DNA of 64,000 bases. Source: Anaeromyces robustus (Eukaryota; Neocallimastigomycota; Neocallimastigomycetes; Neocallimastigales; Neocallimastigaceae). This document shows positions 1 to 64,000 of the stretch, piece after piece. The stretch's first letter is position 1. Every line of letters starts with the position of its first letter. The stretch lies in assembly GCA_002104895.1 (NCBI GenBank), contig MCFG01000215.1, forward strand, positions 48,501 to 112,500. Direction: 5' to 3'. Made by a program: the position numbers and the translations under genes. Under the pieces are notes generated by a model. That model made no database searches and was not told the origin of the DNA. It saw only the letters and a list, made by a program, of their open reading frames with translations.

Positions 1-3000
1 TGTTATTTTACTTTATTTTATTTTTTTTTTTTATAAAATTTCAAATTTTATAAATTTTATAAAATTATTTCTTTCTTTGATAATATAAAAAACCTTTCTT
101 TTTATTTATAAATAAAAATAAAAAATTTTTTAAAGATGAATTAATTCTATTTAATAAAAAAAAAATTCGGTTTATTTTCAATTTATTCTTTTTTTTTTTA
201 TTTATTTATTTTTTTTTTTATTAAATGAAATATATTATAAAAAATTTATTTGTTATTTTTTAATTTAATTATTTTATATTAAAAATATTTTATTTTACAT
301 TTTATAAATTAAAAATAAATGAAAAAGTACAAATGTTTAACAAGAAATGAAATGGGTAACAAAATTCAAAAAAATTTTAATTTTAAAAAGATAAAAAAAT
401 TATTTTGTTTGTTATTTGTTTATTTGTTTGCTATGTTGAACAAGTTAATTATTATTAATTATTATTAATTATTATTAATTATTATCAATTATTATTAATT
501 ATTATCAATTATTATTAATGTAGAATTAATTTTAAAAGTAAAAAAAAAATACCTAGAATGAACAATAAATATTTTATTTTTTTAAAAGTAATATTTTTGA
601 AATATCAAATTTTATAATTAAAACTAATTTTATTTATTTTTACTATATTTTTTATGTATGTTAGATTGTTTATTTTAAAACACATAAAATTATCAGTTTT
701 TTATTAATTAATTAATTAATTAATTATATATTTTATATCAAAACATATTTGTTAAATAATAAAACTAATATATTAACAATACATTATTATATATATATAC
801 TATATATTATATATACAAAAAATATATATATAATATATACAATGAAATATAAATGATAATATTTAAATAATAATAATAAAAAATATATACAATATAGTAT
901 ATATTATTAGTTATTATATATTATTTATTTTTGATTAATTAATTATCTATTTATTTATTATTATCATTATTTATATAATAATATTAATAATAATAATATT
1001 ATTTTTATCAAAACAAACAAAAACAAAACAGAACAGAACAAAACAAAACAAAAAAAAAAGAATTAAAAACAATACTATTGTATGATCAAATTTTATAATA
1101 ATTAAAGTTTAATATTTCTTATTAATATTAATCTTTTTTTGGTAAGATTTCTTGGTATTTATACAAAAAGCTTATAACTAAATCAATAAATTGGGTTATA
1201 TGTTTTTAATCCACCTCAATTATAATAAAAAATATTATATTAATTTTTAATAACATAATACTTTTCATTACGTATTATAATTTTACAATAATTTCTTAAT
1301 AAAGATATATTAAAATATTATAATAATAAAGATTAGTATAAGAATATAAAAAATACATATGAAGAGTGTCAAGTAATATTAAATTTTATATCTAACAAAT
1401 ATACATTTATATATTTTAATCAATAAAATTATGATCTTAATAATTTCTTTTATCATTACATTTTTTTAACAAAAAAAATATTATACATAAAACATAAAAA
1501 AATAATATTGTAATGTATTATAGTATACTCTATTGAAAAATATATATATATTAATAGATATAATAAATTATATAAAAAATAACAATGATAAGTAAATATC
1601 AAAATTTCTAAATTCATCATAATTATTAATAAGTTAATGCACTGTAATTTCTATTGTTCTTAGAATACAAATTCCATCAATAAAAAAAACCAATTATATA
1701 ACATCATTTAATATTGGCAAAAGATAAAAAAAAAAAAACAATATTTTCTTAACAATATTGTATATAATAATAATGTTATAAGATAGTCTTCGTAACTATA
1801 ATCTGTTAATCTTGACTTCACTAAGTAATATAAAAAAAAAACACTACTTGTATTGTCAAATACCAAGGAATAAATATATTATACAATGATTATTTGAAAG
1901 TGATAAAAAGATATTTTAATTATTTTAATTGTTTATGATACAGATACATATTTCATATTTAAATTTATTTTTCTTTTATTTTAACATTCATTTTAATTTT
2001 AATATATATATTATAATATTTAAAAATTTTTTTAATATATATTTAATTTAATATATATTAAATTTAATAAAAAATTAAAACATAAACGTTTTTTTTTTTT
2101 TTTTTAATAGTTAATTATTGTTATAATAGTTATTAATAAAGTATATGTTATTTTTTTTTTTTTTGGTATGAAAAATCATAAATATATGAAAAATTTTATT
2201 TCCATTTATATGCATTTATTTATTTATTTATTTATATAATAATAATAATAATATAACAAGACAACATTTAAATAATTTTTTAGATAATTATGAATATATA
2301 TTTAAAAATTATTTCAAAATTGTATTTTATATATAAAATGTTAACAAAACAAACAAAAACAAAATGAAAGAAAAATTTGGTTCGTTATAAAAGTTTTATA
2401 GCAATTATGATTCAAACTTCTTAGTGATTATTTTATTAAGTTTTATGTATCATTTTTTAAAAAGATAAACAATGATATGCTACTTTAATTTCATATTTTT
2501 TTTTATAAATAATAATGAAATTTTTTTTAAATATAAAATAATACCAGTTCATATATTAAATATAAAGTATTAGATAATATATTTTTTATAATTAAAAATA
2601 ATATAATGATTATCAATAAAAAAAAACATTTACAAAATTAATTTTTATTAATAAATATAAAAAAAATAAATAAAATATTTGATCTTTTTTAAACAAAATA
2701 TTATTGGTTATAACATTAATTATGAAAATAGTTTATTTTTTATAAATACCTGTAAAATAATAATAAAGTAATAATTAATACTTTATAATTAATAGTTAAT
2801 TGTTAAAAAATTAAATGTACAATTATAAATTTCATAATTATATAATAAATATTTTTTTTATTAAGTATATAATATTGTGTGTAAAGTGGATTTATACATT
2901 TTGGTTTATAAAAAATTTTATGTGAATGAAGTAATATAAAATAAAATTATTTACTTCAATATTAATACTTCTTTAAGAACTATAATTTAAAAAGAAATAA

Positions 3001-4870
3001 TTATTAAAATATTAAAAGGTATTAATAATTATATAACCATTGATAAAATTAAAATACTAATAAATTTATAGATATATAAATATTAATTATAAATTATAAT
3101 ATTTTTACTGAACTTGATTCTATTTTAAATATAGTAATTTTAACTATGAATTATAATGAATATATAATGATAAAACTCTATTTTAATATATGATATCTTT
3201 CATAATAATTTCAATTTATAATTTATATGATGATATTGTAGCTTATCTAGTTCTTAGACTTATAATAGTTTAATTAAAATAATAATTAAAGTATTTAAAT
3301 ATTTTTTATTTTAAATAATTTGTCCAACCTTGTAATATGTTTATGTAATAATTTAGGAACAGATTTTTGGATAAATAAATTCATGTATTATATGACACTG
3401 TTATTTTTGTGTATTATAATTATATATATTTTCAAGAAAAAAGAATATAAAAATATCAATTATAAATTAAAATTTTATTTTTTTCACTATTAAGAATTTA
3501 AATACACAAAAATCAGTGTAATATTCACCAAAGTATGAGAATTTTCGATATGTTTCTCTCTGAAAAATTAAACTCATTGAGAAACTCTGCTCGGGATCTA
3601 CAACCTATCAAAATTTCATCCAATTAGGATTACTATTTAAAGAGATATTACACAAAAAAAAAAAAAAAGAAAAAAAAAAAAAAATTTCCCATATATAAAA
3701 ATTTGGATAAATTATTTTAAATGGTTCCCTAAATAATAAATTAATCTTATTAATGAGAAGAGAAGATATTCTTTTTTAATATATCAGTGTTACATTAAAT
3801 TAAAGGAAAAATTATTATTAATTTTTACAAAATATATTAAATATGAAAAACAAAATAAAAAAAAAAAAAAAAATTATAATAATAATAATTAAAACCATTT
3901 ATGAATTAGTTTATTAAAACAATCTATCTATGGATACAAAAAAATTATATTTATATATATAAAATTTAGTAGTAATAATATATTTAATATATTAATTACA
4001 AAATCAAAATAAATTTATATTATTAAATAAAAATTTTATAAATTGATTTATTAATTAAACAAAATTACTTCTACCATTAATTTTTTTAGTTATCTATTTT
4101 GAATTAAAATATACAATCAATAAATAAGTAAAAGATTTCAAAAAAAACAAAAAAAATCATCTAATTCAACAAAAGAAAATACAAACAAGCAAACATACAA
4201 TTGATAATTTATTATATCTAATTATTGGTACAAGATCATCTGATATATAATTTGCTATTAATTAAGACATCCAAGGAAACAAAACCTGAGCCAGATATTA
4301 GAAAATTAAGAAAATGAATTGATAAATAATCCCAAATACGATATAAATTTTTATTATAAAAAATATTGAAATTAAAATTTATGTTTGTTTTATGATTTTA
4401 CTGACAATAAAGAAACCAAAAGATCCACTATAAAATATTTAGTAAAAAGTTAGAAATGGAATTACTAGTTAGTATTCTAAGCTTCAAAAATGTATATCAT
4501 TATCTAATGTCGAAAGCACAATATTATGGATGGAATTGCTGATCGTGTAAAAAAAATATTTATGAAATAGAAATAAATTATTTGATTTTAATTGACTTTA
4601 TTAAAGTAAAATATTTAACTACAAATTCTAGTTGAATATTTCAAATACTCTTTTATTTTTTTTTTTTATTGACGTTATATATTTTTCATCTATTTAAAAC
4701 AAGTGAAATAAGTAGATTGTTTTTTAATTTTTTTTTTTATTAAATATTTCTTTTCATTTTCAATCGTATTATATATTATTCCTTTCTTTTATTTTTTAAT
4801 TTTTATTTTTTATTAGAAAGTACACAATTGAAATAATAACGATCATTTATGTTTTTAGTTCTATATTTAA
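1..4870. other. AT-rich intergenic DNA, no gene recognised
   Basis: No open frame of useful length on either strand. The stretch is dominated by A/T runs, AT dinucleotide tracts and short tandem tracts such as ATTATTA repeats near 450-520. A few higher-complexity patches (about 3520-3640 and 4210-4560) look like decayed coding DNA but are broken by stops in every frame, so I do not call genes there. Confidence 0.7.
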
Positions 4871-7046
4871 TTAAACATATTGTTGTTTTTTATATTTCTT
4901 TAAAATTTTTTTATTACAGCAATATATTATTAAAACAAATATAATCAAAACTATAAATAATGAGGAAAGTGATATTATAGCTCTATTACGAATTGATTTT
5001 TTTCTGAATTCCTTAATTTCATCAATTGTAATTGAATTAGTTAATTGATTATTTTCTAAATTTCTATTATTAAAGATAAAAAAGTAAATTAATAATATTT
5101 TAGAATAATTAAATATTAGAAAGATAAAAAAGTAAATTAATAATATTTTAGAATAATTAAATATTAGAAAGATAAAAAAGTAAATTAATATAATATTTTA
5201 GAATAATTAAATATTAGAAATACATAAAACTAATATATCATATTATATAATTATTTTTATGCAACTTACATATAATTTAATTCAGCTAATTTATTAAGGA
5301 AAGGTGAAACTGGACCTGTTAAGTTATTGTTACTCAAATCTCTATAATTATATAATATTATTATGTGTCATAGAATTTAATATAAATTTACTTTTATTTT
5401 ATTTTATTTTATTTTATAATAAACACGAAAATTAAATATTTGACTTACAATGATTCTAGGTTAGATAAATATCCAATTTCATCTGGAATTGAACCAGTTA
5501 TATTATTGTAACTCAAATTTCTATTATTATATAAAAATTTATAATTAAATTAGTAATATAATAATAAAAAAAATGTTTATTTTAAATATTTATATAATAT
5601 ATTATATTATATTTCAAATAATTTTATATTTATTATTTTATTTTTTTTTTATTTTATTTTATTTTATTAGATAATAAATAATATAATTAAAATTTTTACT
5701 TACAATGTTTTTAGGTTAGCTAAATTTTCAATCTCCTTTGGAATTGAACCAGTTATATTATTGTAACTCAAATTTCTATTATTATAGAAAAATTTATAAT
5801 TAAATTAGTAACATAATAATTAAAAAAAAAAAAAAAAAATGTTTATTTTAAATATTTATATAATTATTTTATTATATAACAAATAATATAATTAAATATT
5901 TTACTTACAATGATTCTAGGTTAGTTAAATTTTCAATCTCCTGTGGAATTGAACCAGTTATCTTATTGTAACTCAAATTTCTATTATTATATAAAAATTT
6001 ATAATTAAATTAGTAATATAATAATAATAAAAAAAAAAATGTTTATTTTAAATATTTATATAATATATTATATTATATTTCAAATAATTTTATATTTATT
6101 ATTTTATTTTATTTTATTTTATTTTATTATATAACAAATAATATAATTAAATATTTTACTTACAATGTTTTTAGGTTATTTAAATTTTTAATCTCCTTTG
6201 GAATTGAACCAGATATATCATTATTTTGTAATTCTCTATTATTATATAATAATATATAATTTATATAAATATTTAAATAATATTTTATTATTATTATTAT
6301 TATTATTATTATATTATATTATATTATATTTTATATAATTTTACTTTATTTTATTTTATTTTATAATAAATAAGAAAATTAAATATTTTACTTACAATGA
6401 TTCTAGGTTAACTAAATTTCCAATTTCCTTTGGAATTGAACCTGTTATATTACTGTTTTTCATATTTCTTTTATTTTAATATTTTGTATATATTCAGAAA
6501 TAGTAATATATATAATTTGTAATATAAATATAAATTATTTTTAATATTATAAAAAAAAATATTTATTTATTTATTTATTTATTATGTTATAATATTTTTA
6601 TATATTCTTTTTTTTTTTTTTTTTTAAAAAAAATATAAAATATTTAAAATATATATGTATTAAATAATAAATCTTTTATTAACAATTTTTGTATTAATAA
6701 AATTATATTTACAATTTTGTAATACGTCCGTCAACACAAATTACATTTTCGAGTGAACAACAATTAGAGGATTCTTCTTGTAATAATGATTCTTTTTGTA
6801 ATAATTTATTTAAGAATTCACAATCACTAATATTACGTTTTATTTTTAAATTATTATCTAAAATATTTTTAATAATAGTAGTAAATGAATGAATGAATGT
6901 ATAAATAAATATATATAAATTAGAAATTAAAAATTGTATAATTTAAAAAGCAATTATTTAATTTATTTAAATATTATGATGTTACTTTTGATAGCAATAA
7001 CACAAGTAGTTAAATGTAAAACTAATAACTTTGTAAAAATTCTCAT
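4871..7046 (-). CDS. Type I membrane leucine-rich-repeat protein, nine exons
   Basis: Exons on the minus strand are 7046-6986, 6857-6713, 6467-6396, 6235-6164, 5980-5909, 5775-5704, 5520-5449, 5341-5270 and 5063-4871. All splice sites read GT...AG and the phases agree, giving 276 aa. Residues 1-19 are a signal peptide. Residues 30-65 form a cysteine-containing N-terminal cap (C33, C53, C54, C61). Residues 69-225 are six complete plus two partial LRRs of the plant-type form LxLSxNxITGSIPxEI. Residues 241-260 are a transmembrane helix, followed by a short basic tail (CCNKKILKKYKKQQYV). Exons 3-8 are each exactly 72 bp, one LRR each, bounded by phase-2 introns. It is probably a cell-surface recognition or adhesion protein; no kinase or other effector domain follows. 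The ligand is unknown. The start is the only ATG that gives a signal peptide in phase with exon 2. Confidence 0.85.
5075..5220. repeat. Threefold 48-bp tandem repeat inside the last intron of the LRR gene
   Basis: Three consecutive copies of 48, 48 and 50 bp starting GATAAAAAAGTAAATTAATA, at 5075, 5123 and 5171. They lie entirely within the intron between exons 8 and 9 and keep both splice sites intact. Confidence 0.85.
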
Positions 7047-8537
7047 TTTTATTTATTGATTATATTATTTATTAATATTATGTGATTATGTTTTATTTTA
7101 TTTTTTTTTAATATTTTATTTTATTATTTTATTTTAATTTATTTTTATTTTATTTTATTTTATTTTATAATAATTATTTTTATATTTAATTATTATTATA
7201 ATAATTATTTTTATAATTATTTTTATTATAATTGTTTGTTTGTTTTTTACGTTTTTTTTCTTATTTTGTTTTTTTTTTTTTTTGTTCAAAGAAGTAATAC
7301 TTTTTTAATTTTTATATTTATATATATATTTTTTAATTTTTTTATATTTAATATATATTTAATATATTAATGTTAAATACGAGCCATAAAAATGAATGGA
7401 ATTGAATATTCTATATTCTATAATATAAATAATAAAATTATTCTAAATGTTGAAAAACATAATAATTAAAGTTTAGAATATTCAATAAAATAAACATACA
7501 ACAATATATAGCAAGCCACAGTACTGTTACATTTCATTCCATATTTTTGTTTTTTCTGAAATAAATTTATTTAATTAAAAAAAAAAAAATAAAATAAAAA
7601 AATTATATTTATATATAAATTCTTTTTTGTACTACATTACAATTTATAAAATAAAAACCTTTAAACAAAAAAAAAAAATAAAATAATTTTATTTTTTTTT
7701 TTTTGTTTAAAGTTTTATTTTAAGAAAATCAAACTTTTTATGTATTTATATATATAAAATATAGTTTATGTATTTTTTTTTTTTAAAAATTAAAAAATTA
7801 TAATGAAATTTTAAATATTATTAAATATTATTAAAAGTTTAATTATGGATAAAAATTTTTTTTTTTTGAATAAATGATATATTACTTTATTCCTATTCAA
7901 TTTTAATATATAAATGTTTTTCTTTCTTATTAATAATATAAGTAATATATTAATATAAAAATATAATTTACATATTAATAATAAAATAATAAATACATAA
8001 ATAATTGAATAAATAAATAAATATACATATAAATAAATAAATATACATATAAATAAATTAATAACACTTTTAAGACTTTTAAAAATTTTTAATTTAAATT
8101 TTTATTAATACATTAATAAATTAATAACTTACAAATCAACATTAATATTTTTTTTTGTTGTGAAAAGTTTTTTAAGTTTTTTTTTTTTTTTTAATTATTA
8201 TTATAAAACTTTTTAAATAAATTATTTGTATTTTTTAAAAGTAATGATTTCTATTTTAATCCCAATTCATCATAGTCTTAATCATAGATTAGGTAATGGT
8301 TATAAAAGAATGTCTTCCTCATCTCCATATAATTTATATAAAAAAAGTTATATAAATTTTAAATATGAAAAAATTAATATAAATAATTAAGTATTGATAT
8401 AAGCTGAAAGATTAAAAAATTTTGAAAATGATTAATTAAATCAAGATATATAATTCAATATTAATATTAATATAAATTAAATTAAATTAAATTAAATTAA
8501 ATTAAAGGTTCTATCCAACTTCCACATTAATACTTAC
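7047..8537. other. AT-rich intergenic DNA upstream of the LRR gene
   Basis: Poly-A and poly-T tracts and AT repeats, with no supported gene. The promoter of the LRR gene should lie next to 7046, but no convincing TATA box can be separated from the AT background. The patch around 8256-8335 has higher complexity and may belong to the decayed exon that follows. Confidence 0.6.
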
Positions 8538-8644
8538 AATAACGATGCAATCTTGATTCTTTTTGGATATTTAAGTGAATATAATAATACGAATATAAAT
8601 AATATTGGAAGTTTCCCCTTTTCAAAGACTCTAAAACTATTCAT
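8538..8644 (-). pseudogene. Possible orphan exon of an unrecognised gene
   Basis: A 107-bp minus-strand open stretch begins at an ATG (8644) and ends at a good GTAAGT donor (intron G at 8537). Its product starts MNSFRVFEKGKLPILF and is hydrophobic with a basic end. It is more complex than the surrounding DNA. A possible acceptor (TTTCAG) lies just upstream of 8403, but the sequence after it is low-complexity and soon stops, so no complete gene can be built. It may be a relic. I do not recognise the family. Confidence 0.25.
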
Positions 8645-9511
8645 ATTAAAAATTTTGGAAAGAACTTAGATATATTATGTTTTTAAGAGTTTTCGAATGT
8701 ATTTACTTATTAAAACACTCCAAACAATGAATGATTTAAAAAAAAAAATTTTTTTATTTTTTTAACTGTATAATAAATTATCTTAATAATGAAAATTATT
8801 ATAAATCTGAAAAAAAAAGAGTTTATAAATGAAATGATTTTATATTGAAAATTATCTTGGCCATAAATTTAATGTAAAAATGTTTATACTTAACAAAATC
8901 TATTTTATTTTTGTTAATGATCATATTTGAAAGGTAGTTATTATTATTGAAAATATTGGATTTTTTTTACATATAGGTTATTAATGAAATATTAAATTAT
9001 TTTTTACATTTTAGTATTGTATTTTTTTTTTTTTTTTTATTTTTATTTACTTAATAATTAATTCAATTATTATTATAAAATTATTTAATTAATTACTTCT
9101 TATATTAAATTAATTATTTATATTCAGTTAAATAATTTAAAATTTGTAGAAATAAAAATAATTTTTTTTATTATCATTATTTAAATAAATCTTTCAAAAA
9201 GAATAATATATTTAAATATTTTACTAATTGACTTAATCATATTATTAACACATTGATATGAAATCAAATATTTTACATTTTTTATATCAACTTAAATTAT
9301 GACTTATATTTTTAATCATGATATAAAATTTTTTTTGTTAAAATTTTTTTATGGACTTTACATGTTATATGTTTTTAATATTTAAATTCTTTAATTATTT
9401 TAATTTATAATAAATGAAAAAAAAAGTGTTTTGAAGATATTAAATTCTACCTATAATAAAATTCTCACTGACTATTTATCTCAAAATTTGTTTAAAATAA
9501 TAAGGACTATA

Positions 9512-9570
<59 letters not shown>

Positions 9571-9971
9571 AATATTATATTATTTTGTTGAATTATTAGA
9601 CATAAATATATTTATTTTGTTTATTATATATATTCTTTAATATTTATATATATATATATTTATTTTTAAGTATATTTAAATAAATTCAATATCAGAAGAA
9701 ATAAAATTAAAAAATTTTGTTTATAAATTTTTAAAAAAAAATTTACATAATAATTATTACTTTTTTTTTAAAAAAAAATAATATTACTAAATGATTTATA
9801 TAAAATTTTAATAATAGATAATAGATAATATATATATATTTCTTTTATAAAAAAAGATTACTAAAACAAATATTTTATGTTTTATGATTTATATAAAACT
9901 ATAGTAATAGATAATAGATAATATATATATATTTCTTTTATATAAGAATAATAGAATTATAACTGGATACT
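8645..9971. other. Intergenic DNA with an AAAT microsatellite
   Basis: No gene is seen. A long (AAAT)n array occupies about 9513-9571. A segment of roughly 60 bp containing TAATAGATAATAGATAATA is directly repeated at about 9790-9850 and 9884-9945. Confidence 0.7.
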
Positions 9972-10133
9972 TTATTCGTAGTTGGTAAAGTATCTAGTAA
10001 AGCAAATGGACTCTTTGGTGATAATTTGATTTTCCTTTTGAAATTTTACTACATCCTCATTTAAATCATTAATTTGTTGATTAACTTGACTTAAATCTTT
10101 AATCAGACCAACATTAGAAGATTGTTTAAATTT
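9972..10133 (-). pseudogene. Short coiled-coil-like open frame, probable relic
   Basis: An open minus-strand frame of about 53 codons ends at a TAA (9974-9972). It encodes a heptad-like polar stretch including LIKDLSQVNQQINDLNEDV. Upstream it is closed by a stop, and no ATG or convincing splice acceptor is present. Composition stands out from the surrounding AT repeats, so it is likely the last exon of a decayed or unfinished gene. Family unknown. Confidence 0.3.
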
Positions 10134-13100
10134 TTAAAAAATTTATAGTTTTAATAATGATATTAAATATTTATATAGATTCTAATTTTAGTAGAGGACC
10201 AAGAAACAAGAAAATCCATGACGAGATATTTAGTATAAATTGGAAACAGTACTACTAATTGGTATAATTGTTATCATCTTTTGCCAAAAATGAATATTAT
10301 GGAGATTTCTTAATAGGCGAAAGAATCCTAATAGTATAAAAATATATTAAAATGAATTAGGTATTTAAATATTATGAGTAATTCTAATAATACGGCTATA
10401 TTTCTTTTTTTTTAATAATCAAAACAAGTCATGAAAATTAAAAAAAAATAATAATAAATTTAAAACTATAGGATACATAATTAATTTAATATTAATAAAA
10501 AATTTAAAAACTACTTCAAAGAATTATATTTTTTTTTTAATAATCAAAACAAGTTAATTTTTATAAAAATAAAAGAATAATAATAAATTTAAAATAAATT
10601 TATTATTATTATTCATGTTATCTTATATATTTTTTATATATTTTATATATATTATATGTTATATAATATATATATAGATAATTTAACATTAATAAAAAAT
10701 TTAAAATTTACTTCAAAGGATTATAATTTTTTTTAATAATCAAAACAAGTTAATTTTTATAAAAATAAAAGAATAATATTAAATTTAAAACAAATTTATT
10801 ATTATTATTCATGTTATCTTATATATTTTATATATTTTATATATTTTATAAGATACATAGATAATTTAATATTAATCAAAAAATACAGAAATTAGCTCAA
10901 AGGATTTATTTTTTTATAATGTAATAATATATTTGATAATGTAATAATATGTAATACAAGAATTTTTTCGGCATTCGCATGTAGTAAAATTGTCTATGAT
11001 AATTATAAAATATATAAACAAATATTAAAATATATATCACTTTATTTAATGTATAAAAATAAATTAATATTTATTTCAATTTTATGTTATAAATAGTTTT
11101 CTTTTTTCTTTTTCTTTTTTTTTAAGCTTTTTATTTATTATTAATAAAAAAATATTATTTTTTTTTGTATATATTTTTATTTTACTCTATAAAACTTAAC
11201 CAATATTCACTAGTTCTTTTTAGTAATTTTTTTTTTTTAAAAAAAAAAAATTTCTAAAAAAGATCAATAAATGAAAAAAGGAAAAAAAAAAAAAAAAACA
11301 ATAATTAACTATAAATAAACTTTAAATACTAAAGAACAATATATAATGTTATTGTTTATTATTTTATTAAAATTATGTAATAAATATTGGGGAATGTTTA
11401 ATGTTTAATGAAACACAAGTTCACTTAATAATAAAAGTGAGGGGAAAAATTAATATTTAACTGATACTTTAATTTTCTCATAAATATTTATAATAATAAC
11501 AAACTACTTTTATATCAGAAAAAAAATTAGGTTTATTTAATAGTTATTGGTTTTATATTTTATATTTTATGTTTTGTATTTTTTTTATTTATTTATACTT
11601 TATAAGAAGTTGAGATTTCTTAAATCTTTTGTTTAGTACAGGATAAATGAAATATAATAATAAATTTTTATAATTTTTTTTTTTTTTCATCTTTATTTAT
11701 TTATAATAAATTTATTTTTAATTTTTAATATTTTGTATATTTATTTTATATATAATTTAATTGTATATATTATATATACTGTTACATATTATGCATTATC
11801 TATATTAAATATTATATAATATTATATTATATTATATTATACTGTATTATATTATATTATTATATATGATTAAATAAATAATAAAACATAAATAAATAAC
11901 AAAACAAATAAATGTAACAACATCGTTGTATATCTTTTTATTATTTAAATTTTACATATAATAAATTTATATATAATATTATTATATAATTAATAATATT
12001 ATTTTCTGTATATATTATATTTGTATTACACAAATTAAAATTTTATTGGTTATTTATTTTATATAATTATTGATTATAACCATAATTATTAATATTATGA
12101 TATTATTATTTATTATTTATTTTGTATAATTATTTGTTTTGTATTATTATTTGTTTTGTATTATTATTTATTTTGTATTATAATTTTTATAATACAAAAT
12201 ACAAAATACAAAATACAAAATATATTAATAATATTTGAACTAATACTTTAAATATTCTAAAATAGTTAAACAGCATCTCAACAAAAAAAATCACACTATT
12301 TTTGAATCATATGTTCTGAATAAATCTATGTAATATACATAAAATTATTATTTAAGTCATTCTGAATCAATACCCTTTTTTATCAAAATGGACTATTGGG
12401 CTACACTTTCTATCCTAATTAAAAGAGGTTTTTTTTTCTACTAATTTTTATATATTCTATACATTAATATATATATAAATATGTATATATATATACAAAT
12501 ATATATATATATATTTATTATGATTATAAATGCTTTTTTTATTTAAATATAAATTTTTATTTATTATGATTATAAATGCTTTTCTATTTATTTATATATT
12601 ATAATAAGTGTTATTAGCCACTTATATGTTAATATAATTGATTAATTATTATATATACTTATTATTATTGTTATAATAGTTTTTTTTATATTATTATTAA
12701 TATTATTAATATTATTACTATTATATTATTATTATTTAAATCCATATATAGTTAATTATTATTTAAACTCTTATGTTTTGTTAATATTATAATCCATATG
12801 GTTTCATTTTTTGTAACTAACAAAGTGTTTTATGATTTATGATATTTTTTTTTTATGATAATTTTATGACACAATATAATTAAAATTTTAAAAAAAGTAA
12901 AAAAAAAAATTAATAATTTTTAGTTAATATTTTGTTATATTAAGTTATATTTTGTTATATTCTGTTCTTATAATTAATTTAATTGGAAAATTTAATTTAA
13001 AAATGTTATTATTACAATAAAATAAAATCGAAATAAATAAAAAAAATTTTTTTATTTTATATTTAAAAATATTAGTAATTAAAGTATTTAAAAATTACTA

Positions 13101-15951
13101 ATTATGCTTTGTATTGTTTATTTTTTTTTTTAAAAAAAAAATTGATTTTATGTATCATTTCTAAAAAAAAAATAATAATAATAATAATAAAAAAAAATTT
13201 GATCAAATTAAAATGAAGACATTTCATTTGTTGATTTACTTAATCATTTTATATTAAAAATTTAATTCTTTAATAAAATTTAATAAAATTTAATATTATA
13301 TTAATAATACTAAAATAATTAATTTTTATTAATTTTTATTAATTTTTATTAAATTTTAAATATAAAAAAAAATGTTAAAAGATTTTTTGATTATATTAAA
13401 TATAACAAGATTTAATACTGTTTTATTGTTTATGTGTAAAAACCTATAGAATTAGAAAAATTAATATAGAAAAAAGAAAAAAGAAAAAGAAAAAAAAAAA
13501 AAAAAACAAACAAAACAAAATATAAAATTAAAAAAAAAATTAAAAAAAAATTAAAAAAAATTAACAGAAAAAATAAATAACAAAAAAAGATATAAAATGT
13601 TTTATGAGTTTATTTAATATATATAGTATATAATATATAATATATACAATTATATATATTATTCTATAATTTTTTTATACCATAACATATATAATGAATT
13701 TATTATTGTATATAATAACTTGAATATTTTACACCAAATTAAAATTGAAATTAAAATTAAAATTAATAAAAATATTGACTAAAACAGAAAGATTTTGTAT
13801 ATTATAATAATTAAAAATAATAATTAAAAAATAATAATTAAAAAATTAGAAAAGAAAAAATAAATAAATTAAAGTTACTACTACATATAAAGTTTTATAT
13901 ATTACCATTTTAAAACTTTTTAAAAGTTTTAAATCGTTGTAATTTTAATTATTATAATTTTATATATTATAGAGTTATATTGTAATTAGTTTAATTTTTG
14001 ATTATCTTTGATATGCATTTTTTTTTTCTTTATAATAAAATATTAATAATATTAATTTAATAATTCATTAAACTTATATATAAAAAATATTGTTTTTTTT
14101 TATTTTTATTTGTTTTGTATAAAGTTTACTTTGTATATTGATTTAAACAATATTAAGAATAATTGGTGTTGCCACTATCATTAGAAATCTTAAATTTTAT
14201 TTTTAAAGGTTTTACCTTTAATATTATTTATTATTACTTTATTATTCTATATGTTTATTCAAGTATTTATATATTTATTTATTTATATATATATATTTAT
14301 TTTCTTATATTATTTATGTATAGATTTATAAATTTATAAATATAAATATTTAATTATTTACTTATTTATTTATTTATTTATTTATATAGCATATGTTATG
14401 AAAGTGAATTGCAGTAACAACAATTATAATTATGAAAATGGTCAAAACATCCATAAATGGCTTATATCATTTTAAGGTATGCTCTATCTTCCATTTAATT
14501 TATTTAATTTATATTTAATAAAACGAAAATTCTTTTTTATATGTATTACAACAAATTTTATAAATTTTTTACTATATATAAATTTATTATATTTATTGAC
14601 TAAAATAATTTTTTTATAAACAATAGATTAATAATAATTAGTTAATAATAAATAAATAATTAATTAATTAAATAAATAATCCTAGAATTATAATACTGCT
14701 TAGTAATAAGTATTGAATATAAGAAACAGTGTAAGTAATAAATAAATTAATATATAATATATAGTATATAATAAATAAGTAGAAATTTTTAATAATAATA
14801 ATAAGTAAAATGAATAGAAATTATGATAATAATAATATTAAATAATAATATTATTATTATATTATTAATTAGTGTTATTAATTATACTAATGTTTTTTTT
14901 TTTTTTTACTTTATTTTTCTTTTTTTTTTTTTTTTTTTTTTATTACAGATGAATAAAATCAAAAATTCTGGTTTCTAATTGGTGCAATTTAAATTAAAAA
15001 AAATTTTTTTTTAATTATTGATACAAATAGAAAAAAAAATTATGATAAAAAATTTTCTTCAATTATAAAAAATACTTTTTAATTAAATAATATATTGTAA
15101 CACAATATATTGTAATATATGATTAATTGTTTGAATTTAAACAAATAAATAAAAATTCAATTCAATTCAATCATTCATCAAATGTATCAAAGTTGAAAAA
15201 AAAAAAAAAATAAGCTTTTTTCTCTCTTATTTAAGTAGGTTTTTTAATTCAATGCTAATAATAATAATAATAAATAATAATAATAAATAACGAATAAAAT
15301 AAAATAAAATAATCATTATAATACTAAATATTATTATTATTATTTATTATTATTTATTATGATTATTATTTATTTATTTATTATTATTATTATTTATTAC
15401 AGTTAATATTATTATTATTATTTATATTATATTAAACTTTAATTATCAGAAGGGAAATGAAAAAACTTTTTTGATTTTATTAATGATTATTTTATTATTA
15501 AAATAATTAAAAATAATAATTTTTTTATTATTAATATTTTGTGAATAACACACCATATTGTGTATTTATTTTATATTAGTTTATATTATTTTATATTATT
15601 GTAATTCTTACTATTATTGTTATTATTGTCATTATTATTACTGTATTTCTTTCTTATTTAATATAATTAACAATGACAATAATAAATAAAAGTAAAAAAA
15701 AAATTTTATTAATAATATTTTTAATAATGAAATAAAAGTGGATGTTAAATATTTTTTTTTTTTATAATTATACTAAAATATATATATATAAATAACTAAA
15801 GTTATGTTACATAAAGATATTTTTTTTCTTTCACTCTTTAATTGTATTACAAACAACATTTTTTTTTTTAGTTAGGTAACACTTCACATTTCTAAAAAAG
15901 GAATTAAAAATTCTCCATTACTATTAAAACTTCTTTTCTTTCTCTTTCTCT

Positions 15952-15992
<41 letters not shown>

Positions 15993-17519
15993 CTTTTTGT
16001 TTATTTCCATGTAACCACGTTAATTTATTTAAATCATGTATTCTTTTTTTTTTTTTTTTTTACTTTCTATATTTAAAAAAAAATTGTTACGAATAATTTT
16101 AATATAGATTAAACAATAATTAATTATCTTTTACCATAAATAATATTAATAATAAAAATTATTTAATAAACTTTTTTTTTTCTTAATTATTTTATTAATT
16201 AACCAATTCAATATATTAAATATATTTATTATATTAAATATATAAATAATATTCCATAATATATATTATTTATTATATATTTTATTTTATTTTATTTTAT
16301 TATATTTTATTATATGGTATAATATTATATTATATTATAAAGTTAAAATGTAAATATATTTTATTATTTTATTATTTTATTATCATTTTACTATTTTATT
16401 ATATATAGAATTTGTTTTATTAAATTTATATACAACATTTATTTACCATATATAATCATTTAATTTATTTTTTATTTTTTAATTTTTTTAATATTTTTTT
16501 TTTTATCTTTTATATTATTATATTATTTAAAATTCCTACATTAATTTTTTAGTTTTTCCTTCTGTTTCATCTGTTTAATTTTATTAAATATATTTTTGTA
16601 CTCATTTTTTTAATTTAAGTAAAATATTAAGAAAAACTTTTAAAATTTTGATGAATTAAATTAAAAAAAAAAAAAAAAAAAAATAAATAAAATAAAATAA
16701 TATATATTTATTATATATAAAATAATTTATTTTTATAAAAAAAAAATGAGAAAAAAAAAAGAAAAAAAGAAAAAAAAGTTTTTATTTATTTATTATTATT
16801 ATTAATTTTAAATATTATTCATTTAGTTTTGAAAAAAAAAACTTTATATTTAAAGGGTTCAATTTCACTTTTTTTTTCTTTTTTTTTTTTTTTAAATGCA
16901 CAAATAAAAGTTAGAATAAAGAAAGTAAAAAAAATAAAGAAAATAAAAAAAAAGAAAGAAAGAAAAATAAAACAAAAAAAAGAAAGATAGAATAAATAAA
17001 ATAATATATAAAAATAAAAAAAAAAAAAAAAAAGAAAAATAAAAATAAAAATAAACAAAACAAAACAAATTAAATAAATAAAAATAAATAAATAAAAATT
17101 AAATAAAAAAAAAAAAAAAACTTTTTTTTTATTGACTCTTAATGATTATATTTAAAATATAATCAATTATTTAATTTTATATAGAGAAGAGTGGATAAAA
17201 AAAATTTTTTTTTTGTAACTTTAGTTGTAATTACATAATATTAAAGGTATAATTAATTATTATTATATATTGTATTTTATATATAATATACTAAATATTT
17301 TTGATTTATTTTTATGTATTTATACATATAATTAAAATAGTTGTAAAATTATTATTATTTTTTTAATAATAAAAGTATAATACTAATCATAATATTATTA
17401 TTGTAATAGATATATTATTTTATTTTACCTAATCTTTTCGTCTTCCTAAGAAAAAAAAAATAAAAAATAAAAATTAAAAATTAAATTAATAAAATAAAAA
17501 AAATCTTTCGTCTTCCAAA
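10134..17519. other. Long AT-rich intergenic region
   Basis: No supported gene over more than 7 kb. It contains long homopolymers (for example T runs near 15955-15990 and A runs near 16665-16685), TTA/TAA and TATT microsatellites, and a tandem duplication listed separately. Open frames here are low-complexity artefacts rich in F, Y, K and I. Confidence 0.7.
10420..10910. repeat. Degenerate tandem repeat of about 190 bp, two and a half units
   Basis: A unit containing TAATAATCAAAACAAGTTAA, an A/T block and TTCATGTTATCTTATATA recurs with starts near 10487, 10681 and 10863, and a partial unit lies just before. Unit lengths of about 194 and 182 bp suggest unequal duplication followed by drift. 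Confidence 0.65.
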
Positions 17520-20500
17520 ATGAGTTATTTAAGCTATTATTATTTATTTCTTGTTATCATTTCGATTTCCAAAGTTTATTCAAGTAAATAATAAATTATA
17601 TATTTAAAAATATTTAAATAAAATATAAAAAAAATATGAAAATATAAACAAAAAATGAAAATAAAAATTTTATATTTTTTAAACTAAATATATTAATTAT
17701 TATTTCTTTAATTTTTTTCATTTTATCTTTTTTTTTTTAAAAAAAAATAGAACTCTATCAATTTAGTGTAATTGCCTTTGTTGATAGAAATACTACCACA
17801 ATAGGAGTAAAAATAAATAATAATAATCATATCATTAATTTAAATGATGCTGATTATCCTATTTGGAAAGGAGAATATAACTTAGAATCTGATGATTATA
17901 CATATCACTATATTTCAAGAATTATTGATAGTAATATTATAATAGAAGAAGAAAACTTTGAAAGATTACCTAATATTGTTAATCCTTCTTCAAAAGTAAC
18001 AACATTAAATGATTTCTTTAGTAGAGAAAATAATATTTTTAAACATCCAAAATTTACAAAAGATAAAAATGAAAAGAATAATAAAAATGATGATGAATTT
18101 TCGAAACCTGAATTCTTTAATGATAAATATATATCGACAATTCATTTAACAGGTGATGATCATCAATTTAAGATTATGAAAGAAGCTTATTATAAAAAAG
18201 AAAATAATATTCCTTCTCTTAAAGTTGATGCTACTATCATTACTCCATATACTGTGAAATCATTTAATAATGCCTTATTAGAAATTAATACTTTTGCCGA
18301 AAAAATAAATACTGATATTTATTCTAGTAGTATTACTACTACTAATAATAATACTACTATTTCTTCTATTTCTTCTTCTGTTAATACTAACTCTACTGAA
18401 TACGAAATGAATAACTACAATGATTTAAAAAGTTCTTATTTTCTTTCTTTTAATAATAGTAATAATACTTTGACAACATCATCATCTTATATTGATGATG
18501 GTGGTAAGGTTCATAATTATGTATATAATAGTACAAGTATTCAATTATTATCTACTTCAACAGATAATCTTCTTTTACGTAATAAAATTTATATGGATAT
18601 TTGTAATAATATGGGTATTCCAACCGCTCAAGTAGCTTATTCCCGTATTTATTTCAATAATGAACCTCTTGGTTTTTATTTAATTAAAGAAAATCCAAAT
18701 ATTCATTATTTTAGACAAAAATATGAAACTTCTGAAATGTATGGACAATTGAATTCAAAATTTTCTCCAATGGTATATCATAATAACACTTTTAATATTT
18801 CTAATTCTGATCCAAAACGTTTAAATCAAGAAGAAGAAACCGATAATTATGCTAATTATTGGTATCAAGGTCAAGAAATTCCAGAAATTGCTCATAATAA
18901 AACAGATTTATCAGAATTATTTAAAAAGTTTCAAAAAACCTACTTCATTGGAAGAAATCAATAATGTTTTTAATATTAATGATTTCTTAAAATCTATGGC
19001 TCTTGATTATGTAGTAAATAATGAACATGCTTACCTATATAATGCCACTAATTACTTTTTATATTTAGATAAAGTTTGTATTAAAAAAAAAATTTATTTT
19101 TATTTTTATTTTTATTTTTATTATATTATATAAATGGATATATTAAAAAAATTTTTATTTTATTATTATTATTATAATTATAATTATTATAATTATTATA
19201 ATTATATAGATGGATAATATTAAAAAAAAATTTTTTTTTTTTCACAATTAATATATAGATGGATAATATTAATAATTTTATTTTAATACTATATATAGAT
19301 ATAGATGGATAATATTAATAATTTTTTCTGTTAAAATATAATTTTAAAAATTTTTTTTTTATAATGATGGATATTTTTTTTTTAATATTGTGGAAAATTT
19401 ATTATTATTTTTATTATTTATTAATTTATAATATTAAAAATTTAATTAAATTTTTTTTAATACAAAAAAAAAATTTTTTTTTTGTATATATGTATATTTT
19501 TAAATTAATTTTGTTAAATTAATTTATATATTACATATATATAAAAATATATTATTATATATATTCTAATATATATTCTAATATATATTTATATATTTAT
19601 CTATATATTTATAAATATATTATTTATATATTATTTATATATTTTAATTTTATTATTATTACTAATTTATTTATTAATTTTTTTTTTATAAATTTATTAA
19701 TTTTTTTTATATAAATTTATTATATAAACAAACTAACAATTATTTATTAATTTTTTTATATATTATAATTTTTCATTTCAATAAAATCAGTCAAGTAATC
19801 AATGGAATTATCATGAAGGTTATTATAGTTCACCATTTAATACGTGGGATAAACAATCTTTATCATTACCTTATAATAACTATCGTTTCAATAGAAATTC
19901 TACTGAAGCCATGAAAAGACCAACTTTTGATTATTTAATATCTTTTACGGATAAACAATTTAAATTTGAAAATTATATTGAAGATATTATTTATAATTAT
20001 ATTGCCAATGGAAAAGTATTTAAAAGAATGGAAAGTATTTATAGAATGATTCATAATGATTTAAAATGGGATAATTTAATTGAAATCAATAACAATAACA
20101 ATAACAATAACAATAAAACTAGTCAACTTACTAAAAGAAATAATGATAATAATTTAGACTTTGAAGAGGAATTTAATAATTTAAAAAATTGGATAAAGTA
20201 TCGTGGAGATATTGATTTTTATAAATTTAAAATTCCTTTTAACTTATATTCATTATTTACAAATGCCTTTTTAATAGCTATTATTTTTATTGTTATTCAT
20301 CTTCTTTATGCTTTATTTATTAATCCAATAGTATGGTTCTTCTCGGATAAAGAAGTTAGAGTACTTCCTTCCACTTTACTTAAACTTTGGTGTATGACTT
20401 TAGGTATTTTAATGGTTGTAGGAACTTCTCTTTATTTCTGGACACATGATAAATGGAAACCAAATTTATATCAAGTATTAGAGAGACAAGTTTATAATTA

Positions 20501-22817
20501 TATTATAAATTTCTATGGTCCTACCAGTAAACTTGATAATACTGTAAATATTATATTATGGTTAATTATTAATCGTGAAAATTTCCTTATTTTAATTTTT
20601 GCACCATTTGTAAGATGGCCTAAACTTAAGAAGAATCAAAGGAATTCTAATGGAAATTATTATAAAAAACCAAATAATTCAGAAACGACTTTAAATAATT
20701 TACTTTTTGAAGATGATAATAGTATTGTTAATCATAGTATTAATGATACTACCTTTATAAATTGTAGTAGTTCCAGTAATAGTAATCCTTCTATAGAAAT
20801 AAAAAATACCGATAGTCAAAATGAAAATAAAGAGGTTAGAGATAGAATTTTTGAAGAACCTTTTGATGATAATGATGATGCTAATGAATATCCATGTAGT
20901 CCAACTAATAAAAATAATAGTAGTATTGATGAAATTGATGTTATTGATATATTAGAAAATAATCCATGTAGTCCAATTGAACCAAAATCTTATAATAATT
21001 CATTTATTTCAAATAATACTATGGATAATGATGATGATGATATTATTGCTGCTGTTGCTGCTGTTGCTGCTGCTGTTGCTTCTGATGATGAGGAAGAAGA
21101 AGATGATGATGATACCATATCTCAAATGACTCAATCTGTTAATGAAAGATTAAGTATTAAAAGTTCAAGAATAGAAGAAAAGAATGATAAAGTTTTCCAT
21201 TCTAAAAATATTCCTTCTTATTCGGATGAACAAGCAGAAATTATTGGAATGTATAAAAGTGTAAGACATGGTTTCTTAATTGTTTGTCATAATAGTTCGG
21301 ATGTATTACCTGAAACTTTAAAATGTTTATTAAAAGTTACTACACCTATGTCCATTTTCATCGCCGAAAATGGTTCCTGTCAAGAAGAAAAAGTGAAAAT
21401 GAAAGAAGTTATTGATTATTATAGTCAACAATATAAAGATACTCATCCTAATTATCATGGATTAGATATTATTTATGCTAATTTAAATGAAGGTTCTAAA
21501 ACTTTAGCTCAATTTTGTTTATTAAATAATTTATATTGGTTTGGTATCGATATTGAATATATTTCTGTCATTGATGATGATGTTTTAATTCCTGAAAATT
21601 GGAAAGAAGAAGAAATTTTATCCTATTTCCAAGATCCAAATGTTAAAGCTTTAGCTTATCCTATTACTACTAGTAATCGTAGAGAAGGTATTGTTCCAGC
21701 TTTTCAAAATTTCGAATATACTCTTTCAATGTATAGTAAAAAAATACATCGTGATATAGGTACTGTAGTTTTCCCAAGTGGAGCTATTGGTACATGGAGT
21801 GTACCATTTTTATTAGAATGTCTTTATCGTCATGATACGGTATTCCGTGGTGAAGATTTACAATTAGGTATTCGACTTCATACTTTATATGGTAAACCTA
21901 AATTTTGTAATCCTAATGAAAAACATTGTGGTAATTATAAAATTGAAATTGCTCATGTTTCTGTCAGTACTCTTGTTCCAGGATGTTATATGCATCTTAA
22001 AGAATATTTACCTCATTTCTTAGGTAAATATCTTAAAGATTGTAAATGTGGTCAATATTCATTAAGTCGTCAACGTATTGTATTTTGGGAACCAGCACGT
22101 CATCGTTTTCTTTTTAAATTTTTAGATTGTATTACGCATAAATGTAAATGGAATCATCGTGCTACTTTAACCGCAAAATTATGTTGTACTGATTTTATTA
22201 TTACCATTTTTAATGATTATCTTTTTATTATCTTATTTGCCTTTTTATTTATAAAAGGATCCTATGTACAAGCTTTAATGATTATTTGTATTAGTTATGC
22301 TTTAGCCTACCTTAGTTTAGATGTATTTAATCTTGTTATTGCTCATGGTAGACCAGATATTAAATTACCATTTGAAGTATGTGTCGTTTTCCCAGTTTGT
22401 TATCAATCAGTATCTACCTTTTTCTATAGAATTTCTACCATTATTTATACCATATCTTATTATGTACCATTTGTTAGAAATAAAACAAAGATTAAAAAGA
22501 GAGCATTAAAGGGAGATATTAGTAATATGACTATGTCTGAAATTATTACTAATGAAGATTCTGAAAAAGCTATAGCTAATGTTTCCGATATAGCAGAATA
22601 TTTAAAAAATCAAAAAAAATCAAAAAAACATTATTTAAAATTTAATAATAAACATTTCAAACATTCCAATAATAAAAAATTAAATGTAAAAGAAGAAAAT
22701 GAAATAGAAAATGAAGAAGAAGATGATGATAATTTAACTTATAATTTAGATCTTACTGAAATTATTTTGGATTCTTTTGATGAACAATCCGAAAATGATG
22801 ATAATAATACTAATAAC

Positions 22818-22850
<33 letters not shown>

Positions 22851-22883
22851 GATAATATTAATGAAATTCATATTATTAATTAA
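17520..22883 (+). CDS. CotH domain - multipass family-2 glycosyltransferase fusion protein
   Basis: Three exons (17520-17583, 17751-19073, 19791-22883) encode about 1492 aa if a one-base frameshift at 18933-18938 is disregarded. Residues 1-21 are a signal peptide. Residues about 30-500 are a CotH-type domain (NKIYMDICNNMGIPTAQVAY, then NATNYFLYL). The aspartates expected near its C-terminal active site are not evident. Membrane segments follow at about 611-640 and 655-675. After an acidic, Asn/Asp-rich linker with an alanine-valine tract, a GT2 domain begins near 956, with the IDDDV metal-binding motif near 1055, GEDLQ (catalytic acid) near 1149 and SRQRIVFWEPAR near 1222, which resembles the QxxRW motif of chitin and hyaluronan synthases. 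Two to four further membrane helices and an acidic tail end the protein. It is likely a processive polysaccharide synthase with a lumenal or extracellular CotH module. The sugar is not predictable. Confidence 0.8.
18933..18938 (+). other. Probable frameshift in an A6 run of the CotH-GT2 gene
   Basis: The exon 2 frame runs into a stop at 18962 just after this A6 run, while the conserved CotH sequence (SLEEINNVFNINDFLKSM) continues in another frame. Taking five A residues instead of six restores the frame and also gives exactly the phase needed at the next splice junction (19073/19791). It is therefore either an assembly or sequencing indel or a single recent mutation. Confidence 0.8.
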
Positions 22884-22911
22884 TTAATTAAATATGAATA
22901 ATTATATTATG

Positions 22912-22942
<31 letters not shown>

Positions 22943-24149
22943 ATCAACTCAAAAAACAAATAAAAAGTATATATATATTATAATATATATAGTTTAATAT
23001 AATATAATATAATATATATTTATATCTATAATTTATATAATAATAATATATATAATATATATAATATATATATTATATATAAAATAAATATTAATATATA
23101 AATATTTAAAATAATATTTAATATTTAATGATTTATTTAATTTATTTTATTTAAGTTAAAAAAAAAATATTTAACAATGAAAAAAAAAAAACAAACAAAC
23201 AAACAAACAATCATAATAATAATTTTTATAAATTTAGAATAAAAAAAAATGATAAATTAGTTTTTTAATATATATTTATAATTTAAATTATTTAAAAATT
23301 TTTTTCTTTTTTTTTTTTTTTCTATATATACACCTAACATAAAAAAAAAAGAAAAACTTATTTAAAAACCTATTTAAAAAAAAAAACCTATTTAAAAACT
23401 TATTTATATATATAAAAAAAACTTATTTAAAAACCTATTTAAAAAAAAAAACCTATTTAAAAACTTATTTATATATATAAAAAAAACTTATTTAAAAACA
23501 TATTTATATAAAAAAAAAACTTACTTATATATATAAAAAAAAACATATTTATATAAAAAAAACCTATTTATTATATATAAAAAAACCTATTTATATATAA
23601 AAAAAAAACCTATTTATATATAAAAAAAACCTATTTAAAAAAAAAAAACTATTTTATATATATATAAAAAATTCTATTTATAAAAATATAAAATGAAATA
23701 TTTAAATATAAATATAAAATTTATATATTATAATAATAATTAAATTATAAAGTATTTTTGGTATTATAATTAGAATATAATTCCATTATTATTTGTAATT
23801 TAATATATATATAATAATATCTGTAAGTAAAATAATAAGTAAATAAAATAATAAGTAATTTATTTAAATATAATTAAATAATTAAATAATTTAACTTATT
23901 GAAATAATTTTATAAATAAATAATTATATAAATAAATAATTATATAAATAAATATCAAATAAATATCAAATAAATAAATTAAAATAAAATAAAATAAAAT
24001 AAAATAAAGTAAAATAAATATATGGCTGTATAGACCTCTTCTTTTTATTATCGTGTATTTTTATTTTTTATAATTATTGTTATTCATTATTATTATTATT
24101 TCAGAAATTTATTATATTTTTCTTTATATTAAATTTATGTTATTGATTT
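22884..24149. other. AT-rich intergenic DNA
   Basis: 3' flank of the CotH-GT2 gene. There is a poly-A run at about 22910-22940, then AT repeats and the tandem array listed separately. No gene is seen. Confidence 0.7.
23345..23690. repeat. Degenerate tandem array of AAACCTATTTA / AAACTTATTTA units
   Basis: About 15 imperfect units of the form AAAACCTATTTA(AAA or TATATA) follow one another. Longer blocks are themselves repeated near 23350-23400 and 23415-23470. It is simple-sequence expansion with no coding potential. Confidence 0.75.
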
Positions 24150-25014
24150 TTTTAGATCTTGTTGCATCTTATAATAAATTGTGTCAATCTATTCATAAAA
24201 AATGTAATGAATTTAGAAGACAAAATTGTTGTTCATGTTGTTTCCATTGTGACAGTTATCAGAGAATTGATCATTGGTTTATAAATTGTTTCTTATTTAA
24301 AAATCTTCGTATTGATCACTTCTCTGATCTAGATAGAAATTTTTTTTATTTTTTAGATAGTCTTTTTAATAGTTTAGTTAGGACCAGTAATAACCCTAGT
24401 GTAGATAATAGAATTAATAGTATTGTTAAGGGTTATAAAAATAGTAATAATATGAGGTTTAATTGTATTAGTAATATAGATATATTAGGTAATAAAAAAA
24501 TAGTTAATAGGTATAGTATTTATATTTTTTTAATTGGTGGAAGGGATTATGGTTTTAGTGATAGAATTAACGATAGTCCATACAAAATGGAATGGGAATG
24601 TTTGTTTAAGTGTCAGACTGAATCTGGTACTTATTCAAAATCCCCATTCTTGTTGCGATCTGCGGCTCTATTGAATGATATCATGCCTGTTGTCTGTAAA
24701 AGACAACATATATTGTTCAATAAATTTAAAACCAACCTCTCCAGGAACGTCAATGCTGATAACACAGTAGGACAGCCTAGTAGGGCAAATGCCGATCCTA
24801 TTTCCGACCCTAGTGGAATAGGATAGATCAATTTTACTTTAATTCTATATTTAGAATTAAGGGCTTGTATGGATTTATTGTTTTTAAATATTATTATACT
24901 ATTTTTTTTCCCTCCAGTATTATTTATTATTATCTATAATATATTACTGTGTTTTTTTATGATTCATGTATTTTAATATTTAAATTCAATAAAGTTGACG
25001 TACAAATTGTGTGC

Positions 25015-25062
<48 letters not shown>

Positions 25063-25494
25063 GAAGACAAAACTATTTATTTTGGATTAAAGTAGGCTGC
25101 GAGGCTACCTTAAAAAATGACAGCAGAAAATCATGGTCATGGATTAAGAAGAATATTAAAAATAATAATCAAGAGTTATTTATACCTCATCCTATCAGCA
25201 TTGAAGAAATCAAAAAGGCCATCCATTCTATCCCTAACTTTAAAGCCTCGGGTCCCGATGGTATCCCTATTGAATTTTATAAAGCTTTAATTCCTGATTC
25301 CTCTTCGAATGACTCTGTAAATAATGATTTATATGTTCCGGCTGGTCTTAGTTGTTTCTGTTTCTTAATTAATCGTATTTGGAATGGTGATTTTCCTATT
25401 TTTTGGAATAATGCATCCATTGTTTCTATTCCAAAAAAAGGCGATCTTTCTAATTGTGATAACTATCGTGGTATCTCACTTATTAATAATTTTA
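24150..25494 (+). mobile_element. Truncated non-LTR retrotransposon (LINE), interrupted by a second LINE
   Basis: Two separated pieces, 24155-24225 and 25061-25494, read as one frame of a LINE ORF2. The first ends in an arginine- and lysine-rich stretch. The second contains the N-terminal fingers of the reverse transcriptase: NFKASGPDGIPIEFYK, then FWNNASIVSIPKKGD and CDNYRGISL, which match the conserved opening motifs of LINE RTs. The RT stops before the palm, so the YxDD site is missing, and unrelated DNA starts near 25495. The element is dead. Confidence 0.8.
24226..25060 (+). mobile_element. 5'-truncated LINE copy with poly(A) tail nested in the older LINE
   Basis: It carries the C-terminal end of a LINE ORF2 (open to the stop at 24824-24826), starting in a cysteine/histidine cluster (CCSCCFHCDSYQRIDHWF then INC) like the zinc knuckle that follows many LINE RTs. 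A 3' UTR follows with AATAAA at 24988-24993 and a 43-nt poly(A) at 25018-25060. The insert is bounded by a 12-bp target-site duplication, TAGAAGACAAAA (24214-24225 and 25061-25072). These are the marks of target-primed reverse transcription. It happens to enter in frame with the host LINE, so a chimeric 249-aa open frame exists; it is not a real gene. Confidence 0.8.
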
Positions 25495-25578
25495 TTGTTG
25501 TATTAGCACAATATATTTATTAAATGTAATTTAATTTATTTTTATTTAGTTATATTATTTTTTCAATTTCCGAAAAAG

Positions 25579-25586
25579 TATAAATA
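25579..25586 (+). promoter_or_regulatory. TATA box of the capsid-like gene
   Basis: TATAAATA preceded by GAAAAAG lies 80 bp before the ATG at 25666. The same AAAAAGTATAAATA context recurs in the family A and H LTRs here, which suggests a preferred core promoter of this host's mobile elements. Confidence 0.45.
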
Positions 25587-25665
25587 GAGTTGAAATTCCG
25601 ATTTTTTTAATTTATATTTATTTGGTTATATTAATTTTTTTAATTTTAATTAATCTATATTTGTA

Positions 25666-26540
25666 ATGGCAAGTAGAAAAAGATATTATTATAGAGGTAG
25701 ATATAGTGGATATGGTAGAGGGAAATTAGTTAAGAAAGCTAAAGGTAATTTGATAGCTTCTAAAAGAGCTACAGATGTTGCGACATTTACTGTTAATTTT
25801 AGTTATCCGTTTGTATTGAGTGGTGATGTTATATCAGCAGCAAATACTAATTTTCAAATCGGTGTTCAAGCTTTAAATGTATGGGATTTATTATCAAGGA
25901 CGCCAAATTTTCAATCTTTTCAAAAAATGTATGATCAGTGTAGAATTGATTATGTTAAAGTTAATTGCAAGTAACAAATTCGACAATACAAACATCTGAT
26001 GCTAATAAAACATATGATATTATTACAGCATGGGATAGAGCAGGATTTCAAATAACGATATAATATATAAGTATGATATAAATGATAAAGTAGATGGAAT
26101 TTATGTGACAACAGGTTCTAGAATCGCAGAATATAGCGGGGCAACAACTTTACAATTAAACGCTTTCCAAAGATGGAAACAATATAAAAGTGTTTGGCCA
26201 CAAAGTTTAATGGAAAAAAGTCAATATGTTAATACAGGAGATGTTAATGAATGGAGAGAATCATTTAATACTAGTTATTTATATTATCCATTGAAAATTC
26301 AAACAGTGAAGCAAGCGATGCGTTATATTAATGAAATTCAATAATCCTGCTGTTTTTAAAGAAAATAATAGTTTCCATTTAAACCTACATTATTAATTGG
26401 AGCGTTTACTACTAGTATAGATAGTACATCAACTCTGCAAAGAATTTACAACTTTTAACTACAGATACCAAAATTTTAATGACTGCAGAGTTTAGTGTTG
26501 TATTAACATTCAGAGGATTAAAAGGAACTGATAGTATTTC
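25666..26540 (+). pseudogene. Decayed CRESS-DNA-virus-type capsid gene
   Basis: The N-terminus (MASRKRYYYRGRYSGYGRGK) is an arginine/tyrosine-rich basic arm typical of small circular-ssDNA virus capsids. A jelly-roll-like body follows: IDYVKVN, AWDRAGFQ, a QRWKQYKSVWPQSLMEKSQY region and a final FRGLKGTDSIS strand. I see at least four frame changes or stops (near 25970, 26063, 26325 and 26455), so it cannot make a full protein as it stands. No Rep gene is found next to it. A GTAAGT donor at 26541 and an acceptor ending at 26608 would splice it in frame to the fibre repeats downstream, suggesting that the original gene was a capsid-fibre fusion. Likely an endogenous viral element; the exact virus group cannot be set from sequence alone. 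Confidence 0.7.
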
Positions 26541-26608
26541 GTAAGTGTTTTTATGTTATAAATATTTAATGAATTTAGATGATATATTAATTTATATTAT
26601 ATAGTTAG

Positions 26609-27884
26609 TTCTGAAGATAATCATTTATATCCACGTGATCCAGTTTTGCAAGATAAAGAAGTAACTATAACAACCAATGGTACTACAACTGTAACTGCTG
26701 ATACTGAAGATGGATATGATGGTTTAGAACAAGTTGAAATAACAACCAATGTACAACCCAGTTTACAAAACAAAAGTTTAACAGTTACGAGTAATGGAAC
26801 ACAATCAGTAATACCAAGTACCGGATACTATGGATTAAGCAATGTTAGAATAACTACGAATGTTCGACCAAGTTTAGAAAGTAAAAGTTTAACAATTTCT
26901 AGTAATGAAACAACTACAATATTACCAAGTTCAGGTTATTATGGTTTAGAACAAGTTGAAATAACAACCAATGTTCAACCCAATTTAGATTTAGAAGACA
27001 GATATGTAACAGTTACTGAAAACGGTCCTTTAACGATATCTCCAGCTTATGGATATTTTGGTTTAAGTAATGTATATTTAACAACAAGTGTTCCTACACA
27101 ATCAATTAGTTTAGAAAATAAAAGTTTAACAGTTACTAGTAATGGCACACAAACAATAAACCCAACTAGTGGATATGAAGGAATTAGTAGTGTAAATTTA
27201 ACAACGAATGTACAACCAAGTTTAGAAAGCAAAAGTTTAACAGTTACTAGCAATGGCACACAAACAATAAACCCAACTAGTGGATATGATGGATTAAGTA
27301 GTGTTAGTATAAATACAAATGTTCAGCCAAGTTTGGAAAGGCGTAATTTAACTATAACTAGTAATGGAACTATGAGTATATTTCCTAATTCTTTGTATCA
27401 AGGATTTAGTAGTGTTAGTATAACTACTAATGTTTCAGGACAAACTTATAATATAGATAGGGTTTATTTAGATGTAATTAATATTCCATTGTATATGAAC
27501 ACACTAGTTAAATATACAGATTATTATGAATTAGGTGGTAGATTTAAGATACAATTGATGATAAAAGTGTTTGATGATTATTATGAAGTTAATTTATTCA
27601 AATTTTATGATAGTTCATATACTCTGGAGTATTCTACGACATCTTCAAATCCAGTTTATATTGATACCCAGATTCTAGATAGTAATACTATTGGTAATGC
27701 TATGTATTACAATTTTTATGATAGTAGTGTTAGTTATAACTCTACAAATCCAATAGCTAATTCAACATTTCAAATGGAAGCTCCACATTCTTTCACGGTT
27801 GATCCGTATAATTATACTCGATTATATTGTAGATCTTGTGTTAATTTACCAAGACCAAAGTATAATTTTGTATTTGGTCAATAA
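26609..27884 (+). CDS. Tail-fibre-like repeat protein, left-arm copy
   Basis: An open frame of about 425 codons, entered from a probable 68-bp intron (26541-26608). It contains about seven repeats of roughly 32-36 aa with the pattern SLxVTSNGTxTIxPxxGYDG(L/I)SSVxITTNV. This NGT...GYDGxxxV repeat is familiar from tail-fibre and adhesin-like proteins of gut phages and Firmicutes; that is recall, not a search. The last 150 residues or so are non-repetitive, rich in Y, N and D, and have no relation to the tip of the right-arm copy (34267-35601). It is probably a trimeric or beta-rich attachment spike with a variable tip. No start codon lies immediately upstream in frame, which supports entry by splicing. 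Confidence 0.6.
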
Positions 27885-27999
27885 ATTAAAATAATGAATG
27901 TATGATTAAATAATTTAATAAATAAAGGATAGTTAAAAAGTATATAAAGAGTGTTTTAGTGTGTGTTTTTATTTTAGTGTTTTAATTTTAAATTTAAAA
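27885..27999. repeat. Conserved intergenic spacer, inverted partner at 34155-34266
   Basis: The DNA between the fibre and PPPY genes is nearly identical, in inverse orientation, to 34155-34266 (one or two differences). It includes TATATAAAGAGTGTTTT, a likely TATA box and start region for the PPPY gene. The coding DNA on both sides is far more diverged. Confidence 0.75.
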
Positions 28000-28905
28000 A
28001 TGAATAGAAATTATAGGTATAATCGTGATACAGGTGAATTTGAATTAATAAGAAATAATTCAAGAATAGAATATTTTTCAAGTAGTCAACCTACATTGAG
28101 AAGAGATAATTCACCACCACCGAGATATTATCCAGGTAGTGCACCACCACCGTATAGTGATATTAGTAGTAGAGGTAGATTACCAAGTTATTCACCGGGT
28201 TCTAACCCAGATAGATTTTTCAGGTTTACACGATCAGTGAGAACCCCTATAACAATTAGTTCAGGTAGTAATCGGGCTCACAGTTTAGATTCGATATCAG
28301 TTAATTCTAGTCAATTGTCATTTGAATCAAGAGGAAGGAGATATATGAGAAGAATTTTCGGAATTAATAGTCAAGGTTCAGCAATCACTATTCCTAGTAA
28401 TGTTAGTGTTAATACAAATGATATAGATAGAACATATCATGATGAGGATGAATATTTAGAAAATATAAGAAGAAGAAGAGTTGTAGAGTACAATTGGAGA
28501 TTTGGAAATATCAAGAAAATTAAAGTGGATGGAAAAGATGTTTTATTTGATTTGTATAGATATAAAAATAGAAATTCAGTTACTGTGAATAAATATGTGT
28601 TATATTTTGATAAAAAAAGGAATTCAATTGGGATAAAATATAATAAGCAATCAAATAATAGAAATAGATTTCTTAGAGGATTGGAATATGATGGAAGAGA
28701 ACCGGTATTTGAAAAACGTAGATATTTTGTTTTGGATGTTTTAGATCCACCTGTATTTAATTTTAATGGTTGGGATGTTAAGATATATAATAATACAAAT
28801 AATTTAGTAAATGGTTTTGATTATAGTTATATCGATGCTAATAATAGAAGAGATAAATATGTAGTTATACCAGATATAAGAATACCAAGAAGATTTAGAG
28901 TATAA
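28000..28905 (+). CDS. PPPY-motif protein of the virus-like cassette, left copy
   Basis: 301 aa with no family I recognise. I start it at 28000 (MNRNYRYNRDTG) because the same start and leader are conserved in the inverted copy at 34154. The N-terminal 100 residues are disordered and Ser/Pro/Arg-rich, with GSAPPPYSD, a PPxY motif of the kind that recruits Nedd4-type ubiquitin ligases and ESCRT during budding of some viruses. The C-terminal 150 residues are predicted to be beta-rich with conserved KYVLYFDKK, NGWDVKIYNN and KYVVIPDIRIPRRF. It lies 115 bp after the fibre gene on the same strand. The role in assembly or release is inference. Confidence 0.65.
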   Translation: MNRNYRYNRDTGEFELIRNNSRIEYFSSSQPTLRRDNSPPPRYYPGSAPPPYSDISSRGRLPSYSPGSNPDRFFRFTRSVRTPITISSGSNRAHSLDSISVNSSQLSFESRGRRYMRRIFGINSQGSAITIPSNVSVNTNDIDRTYHDEDEYLENIRRRRVVEYNWRFGNIKKIKVDGKDVLFDLYRYKNRNSVTVNKYVLYFDKKRNSIGIKYNKQSNNRNRFLRGLEYDGREPVFEKRRYFVLDVLDPPVFNFNGWDVKIYNNTNNLVNGFDYSYIDANNRRDKYVVIPDIRIPRRFRV

Positions 28906-29128
28906 TAAAAATTAGTGTTTGATTAGAATTTATGTGTTTAAATTCGCTAGTCATGTTAATAAACCTATTGCATGATAGCCTACTATAATAAACTAAAGTG
29001 TCAATCTTGAGATCCAACGTGATGTTGGGTTGATAGTGAAGACAAATTATCATCAAACCCCCTAATTAAACAACACAAAAATTGAAAAAAATAAATGTAA
29101 ATATTTAATTATGTATAATAGAAAACTT
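28906..29128. repeat. Left arm of a ~223-bp inverted repeat around the orphan gene
   Basis: Matches, in inverse orientation, the right arm now split by two LTR insertions (30022-30101, 31439-31470, 33193-33305). I count about six substitutions in about 222 bp. The arm runs from just after the PPPY stop to inside the first codons of the orphan gene and includes AACCCCCTAATTAAACAACA. It could be a terminal repeat, a replication origin or a recombination site. Confidence 0.85.
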
Positions 29129-29968
29129 TGTTCTAAAGAAGATAATTCTCTAATTGAAGAAAATTATTATCCACTCAATAGAAGAATTTTCCAAGTTTTA
29201 CTCGAGTATAAAAATAGTTTTATTCAATGGCCAAACTATTACAACTTACAAAACTATTTCGATACCCATTCAATTATAAAAAAAGAAAGAATATCATTTA
29301 TCGAAAACTACCACAAAAAACTAACTGAAAAAGCAGAGAAAACAATTAATTCACGTTTTGAAGAACCATCAGTAAGTTTGACAACTTCTGACAATCAAAC
29401 TCCAAATTTTATTTACTCTGAAGATTTCGAAGATAAAACCACAGAATACTTCGATAATCTTCTAACTGAATATGAAACACAGTCACAAAAAAGTGACAGT
29501 GTTATCTCTGTTAATTATTGTGAATTACATTTTGACAGAGAAAATATTAAGGAGTGGGACAATTTAAATTTTTATAAAAAAATTATTAAAGGTTTAAAAC
29601 AAGTCTTGGATTTACAAGACTTTAGAATTACCAATTTACAAAATAATATTTGTAAATTAAAACTTAATAATTTAAATGAGGCCTATACTTTTATTAATTC
29701 TATGAATTGTGGAGAAAGTGAATTCTTCAATAATTCTAAAGAGAAATTTGACAGTTTAACTGATATTATTGTTCAAATATCAGAAGTCTTAGAAGAAATA
29801 GAAAATAATGAAAATGAAATTGTTCATTTAACAAATAAAAAATATAATATTAGTTTAAATATAGATAAATATAATAATAAAATTGAACATATAATTGTTC
29901 AAAATAATAAAAAAATTAAAAATTTAGTAGATAAAATAAATGAAAACATTGATAATAATATTAACTAA
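29111..29968 (+). CDS. Orphan 285-aa gene at the centre of the inverted cassette
   Basis: An intact open frame of no family I recognise. It is hydrophilic, rich in N, E, K and I, and the last 90 residues look coiled-coil (ISEVLEEIENNENEIVHL). There are no membrane segments, no HUH or helicase motifs and no DDE triad visible. The first six codons (MYNRKL) lie inside the left inverted-repeat arm; the right arm encodes the same six codons but then a stop. An AATAAA is just downstream at 30018. The position between two inverted copies of the fibre and PPPY genes suggests an element-specific function, possibly replication or packaging accessory, but this is a guess. Confidence 0.55.
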   Translation: MYNRKLCSKEDNSLIEENYYPLNRRIFQVLLEYKNSFIQWPNYYNLQNYFDTHSIIKKERISFIENYHKKLTEKAEKTINSRFEEPSVSLTTSDNQTPNFIYSEDFEDKTTEYFDNLLTEYETQSQKSDSVISVNYCELHFDRENIKEWDNLNFYKKIIKGLKQVLDLQDFRITNLQNNICKLKLNNLNEAYTFINSMNCGESEFFNNSKEKFDSLTDIIVQISEVLEEIENNENEIVHLTNKKYNISLNIDKYNNKIEHIIVQNNKKIKNLVDKINENIDNNIN

Positions 29969-30021
29969 ACATAACACTTGTATTAATAGTTTTTAATCTT
30001 GTAATTTTTATTTAAAATTAA

Positions 30022-30101
30022 TAAAGTTTTCTATTATACATAATTAAATAATTACATTTATTTTTTTCAATTTTTGTGTTGTTTAATTAGGGGGTTTGAT
30101 G
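30022..30101. repeat. Right arm of the cassette inverted repeat (first piece)
   Basis: Inverse complement of about 29049-29128. The arm resumes at 31439-31470 and 33193-33305 after the family C and family D LTRs, whose target-site duplications (TGATG, ATCAC) prove that both inserted into an already existing inverted repeat. Confidence 0.85.
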
Positions 30102-31433
30102 TGTTAAATGTGGGTAGTTTTGGTTTAATAATGGTCAGGTCAAGATGTTTAATTAATAACAAAATAACTAATTAAACAAATATATAATTAATAGGCAAAT
30201 TTATTTATTAATACACAAGAAATTAATTAATTAAAGAACACGTTTTAAAATAATTAAGTTTTATAATAATATTTTTTATTAATAATTAATTAAGAAAAGT
30301 TTAAATAATAATTAGATTATTAAGTCATTAATTCTAAGTTAGTTAATAATCTTACAAAGATTAAAAGGAATTGTAATTTCAATCCTTATTTATACTTTTT
30401 CTAAATCTAATAATTATTAATACATTTAATTATTATAATCTATTGATAATATATTTATACATGTATAATTTTAAATAAAATATATGAATAAAATAATATT
30501 GATAAAAATCTAACTATATAAAACTAATATAAAACTATATAAACTATTAATAAATTTAATGATAAGAATTTATAATCTAAGATTTAGATTTATAACTATT
30601 CTAATTATCTAACTAGTTAACTATTTAATTATTTAATTATTTAGTATACTATTTAATTATTTATCTATATATTAATTATTTTTATCTTTGGATTTTTATG
30701 ATCTTTTCTGTATAATTAATTATTATAGATAAAATGGGATATTTTTAATTATTTAAGATCTTAAGTAAATTTTAAATCTTTTTGAGATTTTTAGAATTCT
30801 AAGAATTTCTGTAAATTAATATAATAATCAACAATTCTAATTTTTTATAAAATAATTAACAATAATTATAATATATTATATAAATTATTATTATTATTCT
30901 AATTAATATTTAATAAATTATTTGAAGGCGTTTTCTGTATATCTGAATGATTATTATTATTATAAGTTATAATATAATTATTGAAATAAAAAGATTTTAT
31001 CTATATAAATTTTATAATTATTTATTTATGGATCCTTGTAAATATTTAATTATATTTTTATATTGTGTAAACCTTTAAAGTCCAATATCTCGCCAACCAG
31101 TGGTCCAAATGGGCTGAAATTCAGATATGTTGTAGCTCTCGAGCAGAGCTTCCCAATGAGCATAAAATCAAGCGGAAATGCGGAAATCTTCAATATTTGC
31201 CAAGTTATCGTTATTTTTCTTCTGATTATTTTTATTAATATCTTAAGGGTTAAATTAAGTTGATTAATATTTATTTAATTTGTCCAAACCCTTTACAATA
31301 TCAATTTAAATACTTTTTAATATTTGTTTATTTTATTGAAAATCGAATTTTAAGTGATTTAGTCAATAAAGAAATTTAAATGTAATTGATCTATTAGTGA
31401 ATTTCAATTTTAAATCCACTAATATTCGCGACA
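30102..31433 (+). mobile_element. Solo LTR, family C copy 1 (1332 bp)
   Basis: Begins TGTTAAATGTGGGTAG and ends ATATTCGCGACA, with a perfect 5-bp duplication TGATG at 30097-30101 and 31434-31438. Copies 2 and 3 lie at 48504-49836 and 58929-60258 on the same strand and are nearly identical. A relatively GC-rich segment near 31080-31180 (CTCGCCAACCAGTGGTCC) is conserved in all three. No coding region was seen. Confidence 0.85.
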
Positions 31434-31470
31434 TGATGATAATTTGTCTTCACTATCAATCCAACATCAC

Positions 31471-33187
31471 TGTAACGGTATCAACAACGTGATAAATTCG
31501 TCTATTATCTTAATTTGAAAAATGTCTTCAAAAGTGATAATAGCTTTATCGAGAATAATAGTTTTGTAGATACTTACTTTAAATTCTTTATAGTTTTTGT
31601 TTGAAAGTCAATTCCTTTTCTAAATTTACTACTTTACTTCACTAAGTTTTTGATAATTATTTCGTTAATTATTAATTTTATTTATTAAACTTCTTTAACT
31701 ATAATTTTTATTTGGTTACACTAAAAATTATTTATAATACGTTTTATTATTTGATTTTTAATATTTTATATTTTATTTATTATTTTATTAATTTATTGTT
31801 TTATTATTATTTTATTTTATAAATTTATTACTTGAATTTATTATTTTATTATTTTATAAATTTATTGTTTAAATTTGTTATTTTAACTAATTCTAATTTT
31901 ATTATTAGTTTTATAATTATTATTTAATTATTATTATATTTTATTATTTTATTTTGGTTATTATTTACTATTCTAATAACAACGAAATAATTTTTATAAA
32001 ATTTTTACATGTATTTATATTTTTACAATAATTTAAAGTATTTATAATATTTAATAATAAAATAAATAAAAGAACAATTTTTATTATAGAAAAGAAAATA
32101 AAGAATAAAAATGATAAATAAGAATAATTTTTATTATATAAAAGAAATAAAAGAATAAAGAAATAGAAATTATTTCTATTTAATTTATGAATAATAATCA
32201 TTTAATGATTATCAGCTAAATTAATAATTTTAATTATTAATTTTGTTATTTACAACTTTTTAACTATTTACATTTATTATTTACAATTTTTAATTATTTA
32301 TAAGTTTTAATTATTATTAAAGATTTATTTAATTATTTAAAAATTATTTTTCTTTTGAATTTTATTATTAATATTTTTATTAAATTTTATTTTATTCTAG
32401 AAATTATTTTATTTAATTTATAATTAATATTTATAATATTTATTCTCTTTTTATTTATTTCTTTCTAGAAAACTTAATTATTTTTGTATACTATTAAGTT
32501 AGTATACTGACTAATTTAATTTTAGGTTTAATTAATATTTATATTATATTTTATTTTAGTTAAAATTTATGGTAAATTTTTAATATTAAATTTACCAGGA
32601 ATTATGATTTAATAATTCCATTATTTATCAAACGACATTAAGGAACTTCGTGGCTCAACGATAACTACTTCTACCTTTATCATAGATATCACTGGTTCGA
32701 ATCCTACTTTTACCTTTTTGATTTGGAAAATTATTCATTTATTTAGTTATTAATACATTTGTTCATTTACTTATTTTATTAATAGAATTATTTAGTCTAT
32801 AATTATTCATTCACTTAGTTAGATTTATTTAGATATTAGTTATTCGTTCACTTAGATATAAATACGATTTTATTTAGATACTAATTATGTATTCACTTAA
32901 TTATAGTAATAGTTAAATAATTAAATATTTTGTTATTTAAATAAGTAAACCAATCACGTAATGATTTAGAATAAGTCTTGAATATAAAAGAAATGTATTA
33001 ATATTATTTTTACTCTTTGAGTCATTATTAATAAGAAAAATATTAAATATTTAAATATTAAATAAAATACAAAATAAATCCATAAACATTATGTTTTAAT
33101 ATTGTGTTGTTTATTTTGTTTGTTTATTTTATTTTAATTATTGAAATACTACAACAACCTAGTGAATTTCTCACTAAGTTCGTTACA
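31471..33187 (+). mobile_element. Solo LTR, family D copy 1 (1717 bp), tRNA-like module inside
   Basis: Begins TGTAACGGTATCAACAACG and ends CACTAAGTTCGTTACA, with a perfect ATCAC duplication (31466-31470, 33188-33192). The end section (ACTCTTTGAGTC, then ACAACAACCTAGTGA) matches family D copies at 46919-47501 and 57339-57920. This copy has about 1.15 kb of extra AT-rich DNA between its start and the tRNA-like module, perhaps another nested insertion I could not delimit. Confidence 0.75.
32645..32706 (+). promoter_or_regulatory. tRNA-like module of LTR D1 (A box and B box)
   Basis: TGGCTCAACGATAA resembles an A box, and GGTTCGAATCC is a perfect B box about 45 nt later. The intervening sequence does not fold into a convincing anticodon arm, so this is a Pol III promoter-like relic of a tRNA, not a working tRNA. 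Confidence 0.6.
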
Positions 33188-33305
33188 ATCACGTTGGATC
33201 TTAAGATTGACACTTTAGTTTATTATAATAGGCTGTCATTCAATAGGTTTATTAACATGACTAGCGAATTTAAACACATAAATTCTAATCAAACACTAAT
33301 TTTTA

Positions 33306-34154
33306 CTATTCTTTAAATCTTCTTGGTATTCTTATATCTGGTATAACTACGTATTTATCTCTTTTATCATTAGCATCATTATAATTATAGTCAAAACTAT
33401 TTATTATACTATTATTATTATTATAAATCTTAACATTCCAACCACTAAAATTAAAAGGTGGATCTCTTAAAACTCCTAAAACAAACCATCTTCGTTTTTC
33501 AAATGGTGGATTTCTACCATATTTCTGTACCACACCTGCAAAACCATCCGGGTTTGGTATATGATATTTTATCCCAATTGAATTCTTCTTTTTATCAAAA
33601 TATAACACATACTTCTACCTAGTATCAACATTTGTATTTTTAAATTTATGCAAATCGAATAATACTTCAATTCCGTTAATTTTAATATTTTTAATAGTAC
33701 CATATCTTCTATTATACTCTCTAACATAATTTAATCTCAAGTCTTCCAATCTTTCATCAAAATCTGACCTTCTATCTAAATCATTTGTATTAACACTGAA
33801 ATTACTAGGAATACCCGATCCAATACTACTAGTTCCAAAATTTCTTCTCATAAATCTCCTTCCTCTTGAAAGAAGAGATAGCTCACTTGAATCGTCCAAT
33901 ATCATCGAAGTTACACTGCGAATACGACTACTTCCTGAACTTGAACTAATCGTTATTGGTGTTCTTACTGATCTCGTAAATCTAAAAAATCTATCCGGGT
34001 TAGAACCTGGTGAATAACTTGGTAATCTACCTCTACTACTAATATCACTATATGGCGGTGGTGGACTACCTGGATAATATCTTGATGGTGATGAATTATC
34101 TCTTATTACTTCAAACTCACCTGTATCGCGATTATATCTATAATTTCTATTCAT
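33306..34154 (-). pseudogene. PPPY-motif protein, right inverted copy with an internal TAG
   Basis: Inverted counterpart of 28000-28905. The start (34154) and leader are conserved; the disordered region keeps GSPPPPYSDISSRG. Protein similarity is roughly 65% by eye. One in-frame TAG at 33617-33615 interrupts the frame just before the conserved KYVLYFDKK block; the sequence is otherwise open to the stop after RRFKE. It is a pseudogene unless the TAG is read through or is an assembly error. The stretch between the acidic segment and the TAG is the most diverged. Confidence 0.7.
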
Positions 34155-34266
34155 TTTTAAATTTAAAATTAAAACACTAAAATAAAAAACATACACTAAA
34201 AACACTCTTTATATACTTTTTAACTATCCTTTATTTATTAAATTATTTAATCATACATTCATTATT
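34155..34266. repeat. Conserved spacer, inverted partner of 27885-27999
   Basis: Nearly identical in inverse orientation to the left spacer between the fibre and PPPY genes, including the TATATAAAGAGTG promoter-like core. Confidence 0.75.
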
Positions 34267-35601
34267 TTAATTTGTAGGTAATGGAATTGTAAATAAATTA
34301 GAAGAAATTAAAACAGACGACTTTTTAAATGTACCACCAGAAGGTGAATTAGTATTATCTACTATAAAAAGACTTTCATTAGAGTTATTTTTAATAATTA
34401 ACTGGTAATTAGCTTCAGAATTATAACTGTATACATAAACAGGAGCAACTGGACTTGCTTGTACTTGAAATTGAAAATCGGAACTTGAAACACTAACATA
34501 ATAAATAATTTCATAAAAAGTATATGCCCCAATTGGTGGTTTTACTATTATATAACCACCATTACCAGGAATATTAATATTAACAGTTGAAGTATATTTA
34601 TTTAAATTACTTTCTGTGTTAATTGATAAACTATTATTTCTCATTGCAAAAGTGTTTAATGTAGTATTTAAACCAGTCTGTGGAACATTCACATTCACAG
34701 TAGCGGTTTTTATTCCATCATATTGAGTCGTTTCTAATTTTATTGTATAAGTACCGTTAGCAGTATAAGTTTCTGAAACATTCGTTAAATTAGGTAATAC
34801 ACTAACTCCTAAATTTAAAGAACTTATTCCGTTGTATCCTGTATCTGGAACTATAGTCATTGAACCATTGTGTGTTATAGACATATTTTTCGTTTGTAAA
34901 TTTGCTGTAGTTGGAACATCTACAGTTATAATACCATAACTAATACCGTCATATCCATAAACTGGTGATATACTATGAAGACCATTACTACGAAACGAAT
35001 TTACATAATTTGCTTGTAAATTGGGTTGAACATTGGTTGTTAAATCCACACTACTTAACCCGTCATATCCAGAACTTGCAGATATTGTCTGGGTGCCGTT
35101 ACTTGTTACTGTTAAACTTTTACTTTCTAAATTGGGTTGAACATTAGTAACAACAGTTACTTTACTCAAACCATCAAAACCCATATTAATATCTGGTAAT
35201 ACGGTGGTTGTTGTATTTGATGTAATTGATAAATCTTTTTCTTGTAATTCAATATTAGTTGGATAAGGTTTTGGTTTTTCGTCATCTGGGTATATAGATA
35301 ACTCATAATATCTAGTATCTATAAATTCTCTAAATTGCATTAACTTTGATGATGGTACTAAATATTCACTAAATAATACCATATCATCACTACTATATTT
35401 ACCAATATCTAAATAATATTCATTTGTTCCGGTAATCATTACTGCATCAAAATGGCAATAATAATATTCAATATTTTCACCATTACTTGTTAAATAGTCT
35501 GATCCATTAATAGTTAAAGTTCTATCTGTATTAGTATTATTTACAAAATAATAAAATGAATAATATCTTGTTGACGGTTTTAAATCTCCACCATTCTGCA
35601 T
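34267..35601 (-). CDS. Tail-fibre-like repeat protein, right inverted copy
   Basis: 444 aa. Residues 1-115 are a Y/N-rich domain not seen in the left copy. Residues about 120-310 carry five or six repeats of the same SLTVTSNGTQTIxxxSGYDGL class. The last 120 residues form a tip (NIPGNGGYIIVKPPIGAYTF and following) unrelated to the left copy's tip. The stop and downstream spacer match the left arm almost exactly. The ATG sits within a perfect 18-bp palindrome (35589-35629), so the true N-terminus has probably been lost at a rearrangement. Confidence 0.6.
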   Translation of the reverse strand: MQNGGDLKPSTRYYSFYYFVNNTNTDRTLTINGSDYLTSNGENIEYYYCHFDAVMITGTNEYYLDIGKYSSDDMVLFSEYLVPSSKLMQFREFIDTRYYELSIYPDDEKPKPYPTNIELQEKDLSITSNTTTTVLPDINMGFDGLSKVTVVTNVQPNLESKSLTVTSNGTQTISASSGYDGLSSVDLTTNVQPNLQANYVNSFRSNGLHSISPVYGYDGISYGIITVDVPTTANLQTKNMSITHNGSMTIVPDTGYNGISSLNLGVSVLPNLTNVSETYTANGTYTIKLETTQYDGIKTATVNVNVPQTGLNTTLNTFAMRNNSLSINTESNLNKYTSTVNINIPGNGGYIIVKPPIGAYTFYEIIYYVSVSSSDFQFQVQASPVAPVYVYSYNSEANYQLIIKNNSNESLFIVDNTNSPSGGTFKKSSVLISSNLFTIPLPTN

Positions 35602-35629
35602 ATAGGTTTTTCCTATATGCAGAATGGTG
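35589..35629. repeat. Perfect palindrome, 18-bp arms, at the end of the inverted cassette
   Basis: Arms 35589-35606 and 35612-35629 (CACCATTCTGCATATAGG and its complement) are separated by TTTTT. It includes the fibre start codon, and a family A LTR fragment begins directly after it. This looks like a fold-back junction. Confidence 0.9.
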
Positions 35630-35766
35630 TAATTTGAAATATTATAATAACTAATTAATAATTAATATTTATACTTTAAAATTAATAAAACTTGTTTCTA
35701 ATAAAACATATTTATTTTAAATTACTTTATTGTTTATAAACCTATTGTGTAAAAGCAAAACGTTAC
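35630..35766 (+). mobile_element. 3' end of a family A LTR (truncated)
   Basis: Matches the last 130 bp or so of LTR A4 (50575-51103) almost exactly, ending GTGTAAAAGCAAAACGTTACA. The 5' part with the tRNA-like module and TATA box is missing; it is cut at the palindrome. Confidence 0.75.
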
Positions 35767-35905
35767 ATTCACCTAGAGAACCGCATCTCCGTTTTGATCT
35801 TTCCATTTCCACGTGGTTGTCATCATTATTGGAGGTAACTACTTCATCTTTAGTTCAGATTTTCTTCTTTAGCTTTTTAGATTTTTCAATAGTTGGTTGA
35901 GCCAT
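35767..35905 (-). pseudogene. Short basic coding scrap, possible retrotransposon gag start
   Basis: From ATG at 35905: a lysine-rich start (MAQPTIEKSKKLKKK), one in-frame stop, then about 27 further open codons to a stop next to the LTR end. The composition is coding-like and the location is between LTR remnants. Family not recognised. Confidence 0.3.
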
Positions 35906-36419
35906 AATAGAAGAGTGTAGCAACATATTAGTATATTAAATAATAATTATTAAATATTAATTTATATCCTTTCTTAATAATAATTATTAAAATAATTTAT
36001 ATTTTAATAATTATATATTGAATATTAAATATTTATAATTTAATATATTAAATTAAATAGTTCTTTTATTTTTATATATTTTTTAATATATTTTATTATA
36101 TGTAACTTTAGTATTCTTATGTATTATTAATATTACCGTACATTTAAATATAACCCTTGATTATATTTAAATGTACGGTAATTATTATATAGCTAAATAT
36201 ATTATTATCATATTCTTATATATATTCTATAATATTTTAGTTTATATTATTATATATTAAATATTAAAATAACTATTTAAAATTATTTAATTTTTGTATT
36301 ATTTTTGAAATTTTTCAATTTAATAATCCTCCATATTGGAATTATTAGATCGGAGGTATTTTTGGTTAATAAAATTAAATAATTAATAAAAATAATTAAT
36401 ATAATTTTACTATTAAATG
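35906..36419. other. AT-rich DNA with one perfect palindrome
   Basis: No gene is seen. Arms 36132-36153 and 36161-36182 (22 bp each, starting ATTACCGTACATTTAAATA) are perfect inverted repeats around CCCTTGA. Confidence 0.7.
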
Positions 36420-36810
36420 CAACCATCGTACATAAAAGATCTGCATATCATTTTTTGTGCCACGTTTTAAGTTGGTTGTTATAATCTGTTTTCATTTTCA
36501 ATCTTTTAGATTCCATTCGCGTCCAGATTGTTTCAATCCATATAAAGCTTTAATTTCCAATATCCTTTTTTATAATTTTTTTGTCCTTTTGGAGCTAGCA
36601 TATATATCTTCTGTTTGTATATAAGTATACTGTTTTAATATCTATCTGGTGTAGCTCATACTCATAGTATGATGCTAAAGCTGTAATTAATTTAAGAATT
36701 TTATTTAATGTTGGTGAATATATTTCAAAAAAATCAATACCTTCTTTTTGTGTAAAACCAGACACAACTAACCTTGCTTTCCACTTCTTTATTCTTTCTT
36801 TTGAGTCAGT
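36420..36810 (-). pseudogene. Ty1/copia reverse transcriptase remnant
   Basis: The minus-strand translation contains KARLVVSGFTQKEGIDFFE, YSPTLN, LALASYYEYELHQIDIKT and a remnant of the ALYGLKQSGREWN block, the order expected in a copia RT. It is broken by stops and frame changes in its last third and lacks the YVDD block and everything downstream. No LTR of this element was identified. Confidence 0.75.
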
Positions 36811-37088
36811 TTATTAATAAAAATATTACATTATTTTATACAAATTAAAGTTTAAAATTTAAATCAAACTATTTTGAAATTTATCAAATCGAAAATTTTA
36901 AATAAAATACATGAATGTTTATATACATATTGTGACTTGATAATAATATAATAAACAATATTACACATTAACGAAATAATTTAATAAATTAATTTATCTT
37001 TTTTTCAATTTATATTTCTAACAATAATAATAAATAATAATAAAAATACTACGTAATATTTCTTTTTATTATATTTCATTAAAAAAAA

Positions 37089-37160
37089 TGCCTATTGACG
37101 GAATCGAACCACCGACCTTCGCTTTACAAGAGCGACGCTCTACCACTAAGCCAAACAGGC
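37089..37160 (-). tRNA. tRNA-Thr (UGU)
   Basis: The minus strand folds into a full cloverleaf. Acceptor GCCTGTT pairs with AATAGGC, the D arm is GCTTAGTGGTAGAGC, the anticodon stem TCGCT/AGCGA encloses the loop CTTGTAA (anticodon TGT), and the T arm is GGTGG/CCGTC around TTCGATT. The discriminator is A. A run of eight T follows immediately on the minus strand as a Pol III terminator. No intron. It looks functional, and differs from the tRNA-like LTR modules in keeping an intact anticodon arm. Confidence 0.9.
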
Positions 37161-37227
37161 ACTGTTAAGTTTCCAATGATAAAAAATGAATAATTAATCT
37201 TAATTTCATTAAGATTACTAAATTCTT

Positions 37228-37909
37228 TGTCAAGACATCAACTGCAATTGAAATTAGAATTTATAATTTCAATTATTTTGATTATATATAATATTATTAT
37301 TTATTATAATAATTATTAATAATTTTTTATAATAATTATATATAATAATTATTATTATAATATTTTATTTTAAATATTATAATATATAAGATTATTTAAA
37401 TAATCTAATAATATATTTTAATATATATATTATTTATATATATTCAATTATATTGAATAATATATTAATTTTATTACTATTTAATATCGATATTAATAAC
37501 TTATTATATTACAAATTATTAATTATATTATACGTTAACGTATCACTTTAAATTAATGTATTAAATTAATGTATTAATATTTTATATTATATTTTATATT
37601 ATTATTATCAAACTTACAAAGTATAAAAGAACATAACATTAAGTTATATTTAATGTTCTTTGTAAGGTTATTAACACCTGAATTATATAGTTATATTAAT
37701 ATTATCAATATCTTATTTTTAAATAAAATTTACTATTAAAAAGTTAATCTTAAAGTGTTATTATTATTATTAAATAAATATTGTGTTATTTGCATTACAA
37801 TTAACTTAGTTATTATTTAAATATTATTTAATTATAAAAACTATATAATTAGTCATTCGACCTAGTAGACTTATTTAAATTAGAAAATAATCCAGTTGGA
37901 AACTTAACA
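37228..37909 (+). mobile_element. Solo LTR, family B copy 1 (682 bp)
   Basis: Begins TGTCAAGACATCAACTGC and ends CAGTTGGAAACTTAACA, with a perfect TTCTT duplication (37223-37227, 37910-37914). A TATA box (TATAAAAG) lies near 37622. It starts 68 bp upstream of the tRNA-Thr 5' end. No tRNA-like module. Confidence 0.9.
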
Positions 37910-38421
37910 TTCTTGTTAAGGATTTGAATGGATTATAGATATAAGCCACATTATATCTATTAAATATTTATTATTCAGCATGTTTATGCGCCCCAAATCC
38001 TTATACAATTTAATTATTATTAATTTTATTAATAATACAGTTGAATATAAATTATACTTTTATTTTATTAACAAATTATATTCTTATCTTATATTATTTT
38101 AATATATATTATTATAATTAATATAAATATTAATTTACTTATATTATTGTATTGTTCAATGAAATGTATAAAAGATTGATGAAATATGTATTCTTACATT
38201 CTTTGTAAGATTATTAACCTAATAATAATCTAATAAAATATAATTATAAAATAATTAAACAAATTTAAATAAAGAAACTATATTTATAATAAAACTTATA
38301 ATAAAATTAATATTAGTGAACACCCTACGTATTAGATTATTGAGCATTTCGACCAAGTTAAACTTTAAACCAAACTAAAACTTTACAATAATCTTACCTG
38401 CTGTTTTGTAACTTCCTTGGA
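37910..38421. other. AT-rich leader before a Ty3/Gypsy gag
   Basis: Holds GTATAAAAG (near 38167), a possible promoter, and a somewhat GC-richer run (GAACACCCTACG, near 38319). A 5' LTR matching the 3' LTR at 44772-45423 is not found here, so the 5' end of the element has been replaced or lost. Confidence 0.5.
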
Positions 38422-38735
38422 ATGCCAAAGTTCTCCTTAAGAAAAAACACGGGTTATTCTGCTAAATCGGACGAAGAAATGGAGATGAATCAAGAAGATT
38501 CAGTTCAACAATTAAGAATGGAAGCCTCACAAGCCTGCAATTCCTTAGCTGAAGGGCTTGAACAATTAAGTAATGAGACTTCCCAAGCTTGCTCAAATAT
38601 TATGTCTGGAGTAAATCAAGGCTTCGTCTCAAAGGATGATTTGCAATGTTACCATCAAGAGGTAATGAAACAATTTCAATCCTACGAGCGTGCTAATAAT
38701 GAGATAATGAACTATATAACCCTTTTATATAGTTC
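38422..38735 (+). pseudogene. N-terminal gag fragment of the Ty3/Gypsy element
   Basis: MPKFSLRKNTGYSAKSDEEM followed by a helical, glutamine/serine-rich stretch. It is open until it hits an 11-bp palindrome (38709-38735), where an antisense piece of another Gypsy element begins. It is probably the gag start of the element whose pol is at 40204-43590, because both share the strand and the interrupted layout. Confidence 0.5.
38709..38735. repeat. Palindrome at the gag / inverted-integrase junction
   Basis: Arms GAACTATATAA (38709-38719) and its complement (38725-38735) surround CCCTT. It lies precisely where sense gag gives way to antisense integrase. Confidence 0.85.
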
Positions 38736-39938
38736 TTTAGATCTTAATAACACTTCTTTAATATGATTAAAGTTAACAATTAAGTCTTTAATAATTTTTC
38801 TATTGGTATCTATATCTGGAAGTAAATAATATTCATCCATAGAAGGGTGGAAGCCATAATTTATAAAGAAAGGTGTTTCCTTTGTAGATTCATTAACAGA
38901 ATTATTATACGCAAACTCGGCAAGGTGTATCCAATCAATCCAATCATCATGATAATAAGCTCTAGAATAAGCTCTAAGATATTGTTCAATAAAGGAATTG
39001 GACCTTTCAACTTGTCCAACAGTTTCATGATGGTCGGTTGTAGCTATTTTAGTAGTTATACTTAAGAATTCCATAATATCTTGCCAAAGTGCACTTGTAA
39101 ATTGTGAACCACGGTCTGTATAAATGTCACTTGGAAGGCCGTGCAGTTTAAATATATTTTCTATGAACGCTTTAGCAGTTTGTTTTGCGTCTGGTATTTG
39201 TTTAAATGGAATAAGGTGGATCATTTTTGAAAACCTATCTACAACCACCATTAATACTGTATATCCTTTAGAAGGAGGAAGGCCACATAGAAAGTCGATT
39301 TCAATAGACTTCCAAGGTCTCTCTGGAGTTTCTAAAGGTTGTAAGAAGCCATATTTTCTATGTCTATTGTGCTTATTTCTTGCACAACTTTCACAAGAGT
39401 TCACAAATTTAGTAACGTCATCTTTAATTTTGGGCCACCAGAAGTTACGTAGAATAAGTTCAAGTGTTCTTCTGATTCCAAGATGACCAGCGGCAGGCTT
39501 CTCGTGATATTTTGTTAAAATCTCCAAACGCATCTTTTCAGGAATATATATTAAATTATTATATAAAATTAAATCATCTTTCATTACGAACTTATTCATT
39601 TTTCTAAAAGGTCTATAGTTATAATCATTTTTTGCATTATTAGGGCTGAAGTAAAGTCTAATATCATCAGCGGTAGCATCTGTTTTAGTTTCTTCTTTAA
39701 TTCTTTCTAAAAGGTCGCTTACAACACCAATATAACTTGGAACTTCTTTAACATTTTTAATATCTAAAATGTATTCTTCTTTCCCTTCTTTATTATCCTT
39801 CATATAATCAGGTCTACGAGAAAGGCTATCTGGCTTTCCATTCTTGTTTCCTTGGCGGTAGATTAATTCAAAGTCGTATTCTTGGAAGAAGAGATGCCAT
39901 CTATGTTGCCTTTGATTACCACAGAAACATACTGACAA
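38712..39938 (-). pseudogene. Ty3/Gypsy RNase H end plus integrase, inverted fragment
   Basis: 408 open codons. The beginning is the end of RNase H (LIYRQGNKNGKPDSLSRRPDY). The integrase zinc finger follows (HEKPAAGHLGIRRTLEL then CESCARNK) and then the core with IEIDFLCGLP, IYTDRGSQFTS and DHHETVGQVER, the D,D,E triad in order. PR, RT and LTRs are missing. It differs clearly from the nearby pol, so it comes from another Gypsy lineage. It sits antisense inside the gag of the host element. Confidence 0.85.
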
Positions 39939-39940
39939 TC

Positions 39941-40203
39941 AAAATACAAATAATAAAAAGAATTCTAAAAAGAATATTGCTACCTCAAGTAATGATAATG
40001 AAAATAAGACAGACTACTTACCTACTACAGAAAAACTTAGAATTTTAGACAATTCTTCTAATCTTTGTTCTTTGCTGGCTTTTTTCACACTTCGAATATT
40101 TTTATTAGCAATAATTGATGGATCTAGATAGCTAAGTGCTAATAAGAATATTAAAGAGAATGTTACAGAAGGAAACAAACCAAGTGAAAGGCACATACAA
40201 CTT
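39941..40203 (+). pseudogene. gag C-terminal part with an internal inverted segment
   Basis: Asn/Lys-rich gag-like frame (NTNNKKNSKKNIATSS), then a segment at about 40025-40128 that makes sense only on the minus strand. There it reads LDPSIIANKNIRS and a helical KK/EE-rich run, matching the LDPSFINEPTIEKAKK region of the second Gypsy at 57926-58050. Plus-strand coding resumes after a TAG at 40126-40128 and runs in frame into pol. Confidence 0.6.
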
Positions 40204-43200
40204 ATGGATCAATTGGATGATTATCTACTACAAGATTTAGTAAAAGAAGTTGCTTCTACAGAAGTCATCACTAAACTAGGTTATCTTTTAGATTTATTTC
40301 CTAAATTTAGATCTGCATTTAGTAAAGCTCTTAGATTAACACCTAAATCAACAATGAATAATGTAATGACGTTAGTTAATAAATTTAAAATAATTAAAAT
40401 TAAAGGAAAAGTTGAGGGTGTCGATTGCGAAATATTTTTAGATACTTGTGCAAGTGTAAACGTAATTACACGATCAGCTTTAAAGAAATTTAAAATTAAC
40501 AAACCTCCTAGTGGCCAAATTCAGGAAACCATTTTCCAAGCTTACTCGAATTCTTCTATTCAATCGGAAATTTATGACCTGGAAGTTTTAATCGGTGGAA
40601 GAACCTTTTCGGACCAATTTAGAGTCATTGAAAAAGATGATATATTCGACATTTTGATTGGAGTTGACTCACTAAAGAAGAACCGGTTTGATATTAATCT
40701 TGTAAAAGACGATTTATATTATATAGATAATGATAATAATTATCATAAGTTAGCAGATTTATATTATGACATTAATTTTAATATAAACAATACTTCACCT
40801 AATGAATCCAATAATACGGTTAACATGATAAGTAATAATAATCCTGAATCTAACGAGGCATCTGCGGTACTCCTAACATTAACCGTTAACAATGAAGATA
40901 AAATAAAAGAACAAAATAAAATTAATAAACAAGTTTTAATGGACGATATTATAAAATCCTTACCTCCAAGATATCAAGTAAGAGTGCGAGATATCTTTAA
41001 TAAGTTTCCATTTATTTTCGCTATGAAAACGGATGATCTAGGTTCTTCGAAATTATTTCCGCATAAAATCAGATTAGTTCCTGGAGCTAGACCTGTGAAA
41101 TTAAAGGCTTATAGGCTATCTAAGTCACAATCTGTTGCTTTAAAAGAAATTTTAATAAAGTTAGTTAATAATAAATTAATAGAACCATCTTACTCTTCAT
41201 GGTCGTTCCCTATTGTGCTTGTTCCCAAGAAGAATAAAGGCGAGTGGCGTATGTGCGTGGACTACAGGCAGCTTAATCTCTTAACCATTAAAGACTCTTA
41301 TGCCATCCCCATAATTGACGAAATCTTAATGCTTATTGGTAATAAAGTAGGAGTAATTTCTGTTATTGATCTGTTCTCTAGGTACCATCAGATTCCTATG
41401 GCTCCTGAGGATAAAGAGAAGACCGCTTTTACAACCATGTATGGCAACTTTAATTTTTGCGTTATGCCATTTGGTTTATGCAACGCTCCAGCGACCTTCC
41501 AAAGAGAGATGAACCGCATATTCTTTGACCTAATTGGAACTTGTATGTTCGTATATATAGATGATTTAGTAATCTTTTCTGAATCTATTGAACAACATAT
41601 CGATCATCTATATAAAGTTTTTAAAATTTTATCTGAAAATAATTTAAAAGTAAATTTCGAGAAATGTAAATTCTTTCAAGAAAAAGTTACCTTACTTGGA
41701 CACTCTTTATCTACCCGTGGAATCTCTCCGGTACCTGAAAAAGTAAAAGTTATTCTAAGTTGGCTGCCCCCTAAAAATACGACTCAATTAAAATCATTTT
41801 TAGGAGTCGTGGGTTATTACAGAAAATTGATAAAAGATTTTGCTATGATAGCAAAACCCTTATATTGTTTATTGAAAAAAGATAGTATATTTACCTGGAC
41901 GGAAGAATCACAAAATGCATTTAATAATTTAAAATCTTACCTAGCTTCAGCCCCAATCTTAACCCCTCCTGATTATGAGAAACCTTTTATAATAAGAACG
42001 GACGCTTCCAGAGATGGCATCGGTGGTGTCCTATTACAAAAAGATAACGAGAAAAATATAGAGTTACCAATTTTCTTTGAAAGTAGATCTTTGTCTACTT
42101 CTGAAAATAATTATAGTATTACTGACCTGGAAGGCAAAGCAGTCTTCCACTGCGTTCTTAAGTTCAAACCTTTTATTTCAGGTAGCTCCTTTATAACTAC
42201 GGTGATCACTGATCATAAGCCTTTGGTGGGTATTTTTAAAAATAGAGAACCTACCAATAGTAGACACCTCAAGTGGGTCACTGAACTTTCAATCCTAAAG
42301 GTAGAGGTTGTTTACGAAGAGGGGAGGAAGAATGTAATTGCCGATGCTCTTTCTAGGCTATCGACAATTCCTAAAAAAACTATAAATATTATCTATACTG
42401 TTAGTGAAGAAGAACAAGAATATAATAAAAGGGTTAATGATTTCAGAGAAAAATTTATTAAAGAAAGGATAATACACATAGATGGCATTGATTACTATAA
42501 ACAAGGCGATAAACTTAGGAAAATTATTAAAAATATAGAAGAGAAATATTACCTTATCCAAGAAGCACATCAAGTAGGCCACGAAGGTGTTTACAAGACT
42601 TATCACAGACTAAAAAGAGATTATTACTGGAAAAATATGAAAAGAGATATCAATAATTATATTAAATGTTGCTATAAATGCCAAACCTGTAAACCGCAAT
42701 CTTTAAATCAATTTACGGAAGATAGACCAACACCACCTGAATATCCTTTTTCGAGAGTTGGTCTGGATATTATAGGACCCCTACCTATAACAAGAAATAA
42801 AAATAGATATATTATAGTATTAGTGGATTACCTTACCAAATGGGTAGAGGCAGAACCTCTGGTGTCAATTGAAGCCGATGACGTAATAAAATTTTTAAAG
42901 AAAACATTTGCTAGACATGGAGTTCCAGAATTACTAATCACAGACAATGGACCTCAGTTTGTTGCGGACAAGACTAAGACTTTTCTGGACCTACACGATG
43001 TCTATGTACACTATATATCTACTTACCATCCAGCTTCAAATGGACAAGTGGAAAATCGGAACAAAGAAATAAGTAAATACTTAAGGCTACTTGGACAACG
43101 CGACCAAGAATGGGATGAAACGCTATATAGTGCTTTATGGGCACTACGAACCTGTAGAAACGAAACAACAAAATTTAGTAGTTTTGAATTGTTGTATGGT

Positions 43201-43590
43201 AGAAGAGATTTACAACCATTCGAACTTACCTTAAATTTAGAAAAGAAAAATGAATTAGAAAATGAAGACGAATATTGGCTACGTAAGTTTACCGACCATG
43301 ACAAATGGATACGTGAAGCGATAAAAAACGTCAACACGGCTAATAAATTATGGGAAGATAGTAGAAGACAGATCAAACGTATGAGAAGTTCTTATAATCC
43401 TGGTGACTTGGTGCTAGTAAAGGTTTTTAACCGCAGAAAATTAGACCCTTACTTCACTGGACCATTAAAAGTTATCGCTATGAGTTTCAACACAGTAACG
43501 GTTTGTGATCCAGTAACAGGCGAAGTTGCTGATAGGAATATACATTTAAAGAATGTAATTCCTTACTTTTCAGAATTAAATTTAGATTAG
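40204..43590 (+). CDS. pol: Ty3/Gypsy Pol polyprotein (PR-RT-RNase H-IN)
   Basis: 1128 aa and fully open. In order: aspartic protease (IFLDTCASVNVIT, residues 78-90, with D-T-C instead of D-T-G), reverse transcriptase (WRMCVDYRQLNLL near 348, FVYIDDLVIFS near 450), RNase H (IIRTDASRDGIGG near 595), integrase zinc finger (HQVGHEGVYKTYH then CCYKCQTC, near 789-820), integrase core D,D,E (GLDIIGPLP near 854, ITDNGPQF near 913, YHPASNGQVENRNKEI near 941) and a C-terminal region (YNPGDLVLVKV). All catalytic residues of RT, RNase H and IN are visible, so this Pol may be active or recently active. The open frame extends upstream to a TAG at 40128, so the M at 40204 is only a nominal start; Pol is probably made as part of Gag-Pol. 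Confidence 0.95.
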   Translation: MDQLDDYLLQDLVKEVASTEVITKLGYLLDLFPKFRSAFSKALRLTPKSTMNNVMTLVNKFKIIKIKGKVEGVDCEIFLDTCASVNVITRSALKKFKINKPPSGQIQETIFQAYSNSSIQSEIYDLEVLIGGRTFSDQFRVIEKDDIFDILIGVDSLKKNRFDINLVKDDLYYIDNDNNYHKLADLYYDINFNINNTSPNESNNTVNMISNNNPESNEASAVLLTLTVNNEDKIKEQNKINKQVLMDDIIKSLPPRYQVRVRDIFNKFPFIFAMKTDDLGSSKLFPHKIRLVPGARPVKLKAYRLSKSQSVALKEILIKLVNNKLIEPSYSSWSFPIVLVPKKNKGEWRMCVDYRQLNLLTIKDSYAIPIIDEILMLIGNKVGVISVIDLFSRYHQIPMAPEDKEKTAFTTMYGNFNFCVMPFGLCNAPATFQREMNRIFFDLIGTCMFVYIDDLVIFSESIEQHIDHLYKVFKILSENNLKVNFEKCKFFQEKVTLLGHSLSTRGISPVPEKVKVILSWLPPKNTTQLKSFLGVVGYYRKLIKDFAMIAKPLYCLLKKDSIFTWTEESQNAFNNLKSYLASAPILTPPDYEKPFIIRTDASRDGIGGVLLQKDNEKNIELPIFFESRSLSTSENNYSITDLEGKAVFHCVLKFKPFISGSSFITTVITDHKPLVGIFKNREPTNSRHLKWVTELSILKVEVVYEEGRKNVIADALSRLSTIPKKTINIIYTVSEEEQEYNKRVNDFREKFIKERIIHIDGIDYYKQGDKLRKIIKNIEEKYYLIQEAHQVGHEGVYKTYHRLKRDYYWKNMKRDINNYIKCCYKCQTCKPQSLNQFTEDRPTPPEYPFSRVGLDIIGPLPITRNKNRYIIVLVDYLTKWVEAEPLVSIEADDVIKFLKKTFARHGVPELLITDNGPQFVADKTKTFLDLHDVYVHYISTYHPASNGQVENRNKEISKYLRLLGQRDQEWDETLYSALWALRTCRNETTKFSSFELLYGRRDLQPFELTLNLEKKNELENEDEYWLRKFTDHDKWIREAIKNVNTANKLWEDSRRQIKRMRSSYNPGDLVLVKVFNRRKLDPYFTGPLKVIAMSFNTVTVCDPVTGEVADRNIHLKNVIPYFSELNLD

Positions 43591-43903
43591 AATAAAATAT
43601 ATAGATAAAATATATATACTTATACAATATAAAATCAAAATAGTAATAATAATACTTATAATATAAAATATATATATACATGATAATAACAATAATAATA
43701 GTAATAATATATAGATATAGATAGATATATATTTTATAATATACAATATATAATAATAGGATAAATAGTAGATGAATTCACATATATAAATAATTATATA
43801 ATTTTAAAATAAATAATGTAAAATATAATATATAAGTATATAAAAATATGAATATAGGAATATAAATTTAAAATAATTAAAGATAAATAATAATATAGAT
43901 ATA

Positions 43904-43945
<42 letters not shown>

Positions 43946-44753
43946 TATATATAAATATATAATATATATAAAAAATATAATGAGACAATGTTGAATATAA
44001 AATATATAAGTATATATATATAGTAGATAAAATATAAATTATGACAATAGAAATTAAAGTATACAAATATATAAATAGTGATATAATAATATAAAATAGT
44101 ATAATAATATATAGTATAATATGAATATAATATAAATATATAGAGTAAGATAATATAATGTATAAAACAAGAGATGCAATGTGCATAATTAGTATAATAA
44201 TTAAAGTGATAAAAATAGTATATAGTAATGGCAAAATAGAACATAATTTATAGAAAATATCAATAATATAATTATATACACAATATACATATATAAATAA
44301 TTAAATTTATTTCAGAATAATTAGTAAAATAATAAGTAAATTATATCACCAAATGGAAAATATATCTATAAATAATCTAACTCAGAATTCACAAATTTTT
44401 CAATAATAATTTGACTTATAAAATTGTTTTTTTGAAATGTAAACAAACAACGACGCGTATAAAATAAACGTGATAGATAATTATATTATAGTTATATATA
44501 TATATAAAAAAAAATTATAAAAAAAAAAAAAAAAATAATATATATATAATATATATAAATAGGAAATACACGGATATAATATTAATAGAAATTTCAAAAA
44601 AAAAAAAAAAAAAAAAAAAAAATTAAATTTTTCTTAATTTGGATAATTCAAACTCAACGATACATAATGTAATGATAATGTACAAAAAATTTTTATGTAT
44701 TAAACTATATATATTAATAATATATATATATAGACTTCAAGGGACGAAGTCTA
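43591..44753 (+). other. 3' untranslated region of the Gypsy element
   Basis: AT-rich with three long poly-A runs (about 43909-43940, 44518-44535, 44597-44622). No coding potential beyond low-complexity frames. Near the end, GACTTCAAGGGACGAAGTC recalls the conserved tail of many Ty3/Gypsy elements just before the polypurine tract. Confidence 0.6.
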
Positions 44754-44771
44754 AGCTAAGCGGGGGCGTTT
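44754..44771 (+). other. Polypurine tract of the Gypsy element
   Basis: CTAAGCGGGGGCGTTT lies directly before the LTR start TGATACGAACC. A G-rich tract at this point primes plus-strand synthesis in LTR retrotransposons. Confidence 0.6.
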
Positions 44772-45423
44772 TGATACGAACCTCATAGAAATATAGCTTT
44801 AAAGTAGATTATGACAATTATATAACTATGTAAATAAATATAAATTTACAATATTAATAATGTAAAATTGTATTATACACATATAATTAATTATTATAAT
44901 CAATCTACCAATAGTATTAAAGGAAATTAATATAGAATAAGACTATAAAATAATAAATTTTAATAAATAAAAATAAGTTAGAAAAAAGAATAATTAAGAA
45001 AAATATAGAGAAATAAATATTTAAATAGTTTATAAAATAGTGAATAGTTATATAAAATTATAAATATATTAATAAGGTAATTAAGTTAAATATTAGGAAT
45101 ATATTGAGAAAAGAATATTTATCTTAGAGAATTACCTTAATAATAATAATAATAATAATTAGAACTTAATATTAAACTTATTAAAAGAATATAAACATTG
45201 TAAAGATAAATATTATTAGTGTAGAAATACTAATAATTAAATAAAATAAATAAACATTACGACTTCAAAACATAAATTCATTTTAGTTATTTATTATAAA
45301 ATAATAAAGTATTTAAGTATATTTTTTTTATAAATCTTATACTAGAATATATTATTTTATAGTTAACAACTTGTAGTTTCCCTAAATAAATAAAAATTGA
45401 TACTATTTGAAAAAGTTGTATCA
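44772..45423 (+). mobile_element. 3' LTR of the Gypsy element (652 bp, family G)
   Basis: Starts TGATACGAACCTCATAG and ends AAAAAGTTGTATCA, so the ends form TGATAC...GTATCA. It directly follows the polypurine tract. No matching 5' LTR occurs in the window, so the target duplication cannot be tested. The flank after it (ATTTGATAAAGAATGAA) also follows the family H LTR at 55539. Confidence 0.7.
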
Positions 45424-46071
45424 ATTTGATAAAGAATGAAATTTATAAAAATATGATTAATATCAGCTGAATTTCAAAAATATTATAAAATTATTTAAAA
45501 TAAAAATTAAAATATTTAGTTATTTAATATAAACAAATTATTTATTTTAACTATTTAACATTCTTAATTTTAATAAATTAATATTTTATTTATAAACAAA
45601 CTTAAAAATAAGAAAATAATATAAAAAGGAAATGTAAAAATAATATTTTTAAAAATTGTTACTAATTATCCATAAAAATTAGAATAATAATTAGAATAAT
45701 AATTAGAATAATAATTAGAATAATAATATTATTTAAAATAACTACTAGTTTAATAATAATTAAAGATTATAATAATAAATTTTATAATGTTTTTAATAAC
45801 TAGCTTTTAATATTTTTTAATTCATAAACGAGATGTATTAAATAAATTTATAATTTTAATAAAACTAATTTTAAACTCTGAAATACTAAACTTAATGACT
45901 TTCTTTTAAATTTTATAATTAAATATGATTTATACAATCATATCTTTGAACAATGAAGTTATCACTTTCTATTTAATAGAATTAAGATAATTTCAACATT
46001 GTTTCATATTTTGATACAATATTCCTTTAAATACACATTATTTCTAAACCCATATTTTTAATGTTAAGTTT
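45424..46071. other. AT-rich spacer between LTRs
   Basis: No gene is seen. It contains a short (TTAGAATAATAA)n run near 45680-45725. Confidence 0.7.
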
Positions 46072-46298
46072 CCAACAGGATTAATTTCTAATTTAAATAA
46101 GTCTACTAGGCCGAATGACTAATTATATAGTTTTTATAATTAAATAGTTTTATAATTAAATAATATTTAAATGATAACTAAATTAATTGCAATGCAAATA
46201 ACACAATATTTATTTAATAATAATAATAACACTTTTAATATTAACTTTTTAATAATAAATTTTATTTAAAAATATGATATTGATAATATTAATATAAC

Positions 46299-46870
46299 TG
46301 TAATAAATTGTAAAAAATAAATAAATAAATTATTTTAAACAATTATTTATATTTTTTGACCCAATAGGTCAACACAGAAAGTAAATCAGAATAAAATATG
46401 TTTTATAAGAAATATGTTTTATTAGTTTTATTAAAATTTAAAAATTTATTCGTTTATTAATTAATTCTGTAATGTTCTGAATTACTTATAATTAATTAAT
46501 AAAATCGCGAAGAATTAATCATTAAAAAATTTTACACCTATTTATACTTTTTACGGAAAAATAGTTTTCTTCGTAAAAAGTTATTTAAAATTTCTAGAAA
46601 CTTTTGATTAAAATCTTATAGAAAAATTTAGAAAAATTTAATATAAAAGTTGTCTTAAATTTTTGATTGTATTCTATTAATTTCTACGTAAAATACAGAA
46701 ATAAAAATACAGAAATAAAATACAGAAATTTATAATAAAAAATTTAAAAAATAAAATTTTAATAAAGTTTGTAACAAGTGTGAGTCGAACCCAGAGTGTT
46801 CGCCCAGATGGTCATAGTGACTAACCACTAGACCATGGTTACTATTTTATTAATTGTGAGATTCGTTACA
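46299..46870 (-). mobile_element. LTR family A copy 1 (572 bp), nested in B3
   Basis: On the minus strand it starts TGTAACGAATCTCAC and ends TTACAATTTATTACA, with a perfect ATAAC duplication (46294-46298, 46871-46875). It holds a tRNA-like module near its 5' end, a repeated TTTCTGTATTTTA motif, then TATAAATAGGTG as a TATA box in the middle (about 46536-46543) and AATAAA-type signals in the last third. Layout is U3 with Pol III module, TATA, then R-U5. Confidence 0.9.
46771..46842 (-). promoter_or_regulatory. tRNA-like module of LTR A1, 72 nt
   Basis: TGGTCTAGTGGTTAG is a classic A box (as in tRNA-Glu/Asp) and GGGTTCGACTC a classic B box, 44 nt apart. The ends GTAACCA and TTGTTAC can pair in six of seven positions, like an acceptor stem, and the total is tRNA-length. 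The anticodon arm does not fold. The same module is in A2, A3 and A4. Confidence 0.8.
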
Positions 46871-46918
46871 ATAACTATATAATTCAGGTGTTAATAACCT
46901 TACAAAGATGTAAAGATT

Positions 46919-47501
46919 TGGAGTGACCACTAGGTTATTGTAGGAAATTAATAATAAATAATAATATAATATATTAAATTATTTATAACACTATTGATTA
47001 TTCACTTAATTAATTAGTAGATTCATTTATATAATATATATTTGTTCATTTATTTATGGTTGATATTTATATTTTATTTATTATTAATTGATTGTTAATA
47101 TCGACTCAAAGAGTCAAATAAAATAAAATACATGAATTTATATATTCAAAAATCTATTCTAAATTATTACATGATTGGGCAAATTATTTAAAATAAGAAT
47201 TATATAATTATTTAATTATTATTTTAATTAAATAAATATAATATTAAGAACTAGATAAATTATTATATTAATTAAGTGAATAATAAATTAATATTTAAAT
47301 AAATTTATTTCAATGAATACATATTATTAATTTAAGTAAATTATTATCTAATAATTGAGTGAATATATTTATTATTAATTAAATAAATAATATTATTCCG
47401 AAAGGTAAAGAGTAAGGTTTGAACCAGAGACAACCAACATAATAATAGAAGCAGGTAGAACTGAGCCTAATTAGTAGCCATAATGGATCCATATCATTAC
47501 A
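46919..47501 (-). mobile_element. LTR family D copy 2 (583 bp), nested in B3
   Basis: On the minus strand it starts TGTAATGATATGGATCC and ends CACTCCAAATCTTTACA, with a perfect duplication AAAGA (46914-46918, 47502-47506). The tail contains ACTCTTTGAGTCGA as in D1 and D3. Confidence 0.88.
47410..47485 (-). promoter_or_regulatory. tRNA-like module of LTR D2
   Basis: TGGCTACTAATTAGG (degenerate A box) and GGTTCAAACCT (B box) at tRNA-like spacing, beginning about 20 nt after the LTR start. Confidence 0.6.
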
Positions 47502-47829
47502 AAAGAACATTAAATATAACTTAATGTTATGTTCTTTTATACTTTGTAAGTTTGATAATAATAATATAAAATATAATATAAAATATTAATACATTAATTT
47601 AATACATTAATTTAATGTGATACGTTAACGTATAATATAATTAATAATTTGTAATATAATAAGTTATTAATATCGATATTAAATAGTAATAAAATTAATA
47701 TATTATTCAATATAATTGAATATATATAAATAATATATATATTAAAATATATTATTAGATTATTTAAATAATCTTATATATTATAATATTTAAAATAAAA
47801 TATTATAATAATAATTATTATATATAATT

Positions 47830-48302
47830 TGTAAAGAACAGAAGTCCAACAATAATAATTCTTAATAAACTTAAAAACACCTCAATATTAGAAAATAAAC
47901 AAGAATTATTGGACACAAACAAACAACAGGTTAGTATCAAATAATTTTATTTATTTTATTATTTCTTTGTTAATAAAAACTCGAATTTTCAAATGAGAAA
48001 ATTCTTGAATATTTATAAACATTATTTCAAAATATTTTAATTACATTTTTCATGAGTTATTATATTCTAAATCTAATTGGTCTATTAACCTTTTTATAAT
48101 AAAATAATATTATCATTTAATACACTTTATAATATATTAATATATAATAAAATAATAATAAAAAAATAAAATAATAAAATAGTAAAAAATAAAAATATAA
48201 ATTTTAACAAAAGGCATTCCTGTGTATTGAACCCAGGAATACTGAGCAGAGTTCTAGAGCTTAACGAGTAAGCCAACTCTATAATTTCTAGTATTCGTTA
48301 CA
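47830..48302 (-). mobile_element. LTR family E (473 bp), nested in B3
   Basis: On the minus strand it starts TGTAACGAATACTAG and ends GGACTTCTGTTCTTTACA, with a perfect TAATT duplication (47825-47829, 48303-48307). A tRNA-like module follows its start; the rest is AT-rich with no frame. Confidence 0.88.
48214..48285 (-). promoter_or_regulatory. tRNA-like module of LTR E1
   Basis: TTGGCTTACTCGTTAAGC (A box) and CTGGGTTCAATAC (B box). The second half forms a 7-bp hairpin ATTCCTG/CAGGAAT around the B-box loop. It resembles but does not complete a tRNA fold. Confidence 0.6.
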
Positions 48303-48503
48303 TAATTATTATAAAAAATTATTAATAATTATTATAATAAATAATAATATTATATATCAAAGTAATTGAAATTATAAATTCCAATTTCAATTTCAGTTGA
48401 TGTCTTGGCATTTAAACCTTTTATTCCATATAAACCAACACTTAATAAAACTTCTTTATAATATTATTAATATCTTAAAACATAATAATTTTATCTATAT
48501 TAA

Positions 48504-49836
48504 TGTTAAATGTGGGTAATTTGGTTTAATAATGGTCAGGTCAAGATGTTTAATTAATAACAAAATAACTAATTAAACAAATATATAATTAATAGGCAAA
48601 TTTATTTTTTAATACACAAGAAATTAATTAATTAAAAGAACACGTTTTAAAATAATTAGGTTTTATAATAATATTTTTTATTAATAATTAATTAAAAAAA
48701 GTTTAAATAATAATTAGATTATTAAGTCATTAATTCTAAGTTATTTAATAATCTTACAAAGATTAAAAGGAATTGTAATTTCAATCCTTATTTATACTTT
48801 TTCTAAAACTAATAATTATTAATACATTTAATTATTATAATCTATTGATAATATATTTATACATGTATAATTTTAAATAAAATATATGAATAAAATAATA
48901 TTGATAAAAATCTAACTATATAAAACTAATATAAAACTATATAAACTATTAATAAATTTAATGATAAGAATCATAATCTAAGATTTAGATTTATAACTAT
49001 TCTAATTATTTAACTAGTTAACTATTTAATTATTTAATTGTTTAGTATACTATTTAATTATTTATCTATATATTAATTATTTTTATCTTTGGATTTTTAT
49101 AATCTTTTCTGTATAATTAATTATTATAGATAAAATGGGATATTTTTAATTATTTAAGATCTTAAGTAAATTTTAAATCTTTTTGAGATTTTTAGAATTC
49201 TAAGAATTTCTGTAAATTAATATAATAATCAACTATTCTAATTTTTTATAAAATAATTAACAATTATTATAATATATTATATAAATTATTATTATTATTC
49301 TAATTAATATTTTATAAATTATTTGAAGGCGTTTTCTGTATATCTGAATAATTATTATTATTATAAATTATAATATAATTATTGAAATAAAAAGATTTTA
49401 TCTATATAAATTTTATAATTATTTATTTATAGATCCTTGTAAATATTTAATTATATTTTTATATTGTTTAAACCTTTAAAGTCCAATATCTCGCCAACCA
49501 GTGGTCCAAATGGGCTGAAATTCAGATATGTTGTAGCTCTTGAGCAGAGCTTCCCAATGAGCATAAAATCAAAGCGAAGCGGAGGAAAAACTCAATTATT
49601 TGGCAAGTTATCGTTATTTTTCTTCTGATTATTTTTACTAATATCTTAAGGGTTAAATTAAGTTGATTAATATTTATTTAATTTGTCCAAACCCTTTACA
49701 ATATCAATTTAAATACTTTTTAATATTTGTTTATTTTATTGAAAATCGAATTTTAAGTGATTTAGTCAATAACGAAACTTAAATGTAATTGATCTATTAG
49801 TGAATTTCAATTTTAAATCCACTAATATTCGCGACA
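48504..49836 (+). mobile_element. LTR family C copy 2 (1333 bp)
   Basis: Starts TGTTAAATGTGGGTAA and ends TTCGCGACA. Nearly identical to C1 and C3 throughout. Flanks are ATTAA and TTAAA, so no exact duplication; the right flank is the target duplication of B2, which inserted 5 bp away. Confidence 0.85.
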
Positions 49837-49841
49837 TTAAA

Positions 49842-50535
49842 TGTCAAGACATCAAGTGCAATTGAAATTAGAATTTATAATTTCAATTATTTTGATATAT
49901 AATATTATTATTTATTATAATAATTATTAATAATTTTTTATAATAATTATATATAATAATTATTATTATAATATTTTATTTTAAATATTATAATTTAAGA
50001 TTATTTAAATAATCTAATAATATATTTTAATATATATATTATTTATATATATTCAATTATATTGAATAATATATTAATTTTATTACTATTTAATATCGAT
50101 ATTAATAACTTATTATATTACAAATTATTAATTATATTATACGTTAACGTATCACTTTAAATTAATGTATTAAATTAATGTATTAATATTTTATATTATA
50201 TTTTATATTATTATTATCAAACTTACAAAGTATAAAAGAACATAACATAAAGTTATATTTAATGTTCTTTGTAAGGTTATTAACACCTGAATTATATAGT
50301 TATATTAATATTATCAATATCTTATTTTTAAATAAAATTTACTATTAAAAAGTTAATCTTAAAGTGTTATTATTATTATTAAATAAATATTGTGTTATTT
50401 GCATTACAATTAATTTAGTTATTATTTAAATATTATTTAATTATAAAAACTATTTAATTATAAAAACTATATAATTAGTCATTCGACCTAGTAGACTTAT
50501 TTAAATTAGAAAATAATCCAGTTGGAAACTTAACA
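49842..50535 (+). mobile_element. Solo LTR, family B copy 2 (694 bp)
   Basis: Starts TGTCAAGACATCAAGTGC and ends GTTGGAAACTTAACA, with a perfect TTAAA duplication (49837-49841, 50536-50540). It differs from B1 by a short internal duplication (TTAATTATAAAAACTAT) near the 3' end, shared with B4. Confidence 0.9.
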
Positions 50536-50574
50536 TTAAAAACTATTCTTATATTATCAATATTTTATTAATAT

Positions 50575-51103
50575 TGTAACGAAACTCATAATCAGTAAAT
50601 TAGTAACCATGGTTTAGTGGTTAAATACTATGACCATCGAGCTGGACTCCTTGGGTTCGACTCACACTTATTCTCAATTTATAAAAAATTTTTTATTTTA
50701 AGAAAAATTTATTATTAATTTCTGTATTTTATTTCTGTATTTTATTTCTGTATTTTATCATAGAAATTAATAGAATAAAATCAGAAATTTTCGGATAAAA
50801 AATTTTTTATAATTTATCCTTTTTCCATAAGATTCTTTTTTATCAAAAAAATTTAAGTTTCGAGAAATTTTTAGAAATTTTTATTATTTTCAAAAAAATA
50901 TAAATAGGTTTAAAATTCATTAATAAAATATTTTTAAATTCGTGCTTTTATTAATTAGTTTATAAGTAATTTGAAATATTATAATAACTAATTAATAATT
51001 AATATTTATACTTTAAAATTAATAAAACTTATTTCTAACAAAACATATTTATTTTAAATTACTTTATTGTTTATAATCCTATTGTGTAAAAGCAAACGTT
51101 ACA
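50575..51103 (+). mobile_element. Solo LTR, family A copy 4 (529 bp)
   Basis: Starts TGTAACGAAACTCATAATC and ends AAAAGCAAACGTTACA, with a perfect AATAT duplication (50570-50574, 51104-51108). The tRNA-like module is at about 50603-50673 (TGGTTTAGTGGTTA, GGGTTCGACTC), and a TATA box (ATATAAATAGG) lies near 50907. Its 3' third is different from A1/A2 but the same as the fragment at 35630-35766. Confidence 0.9.
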
Positions 51104-52528
51104 AATATCTTATAATATATTATCAATATTTTATTAATATCAAATAAATTTTATTAATAATTTATAATAAATATTCTTATATTAAATTTTATCAATATTC
51201 TTATAATAAATATTCTTATAATAAATAACTTTTATTAATATCTTATATAAATTCAATATTAATTAAATATTATAAATATCTTATAATAAATTCTATATCT
51301 TTATTAAATAAATCTTATTAATATTTTATAATAAACTTTATATATAATAATAAATAATATCTTAAATAATATTTTATTAATATTTTATAATAATTATTTT
51401 ATCAATATCAAATAACTTATAATACTTTATTAATATATCTTATTCTTATAACAATAATTATTAATATTTCTAATTCTAACCTTTAATAAATTTAATACTT
51501 TAATATAATTATAATAATAAATATTTATAATAATAAATATATAAATAATTATAATTAAATAATAATATTATCCATTCCTTTCCCTTTTTCCTTTATTCTT
51601 TCCCTCCAACTTAAAAACCCTGGACAAATACAGAAAATAAATATTCTGTATAACATTAAAATAAAATAAAATAAATATAATAATAAAAACTAATTATAAA
51701 ATAAATGAATTATTTATAAAATGTATAATACAGAAGTTAAATGTATTTCTGTATAAAAGTATAATATTTATTTTTAATTTTTATTTAAAACACTAAATAG
51801 ATTAATAAAATATTTTAATAATTAGAATAGAAAATATTAATAAATAATAATAACAATAATAATTAATATCAAAATAAATCTTAGAATAATATTTAGAATA
51901 GTGAATTATATATAAAATAAATAATAATAATTAGATTAATTAAATAAATAACAATAATAATAATAGTCGAAAGACTATAATAATAAAATTCATGTATTAT
52001 AAAAGGAGGATAATTTTTCTTTCTTTTATAAAACGATCAATAATTTGTATTTAAAAATAAGAATAATAAATAAAAGAAGAGTTAAAACAAAGGATTATTT
52101 TATTTTTAATTTTATTGATTCACTAGTAATAATTATTTAGTTTAAGTTAATTATATTTATTGATTATGAATATACTGTTTCCTGCATCAAGAAAATTTGG
52201 TGGAGAATCCGGGCGGGAACAAAAAGTATGAAAAATAAACAATAAATTAACATAAGTAAAAATAATTATTACTAAATTTGAGATATTGATTTTAATTTTT
52301 TTGAGATATAATTTTTTTATTTGATAATAATAAAAGAATTAATTATTTAACATAATTTTATAATAAAACATATTTATTTAAAGAATTAATTATTTAAAAG
52401 CATTTTATAATAAAACATATTTATTTGAAGATTATTTAAATAAAAATTTTGAAAATTTTATATAATAATAATAGTAAAAATTAATATTAATAGTACTATT
52501 GTTATTATAAATAGGTATTACAAAAGAA
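51104..52528. other. AT-rich DNA with a possible primer-binding site
   Basis: No gene is seen. At 52181-52215, CCTGCATCA is followed by TGGTGGAGAATCCGGGCGG. A TGG start plus a GC-rich run is what a retrotransposon primer-binding site looks like, so an LTR may end near 52189. No LTR start or gag could be matched, so this is tentative. The motif GAATATACTGTTTCC just before it recurs near 54482. Confidence 0.35.
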
Positions 52529-52564
52529 AACGTTACACAAATATTGAGAGATTTGTGTAACGTT
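52529..52564. repeat. Palindrome built on the TGTAACG LTR-end motif
   Basis: Arms AACGTTACACAAAT (52529-52542) and its complement (52551-52564), spacer ATTGAGAG. Confidence 0.88.
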
Positions 52565-54045
52565 ATGTCAATAATATATTAATAAATATAATAAAATTAT
52601 TTTTTATTAATAATAATTAATAATTAAAATTTATTTCAAGCCTTAAACAATAATATATTAATAAATATAATAAAATTAATTTTTATTAATAATTAAAATT
52701 TAATTCAAGCCTCAAAAATAGTTTAGGAATAATTTAAATATTTTATCAATTTTATTATTAATAATTAGAATATTTTAGAAATTATTTTATTTCTGTAAAA
52801 ATAATAATTATTAATGTATTAATAATATTTTTATGCTTTTAGTAATTAATCATTTTCTATAACTAATAACTCATTTTCTATTAGTAATATTAGTTAGTTT
52901 ATTTATATAGTTTAAATTTAGAAAAAAAATATAAATATGAAGAAAAATCACTTTTACATTTTTTCTTCATAAAAGAGATTATCGTCTGAATAATCCAAAT
53001 TGAAGATTTAACCATAATCTTTATTAATTAATTTTTTACATCGATAGTTAGAAACAATTTATAAATTTAATTACTATTTAACTTTAATAAATAATAATAT
53101 TCTTAAACTAAATTTTAAATAAAAAAAAAGACAAAATTTATTACAAGCCACATTTAATAACTTTCAGCCTATTTCGTTTGTTTAACCTTTTGATACGTTA
53201 AAAATATTAAAGAAATTGTTTTATTTGTTTTAATATTATATTAAAACAAAAATATTTCGGAAGTTATTAGTGGTTATCCACTACGTTACCGAATTTATTA
53301 TTAATAAGGATAATTAGTTTCCACCCAACTAGTTTGTTATATTTCTAATCTGCCAGGGGATTAGTGTGATATAAAAACTAGGAAATAATTAATCCTTTCA
53401 GCAATTAATAGTAAATTTTATAATTAAATTTAAATACTGCTTGTGCCTTATTCAAAGAATAAGCTAATTCAAGCAACGCTTATTTATAGAGTGCGGCTGT
53501 TGGATGAAAAACTCCTTAGCTCAATTGCGTTTCTATAAATTAAGAGAATAGCTTACTTCAATAATTTGTAGTATTGTTCAAGCTATTTAAATTTAATTAT
53601 AACAGTATTTTTTATTATCATTGTATTGGTTGCTGTTTATAGAGTAGAAAAATCGAAATATAAACAGTAATTAAAAATAATTTTTAATAAGAGAATAACT
53701 AAGCACACACTCAGCAAGCGGGAGTAGAGGTGTTTAGACAGTTCAGTATTTATTATTCAACAAGAGAGTAGTAAGTTCTGCTGAAAATCCTGATGAGAGA
53801 TTCGGGAGCAGAACTAGGAAACGAAAATTAATAAATATTGAATGAGGATCTAAGTACGAAGTCGAAAGGCTTTATAGTCACTGTGCTTGAGTGAAAATTA
53901 TTAATAATTATTAACAATACAATCCCTTAATAAACAATACTAATTAAAATTTTTTTTTTATTATAATTCTTTAGAACATTCCTTTGCTAACTTCCGACGG
54001 TTGTGAAAAATCTAGTAATTCTTGAAAAATTGAAGTTTTCGTTAT
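52565..54045. other. Non-coding DNA with an unusually structured, less AT-rich core
   Basis: No open frame. From about 53426 to 53900 the composition is less AT-rich and several strong stems are visible: AAATTTAAATA/TATTTAAATTT (53426-53436 with 53584-53594), CTTATTC/GAATAAG, TTTATAGA/TCTATAAA, and AGTTCTGCT/AGCAGAACT (53774-53782 with 53807-53815) enclosing AATC/GATT. It may be a retrotransposon leader or LTR RNA, or an unrecognised structured RNA. Confidence 0.4.
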
Positions 54046-54091
54046 AATTATTTCCGTTACACAAATTTTAATTTGTGTAACGGAAATAATT
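54046..54091. repeat. Perfect 22-bp palindrome containing two opposed TGTAACGG ends
   Basis: Arms 54046-54067 and 54070-54091 are exact inverse complements around TT. Each arm contains the LTR-start motif TGTAACGGAAATAATT, pointing outwards. Confidence 0.9.
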
Positions 54092-55226
54092 TGATTAAAT
54101 CATAATACTCTAATAAAATTTTGGAAACCTCTTTCAACTATAAATAAATATTTTCTTAATAAAAATAAAATATATAAAAATTATATAATTAAGTTATATT
54201 ATTTACACAAATATATATTTTTATATATAATTTATATAACCTTAAATAAAATTAATTTTATTAATAATTTCTTGAAATTCCTAGAAACATTTTATCCTTA
54301 TTAATTCCTTTATACAATTTTTTTTTCTATAATTTTGAATTAAAATAATAATAACTTAAATTAATTTTCTTGTAACAACCTTTTAAATATTTTATTACAT
54401 TTTTGCTTTCAATTCTTATTTTTATTTAATCATATATCTTTATATATTTATTTATTATATTCTTTTTATATATATCATATTGAATATACTGTTTCCAGAA
54501 TCAATTTTGTTAAGAAATAAACTTAAAATGTGATTCTAGTTAAAATCATAGTATTTTACTAATAACATAATTATTTCTTATTATTATTGTCTTTACAATA
54601 TTTTACTAAAATATTATTTTTATGGTTCAGTTATTATTCTTATTTTATTTTTTTTATTATATTATTATTATATTATATTTTTATTAAACTTATATATTCT
54701 TATTATAATATCAATATTATTTTATATTATTATTTTATATAATTACAATGTATTATTTTATATTATTATTTTATATAATTAAAATGTATTATTTTATATT
54801 ATTTTATATAATTAAAATATGTTATTTTATATTATTATTCTGTATAATTATCAATATTTTATACACTATATTTTTATTCTTATATTTTTATTAATATTTT
54901 ATTATATATTTTTATTACATTAATTTATATTTACAAATTCAAAAATTAATTTATAACTGAACTTATATTTTATTTTTATATACTGAATTAACCACTTAAG
55001 CCAACAAATTAATTTTTCTATTAATATATGATTTAACCACAATTAAATTTAAAATTTATTTCTAAAAGATTCTAATTATAAACTAAACCATGAAAAAATT
55101 AGAAATTTACATATAATATACTTTATTAAATTTAATAATATAATAATATTATTTATACAAATAATAATTAAAATGTATTATTAATTCAATTTCTAATTAA
55201 AATATTAAATAAATAAACCACTATTT
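54092..55226. other. AT-rich spacer
   Basis: No gene is seen. A region of imperfect direct repeats (TATTATTTTATATAATTA units) lies at about 54715-54850. Confidence 0.7.
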
Positions 55227-55539
55227 TGTTACGCCATCTTATTTATGCTTCTTCCAAAAAGTATAAATAGAGGACGAATAATCAATAATTGAAACGATAT
55301 CGATATATCAATATAATCAATATAACTTTTATAATTAGTATAATCAAATAAATTATTTATATAATAAATTTATTAGTAATAGTAAAAACTTAGTATAGTT
55401 TAATAAAATTTACGAGTGATTAATATTATTAATAAAGATTATAAATAAAACCTTAATCCTTTATAGTATACTTCTAATAATTAAAGTGTTAATAGTCTGA
55501 ATTATTTCCTTCATTATAAAATTTTTATGGACCGTAACA
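55227..55539 (+). mobile_element. Probable LTR, family H (313 bp)
   Basis: Starts TGTTACGCCATCTT and ends GGACCGTAACA, so the ends are inverted (TGTTACG/CGTAACA). A TATA box (AAAAAGTATAAATAGAGG) lies at about 55258-55275. Flanks share only ATTT (55223-55226, 55540-55543). It could be a solo LTR or the 5' LTR of the gag-PR element that begins about 1.2 kb downstream. Confidence 0.55.
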
Positions 55540-56771
55540 ATTTGATAAAGAATGAACAATTAATCTTAATTTCATTAAGATTACTAGATTCTTTGTGGCT
55601 TGTAGAACTTTCCTACATTCCATACTAAATTGAAATTTCCAAAATATATTACAATATAAAATTTATTAATATTAAATTATATTATTAATATAAATATTCA
55701 ATATATTATTATTAAAAATCAATACAAAAATTATTAAATCAATTTAAATATATATTATTATTAATACAAAATATTTTATTATTAATATCAAAACAAAAAT
55801 TATTAATATCAATATATAAAAATTATAAAAATTATAAATTATTATTAATCAGCCACTTTTTATTAATATCAATTATAAAAATTATTAATATAAATTTTAT
55901 TATCAATATCAAAATATATTTATTAAAGTCAATTTTTATAAATAATTAATCAATTATATTATTATTAAAGTAATATATTATAAATATTAATTATAAAATA
56001 AACAATTCTTATTTCAATTCATTACTAAAAATTAGCCAAAAATTACTAATTACAATTACTTTTAAACATAACCAAATTCCTTGCCATACAATAATTAGTA
56101 ATAGTCCCTACCAAATTACACCCCAAATTAACTAAAATTATGCACTAAAATATATTTTAATTACAATTATTTTATATTATTATATATTAATGAAAATTAT
56201 TTTTAATTCAATTGATTATAAAAATTATATTAACAATATAAAACTAATTCTACAGAATTTTATTAATAATACTTAACTAAACCACCACAAGAATATTTTA
56301 TAAATTCTCAGTTACTTATATTATTTTTATAATAATAATAAATAATAAATAATTAAATAATATATAATTATTATTTATAATAATAAAATAATAATTATAT
56401 TAACAATTTAAAATCAATTTAAAATAATTTCTTTTATAATTCTATTAGTAATAGTTAGTAAAATTTCTGTTAAAATTCTAAAATGTTCTCTTAAATATAA
56501 TAAATATTTATAATAATTAACTTATAATTTTATTAACAATTTATATTCAATTTATTTTAGTTTTACTTAGTAATTATATTTTAAATTAGTTAGAAAATGT
56601 TAGATAGGCTTAACAAATTTTAACTTTAAAAAAAAATATAAATTCATGTAATTTTTAAAATAATTTTTGAATTAATCATTATCTTTTAATCTTTAATCTT
56701 TAATTAATAATTATAATAATAATAATTATAATAATAATAATTATAACAATAATAATTATAATAATAATTAA
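55540..56771. other. AT-rich DNA before the second Gypsy gag
   Basis: No open frame. The first 70 bp (TTTGATAAAGAATGAACAATT onward) are also found around 37176-37230 and after the LTR at 45423. The end grades into AAT/ATT triplet repeats that encode asparagine in the following gag frame. Confidence 0.6.
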
Positions 56772-57338
56772 AATAATAATAATTATAATAATAACTACAA
56801 TAATAATTTTAATAGTAATAATTTTAATAATAATAATAATAATAATTATAATAATAATAATAATTTAAATCAAAACAATAAAAATTCTAAGCCCTCTAAC
56901 CCTTATACTGTATGTTACAAGTGTGGTCAAAATGGGCATAGAAGACAAGACTGTCCTTACAGTTTTAAAGACTTAGCAAAAATGGAAGAAGAAGGACAAT
57001 TAAATAAATTAAATAATAAATCCTTTAAACTAATGAATGGGAGAAGGAATACTCCCATAAACCAAACCAATACTATGCTCACTACTATTTCACTTTCTGA
57101 AAATCAAAAAGAAATAAAGAATGAACAAGAAAAAGAGATAACAATGGTTGCAGAAAGAAGGCAAAGAAAAACAAATAATAATAAGCCTTATAAGAAAACA
57201 ATAAAAGAAAGCTTAAAAGAAAATCCACAACCCATAAAAGTACCATCAAATAAACAAAAATCAATGGAAGTGGAACCAGAAAGTGAAAATAAAAATAATA
57301 ATATAGAAAAAGAAAATAATAATCAAACTGAAAGTCTG
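56772..57338 (+). pseudogene. gag: Gag C-terminal part of a second Ty3/Gypsy element, with zinc knuckle
   Basis: Open from 56772. A polyasparagine/tyrosine run leads to CYKCGQNGHRRQDC at about 56916-56957, a CX2CX4HX4C retroviral-type zinc knuckle, then a Glu/Lys/Asn-rich linker. The frame is cut at 57338 by LTR D3. After D3 the same frame resumes exactly, so Gag and protease were one continuous reading frame. An in-frame TAA at 56769-56771 lies in the Asn repeat upstream. Confidence 0.85.
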
Positions 57339-57920
57339 TGTAACGAATATGAATTATTCTCACTAGGTTGTTGTAGTAATTAATAATAAATAAAACAACA
57401 ACATGAATAGCTGGAATAAAATATATTGAAATATTTATTAAACTGAACGATTTAATTATTTATGGTTTTATATTATTTTATTTATTACTAATTGAAATGT
57501 TAATGTTGACTCAAAGAGTCAAAATAAAATAATACATGAAGTTTTTATATTCAAAATCTATTCTAAGTTATTACATGATTGGTTATATAATTTAAAATAA
57601 AATATATTTAATTATTATTAAAATACAATTTATCTAATTATTAATTAATCTATCCATTTGCTAATTATTAATAATTTATTTAGTTAATTAATGTGTATTC
57701 ACTTAATTAAGATTTATTTAACTTATTATTTATCATTCATTTAATTAAATTATAAGTTTATCTAAAAATTAATGATTCATTCATTTAATTAATTTATTAT
57801 TATAAATATTATTTCGAAAAGGTAAAAAGTAAGATTTGAACCAGTGACAACCAGTATGATATTACAAGCAGGTACCAATGAACCACTTTAGTAACCATAA
57901 CGATTCTTGATATCGTTACA
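57339..57920 (-). mobile_element. LTR family D copy 3 (582 bp), inserted in gag
   Basis: On the minus strand it starts TGTAACGATATCAAGAATCG and ends ATTCATATTCGTTACA, with a perfect GTCTG duplication (57334-57338, 57921-57925). It contains ACTCTTTGAGTCAA and ACAACAACCTAGTGAG as in D1. A tRNA-like module lies at about 57835-57900 (TGGTTACTAAAGTGG, GGTTCAAATC). Confidence 0.92.
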
Positions 57921-57925
57921 GTCTG

Positions 57926-58356
57926 CAACATCTTGACCCATCATTCATAAATGAACCTACAATTGAAAAAGCTAAGAAAAATAATAAAAAAGAACGAGCA
58001 AAAGAAATAAGAGAATTAGCCAAAGAAATTCAACTTCCTAGCGATAAGAAGGCAGAAAAACAAAATAAAGAAAATACTACTAAGGTACTAAAAATTGCCG
58101 AAAATCAAGACAATTATAACATAGTAGATGATATTGGAAATAAATTCGCTAACATAACTATTGGTCAGTTGCTTAATATTAATCCAAAATTAAGAACTGA
58201 GTTATCAAAGGCATTAAAATATACAACAGTAGTAGAAGATGAAGGAACTATTTTATCTACAATTAAAAAAGATAAAATCGTAAAAACAAAATGTAAGGTT
58301 GAAAATGTTGAAACTACTGTTTATTTAGATTCATGTTCTTCTATTAATATGATAAC
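57926..58356 (+). pseudogene. Gag-protease part of the second Ty3/Gypsy element
   Basis: Continues the 57338 frame: QHLDPSFINEPTIEKAKK, a KE-rich helix, then a region parallel to the start of the pol at 40204 (LLNINPKLRTELSKALK) and the protease motif VYLDSCSSINMIT. The protease is cut at 58356 by another TGTAAC sequence, and no RT follows. The motif D-S-C replaces the usual D-S/T-G. Confidence 0.85.
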
Positions 58357-58928
58357 TGTAACAAATGATACAAATGGTAAATATCTTAATTCTAAATAGG
58401 CTTAGAAAGTGATATTTACCTGTATTCAAATATTTATTATAGTAAATAAATTTAAAAATTGTTTTATAAGAAATTTAAATATGTTTTATTATAAAAATCT
58501 TTATTTATTAATTATTAATTTAATACATCTTGTTATGTATTATTACATGAAATTTTATTAAAAAATTTAATATAATACTTCTAGTAAGTATTATTACTAA
58601 TAATATCTAATTTAGGCTAATTAGTAACCATTTTATATTTTAAAATTAATCTAAGAATATTATTAATTATTAATTATTATTTATTATCTAATTTTTATGG
58701 CTAATTAGGAACAAATTTAAAAGAATATTTTATAATTTATTTTTATACTAATTTCTAGAATTAAGCTATGTTTATAAACAATTATTAAAGTATTTAACAA
58801 TAAATTGTTAAATAATTATTTTATTTTTAATATTTATAAATTTAATATAATTATTATTATTTTATAATATTTTAAATAATTAAATATTTTATAATTTAAT
58901 GTTTAATTTAATATTGATAATTTTTAAA
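58357..58928. mobile_element. Left part of a further TGTAAC insertion (interrupted by LTR C3)
   Basis: Begins TGTAACAAATGATAC directly after ATAAC (58352-58356). A second ATAAC occurs at 60298-60302 right after GGCGATTGTCA, so an element spanning 58357-60297 and holding C3 inside it is possible. A clear B box is not seen. AT-rich, no frame. Confidence 0.4.
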
Positions 58929-60258
58929 TGTTAAATGTGGGTAGTTTTGGTTTAATAATGGTCAGGTCAAGATGTTTAATTAATAACAAAATAACTAATT
59001 AAACAAATATATAATTGATAGGCAAATTTTTATAACACAACAAAATAATTAATTAAAAGAACACTTTTTAAAATAATTAAGTTTTATAATAATATTTTTT
59101 ATTAATAATTAATTAAGAAAAGTTTAAATAATAATTAGATTATTAAGTCATTAATTCTAAGTTAGTTAATAATCTTACAAAGATTAAAAGGAATTGTAAT
59201 TTCAATCCTTATTTATACTTTTTCTAAAACTAATAATTATTAATACATTTAATTATTATAATCTATTGATAATATATTTATACATGTATAATTTTAAATA
59301 AAATATATGAATAAAATAATATTGATAAAAATCTAACTATATAAAACTAATATAAAACTATATAAACTATTAATAAATTTAATGATAAGAATCATAATCT
59401 AAGATTTAGATTTATAACTATTCTAATTATCTAACTAGTTAACTATTTAATTATTTAATTGTTTAGTATACTATTTAATTATTTATCTATATATTAATTA
59501 TTTTTATCTTTGGATTTTTATAATCTTTTCTGTATAATTAATTATTATAGATAAAATGGGATATTTTTAATTATTTAAGATCTTAAGTAAATTTTAAATC
59601 TTTTTGAGATTTTTAGAATTCTAAGAATTTCTGTAAATTAATATAATAATCAACTATTCTAATTTTTTATAAAATAATTAACAATAATTATAATATATAA
59701 TATAAATTATTATTATTATTCTAATTAATATTTCATAAATTATTTGAAGGCGTTTTCTGTATATCTGAATGAATTATTATTATTATAAATTATAATATAA
59801 TTATTGAAATAAAAAGATTTTATCTATATAAAATATTATAATTATTTATTTATAGATCCTTGTAAATATTTAATTATATTTTTATATTGTGTAAACCTTT
59901 AAAGTCCAATATCTCGCCAACCAGTGGTCCAAATGGGCTGAAATTCAGATATGTTGTAGCTCTCGAGCAGAGCTTCCCAATGAGCATAAAATCAAAGCGA
60001 AGCGGAGGAAATCTTCAATATTTGCCAAGTTATCGTTATTTTTCTTCTGATTATTTTTACTAATATCTTAAGGGTTAAATTAAGTTGATTAATATTTATT
60101 TAATTTGTCCAAACCCTTTACAATATCAATTTAAATGCTTTTTAATATTTGTTTATTTTATTGAAAATCGAATTTTAAGTGATTTAGTCAATAACGAAAT
60201 TTAAATGTAATTGATCTATTAGTGAATTTCAATTTTAAATCCACTAATATTCGCGACA
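58929..60258 (+). mobile_element. LTR family C copy 3 (1330 bp)
   Basis: Starts TGTTAAATGTGGGTAG and ends TTCGCGACA; very close to C1. Flanks TTAAA and TCGCT do not match. The following GCTCCCCCAAAG is unlike the AT-rich surroundings and could be internal element sequence. Confidence 0.82.
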
Positions 60259-60302
60259 TCGCTCCCCCAAAGAAAATCGAATTCCAGGCGATTGTCAATA
60301 AC

Positions 60303-60916
60303 TGTAATAAATTGTAAAAAATAAGTAAATTATTTTACACAATTATTTTGATTGTAATAAATTGTAAAAAATAAGTAAATTATTTTACACAATTATTTTG
60401 ATAGACCCAACAGGTCTACACAGAAAGTAAATCAGAAAAGAAGATTGGTTTTATAAGAACTTGTTTTATTAGATTTATTAAAAGTAAAAATTTATTTATT
60501 TATTAATTAATTTTGTAATATTCTGAATTACTTATAATTAATTAATAAAATCGCGAAGAATTAATCATTTAAAAATTTTACACCTATTTATACTTTTTAC
60601 GGAAAAATAGTTTTCTTCGTAAAAAGTTGTTTAAAATTTCTAGAAACTTTTGATTAAAATCTTATGGAAAAATTTAGAAAAATTTAATATAAAAGTTGTC
60701 TTAAAATTTTTGATTGTATTCTATTAATTTCTACGTAAAATACAGAAATAAAAATACAGAAATAAAATACAGAAATTCATAATAAAAATTTAAAAAATAA
60801 AATTTTTATAAAGTTTGTAACAAGTGTGAGTCGAACCCAGAGTGTTCGCCCAGATGGTCATAGTGACTAACCACTAGACCATGGTTACTATTTTATTAAT
60901 TGTGAGATTCGTTACA
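60303..60916 (-). mobile_element. LTR family A copy 2 (614 bp)
   Basis: On the minus strand it starts TGTAACGAATCTCAC and ends TTACAATTTATTACA. It has the A1-type 3' end with the last 48 bp or so duplicated in tandem. The tRNA-like module is at 60817-60888, identical to A1. Left flank ATAAC, right flank ATTAT, so no clean duplication; its right side lies inside a family B LTR. Confidence 0.85.
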
Positions 60917-61538
60917 ATTATAATAATTATTAATAATTTTTTATAATAATTATATATAATAATTATTATTATAATATTTTATTTTAAATATTATAATTTA
61001 AGATTATTTAAATAATCTAATAATATATTTTAATATATATATTATTTATATATATTCAATTATATTGAATAATATATTAATTTTATTACTATTTAATATC
61101 GATATTAATAACTTATTATATTACAAATTATTAATTATATTATACGTTAACGTATCACTTTAAATTAATGCATTAAATTAATGTATTAATATTTTATATT
61201 ATATTTTATATTATTATTATCAAACTTACAAAGTATAAAAGAACATAACATAAAGTTATATTTAATGTTCTTTGTAAGGTTATTAACACCTGAATTATAT
61301 AGTTATATTAATATTATCAATATCTTATTTTTAAATAAAATTTACTATTAAAAAGTTAATCTTAAAGTGTTATTATTATTATTAAATAAATATTGTGTTA
61401 TTTGCATTACAATTAATTTAGTTATTATTTAAATATTATTTAATTATAAAAACTATTTAATTATAAAAACTATATAATTAGTCATTCGACCTAGTAGACT
61501 TATTTAAATTAGAAAATAATCCAGTTGGAAACTTAACA
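60917..61538 (+). mobile_element. LTR family B copy 4, 5'-truncated
   Basis: Matches B2 from about position 70 to its end (GTTGGAAACTTAACA). The B start is missing and LTR A2 is joined instead. Confidence 0.8.
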
Positions 61539-61592
61539 ATTATTAATGTAACAATGTATTACTATTAGCTAAATACATTGAAAGAGTTATTC

Positions 61593-61676
61593 CTACCGGG
61601 GGTTCCCCGACTGACGTAGTCGTCAGGTTGTTGGACTCTGACCTACCTGTCATGAGTTCGACTCCGGGTATCACCC
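61593..61676 (+). promoter_or_regulatory. tRNA-like module of LTR F
   Basis: ACTGACGTAGTCGTCAGG (A-box-like with its own stem) and GAGTTCGACTCCGG (good B box), within an unusually GC-rich 80-bp block. It looks like a class II or degenerate tRNA; no clear anticodon arm. Confidence 0.6.
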
Positions 61677-61678
61677 TC

Positions 61679-61729
61679 AGTTATGGATCAAAATATAACT
61701 ATTTATTAGTTATATTTTGATCCATAACT
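61679..61729. repeat. Perfect 23-bp palindrome directly after the tRNA-like module
   Basis: Arms 61679-61701 and 61707-61729 (AGTTATGGATCAAAATATAA start) are exact inverse complements around TTTAT. As RNA this would be a strong hairpin within the LTR. Confidence 0.92.
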
Positions 61730-62084
61730 CTTCCACTCTTTTTCTTCACAAACCATGAAATCAACCAATCGTTATGAGTGAATTTCACTCATAAAGTATT
61801 GTTTATGTATATTTCTAACTTATAAATATATATTCTTGTAATTTCATGTAAAATTAATCTCTAGAATTAGTATTAAGATTAAAATAAATATTAATAATAA
61901 ATAAAATTGTTATTAAAACTCATTAATCTTATAACATAAAAAGTATAATTAGTATTGTGTTAACCTAAGTCGTTAGCGTTGTTACAATACTAATTCTCAT
62001 TGAAAAATAGACTTACCTTAACACAATTTTTTTTTTTAATTTTTTCTGATTAATAAAACTATTTTCTAATAAAACATTTTTAAT

Positions 62085-62650
62085 ATGTCATACAACCCTT
62101 TTCACGCTGCCGCCGCCGCCTCCTCTCAGCAATCTGCCGCCGATGCTGCCATGTTAGATTTCATGTTCCCCCTTGGAAAGCCGCCCAAGTTTTCTGGAAA
62201 CAGTTTAGACCTCGAAGGTTTTATCCAGCATTGCGAAATCAATTTTCGCATGAAAAGCTTGTTATTCCGAAACGACTCGTACAAGGTTGCCTATATGTTC
62301 TCCTTCATGGAAGGTGATGCTAAACTCTTTGTAGCACACCTGATCCAAGCTGGTAATCCTGTTCTAAACAACTACGATGCCTTTGTTTCGTTAATGAGGA
62401 GAGTGTGTGGAAATATAGACATCGTTTTCAATAGTACTCAAATCATTATGGCCCTCAAGCAAGAACGTATCGGTGAAGTCAGCCAATATATTAAGGACTT
62501 TGAACAAGCCGCTGTACACCTTGGATGGAATCAATCTGCATTAGTAGCTAAGTTTATAGATGGGCTTCACGAAGAAGTCAAATGCGAATTACTAATGCGT
62601 GGAGATAGTATTCCTACTCTTCTTTCTGCTTTCCATAGGGCTATGATAAT
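62085..62650 (+). pseudogene. gag: Ty3/Gypsy Gag (capsid-type), cut by LTR A3
   Basis: Starts MSYNPFHAAAAASSQQ. It shows the Retrotrans_gag pattern: PPKFSGNSLDLEGFIQHCE, SYKVAYMFSFMEGDAKLF, and QYIKDFEQAAVHLGW near the end. GC content is much higher than its neighbours, suggesting a young element. The frame runs into LTR A3 at 62651 and ends 16 bp later (stop at 62664-62666). No zinc knuckle or pol follows after 63355. Confidence 0.88.
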
Positions 62651-63355
62651 TGTAACGGAACGGTAGTTCCAATATTACAATTGACACCGATATTGAAAAC
62701 GTACACGAAAAGAAAATAAAATAAAAGAAAGTTAATTATACTTTGTAATATCGGAACACCTTTCCTTTGTTAACCCGGAAGGTCGGCGTCGATATATATT
62801 AGTATAATTTTAATTTATTTTTTATTTAAAATTTGTTTTATTAGAATATAGTTTTATTAATTATTAAAAATTAATAATAACTAATCTTTGTAGTATTTCG
62901 AACTACTTATGAATTAATTATTACTAATATATATAAAAGTTATTAAAAGAATAAAAGCACAAAGAAAAATATTTTAACTAAAAGTTTTACACCTATTTAT
63001 ACTTTTTGCGGAAAAATAGTTTTAAAAATAAAAGTTCATAAAAAATAATAAAAATTGCTAGAAACTAAGATATTTTGTTATAAAATGAATCTCATAGAAA
63101 AATAAAGAAATATTATATAATTTTTTCTTAAAGTTTCTAATTTTATTCCATGTAATTCTATAAAGAAATACAGAAATAAAATACAGAAACAAATACAGAA
63201 TAAAATACAGAAATTTATAATAAATAAATTTAAAATAAAATTTTTATAAAATTTGGAACAAGGTGTGAGTCGAACCCAGAGTGTTCGCCCAGATGGTCAT
63301 AGTTACTAACCACTAGACCATGGTTACTATTTTACTAATTGAGAGATTCGTTACA
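62651..63355 (-). mobile_element. LTR family A copy 3 (705 bp), inserted in gag
   Basis: On the minus strand it starts TGTAACGAATCTCTC and ends CTACCGTTCCGTTACA. The tRNA-like module is at about 63255-63327 and a TATA box (AAAAAGTATAAATAGG) near 62996. Its 3' end differs from A1 and A4 and includes CGACGCCGACCTTCCGGG. Flanks ATAAT/TTATA do not match, so the gag on the other side has been lost by later recombination. Confidence 0.82.
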
Positions 63356-64000
63356 TTATAAAATAATTTTCTACGTTTGGAATGAAATGTTTGGATACGC
63401 AATGAATGATGTTGTTGATATTTAATATATGTTTACTGAGAAAATCCAACTAATAGTCCATGTTTGTAGGTCATGAATGAAAAGAAGAACAAATTCTTGT
63501 TCAATATAATCATGACATTGTTATCCACGACGCAATAACTGATGATTAGTAGAGTTTAAAAAATTCATGTTGAAATGCTGGAAGTAACCTAAATAAAAAT
63601 TAAAATTATATAAAAAATAAAAAGGTAATAAAAAAAGGATAAAGAATAAGTTATATAAAAATTTTTTTAATAGAATAGAAATAAGTATAGATATAAAATA
63701 TAATAAAAGAAATATATGTATATATATATGTATATATATATATATAAAGATAAAAAGAAAAAAATTTGATGAGAATTAAGTTGAAGAAAAGATAGATTAA
63801 AAATTTGAGTAAGTATATTAGTTTTTCACTGATTTTGTATATTACGTTTTAGTTCGTTAAATTTATTGATCGTTGTATTCCTTTAAATATAAATTTTCTG
63901 AAGTTTTCATATAAGTAATTGATTTGTAGTATGTTTTGAAATATTTATTACATAATTGTACTGTACAAAAAAGAATGGTTTCCTCCGAGAAATCATTATT
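63356..64000. other. Unassigned DNA at the window end
   Basis: The first 240 bp are more complex than the surrounding DNA (VQYNHDIVIHDAITDD in one plus frame) and could be a decayed transposase, but stops are frequent and no family motif is clear. The rest is AT-rich with a TATATA microsatellite near 63718-63746. Confidence 0.5.

Follow-up and report, generated by a model that had tools for sequence, protein, structure and literature searches.

Several long terminal repeats (LTRs) in the anaerobic gut fungus Anaeromyces robustus carry sequences resembling the A and B boxes of tRNA genes close to their 5' ends, which raises the question whether these units are used as RNA polymerase III (Pol III) promoters and what they do for the elements that carry them. 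The window, by which we mean the whole stretch of DNA analysed here, spans 64,000 nt (contig MCFG01000215.1, positions 48,501-112,500, assembly GCA_002104895.1). A reading of its sequence alone had named four LTR families with such units, A, D, E and F. Boxes are indeed present in all four (A1-A4, D1, D2, E and F), and family G, which had not been named, carries them as well.

Structure and coding capacity of the box-bearing LTRs

Family A is represented by A1 (46299..46870, minus strand; target site duplication GTTAT; A box start 46835, B box 46791), A2 (50575..51103, plus strand; AATAT; A box 50610, B box 50654), A3 (60353..60916, minus strand; A box 60881, B box 60837), the tail of which is lengthened by a duplicated stretch of approximately 50 bp, and A4 (62651..63355, minus strand; A box 63320, B box 63276). 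Family D comprises D1 (46909..47501, minus strand; TCTTT; A box 47480, B box 47425) and D2 (57339..57920, minus strand; CAGAC; A box 57897, B box 57842). LTR G (47830..48302, minus strand; AATTA; A box 48275, B box 48233) lies inside an H LTR. LTR E (31471..33187, plus strand; ATCAC; A box 32651, B box 32694) measures 572 bp after subtraction of element J (TGATAAAT..ATTTATCA; 31490..32630, plus strand) and one duplicated 4-mer; J is flanked by the 4-bp duplication AACG, and only its insertion places the E module 1.18 kb from the E 5' end. LTR F (61547..61986, plus strand; A box 61612, B box 61655) is followed by a primer site and by the start of a gag frame (62085..62666, plus strand) that is cut by A4. 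In locus L061, this frame is uninterrupted and scores as Ty3_capsid plus Retrotrans_gag, which bears out the earlier placement of F ahead of a Ty3/Gypsy gag.

Within the LTRs of the window, the A box lies at nt 22-66 and the B box at nt 70-109 (for F, the B box was located by eye). The start-to-start spacing is 44 bp in A, 43 in E, 42 in G and 55 in both D copies; counted by eye from the sequence, it is 43 in F, 43 in tRNA-Thr and 45 in tRNA-Arg. All LTR values fall inside the range of 30-60 bp given for Pol III promoters (PMC5391098), so that by boxes and spacing the unit would qualify as a Pol III-type promoter unit, as it had been interpreted before. A tRNA identity was ruled out, since the tRNA family model, applied to positions 30000-64000 at E<=10, left the LTR units unscored and matched only the genuine tRNA-Thr gene (37089..37160, minus strand). 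In A, D2, E and G, the distance from the B-box start to the first T-run is 14-35 nt; in D1, the first T-run after the B box is far away. A TATA sequence is located approximately 290-320 bp downstream of the A box in family A, in agreement with the Pol II TATA box previously placed about 300 bp after the module. The terminal sequences are less uniform than the TGTAAC..TTACA ends initially ascribed to all of these elements, as D1 starts with TGTAAT, and D1 and G end with TTTACA.

Both boxes were intact in 46 of 48 A copies, 22 of 24 F copies, 15 of 17 D1 copies and all four G copies among the examined copies spanning the module, a non-random sample chosen by LTR similarity or nearness to A, F or tRNA loci. 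Loss of the module from most copies or duplications of variable length had been named as observations that would speak against LTRs with a built-in Pol III unit; neither was found, as most examined copies retain the module and every duplication that could be read in the window (A1, A2, D1, D2, E and G) is 5 bp long. At A3 and A4, direct reading of the window revealed no flanking duplication. The boxes are conserved among A1, A2 and A4, yet other LTR blocks are conserved as well or better.

Families A and F are coding Ty3/Gypsy chromoviruses. Family A encodes at least an integrase followed by a chromodomain (rve, SH3_Tf2-1 and Chromo domains), and family F has the same three domains plus gag and protease; integrase and chromodomain were not seen for E, D and G, and no relatives of the F integrase were found in viral contigs. 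LTR pairs are 6.7-7.1 kb apart in A and 5.1 kb in F. Family D is short and non-coding, with LTR pairs 1254-1383 bp apart and an element length of approximately 1.85-1.97 kb. Like tRNA-derived SINEs, the present elements have A and B boxes without a tRNA fold, but they add LTR pairs, primer sites, polypurine tracts and 5-bp duplications, the marks of Ty3/Gypsy LTRs, which rules out that they are SINEs and upholds the original assignment as LTRs.

Modules of families A, F and E receive insertions as tRNA genes do

Retroelements enter at two fixed spots upstream of A. robustus tRNA genes, at A-box distances of approximately 73 and 21 bp; measured from the mature tRNA start, the nearer spot is 13-16 bp upstream. 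Both distances recur at the A, F and E modules. In the window, the tRNA-Thr gene has an H LTR (37228..37909, minus strand; duplication read AAGAA/TTCTT) 74 bp before its A box, a second H LTR (49842..50535, minus strand; TTTAA) was inserted 74 bp before that of A2, and D1 was inserted 73 bp before that of A1. A third H LTR (60917..61538, minus strand) is cut by A3 and has its other edge 73 bp before the F A box. With J discounted, the edge of LTR I (30102..31433, plus strand; TGATG) lies 72 bp before the E A box, and the inner edge of J lies 20 bp before it.

At the examined loci with unique anchors, the number of LTR edges with an A-box distance of 71-74 bp was 8 for 33 tRNA genes, 5 for 32 A modules, where a further edge lay at 80 bp, and 3 for 17 F modules, with chance probabilities of 1.4e-11 for A and 1.3e-7 for F. 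Two A neighbours, L014 at 119 bp and L011 at 140 bp, fall outside the peak and were retained in the counts. The number of edges at 20-23 bp was nine for tRNA genes, two for A, two for F and two for the five E modules. L002, which the pattern did not catch, has edges at 72 and 21 bp. A genome-wide search at family A gave 31 matches to the GACA pattern, of which 17 lay at 72-74 bp (1.5 expected); the other 14 were off this peak, GACA being a short word. All 34 matches to TATCA lay at 19-22 bp, with none for the reversed control, as did all 19 matches to the longer end TTATCA at the near position; 3 of the 34 (C217, C364:41164 and C453) are 1-2 substitutions away from a normal LTR and may represent point variants. 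These two patterns carry most of the evidence for the near position, because a search with the J3 end motif (10 letters, one mismatch) gives much noise in AT-rich DNA. A downstream control at A1 3' ends, with 53 matches for the pattern and 56 when it was reversed, is background-dominated and weak; at least three matches occurred at A copies (C130, C194 and C767, with gaps of 44, 17 and 10) and formed no cluster. No LTR edges at either distance were found at the examined loci of D1 (10 anchors), D2 (2) and G (3), and genome-wide the TATCA pattern revealed no insertions at G and D modules.

Alternative explanations and the priming of reverse transcription

The inserting elements might respond to the sequence or shape of the DNA around LTR starts and not to Pol III factors, the boxes being a passive relic of tRNA or SINE capture. 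In favour of this, the insertion flanks are AT-rich, and the boxes of D and G persist without sign of insertions. We nevertheless consider this explanation unlikely, since the two distances are common to tRNA genes and to A, F and E, which share little except the boxes. Moreover, the distance follows the A box and not the LTR start: the insertion site is 8 bp outside the LTR start in F and 37-39 bp outside it in A (an H end followed by TGTAACG has a gap of 37-39 in seven of eight cases and 45 in one), and although the two starts are 30 bp off each other, the A-box distance is 72-74 bp in both. The distance is also kept in copies where J separates the LTR start from the box (L078, C336, C337 and C608). 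That the repeated spacing reflects one insertion, multiplied by duplication or carried along as a chimeric LTR spread, is very improbable, even though some matches share sequence (C209 and C633) and several near-position strings recur. The inserted elements (D1, H, I, J-type and M), the targets (A1, A2, A4, F and E), the flanks and the 5-bp duplications (TCTTT, TTTAA, TAAAC and ACCAT) all differ, and by eye there are 21 distinct strings among the 34 near-position matches; copying of a single event was rejected on these grounds.

A self-provided primer had also been proposed as a role of the module. Five families have a visible primer site, and in each of them a self-priming match of 11-12 nt lies elsewhere in the LTR, 35-42 nt downstream of a TATA-like sequence (chosen from 2-5 candidates per LTR); matches of equal length occurred 12, 8, 0, 8 and 0 times per 500 shuffled sequences in the five families. 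In the module region (LTR nt 1-130), the longest match to the LTR-primer-site junction is 5-8 nt in all five families, and Kojima likewise reports finding no match between module and primer site in Helenus (PMC10886601). The module as primer is thereby ruled out for practical purposes, and these LTR families may self-prime by a Tf1-type sequence match, with RNA starts deduced from the TATA-like sequences. Alternatively, the module could be the element's own promoter, with the Pol III RNA serving as template for retrotransposition, a principle for which Helenus is the precedent (PMC10886601). The short, non-coding D elements with their boxes would suit this, and in D1 the distant T-run still allows such a working. 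We regard it as quite unlikely overall, as A and F are coding elements with widely separated LTRs, a T-run comes within 14-35 nt of the B-box start in A, D2, E and G, and the self-priming match lies after the TATA sequence, away from the module.

A probable role for the modules and relation to known elements

On the most probable reading, several LTR families of A. robustus contain a Pol III promoter unit in U3, upstream of a Pol II TATA box, which in A, F and E assembles TFIIIC/TFIIIB and probably Pol III in vivo, turns LTR copies into landing pads and does not prime reverse transcription. Because the A-box distance is the same at tRNA genes and LTR modules, though the LTR start differs in F, the insertion footprints indicate that Pol III factors very probably assemble on the modules of A, F and E; TFIIIC and TFIIIB are their presumed identity, and a short RNA of approximately 75-120 nt would be made before the first T-run. 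Every LTR copy would then act as a mobile landing site, attracting tRNA-seeking elements into retrotransposon DNA, and repeated landings may have built nested clusters such as the window. The carrier would most likely benefit from an occupied, nucleosome-poor stretch upstream of its own Pol II promoter, and the diversion of rival elements may be a by-product. The earlier suggestion of a decoy for Pol III-targeted integrases stands in part: attraction at A, F and E is strongly supported by the insertion positions, no sign of it was seen at D and G, and a selected purpose is something we can only infer. More tentatively, mimics of tRNA genes in the LTRs of autonomous chromoviruses could be a selected trait of these elements, so that copies, including solo LTRs, are factor-occupied, keep their surroundings open and absorb tRNA-seeking rivals. 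If so, retrotransposon DNA would supply a large share of the Pol III-type landing sites of the genome, a self-building safe haven that would spare host tRNA genes as well.

These findings join two subjects, Pol III promoters in LTRs and retrotransposons aimed at Pol III genes. Insertion scars form a record of Pol III factor positions over evolutionary time, and module activity can therefore be judged per family from sequence alone, positive for A, F and E and not for D and G. They also offer an explanation for the nested retrotransposon clusters in the AT-rich A. robustus genome and make a carrier's gain from such a module directly testable.

The tRNA version of an LTR-borne Pol III promoter had been taken as new, but Helenus/TRIMp3 LTRs with tRNA-like A and B boxes were already described in non-autonomous TRIMs, their activity being deduced from conservation (Kojima, 2024; PMC10886601). 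As characterized there, Helenus shares with the present LTRs the boxes, 5-bp duplications (in fungi), several families per genome, mostly no functional tRNA fold and no module-primer-site match. It is defined as shorter than 1 kb (longest 1263 bp) and non-autonomous, whereas A and F are coding and the short D elements are still longer; in fungi it is Copia-mobilised and tRNA-primed, in contrast to the A. robustus coding chromoviruses, which combine the module with a TATA box and, judging by sequence, may prime themselves. Autonomous partners of Helenus are expected by Kojima to use Pol II LTRs. What is new here is the module in LTRs of autonomous chromoviruses together with the insertion footprints, targeting to the module being a feature of the A. 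robustus LTRs when set against Helenus. Cassandra and Ajax also have a Pol III promoter in the LTR, but theirs is derived from 5S rRNA and the elements are non-autonomous (PMC10886601). Self-priming Ty3/Gypsy elements of the Tf1/Tj1 type resemble A and F in SH3_Tf2-1, the chromodomain and a primer site that would pair with the inferred start of the RNA (Tj1: PMC4600332); our literature search found none of them described with Pol III boxes in the LTR. Ty3, Tyl3, DGLT-A and TRE5-A insert at fixed distances upstream of tRNA genes, and TRE5-A additionally targets A/B-box loci without tRNA context on rDNA (PMC5006619, PMC5391098, PMC5911963, PMC5014426). Compared with these tRNA-gene-targeted elements, the box loci that receive insertions in A. 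robustus sit in LTRs of other retrotransposons, and the near position resembles those of DGLT-A (approximately 15 bp) and Ty3/Tyl3 (15-17 bp) in the same sources.

Modules and coding content of the LTR elements

The modules, Pol III promoter-like A-box/B-box units near the 5' ends of LTRs, are carried in coding elements (families A and F), are retained in most fetched copies (fetched by similarity) and, in families A, F and E, are targeted like tRNA genes. They were claimed in the sequence-only reading for LTR families A, D, E and F, which was confirmed by reading box positions in each LTR (four copies of A and two of D), and family G, although absent from the title of that reading, carries one as well. 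In the window (C130:48501-112500 of a 70 Mb genome; 82% AT), the distance from the LTR start in families A, D, E, F and G is 22-66 nt for the A box and 70-109 nt for the B box; the two boxes are spaced 55 bp apart in D and 42-44 bp in the other four families (B box of F placed by eye). The boxes are identical across diverged A subfamilies save one C/T, and other LTR blocks are equally well kept. In the tRNA covariance search that had been proposed, the Rfam tRNA model matched only a genuine tRNA-Thr and no LTR unit within 30000-64000 (E up to 10), indicating that no cloverleaf is kept in these units. A, D2, E and G have a T-run starting 14-35 nt past the first base of the B box, and D1 has one only at 232 nt; the first one in F also lies farther than 14-35 nt (by eye).

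Copies were gathered by similarity and about the best 40 per DNA search were scored, so that all copy counts are to be read as "at least". Families A and F are coding LTR elements. The LTR identity proposed for A is borne out by a constant primer-site sequence after some copies, a constant purine-rich stretch before others and 5-bp duplications at solo copies. In same-strand A LTR pairs (e.g. C219:75805 and 82537) the two starts are separated by 6.7-7.1 kb, and the stretch preceding the 3' LTR was an open frame at all three such loci read (L024, L025, L006); at L024 it matches integrase core, SH3_Tf2-1 and chromodomain, this coding evidence covering the integrase end. F encodes gag/capsid and protease at L061 and an integrase with chromodomain at L069, shows a primer site and polypurine tract at L072 and L069, and forms an LTR pair at C469:1844 and 6918. 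G LTR pairs are 6.9-7.0 kb apart, and 32 of the best 40 scored G matches are full-length at top score. D LTR pairs are just 1254-1383 bp apart, and the single D1 interior that was read (L053) showed no evident retrotransposon frame.

A near-perfect hairpin with arms of about 20 bp lies within the F LTR, 3' of its B box (61680-61728). In some A LTRs the terminal ~50 bp are duplicated in tandem, resulting in two LTR lengths (60300-60403; L012, L014-L016).

Insertions upstream of modules and tRNA genes

Ten LTR types were annotated in 90 fetched loci plus the window. Upstream of tRNA genes, LTRs of D1 and of two other families, H and I, share one distance, and a matching distance recurs upstream of the A and F LTRs. 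After merging anchors whose upstream 200 bp were >97% alike (148 to 102), LTR edges within 1500 bp were counted by their distance from the A box. Upstream of tRNA genes (n=33), the 71-74 bp position had eight edges and the 20-23 bp position nine; A modules (n=32) had five at 71-74 bp, one at 80 bp and two at 21 bp, F modules (n=17) three at 73 bp and two at 21-23 bp, and E modules (n=5) two at 20-23 bp. Given the edge density of H, I and D1, the Poisson chance of the 71-74 counts is 1.4e-11 for A and 1.3e-7 for F. To the counted set can be added L002, with edges at 72 and 21 bp, which was missed because of a changed base; for the E copy in the window, discounting the length of J, an element inserted in E, places an I edge at 72 bp as well. 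Downstream, the nearest edge was at least 162 bp away in every anchor group. Target duplications identify neighbours as integrations: TCTTT for D1 beside A1, TTTAA for H beside A2, TAAAC for H beside the A copy of L004 and ACCAT for I beside the F copy of L071.

Genome-wide, the H end followed by TGTAACG (gap 1-61 allowed) gave eight matches with gaps of 37, 39, 39, 37, 37, 37, 45 and 39, two of them sharing one sequence; these places belong to family A, since seven of the eight recurred when GACA was combined with the family-A A box. In that test (distance 44-104 allowed), 17/31 matches fell at 72-74 against 1.5 expected (P 8e-15; 16/30 without one duplicate) and 14/31 lay off the peak. TATCA before the same box (distance 3-33 allowed) matched at 19-22 in 34/34 cases, comprising 21 distinct strings by eye, with none in the reversed control; three matches (C217, C364:41164, C453) are perhaps point variants, because the LTR itself reads TCTCACAATTAG there. 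The longer end TTATCA was at 20-22 in 19/19 matches.

Insertions ahead of tRNA genes in Anaeromyces robustus seem to occupy two fixed positions. Elements with TGATA..TATCA ends (J, K, L and M types) and 4-bp duplications lie 20-23 bp before A boxes (31490-32630; L043, L052, L056, L059, L077). Loci L031-L060 (C219, C378, C151, C181, C213, C353) hold many identical or near-identical tRNA-Arg(tct), tRNA-Glu and tRNA-Thr genes within a few kb, several with LTRs at fixed upstream distances. At 37162-37180, directly beside the tRNA-Thr gene, stands TGTTAAGTTTCCAA, which matches the initial 14 letters of LTR H; it is separate from the H copy 66 bp upstream of that gene and is perhaps an old H remnant.

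Probable occupancy, priming and possible purpose of the module

Insertions lie 8 bp outside the LTR start in F and 37-39 bp in A, with an A-box distance of 72-74 bp in both, and this distance is kept in copies in which a J-type element already separates the box from the LTR start (L078, C336, C337, C608). What stays fixed is the A-box distance and not that from the LTR start. D modules combine a poor A box with wide spacing and are not targeted; no edges were found at these positions within 1500 bp of D1 (n=10), D2 (n=2) or G (n=3) anchors. Genome-wide, the TATCA test gave zero matches at G modules; of those at D modules, 19 come from the D2 sequence itself and two are strays. The G A box departs at one place from the A-box consensus, and G may simply be too young for insertions.

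The near position, 13-16 bp before the mature-tRNA start, resembles those of DGLT-A (about 15 bp; PMC5006619) and Ty3/Tyl3 (15-17 bp; PMC5014426). On Dictyostelium rDNA, TRE5-A targets A/B-box loci that lack further tRNA context, and Pol III complexes were inferred there, a precedent for treating integrations as reporters of such complexes (PMC5391098). TFIIIC/TFIIIB probably occupy the modules of A, F and E, and the early T-runs of A, D2, E and G suggest that a short RNA may be made.

The module had also been proposed as a self-provided primer. In all five families with a visible primer site (A1, A4, F, G, D1), an 11-nt LTR stretch (12 nt in F) is a perfect complement of the sequence where LTR end and primer site join, whereas the longest match within the module region is 5-8 nt, and the primer role was not borne out; judged by complementarity, the module is not used for reverse transcription. 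Equal-length matches in shuffled LTRs numbered 12, 8, 0, 8 and 0 per 500. The stretches are unlike between families, each suiting its own primer site, and start 35-42 nt after a TATA-like sequence, a distance that is partly a choice among two to five candidates per LTR. This layout agrees with that described for self-priming Tj1 (PMC4600332).

The decoy role stands in so far as the modules of A, F and E are targeted as tRNA genes are; if they are occupied, diversion of rival elements would follow, from which carrier or host may or may not gain. A benefit to the carrier would most likely come from chromatin kept open ahead of its Pol II start. The supposed novelty of tRNA-type LTRs falls to Helenus, non-autonomous TRIMs with tRNA-like LTRs in rusts, some Agaricomycetes, animals and Selaginella; a fair number of Repbase LTRs were also noted to look like part of a tRNA, and Pol II promoters were argued to be necessary for autonomous partners (Kojima 2024, PMC10886601). 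Unlike Helenus, the A and F elements described here are coding chromoviruses whose LTRs hold a Pol III unit plus a TATA box; in the accessible parts of the open-licence PMC literature, we found neither this combination nor positional evidence of module activity in such LTRs.

Other features of the window

An intact Ty3/Gypsy pol frame of 1128 aa (40204-43590) covers protease, RT, RNase H and integrase, gives no chromodomain match and adjoins a second, reversed integrase frame (38712-39938). A block of a repeat-rich frame and its neighbour occurs in opposite orientations at 26646-28905 and 33615-35601, flanking LTRs I and E. A CotH-kinase-like frame lies at 18176-18964 and a 990-aa glycosyltransferase frame at 19911-22883, the latter identifying the host, an anaerobic gut fungus. 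One window protein is 100% identical to Anaeromyces robustus BCR32DRAFT_295122 over the queried region.
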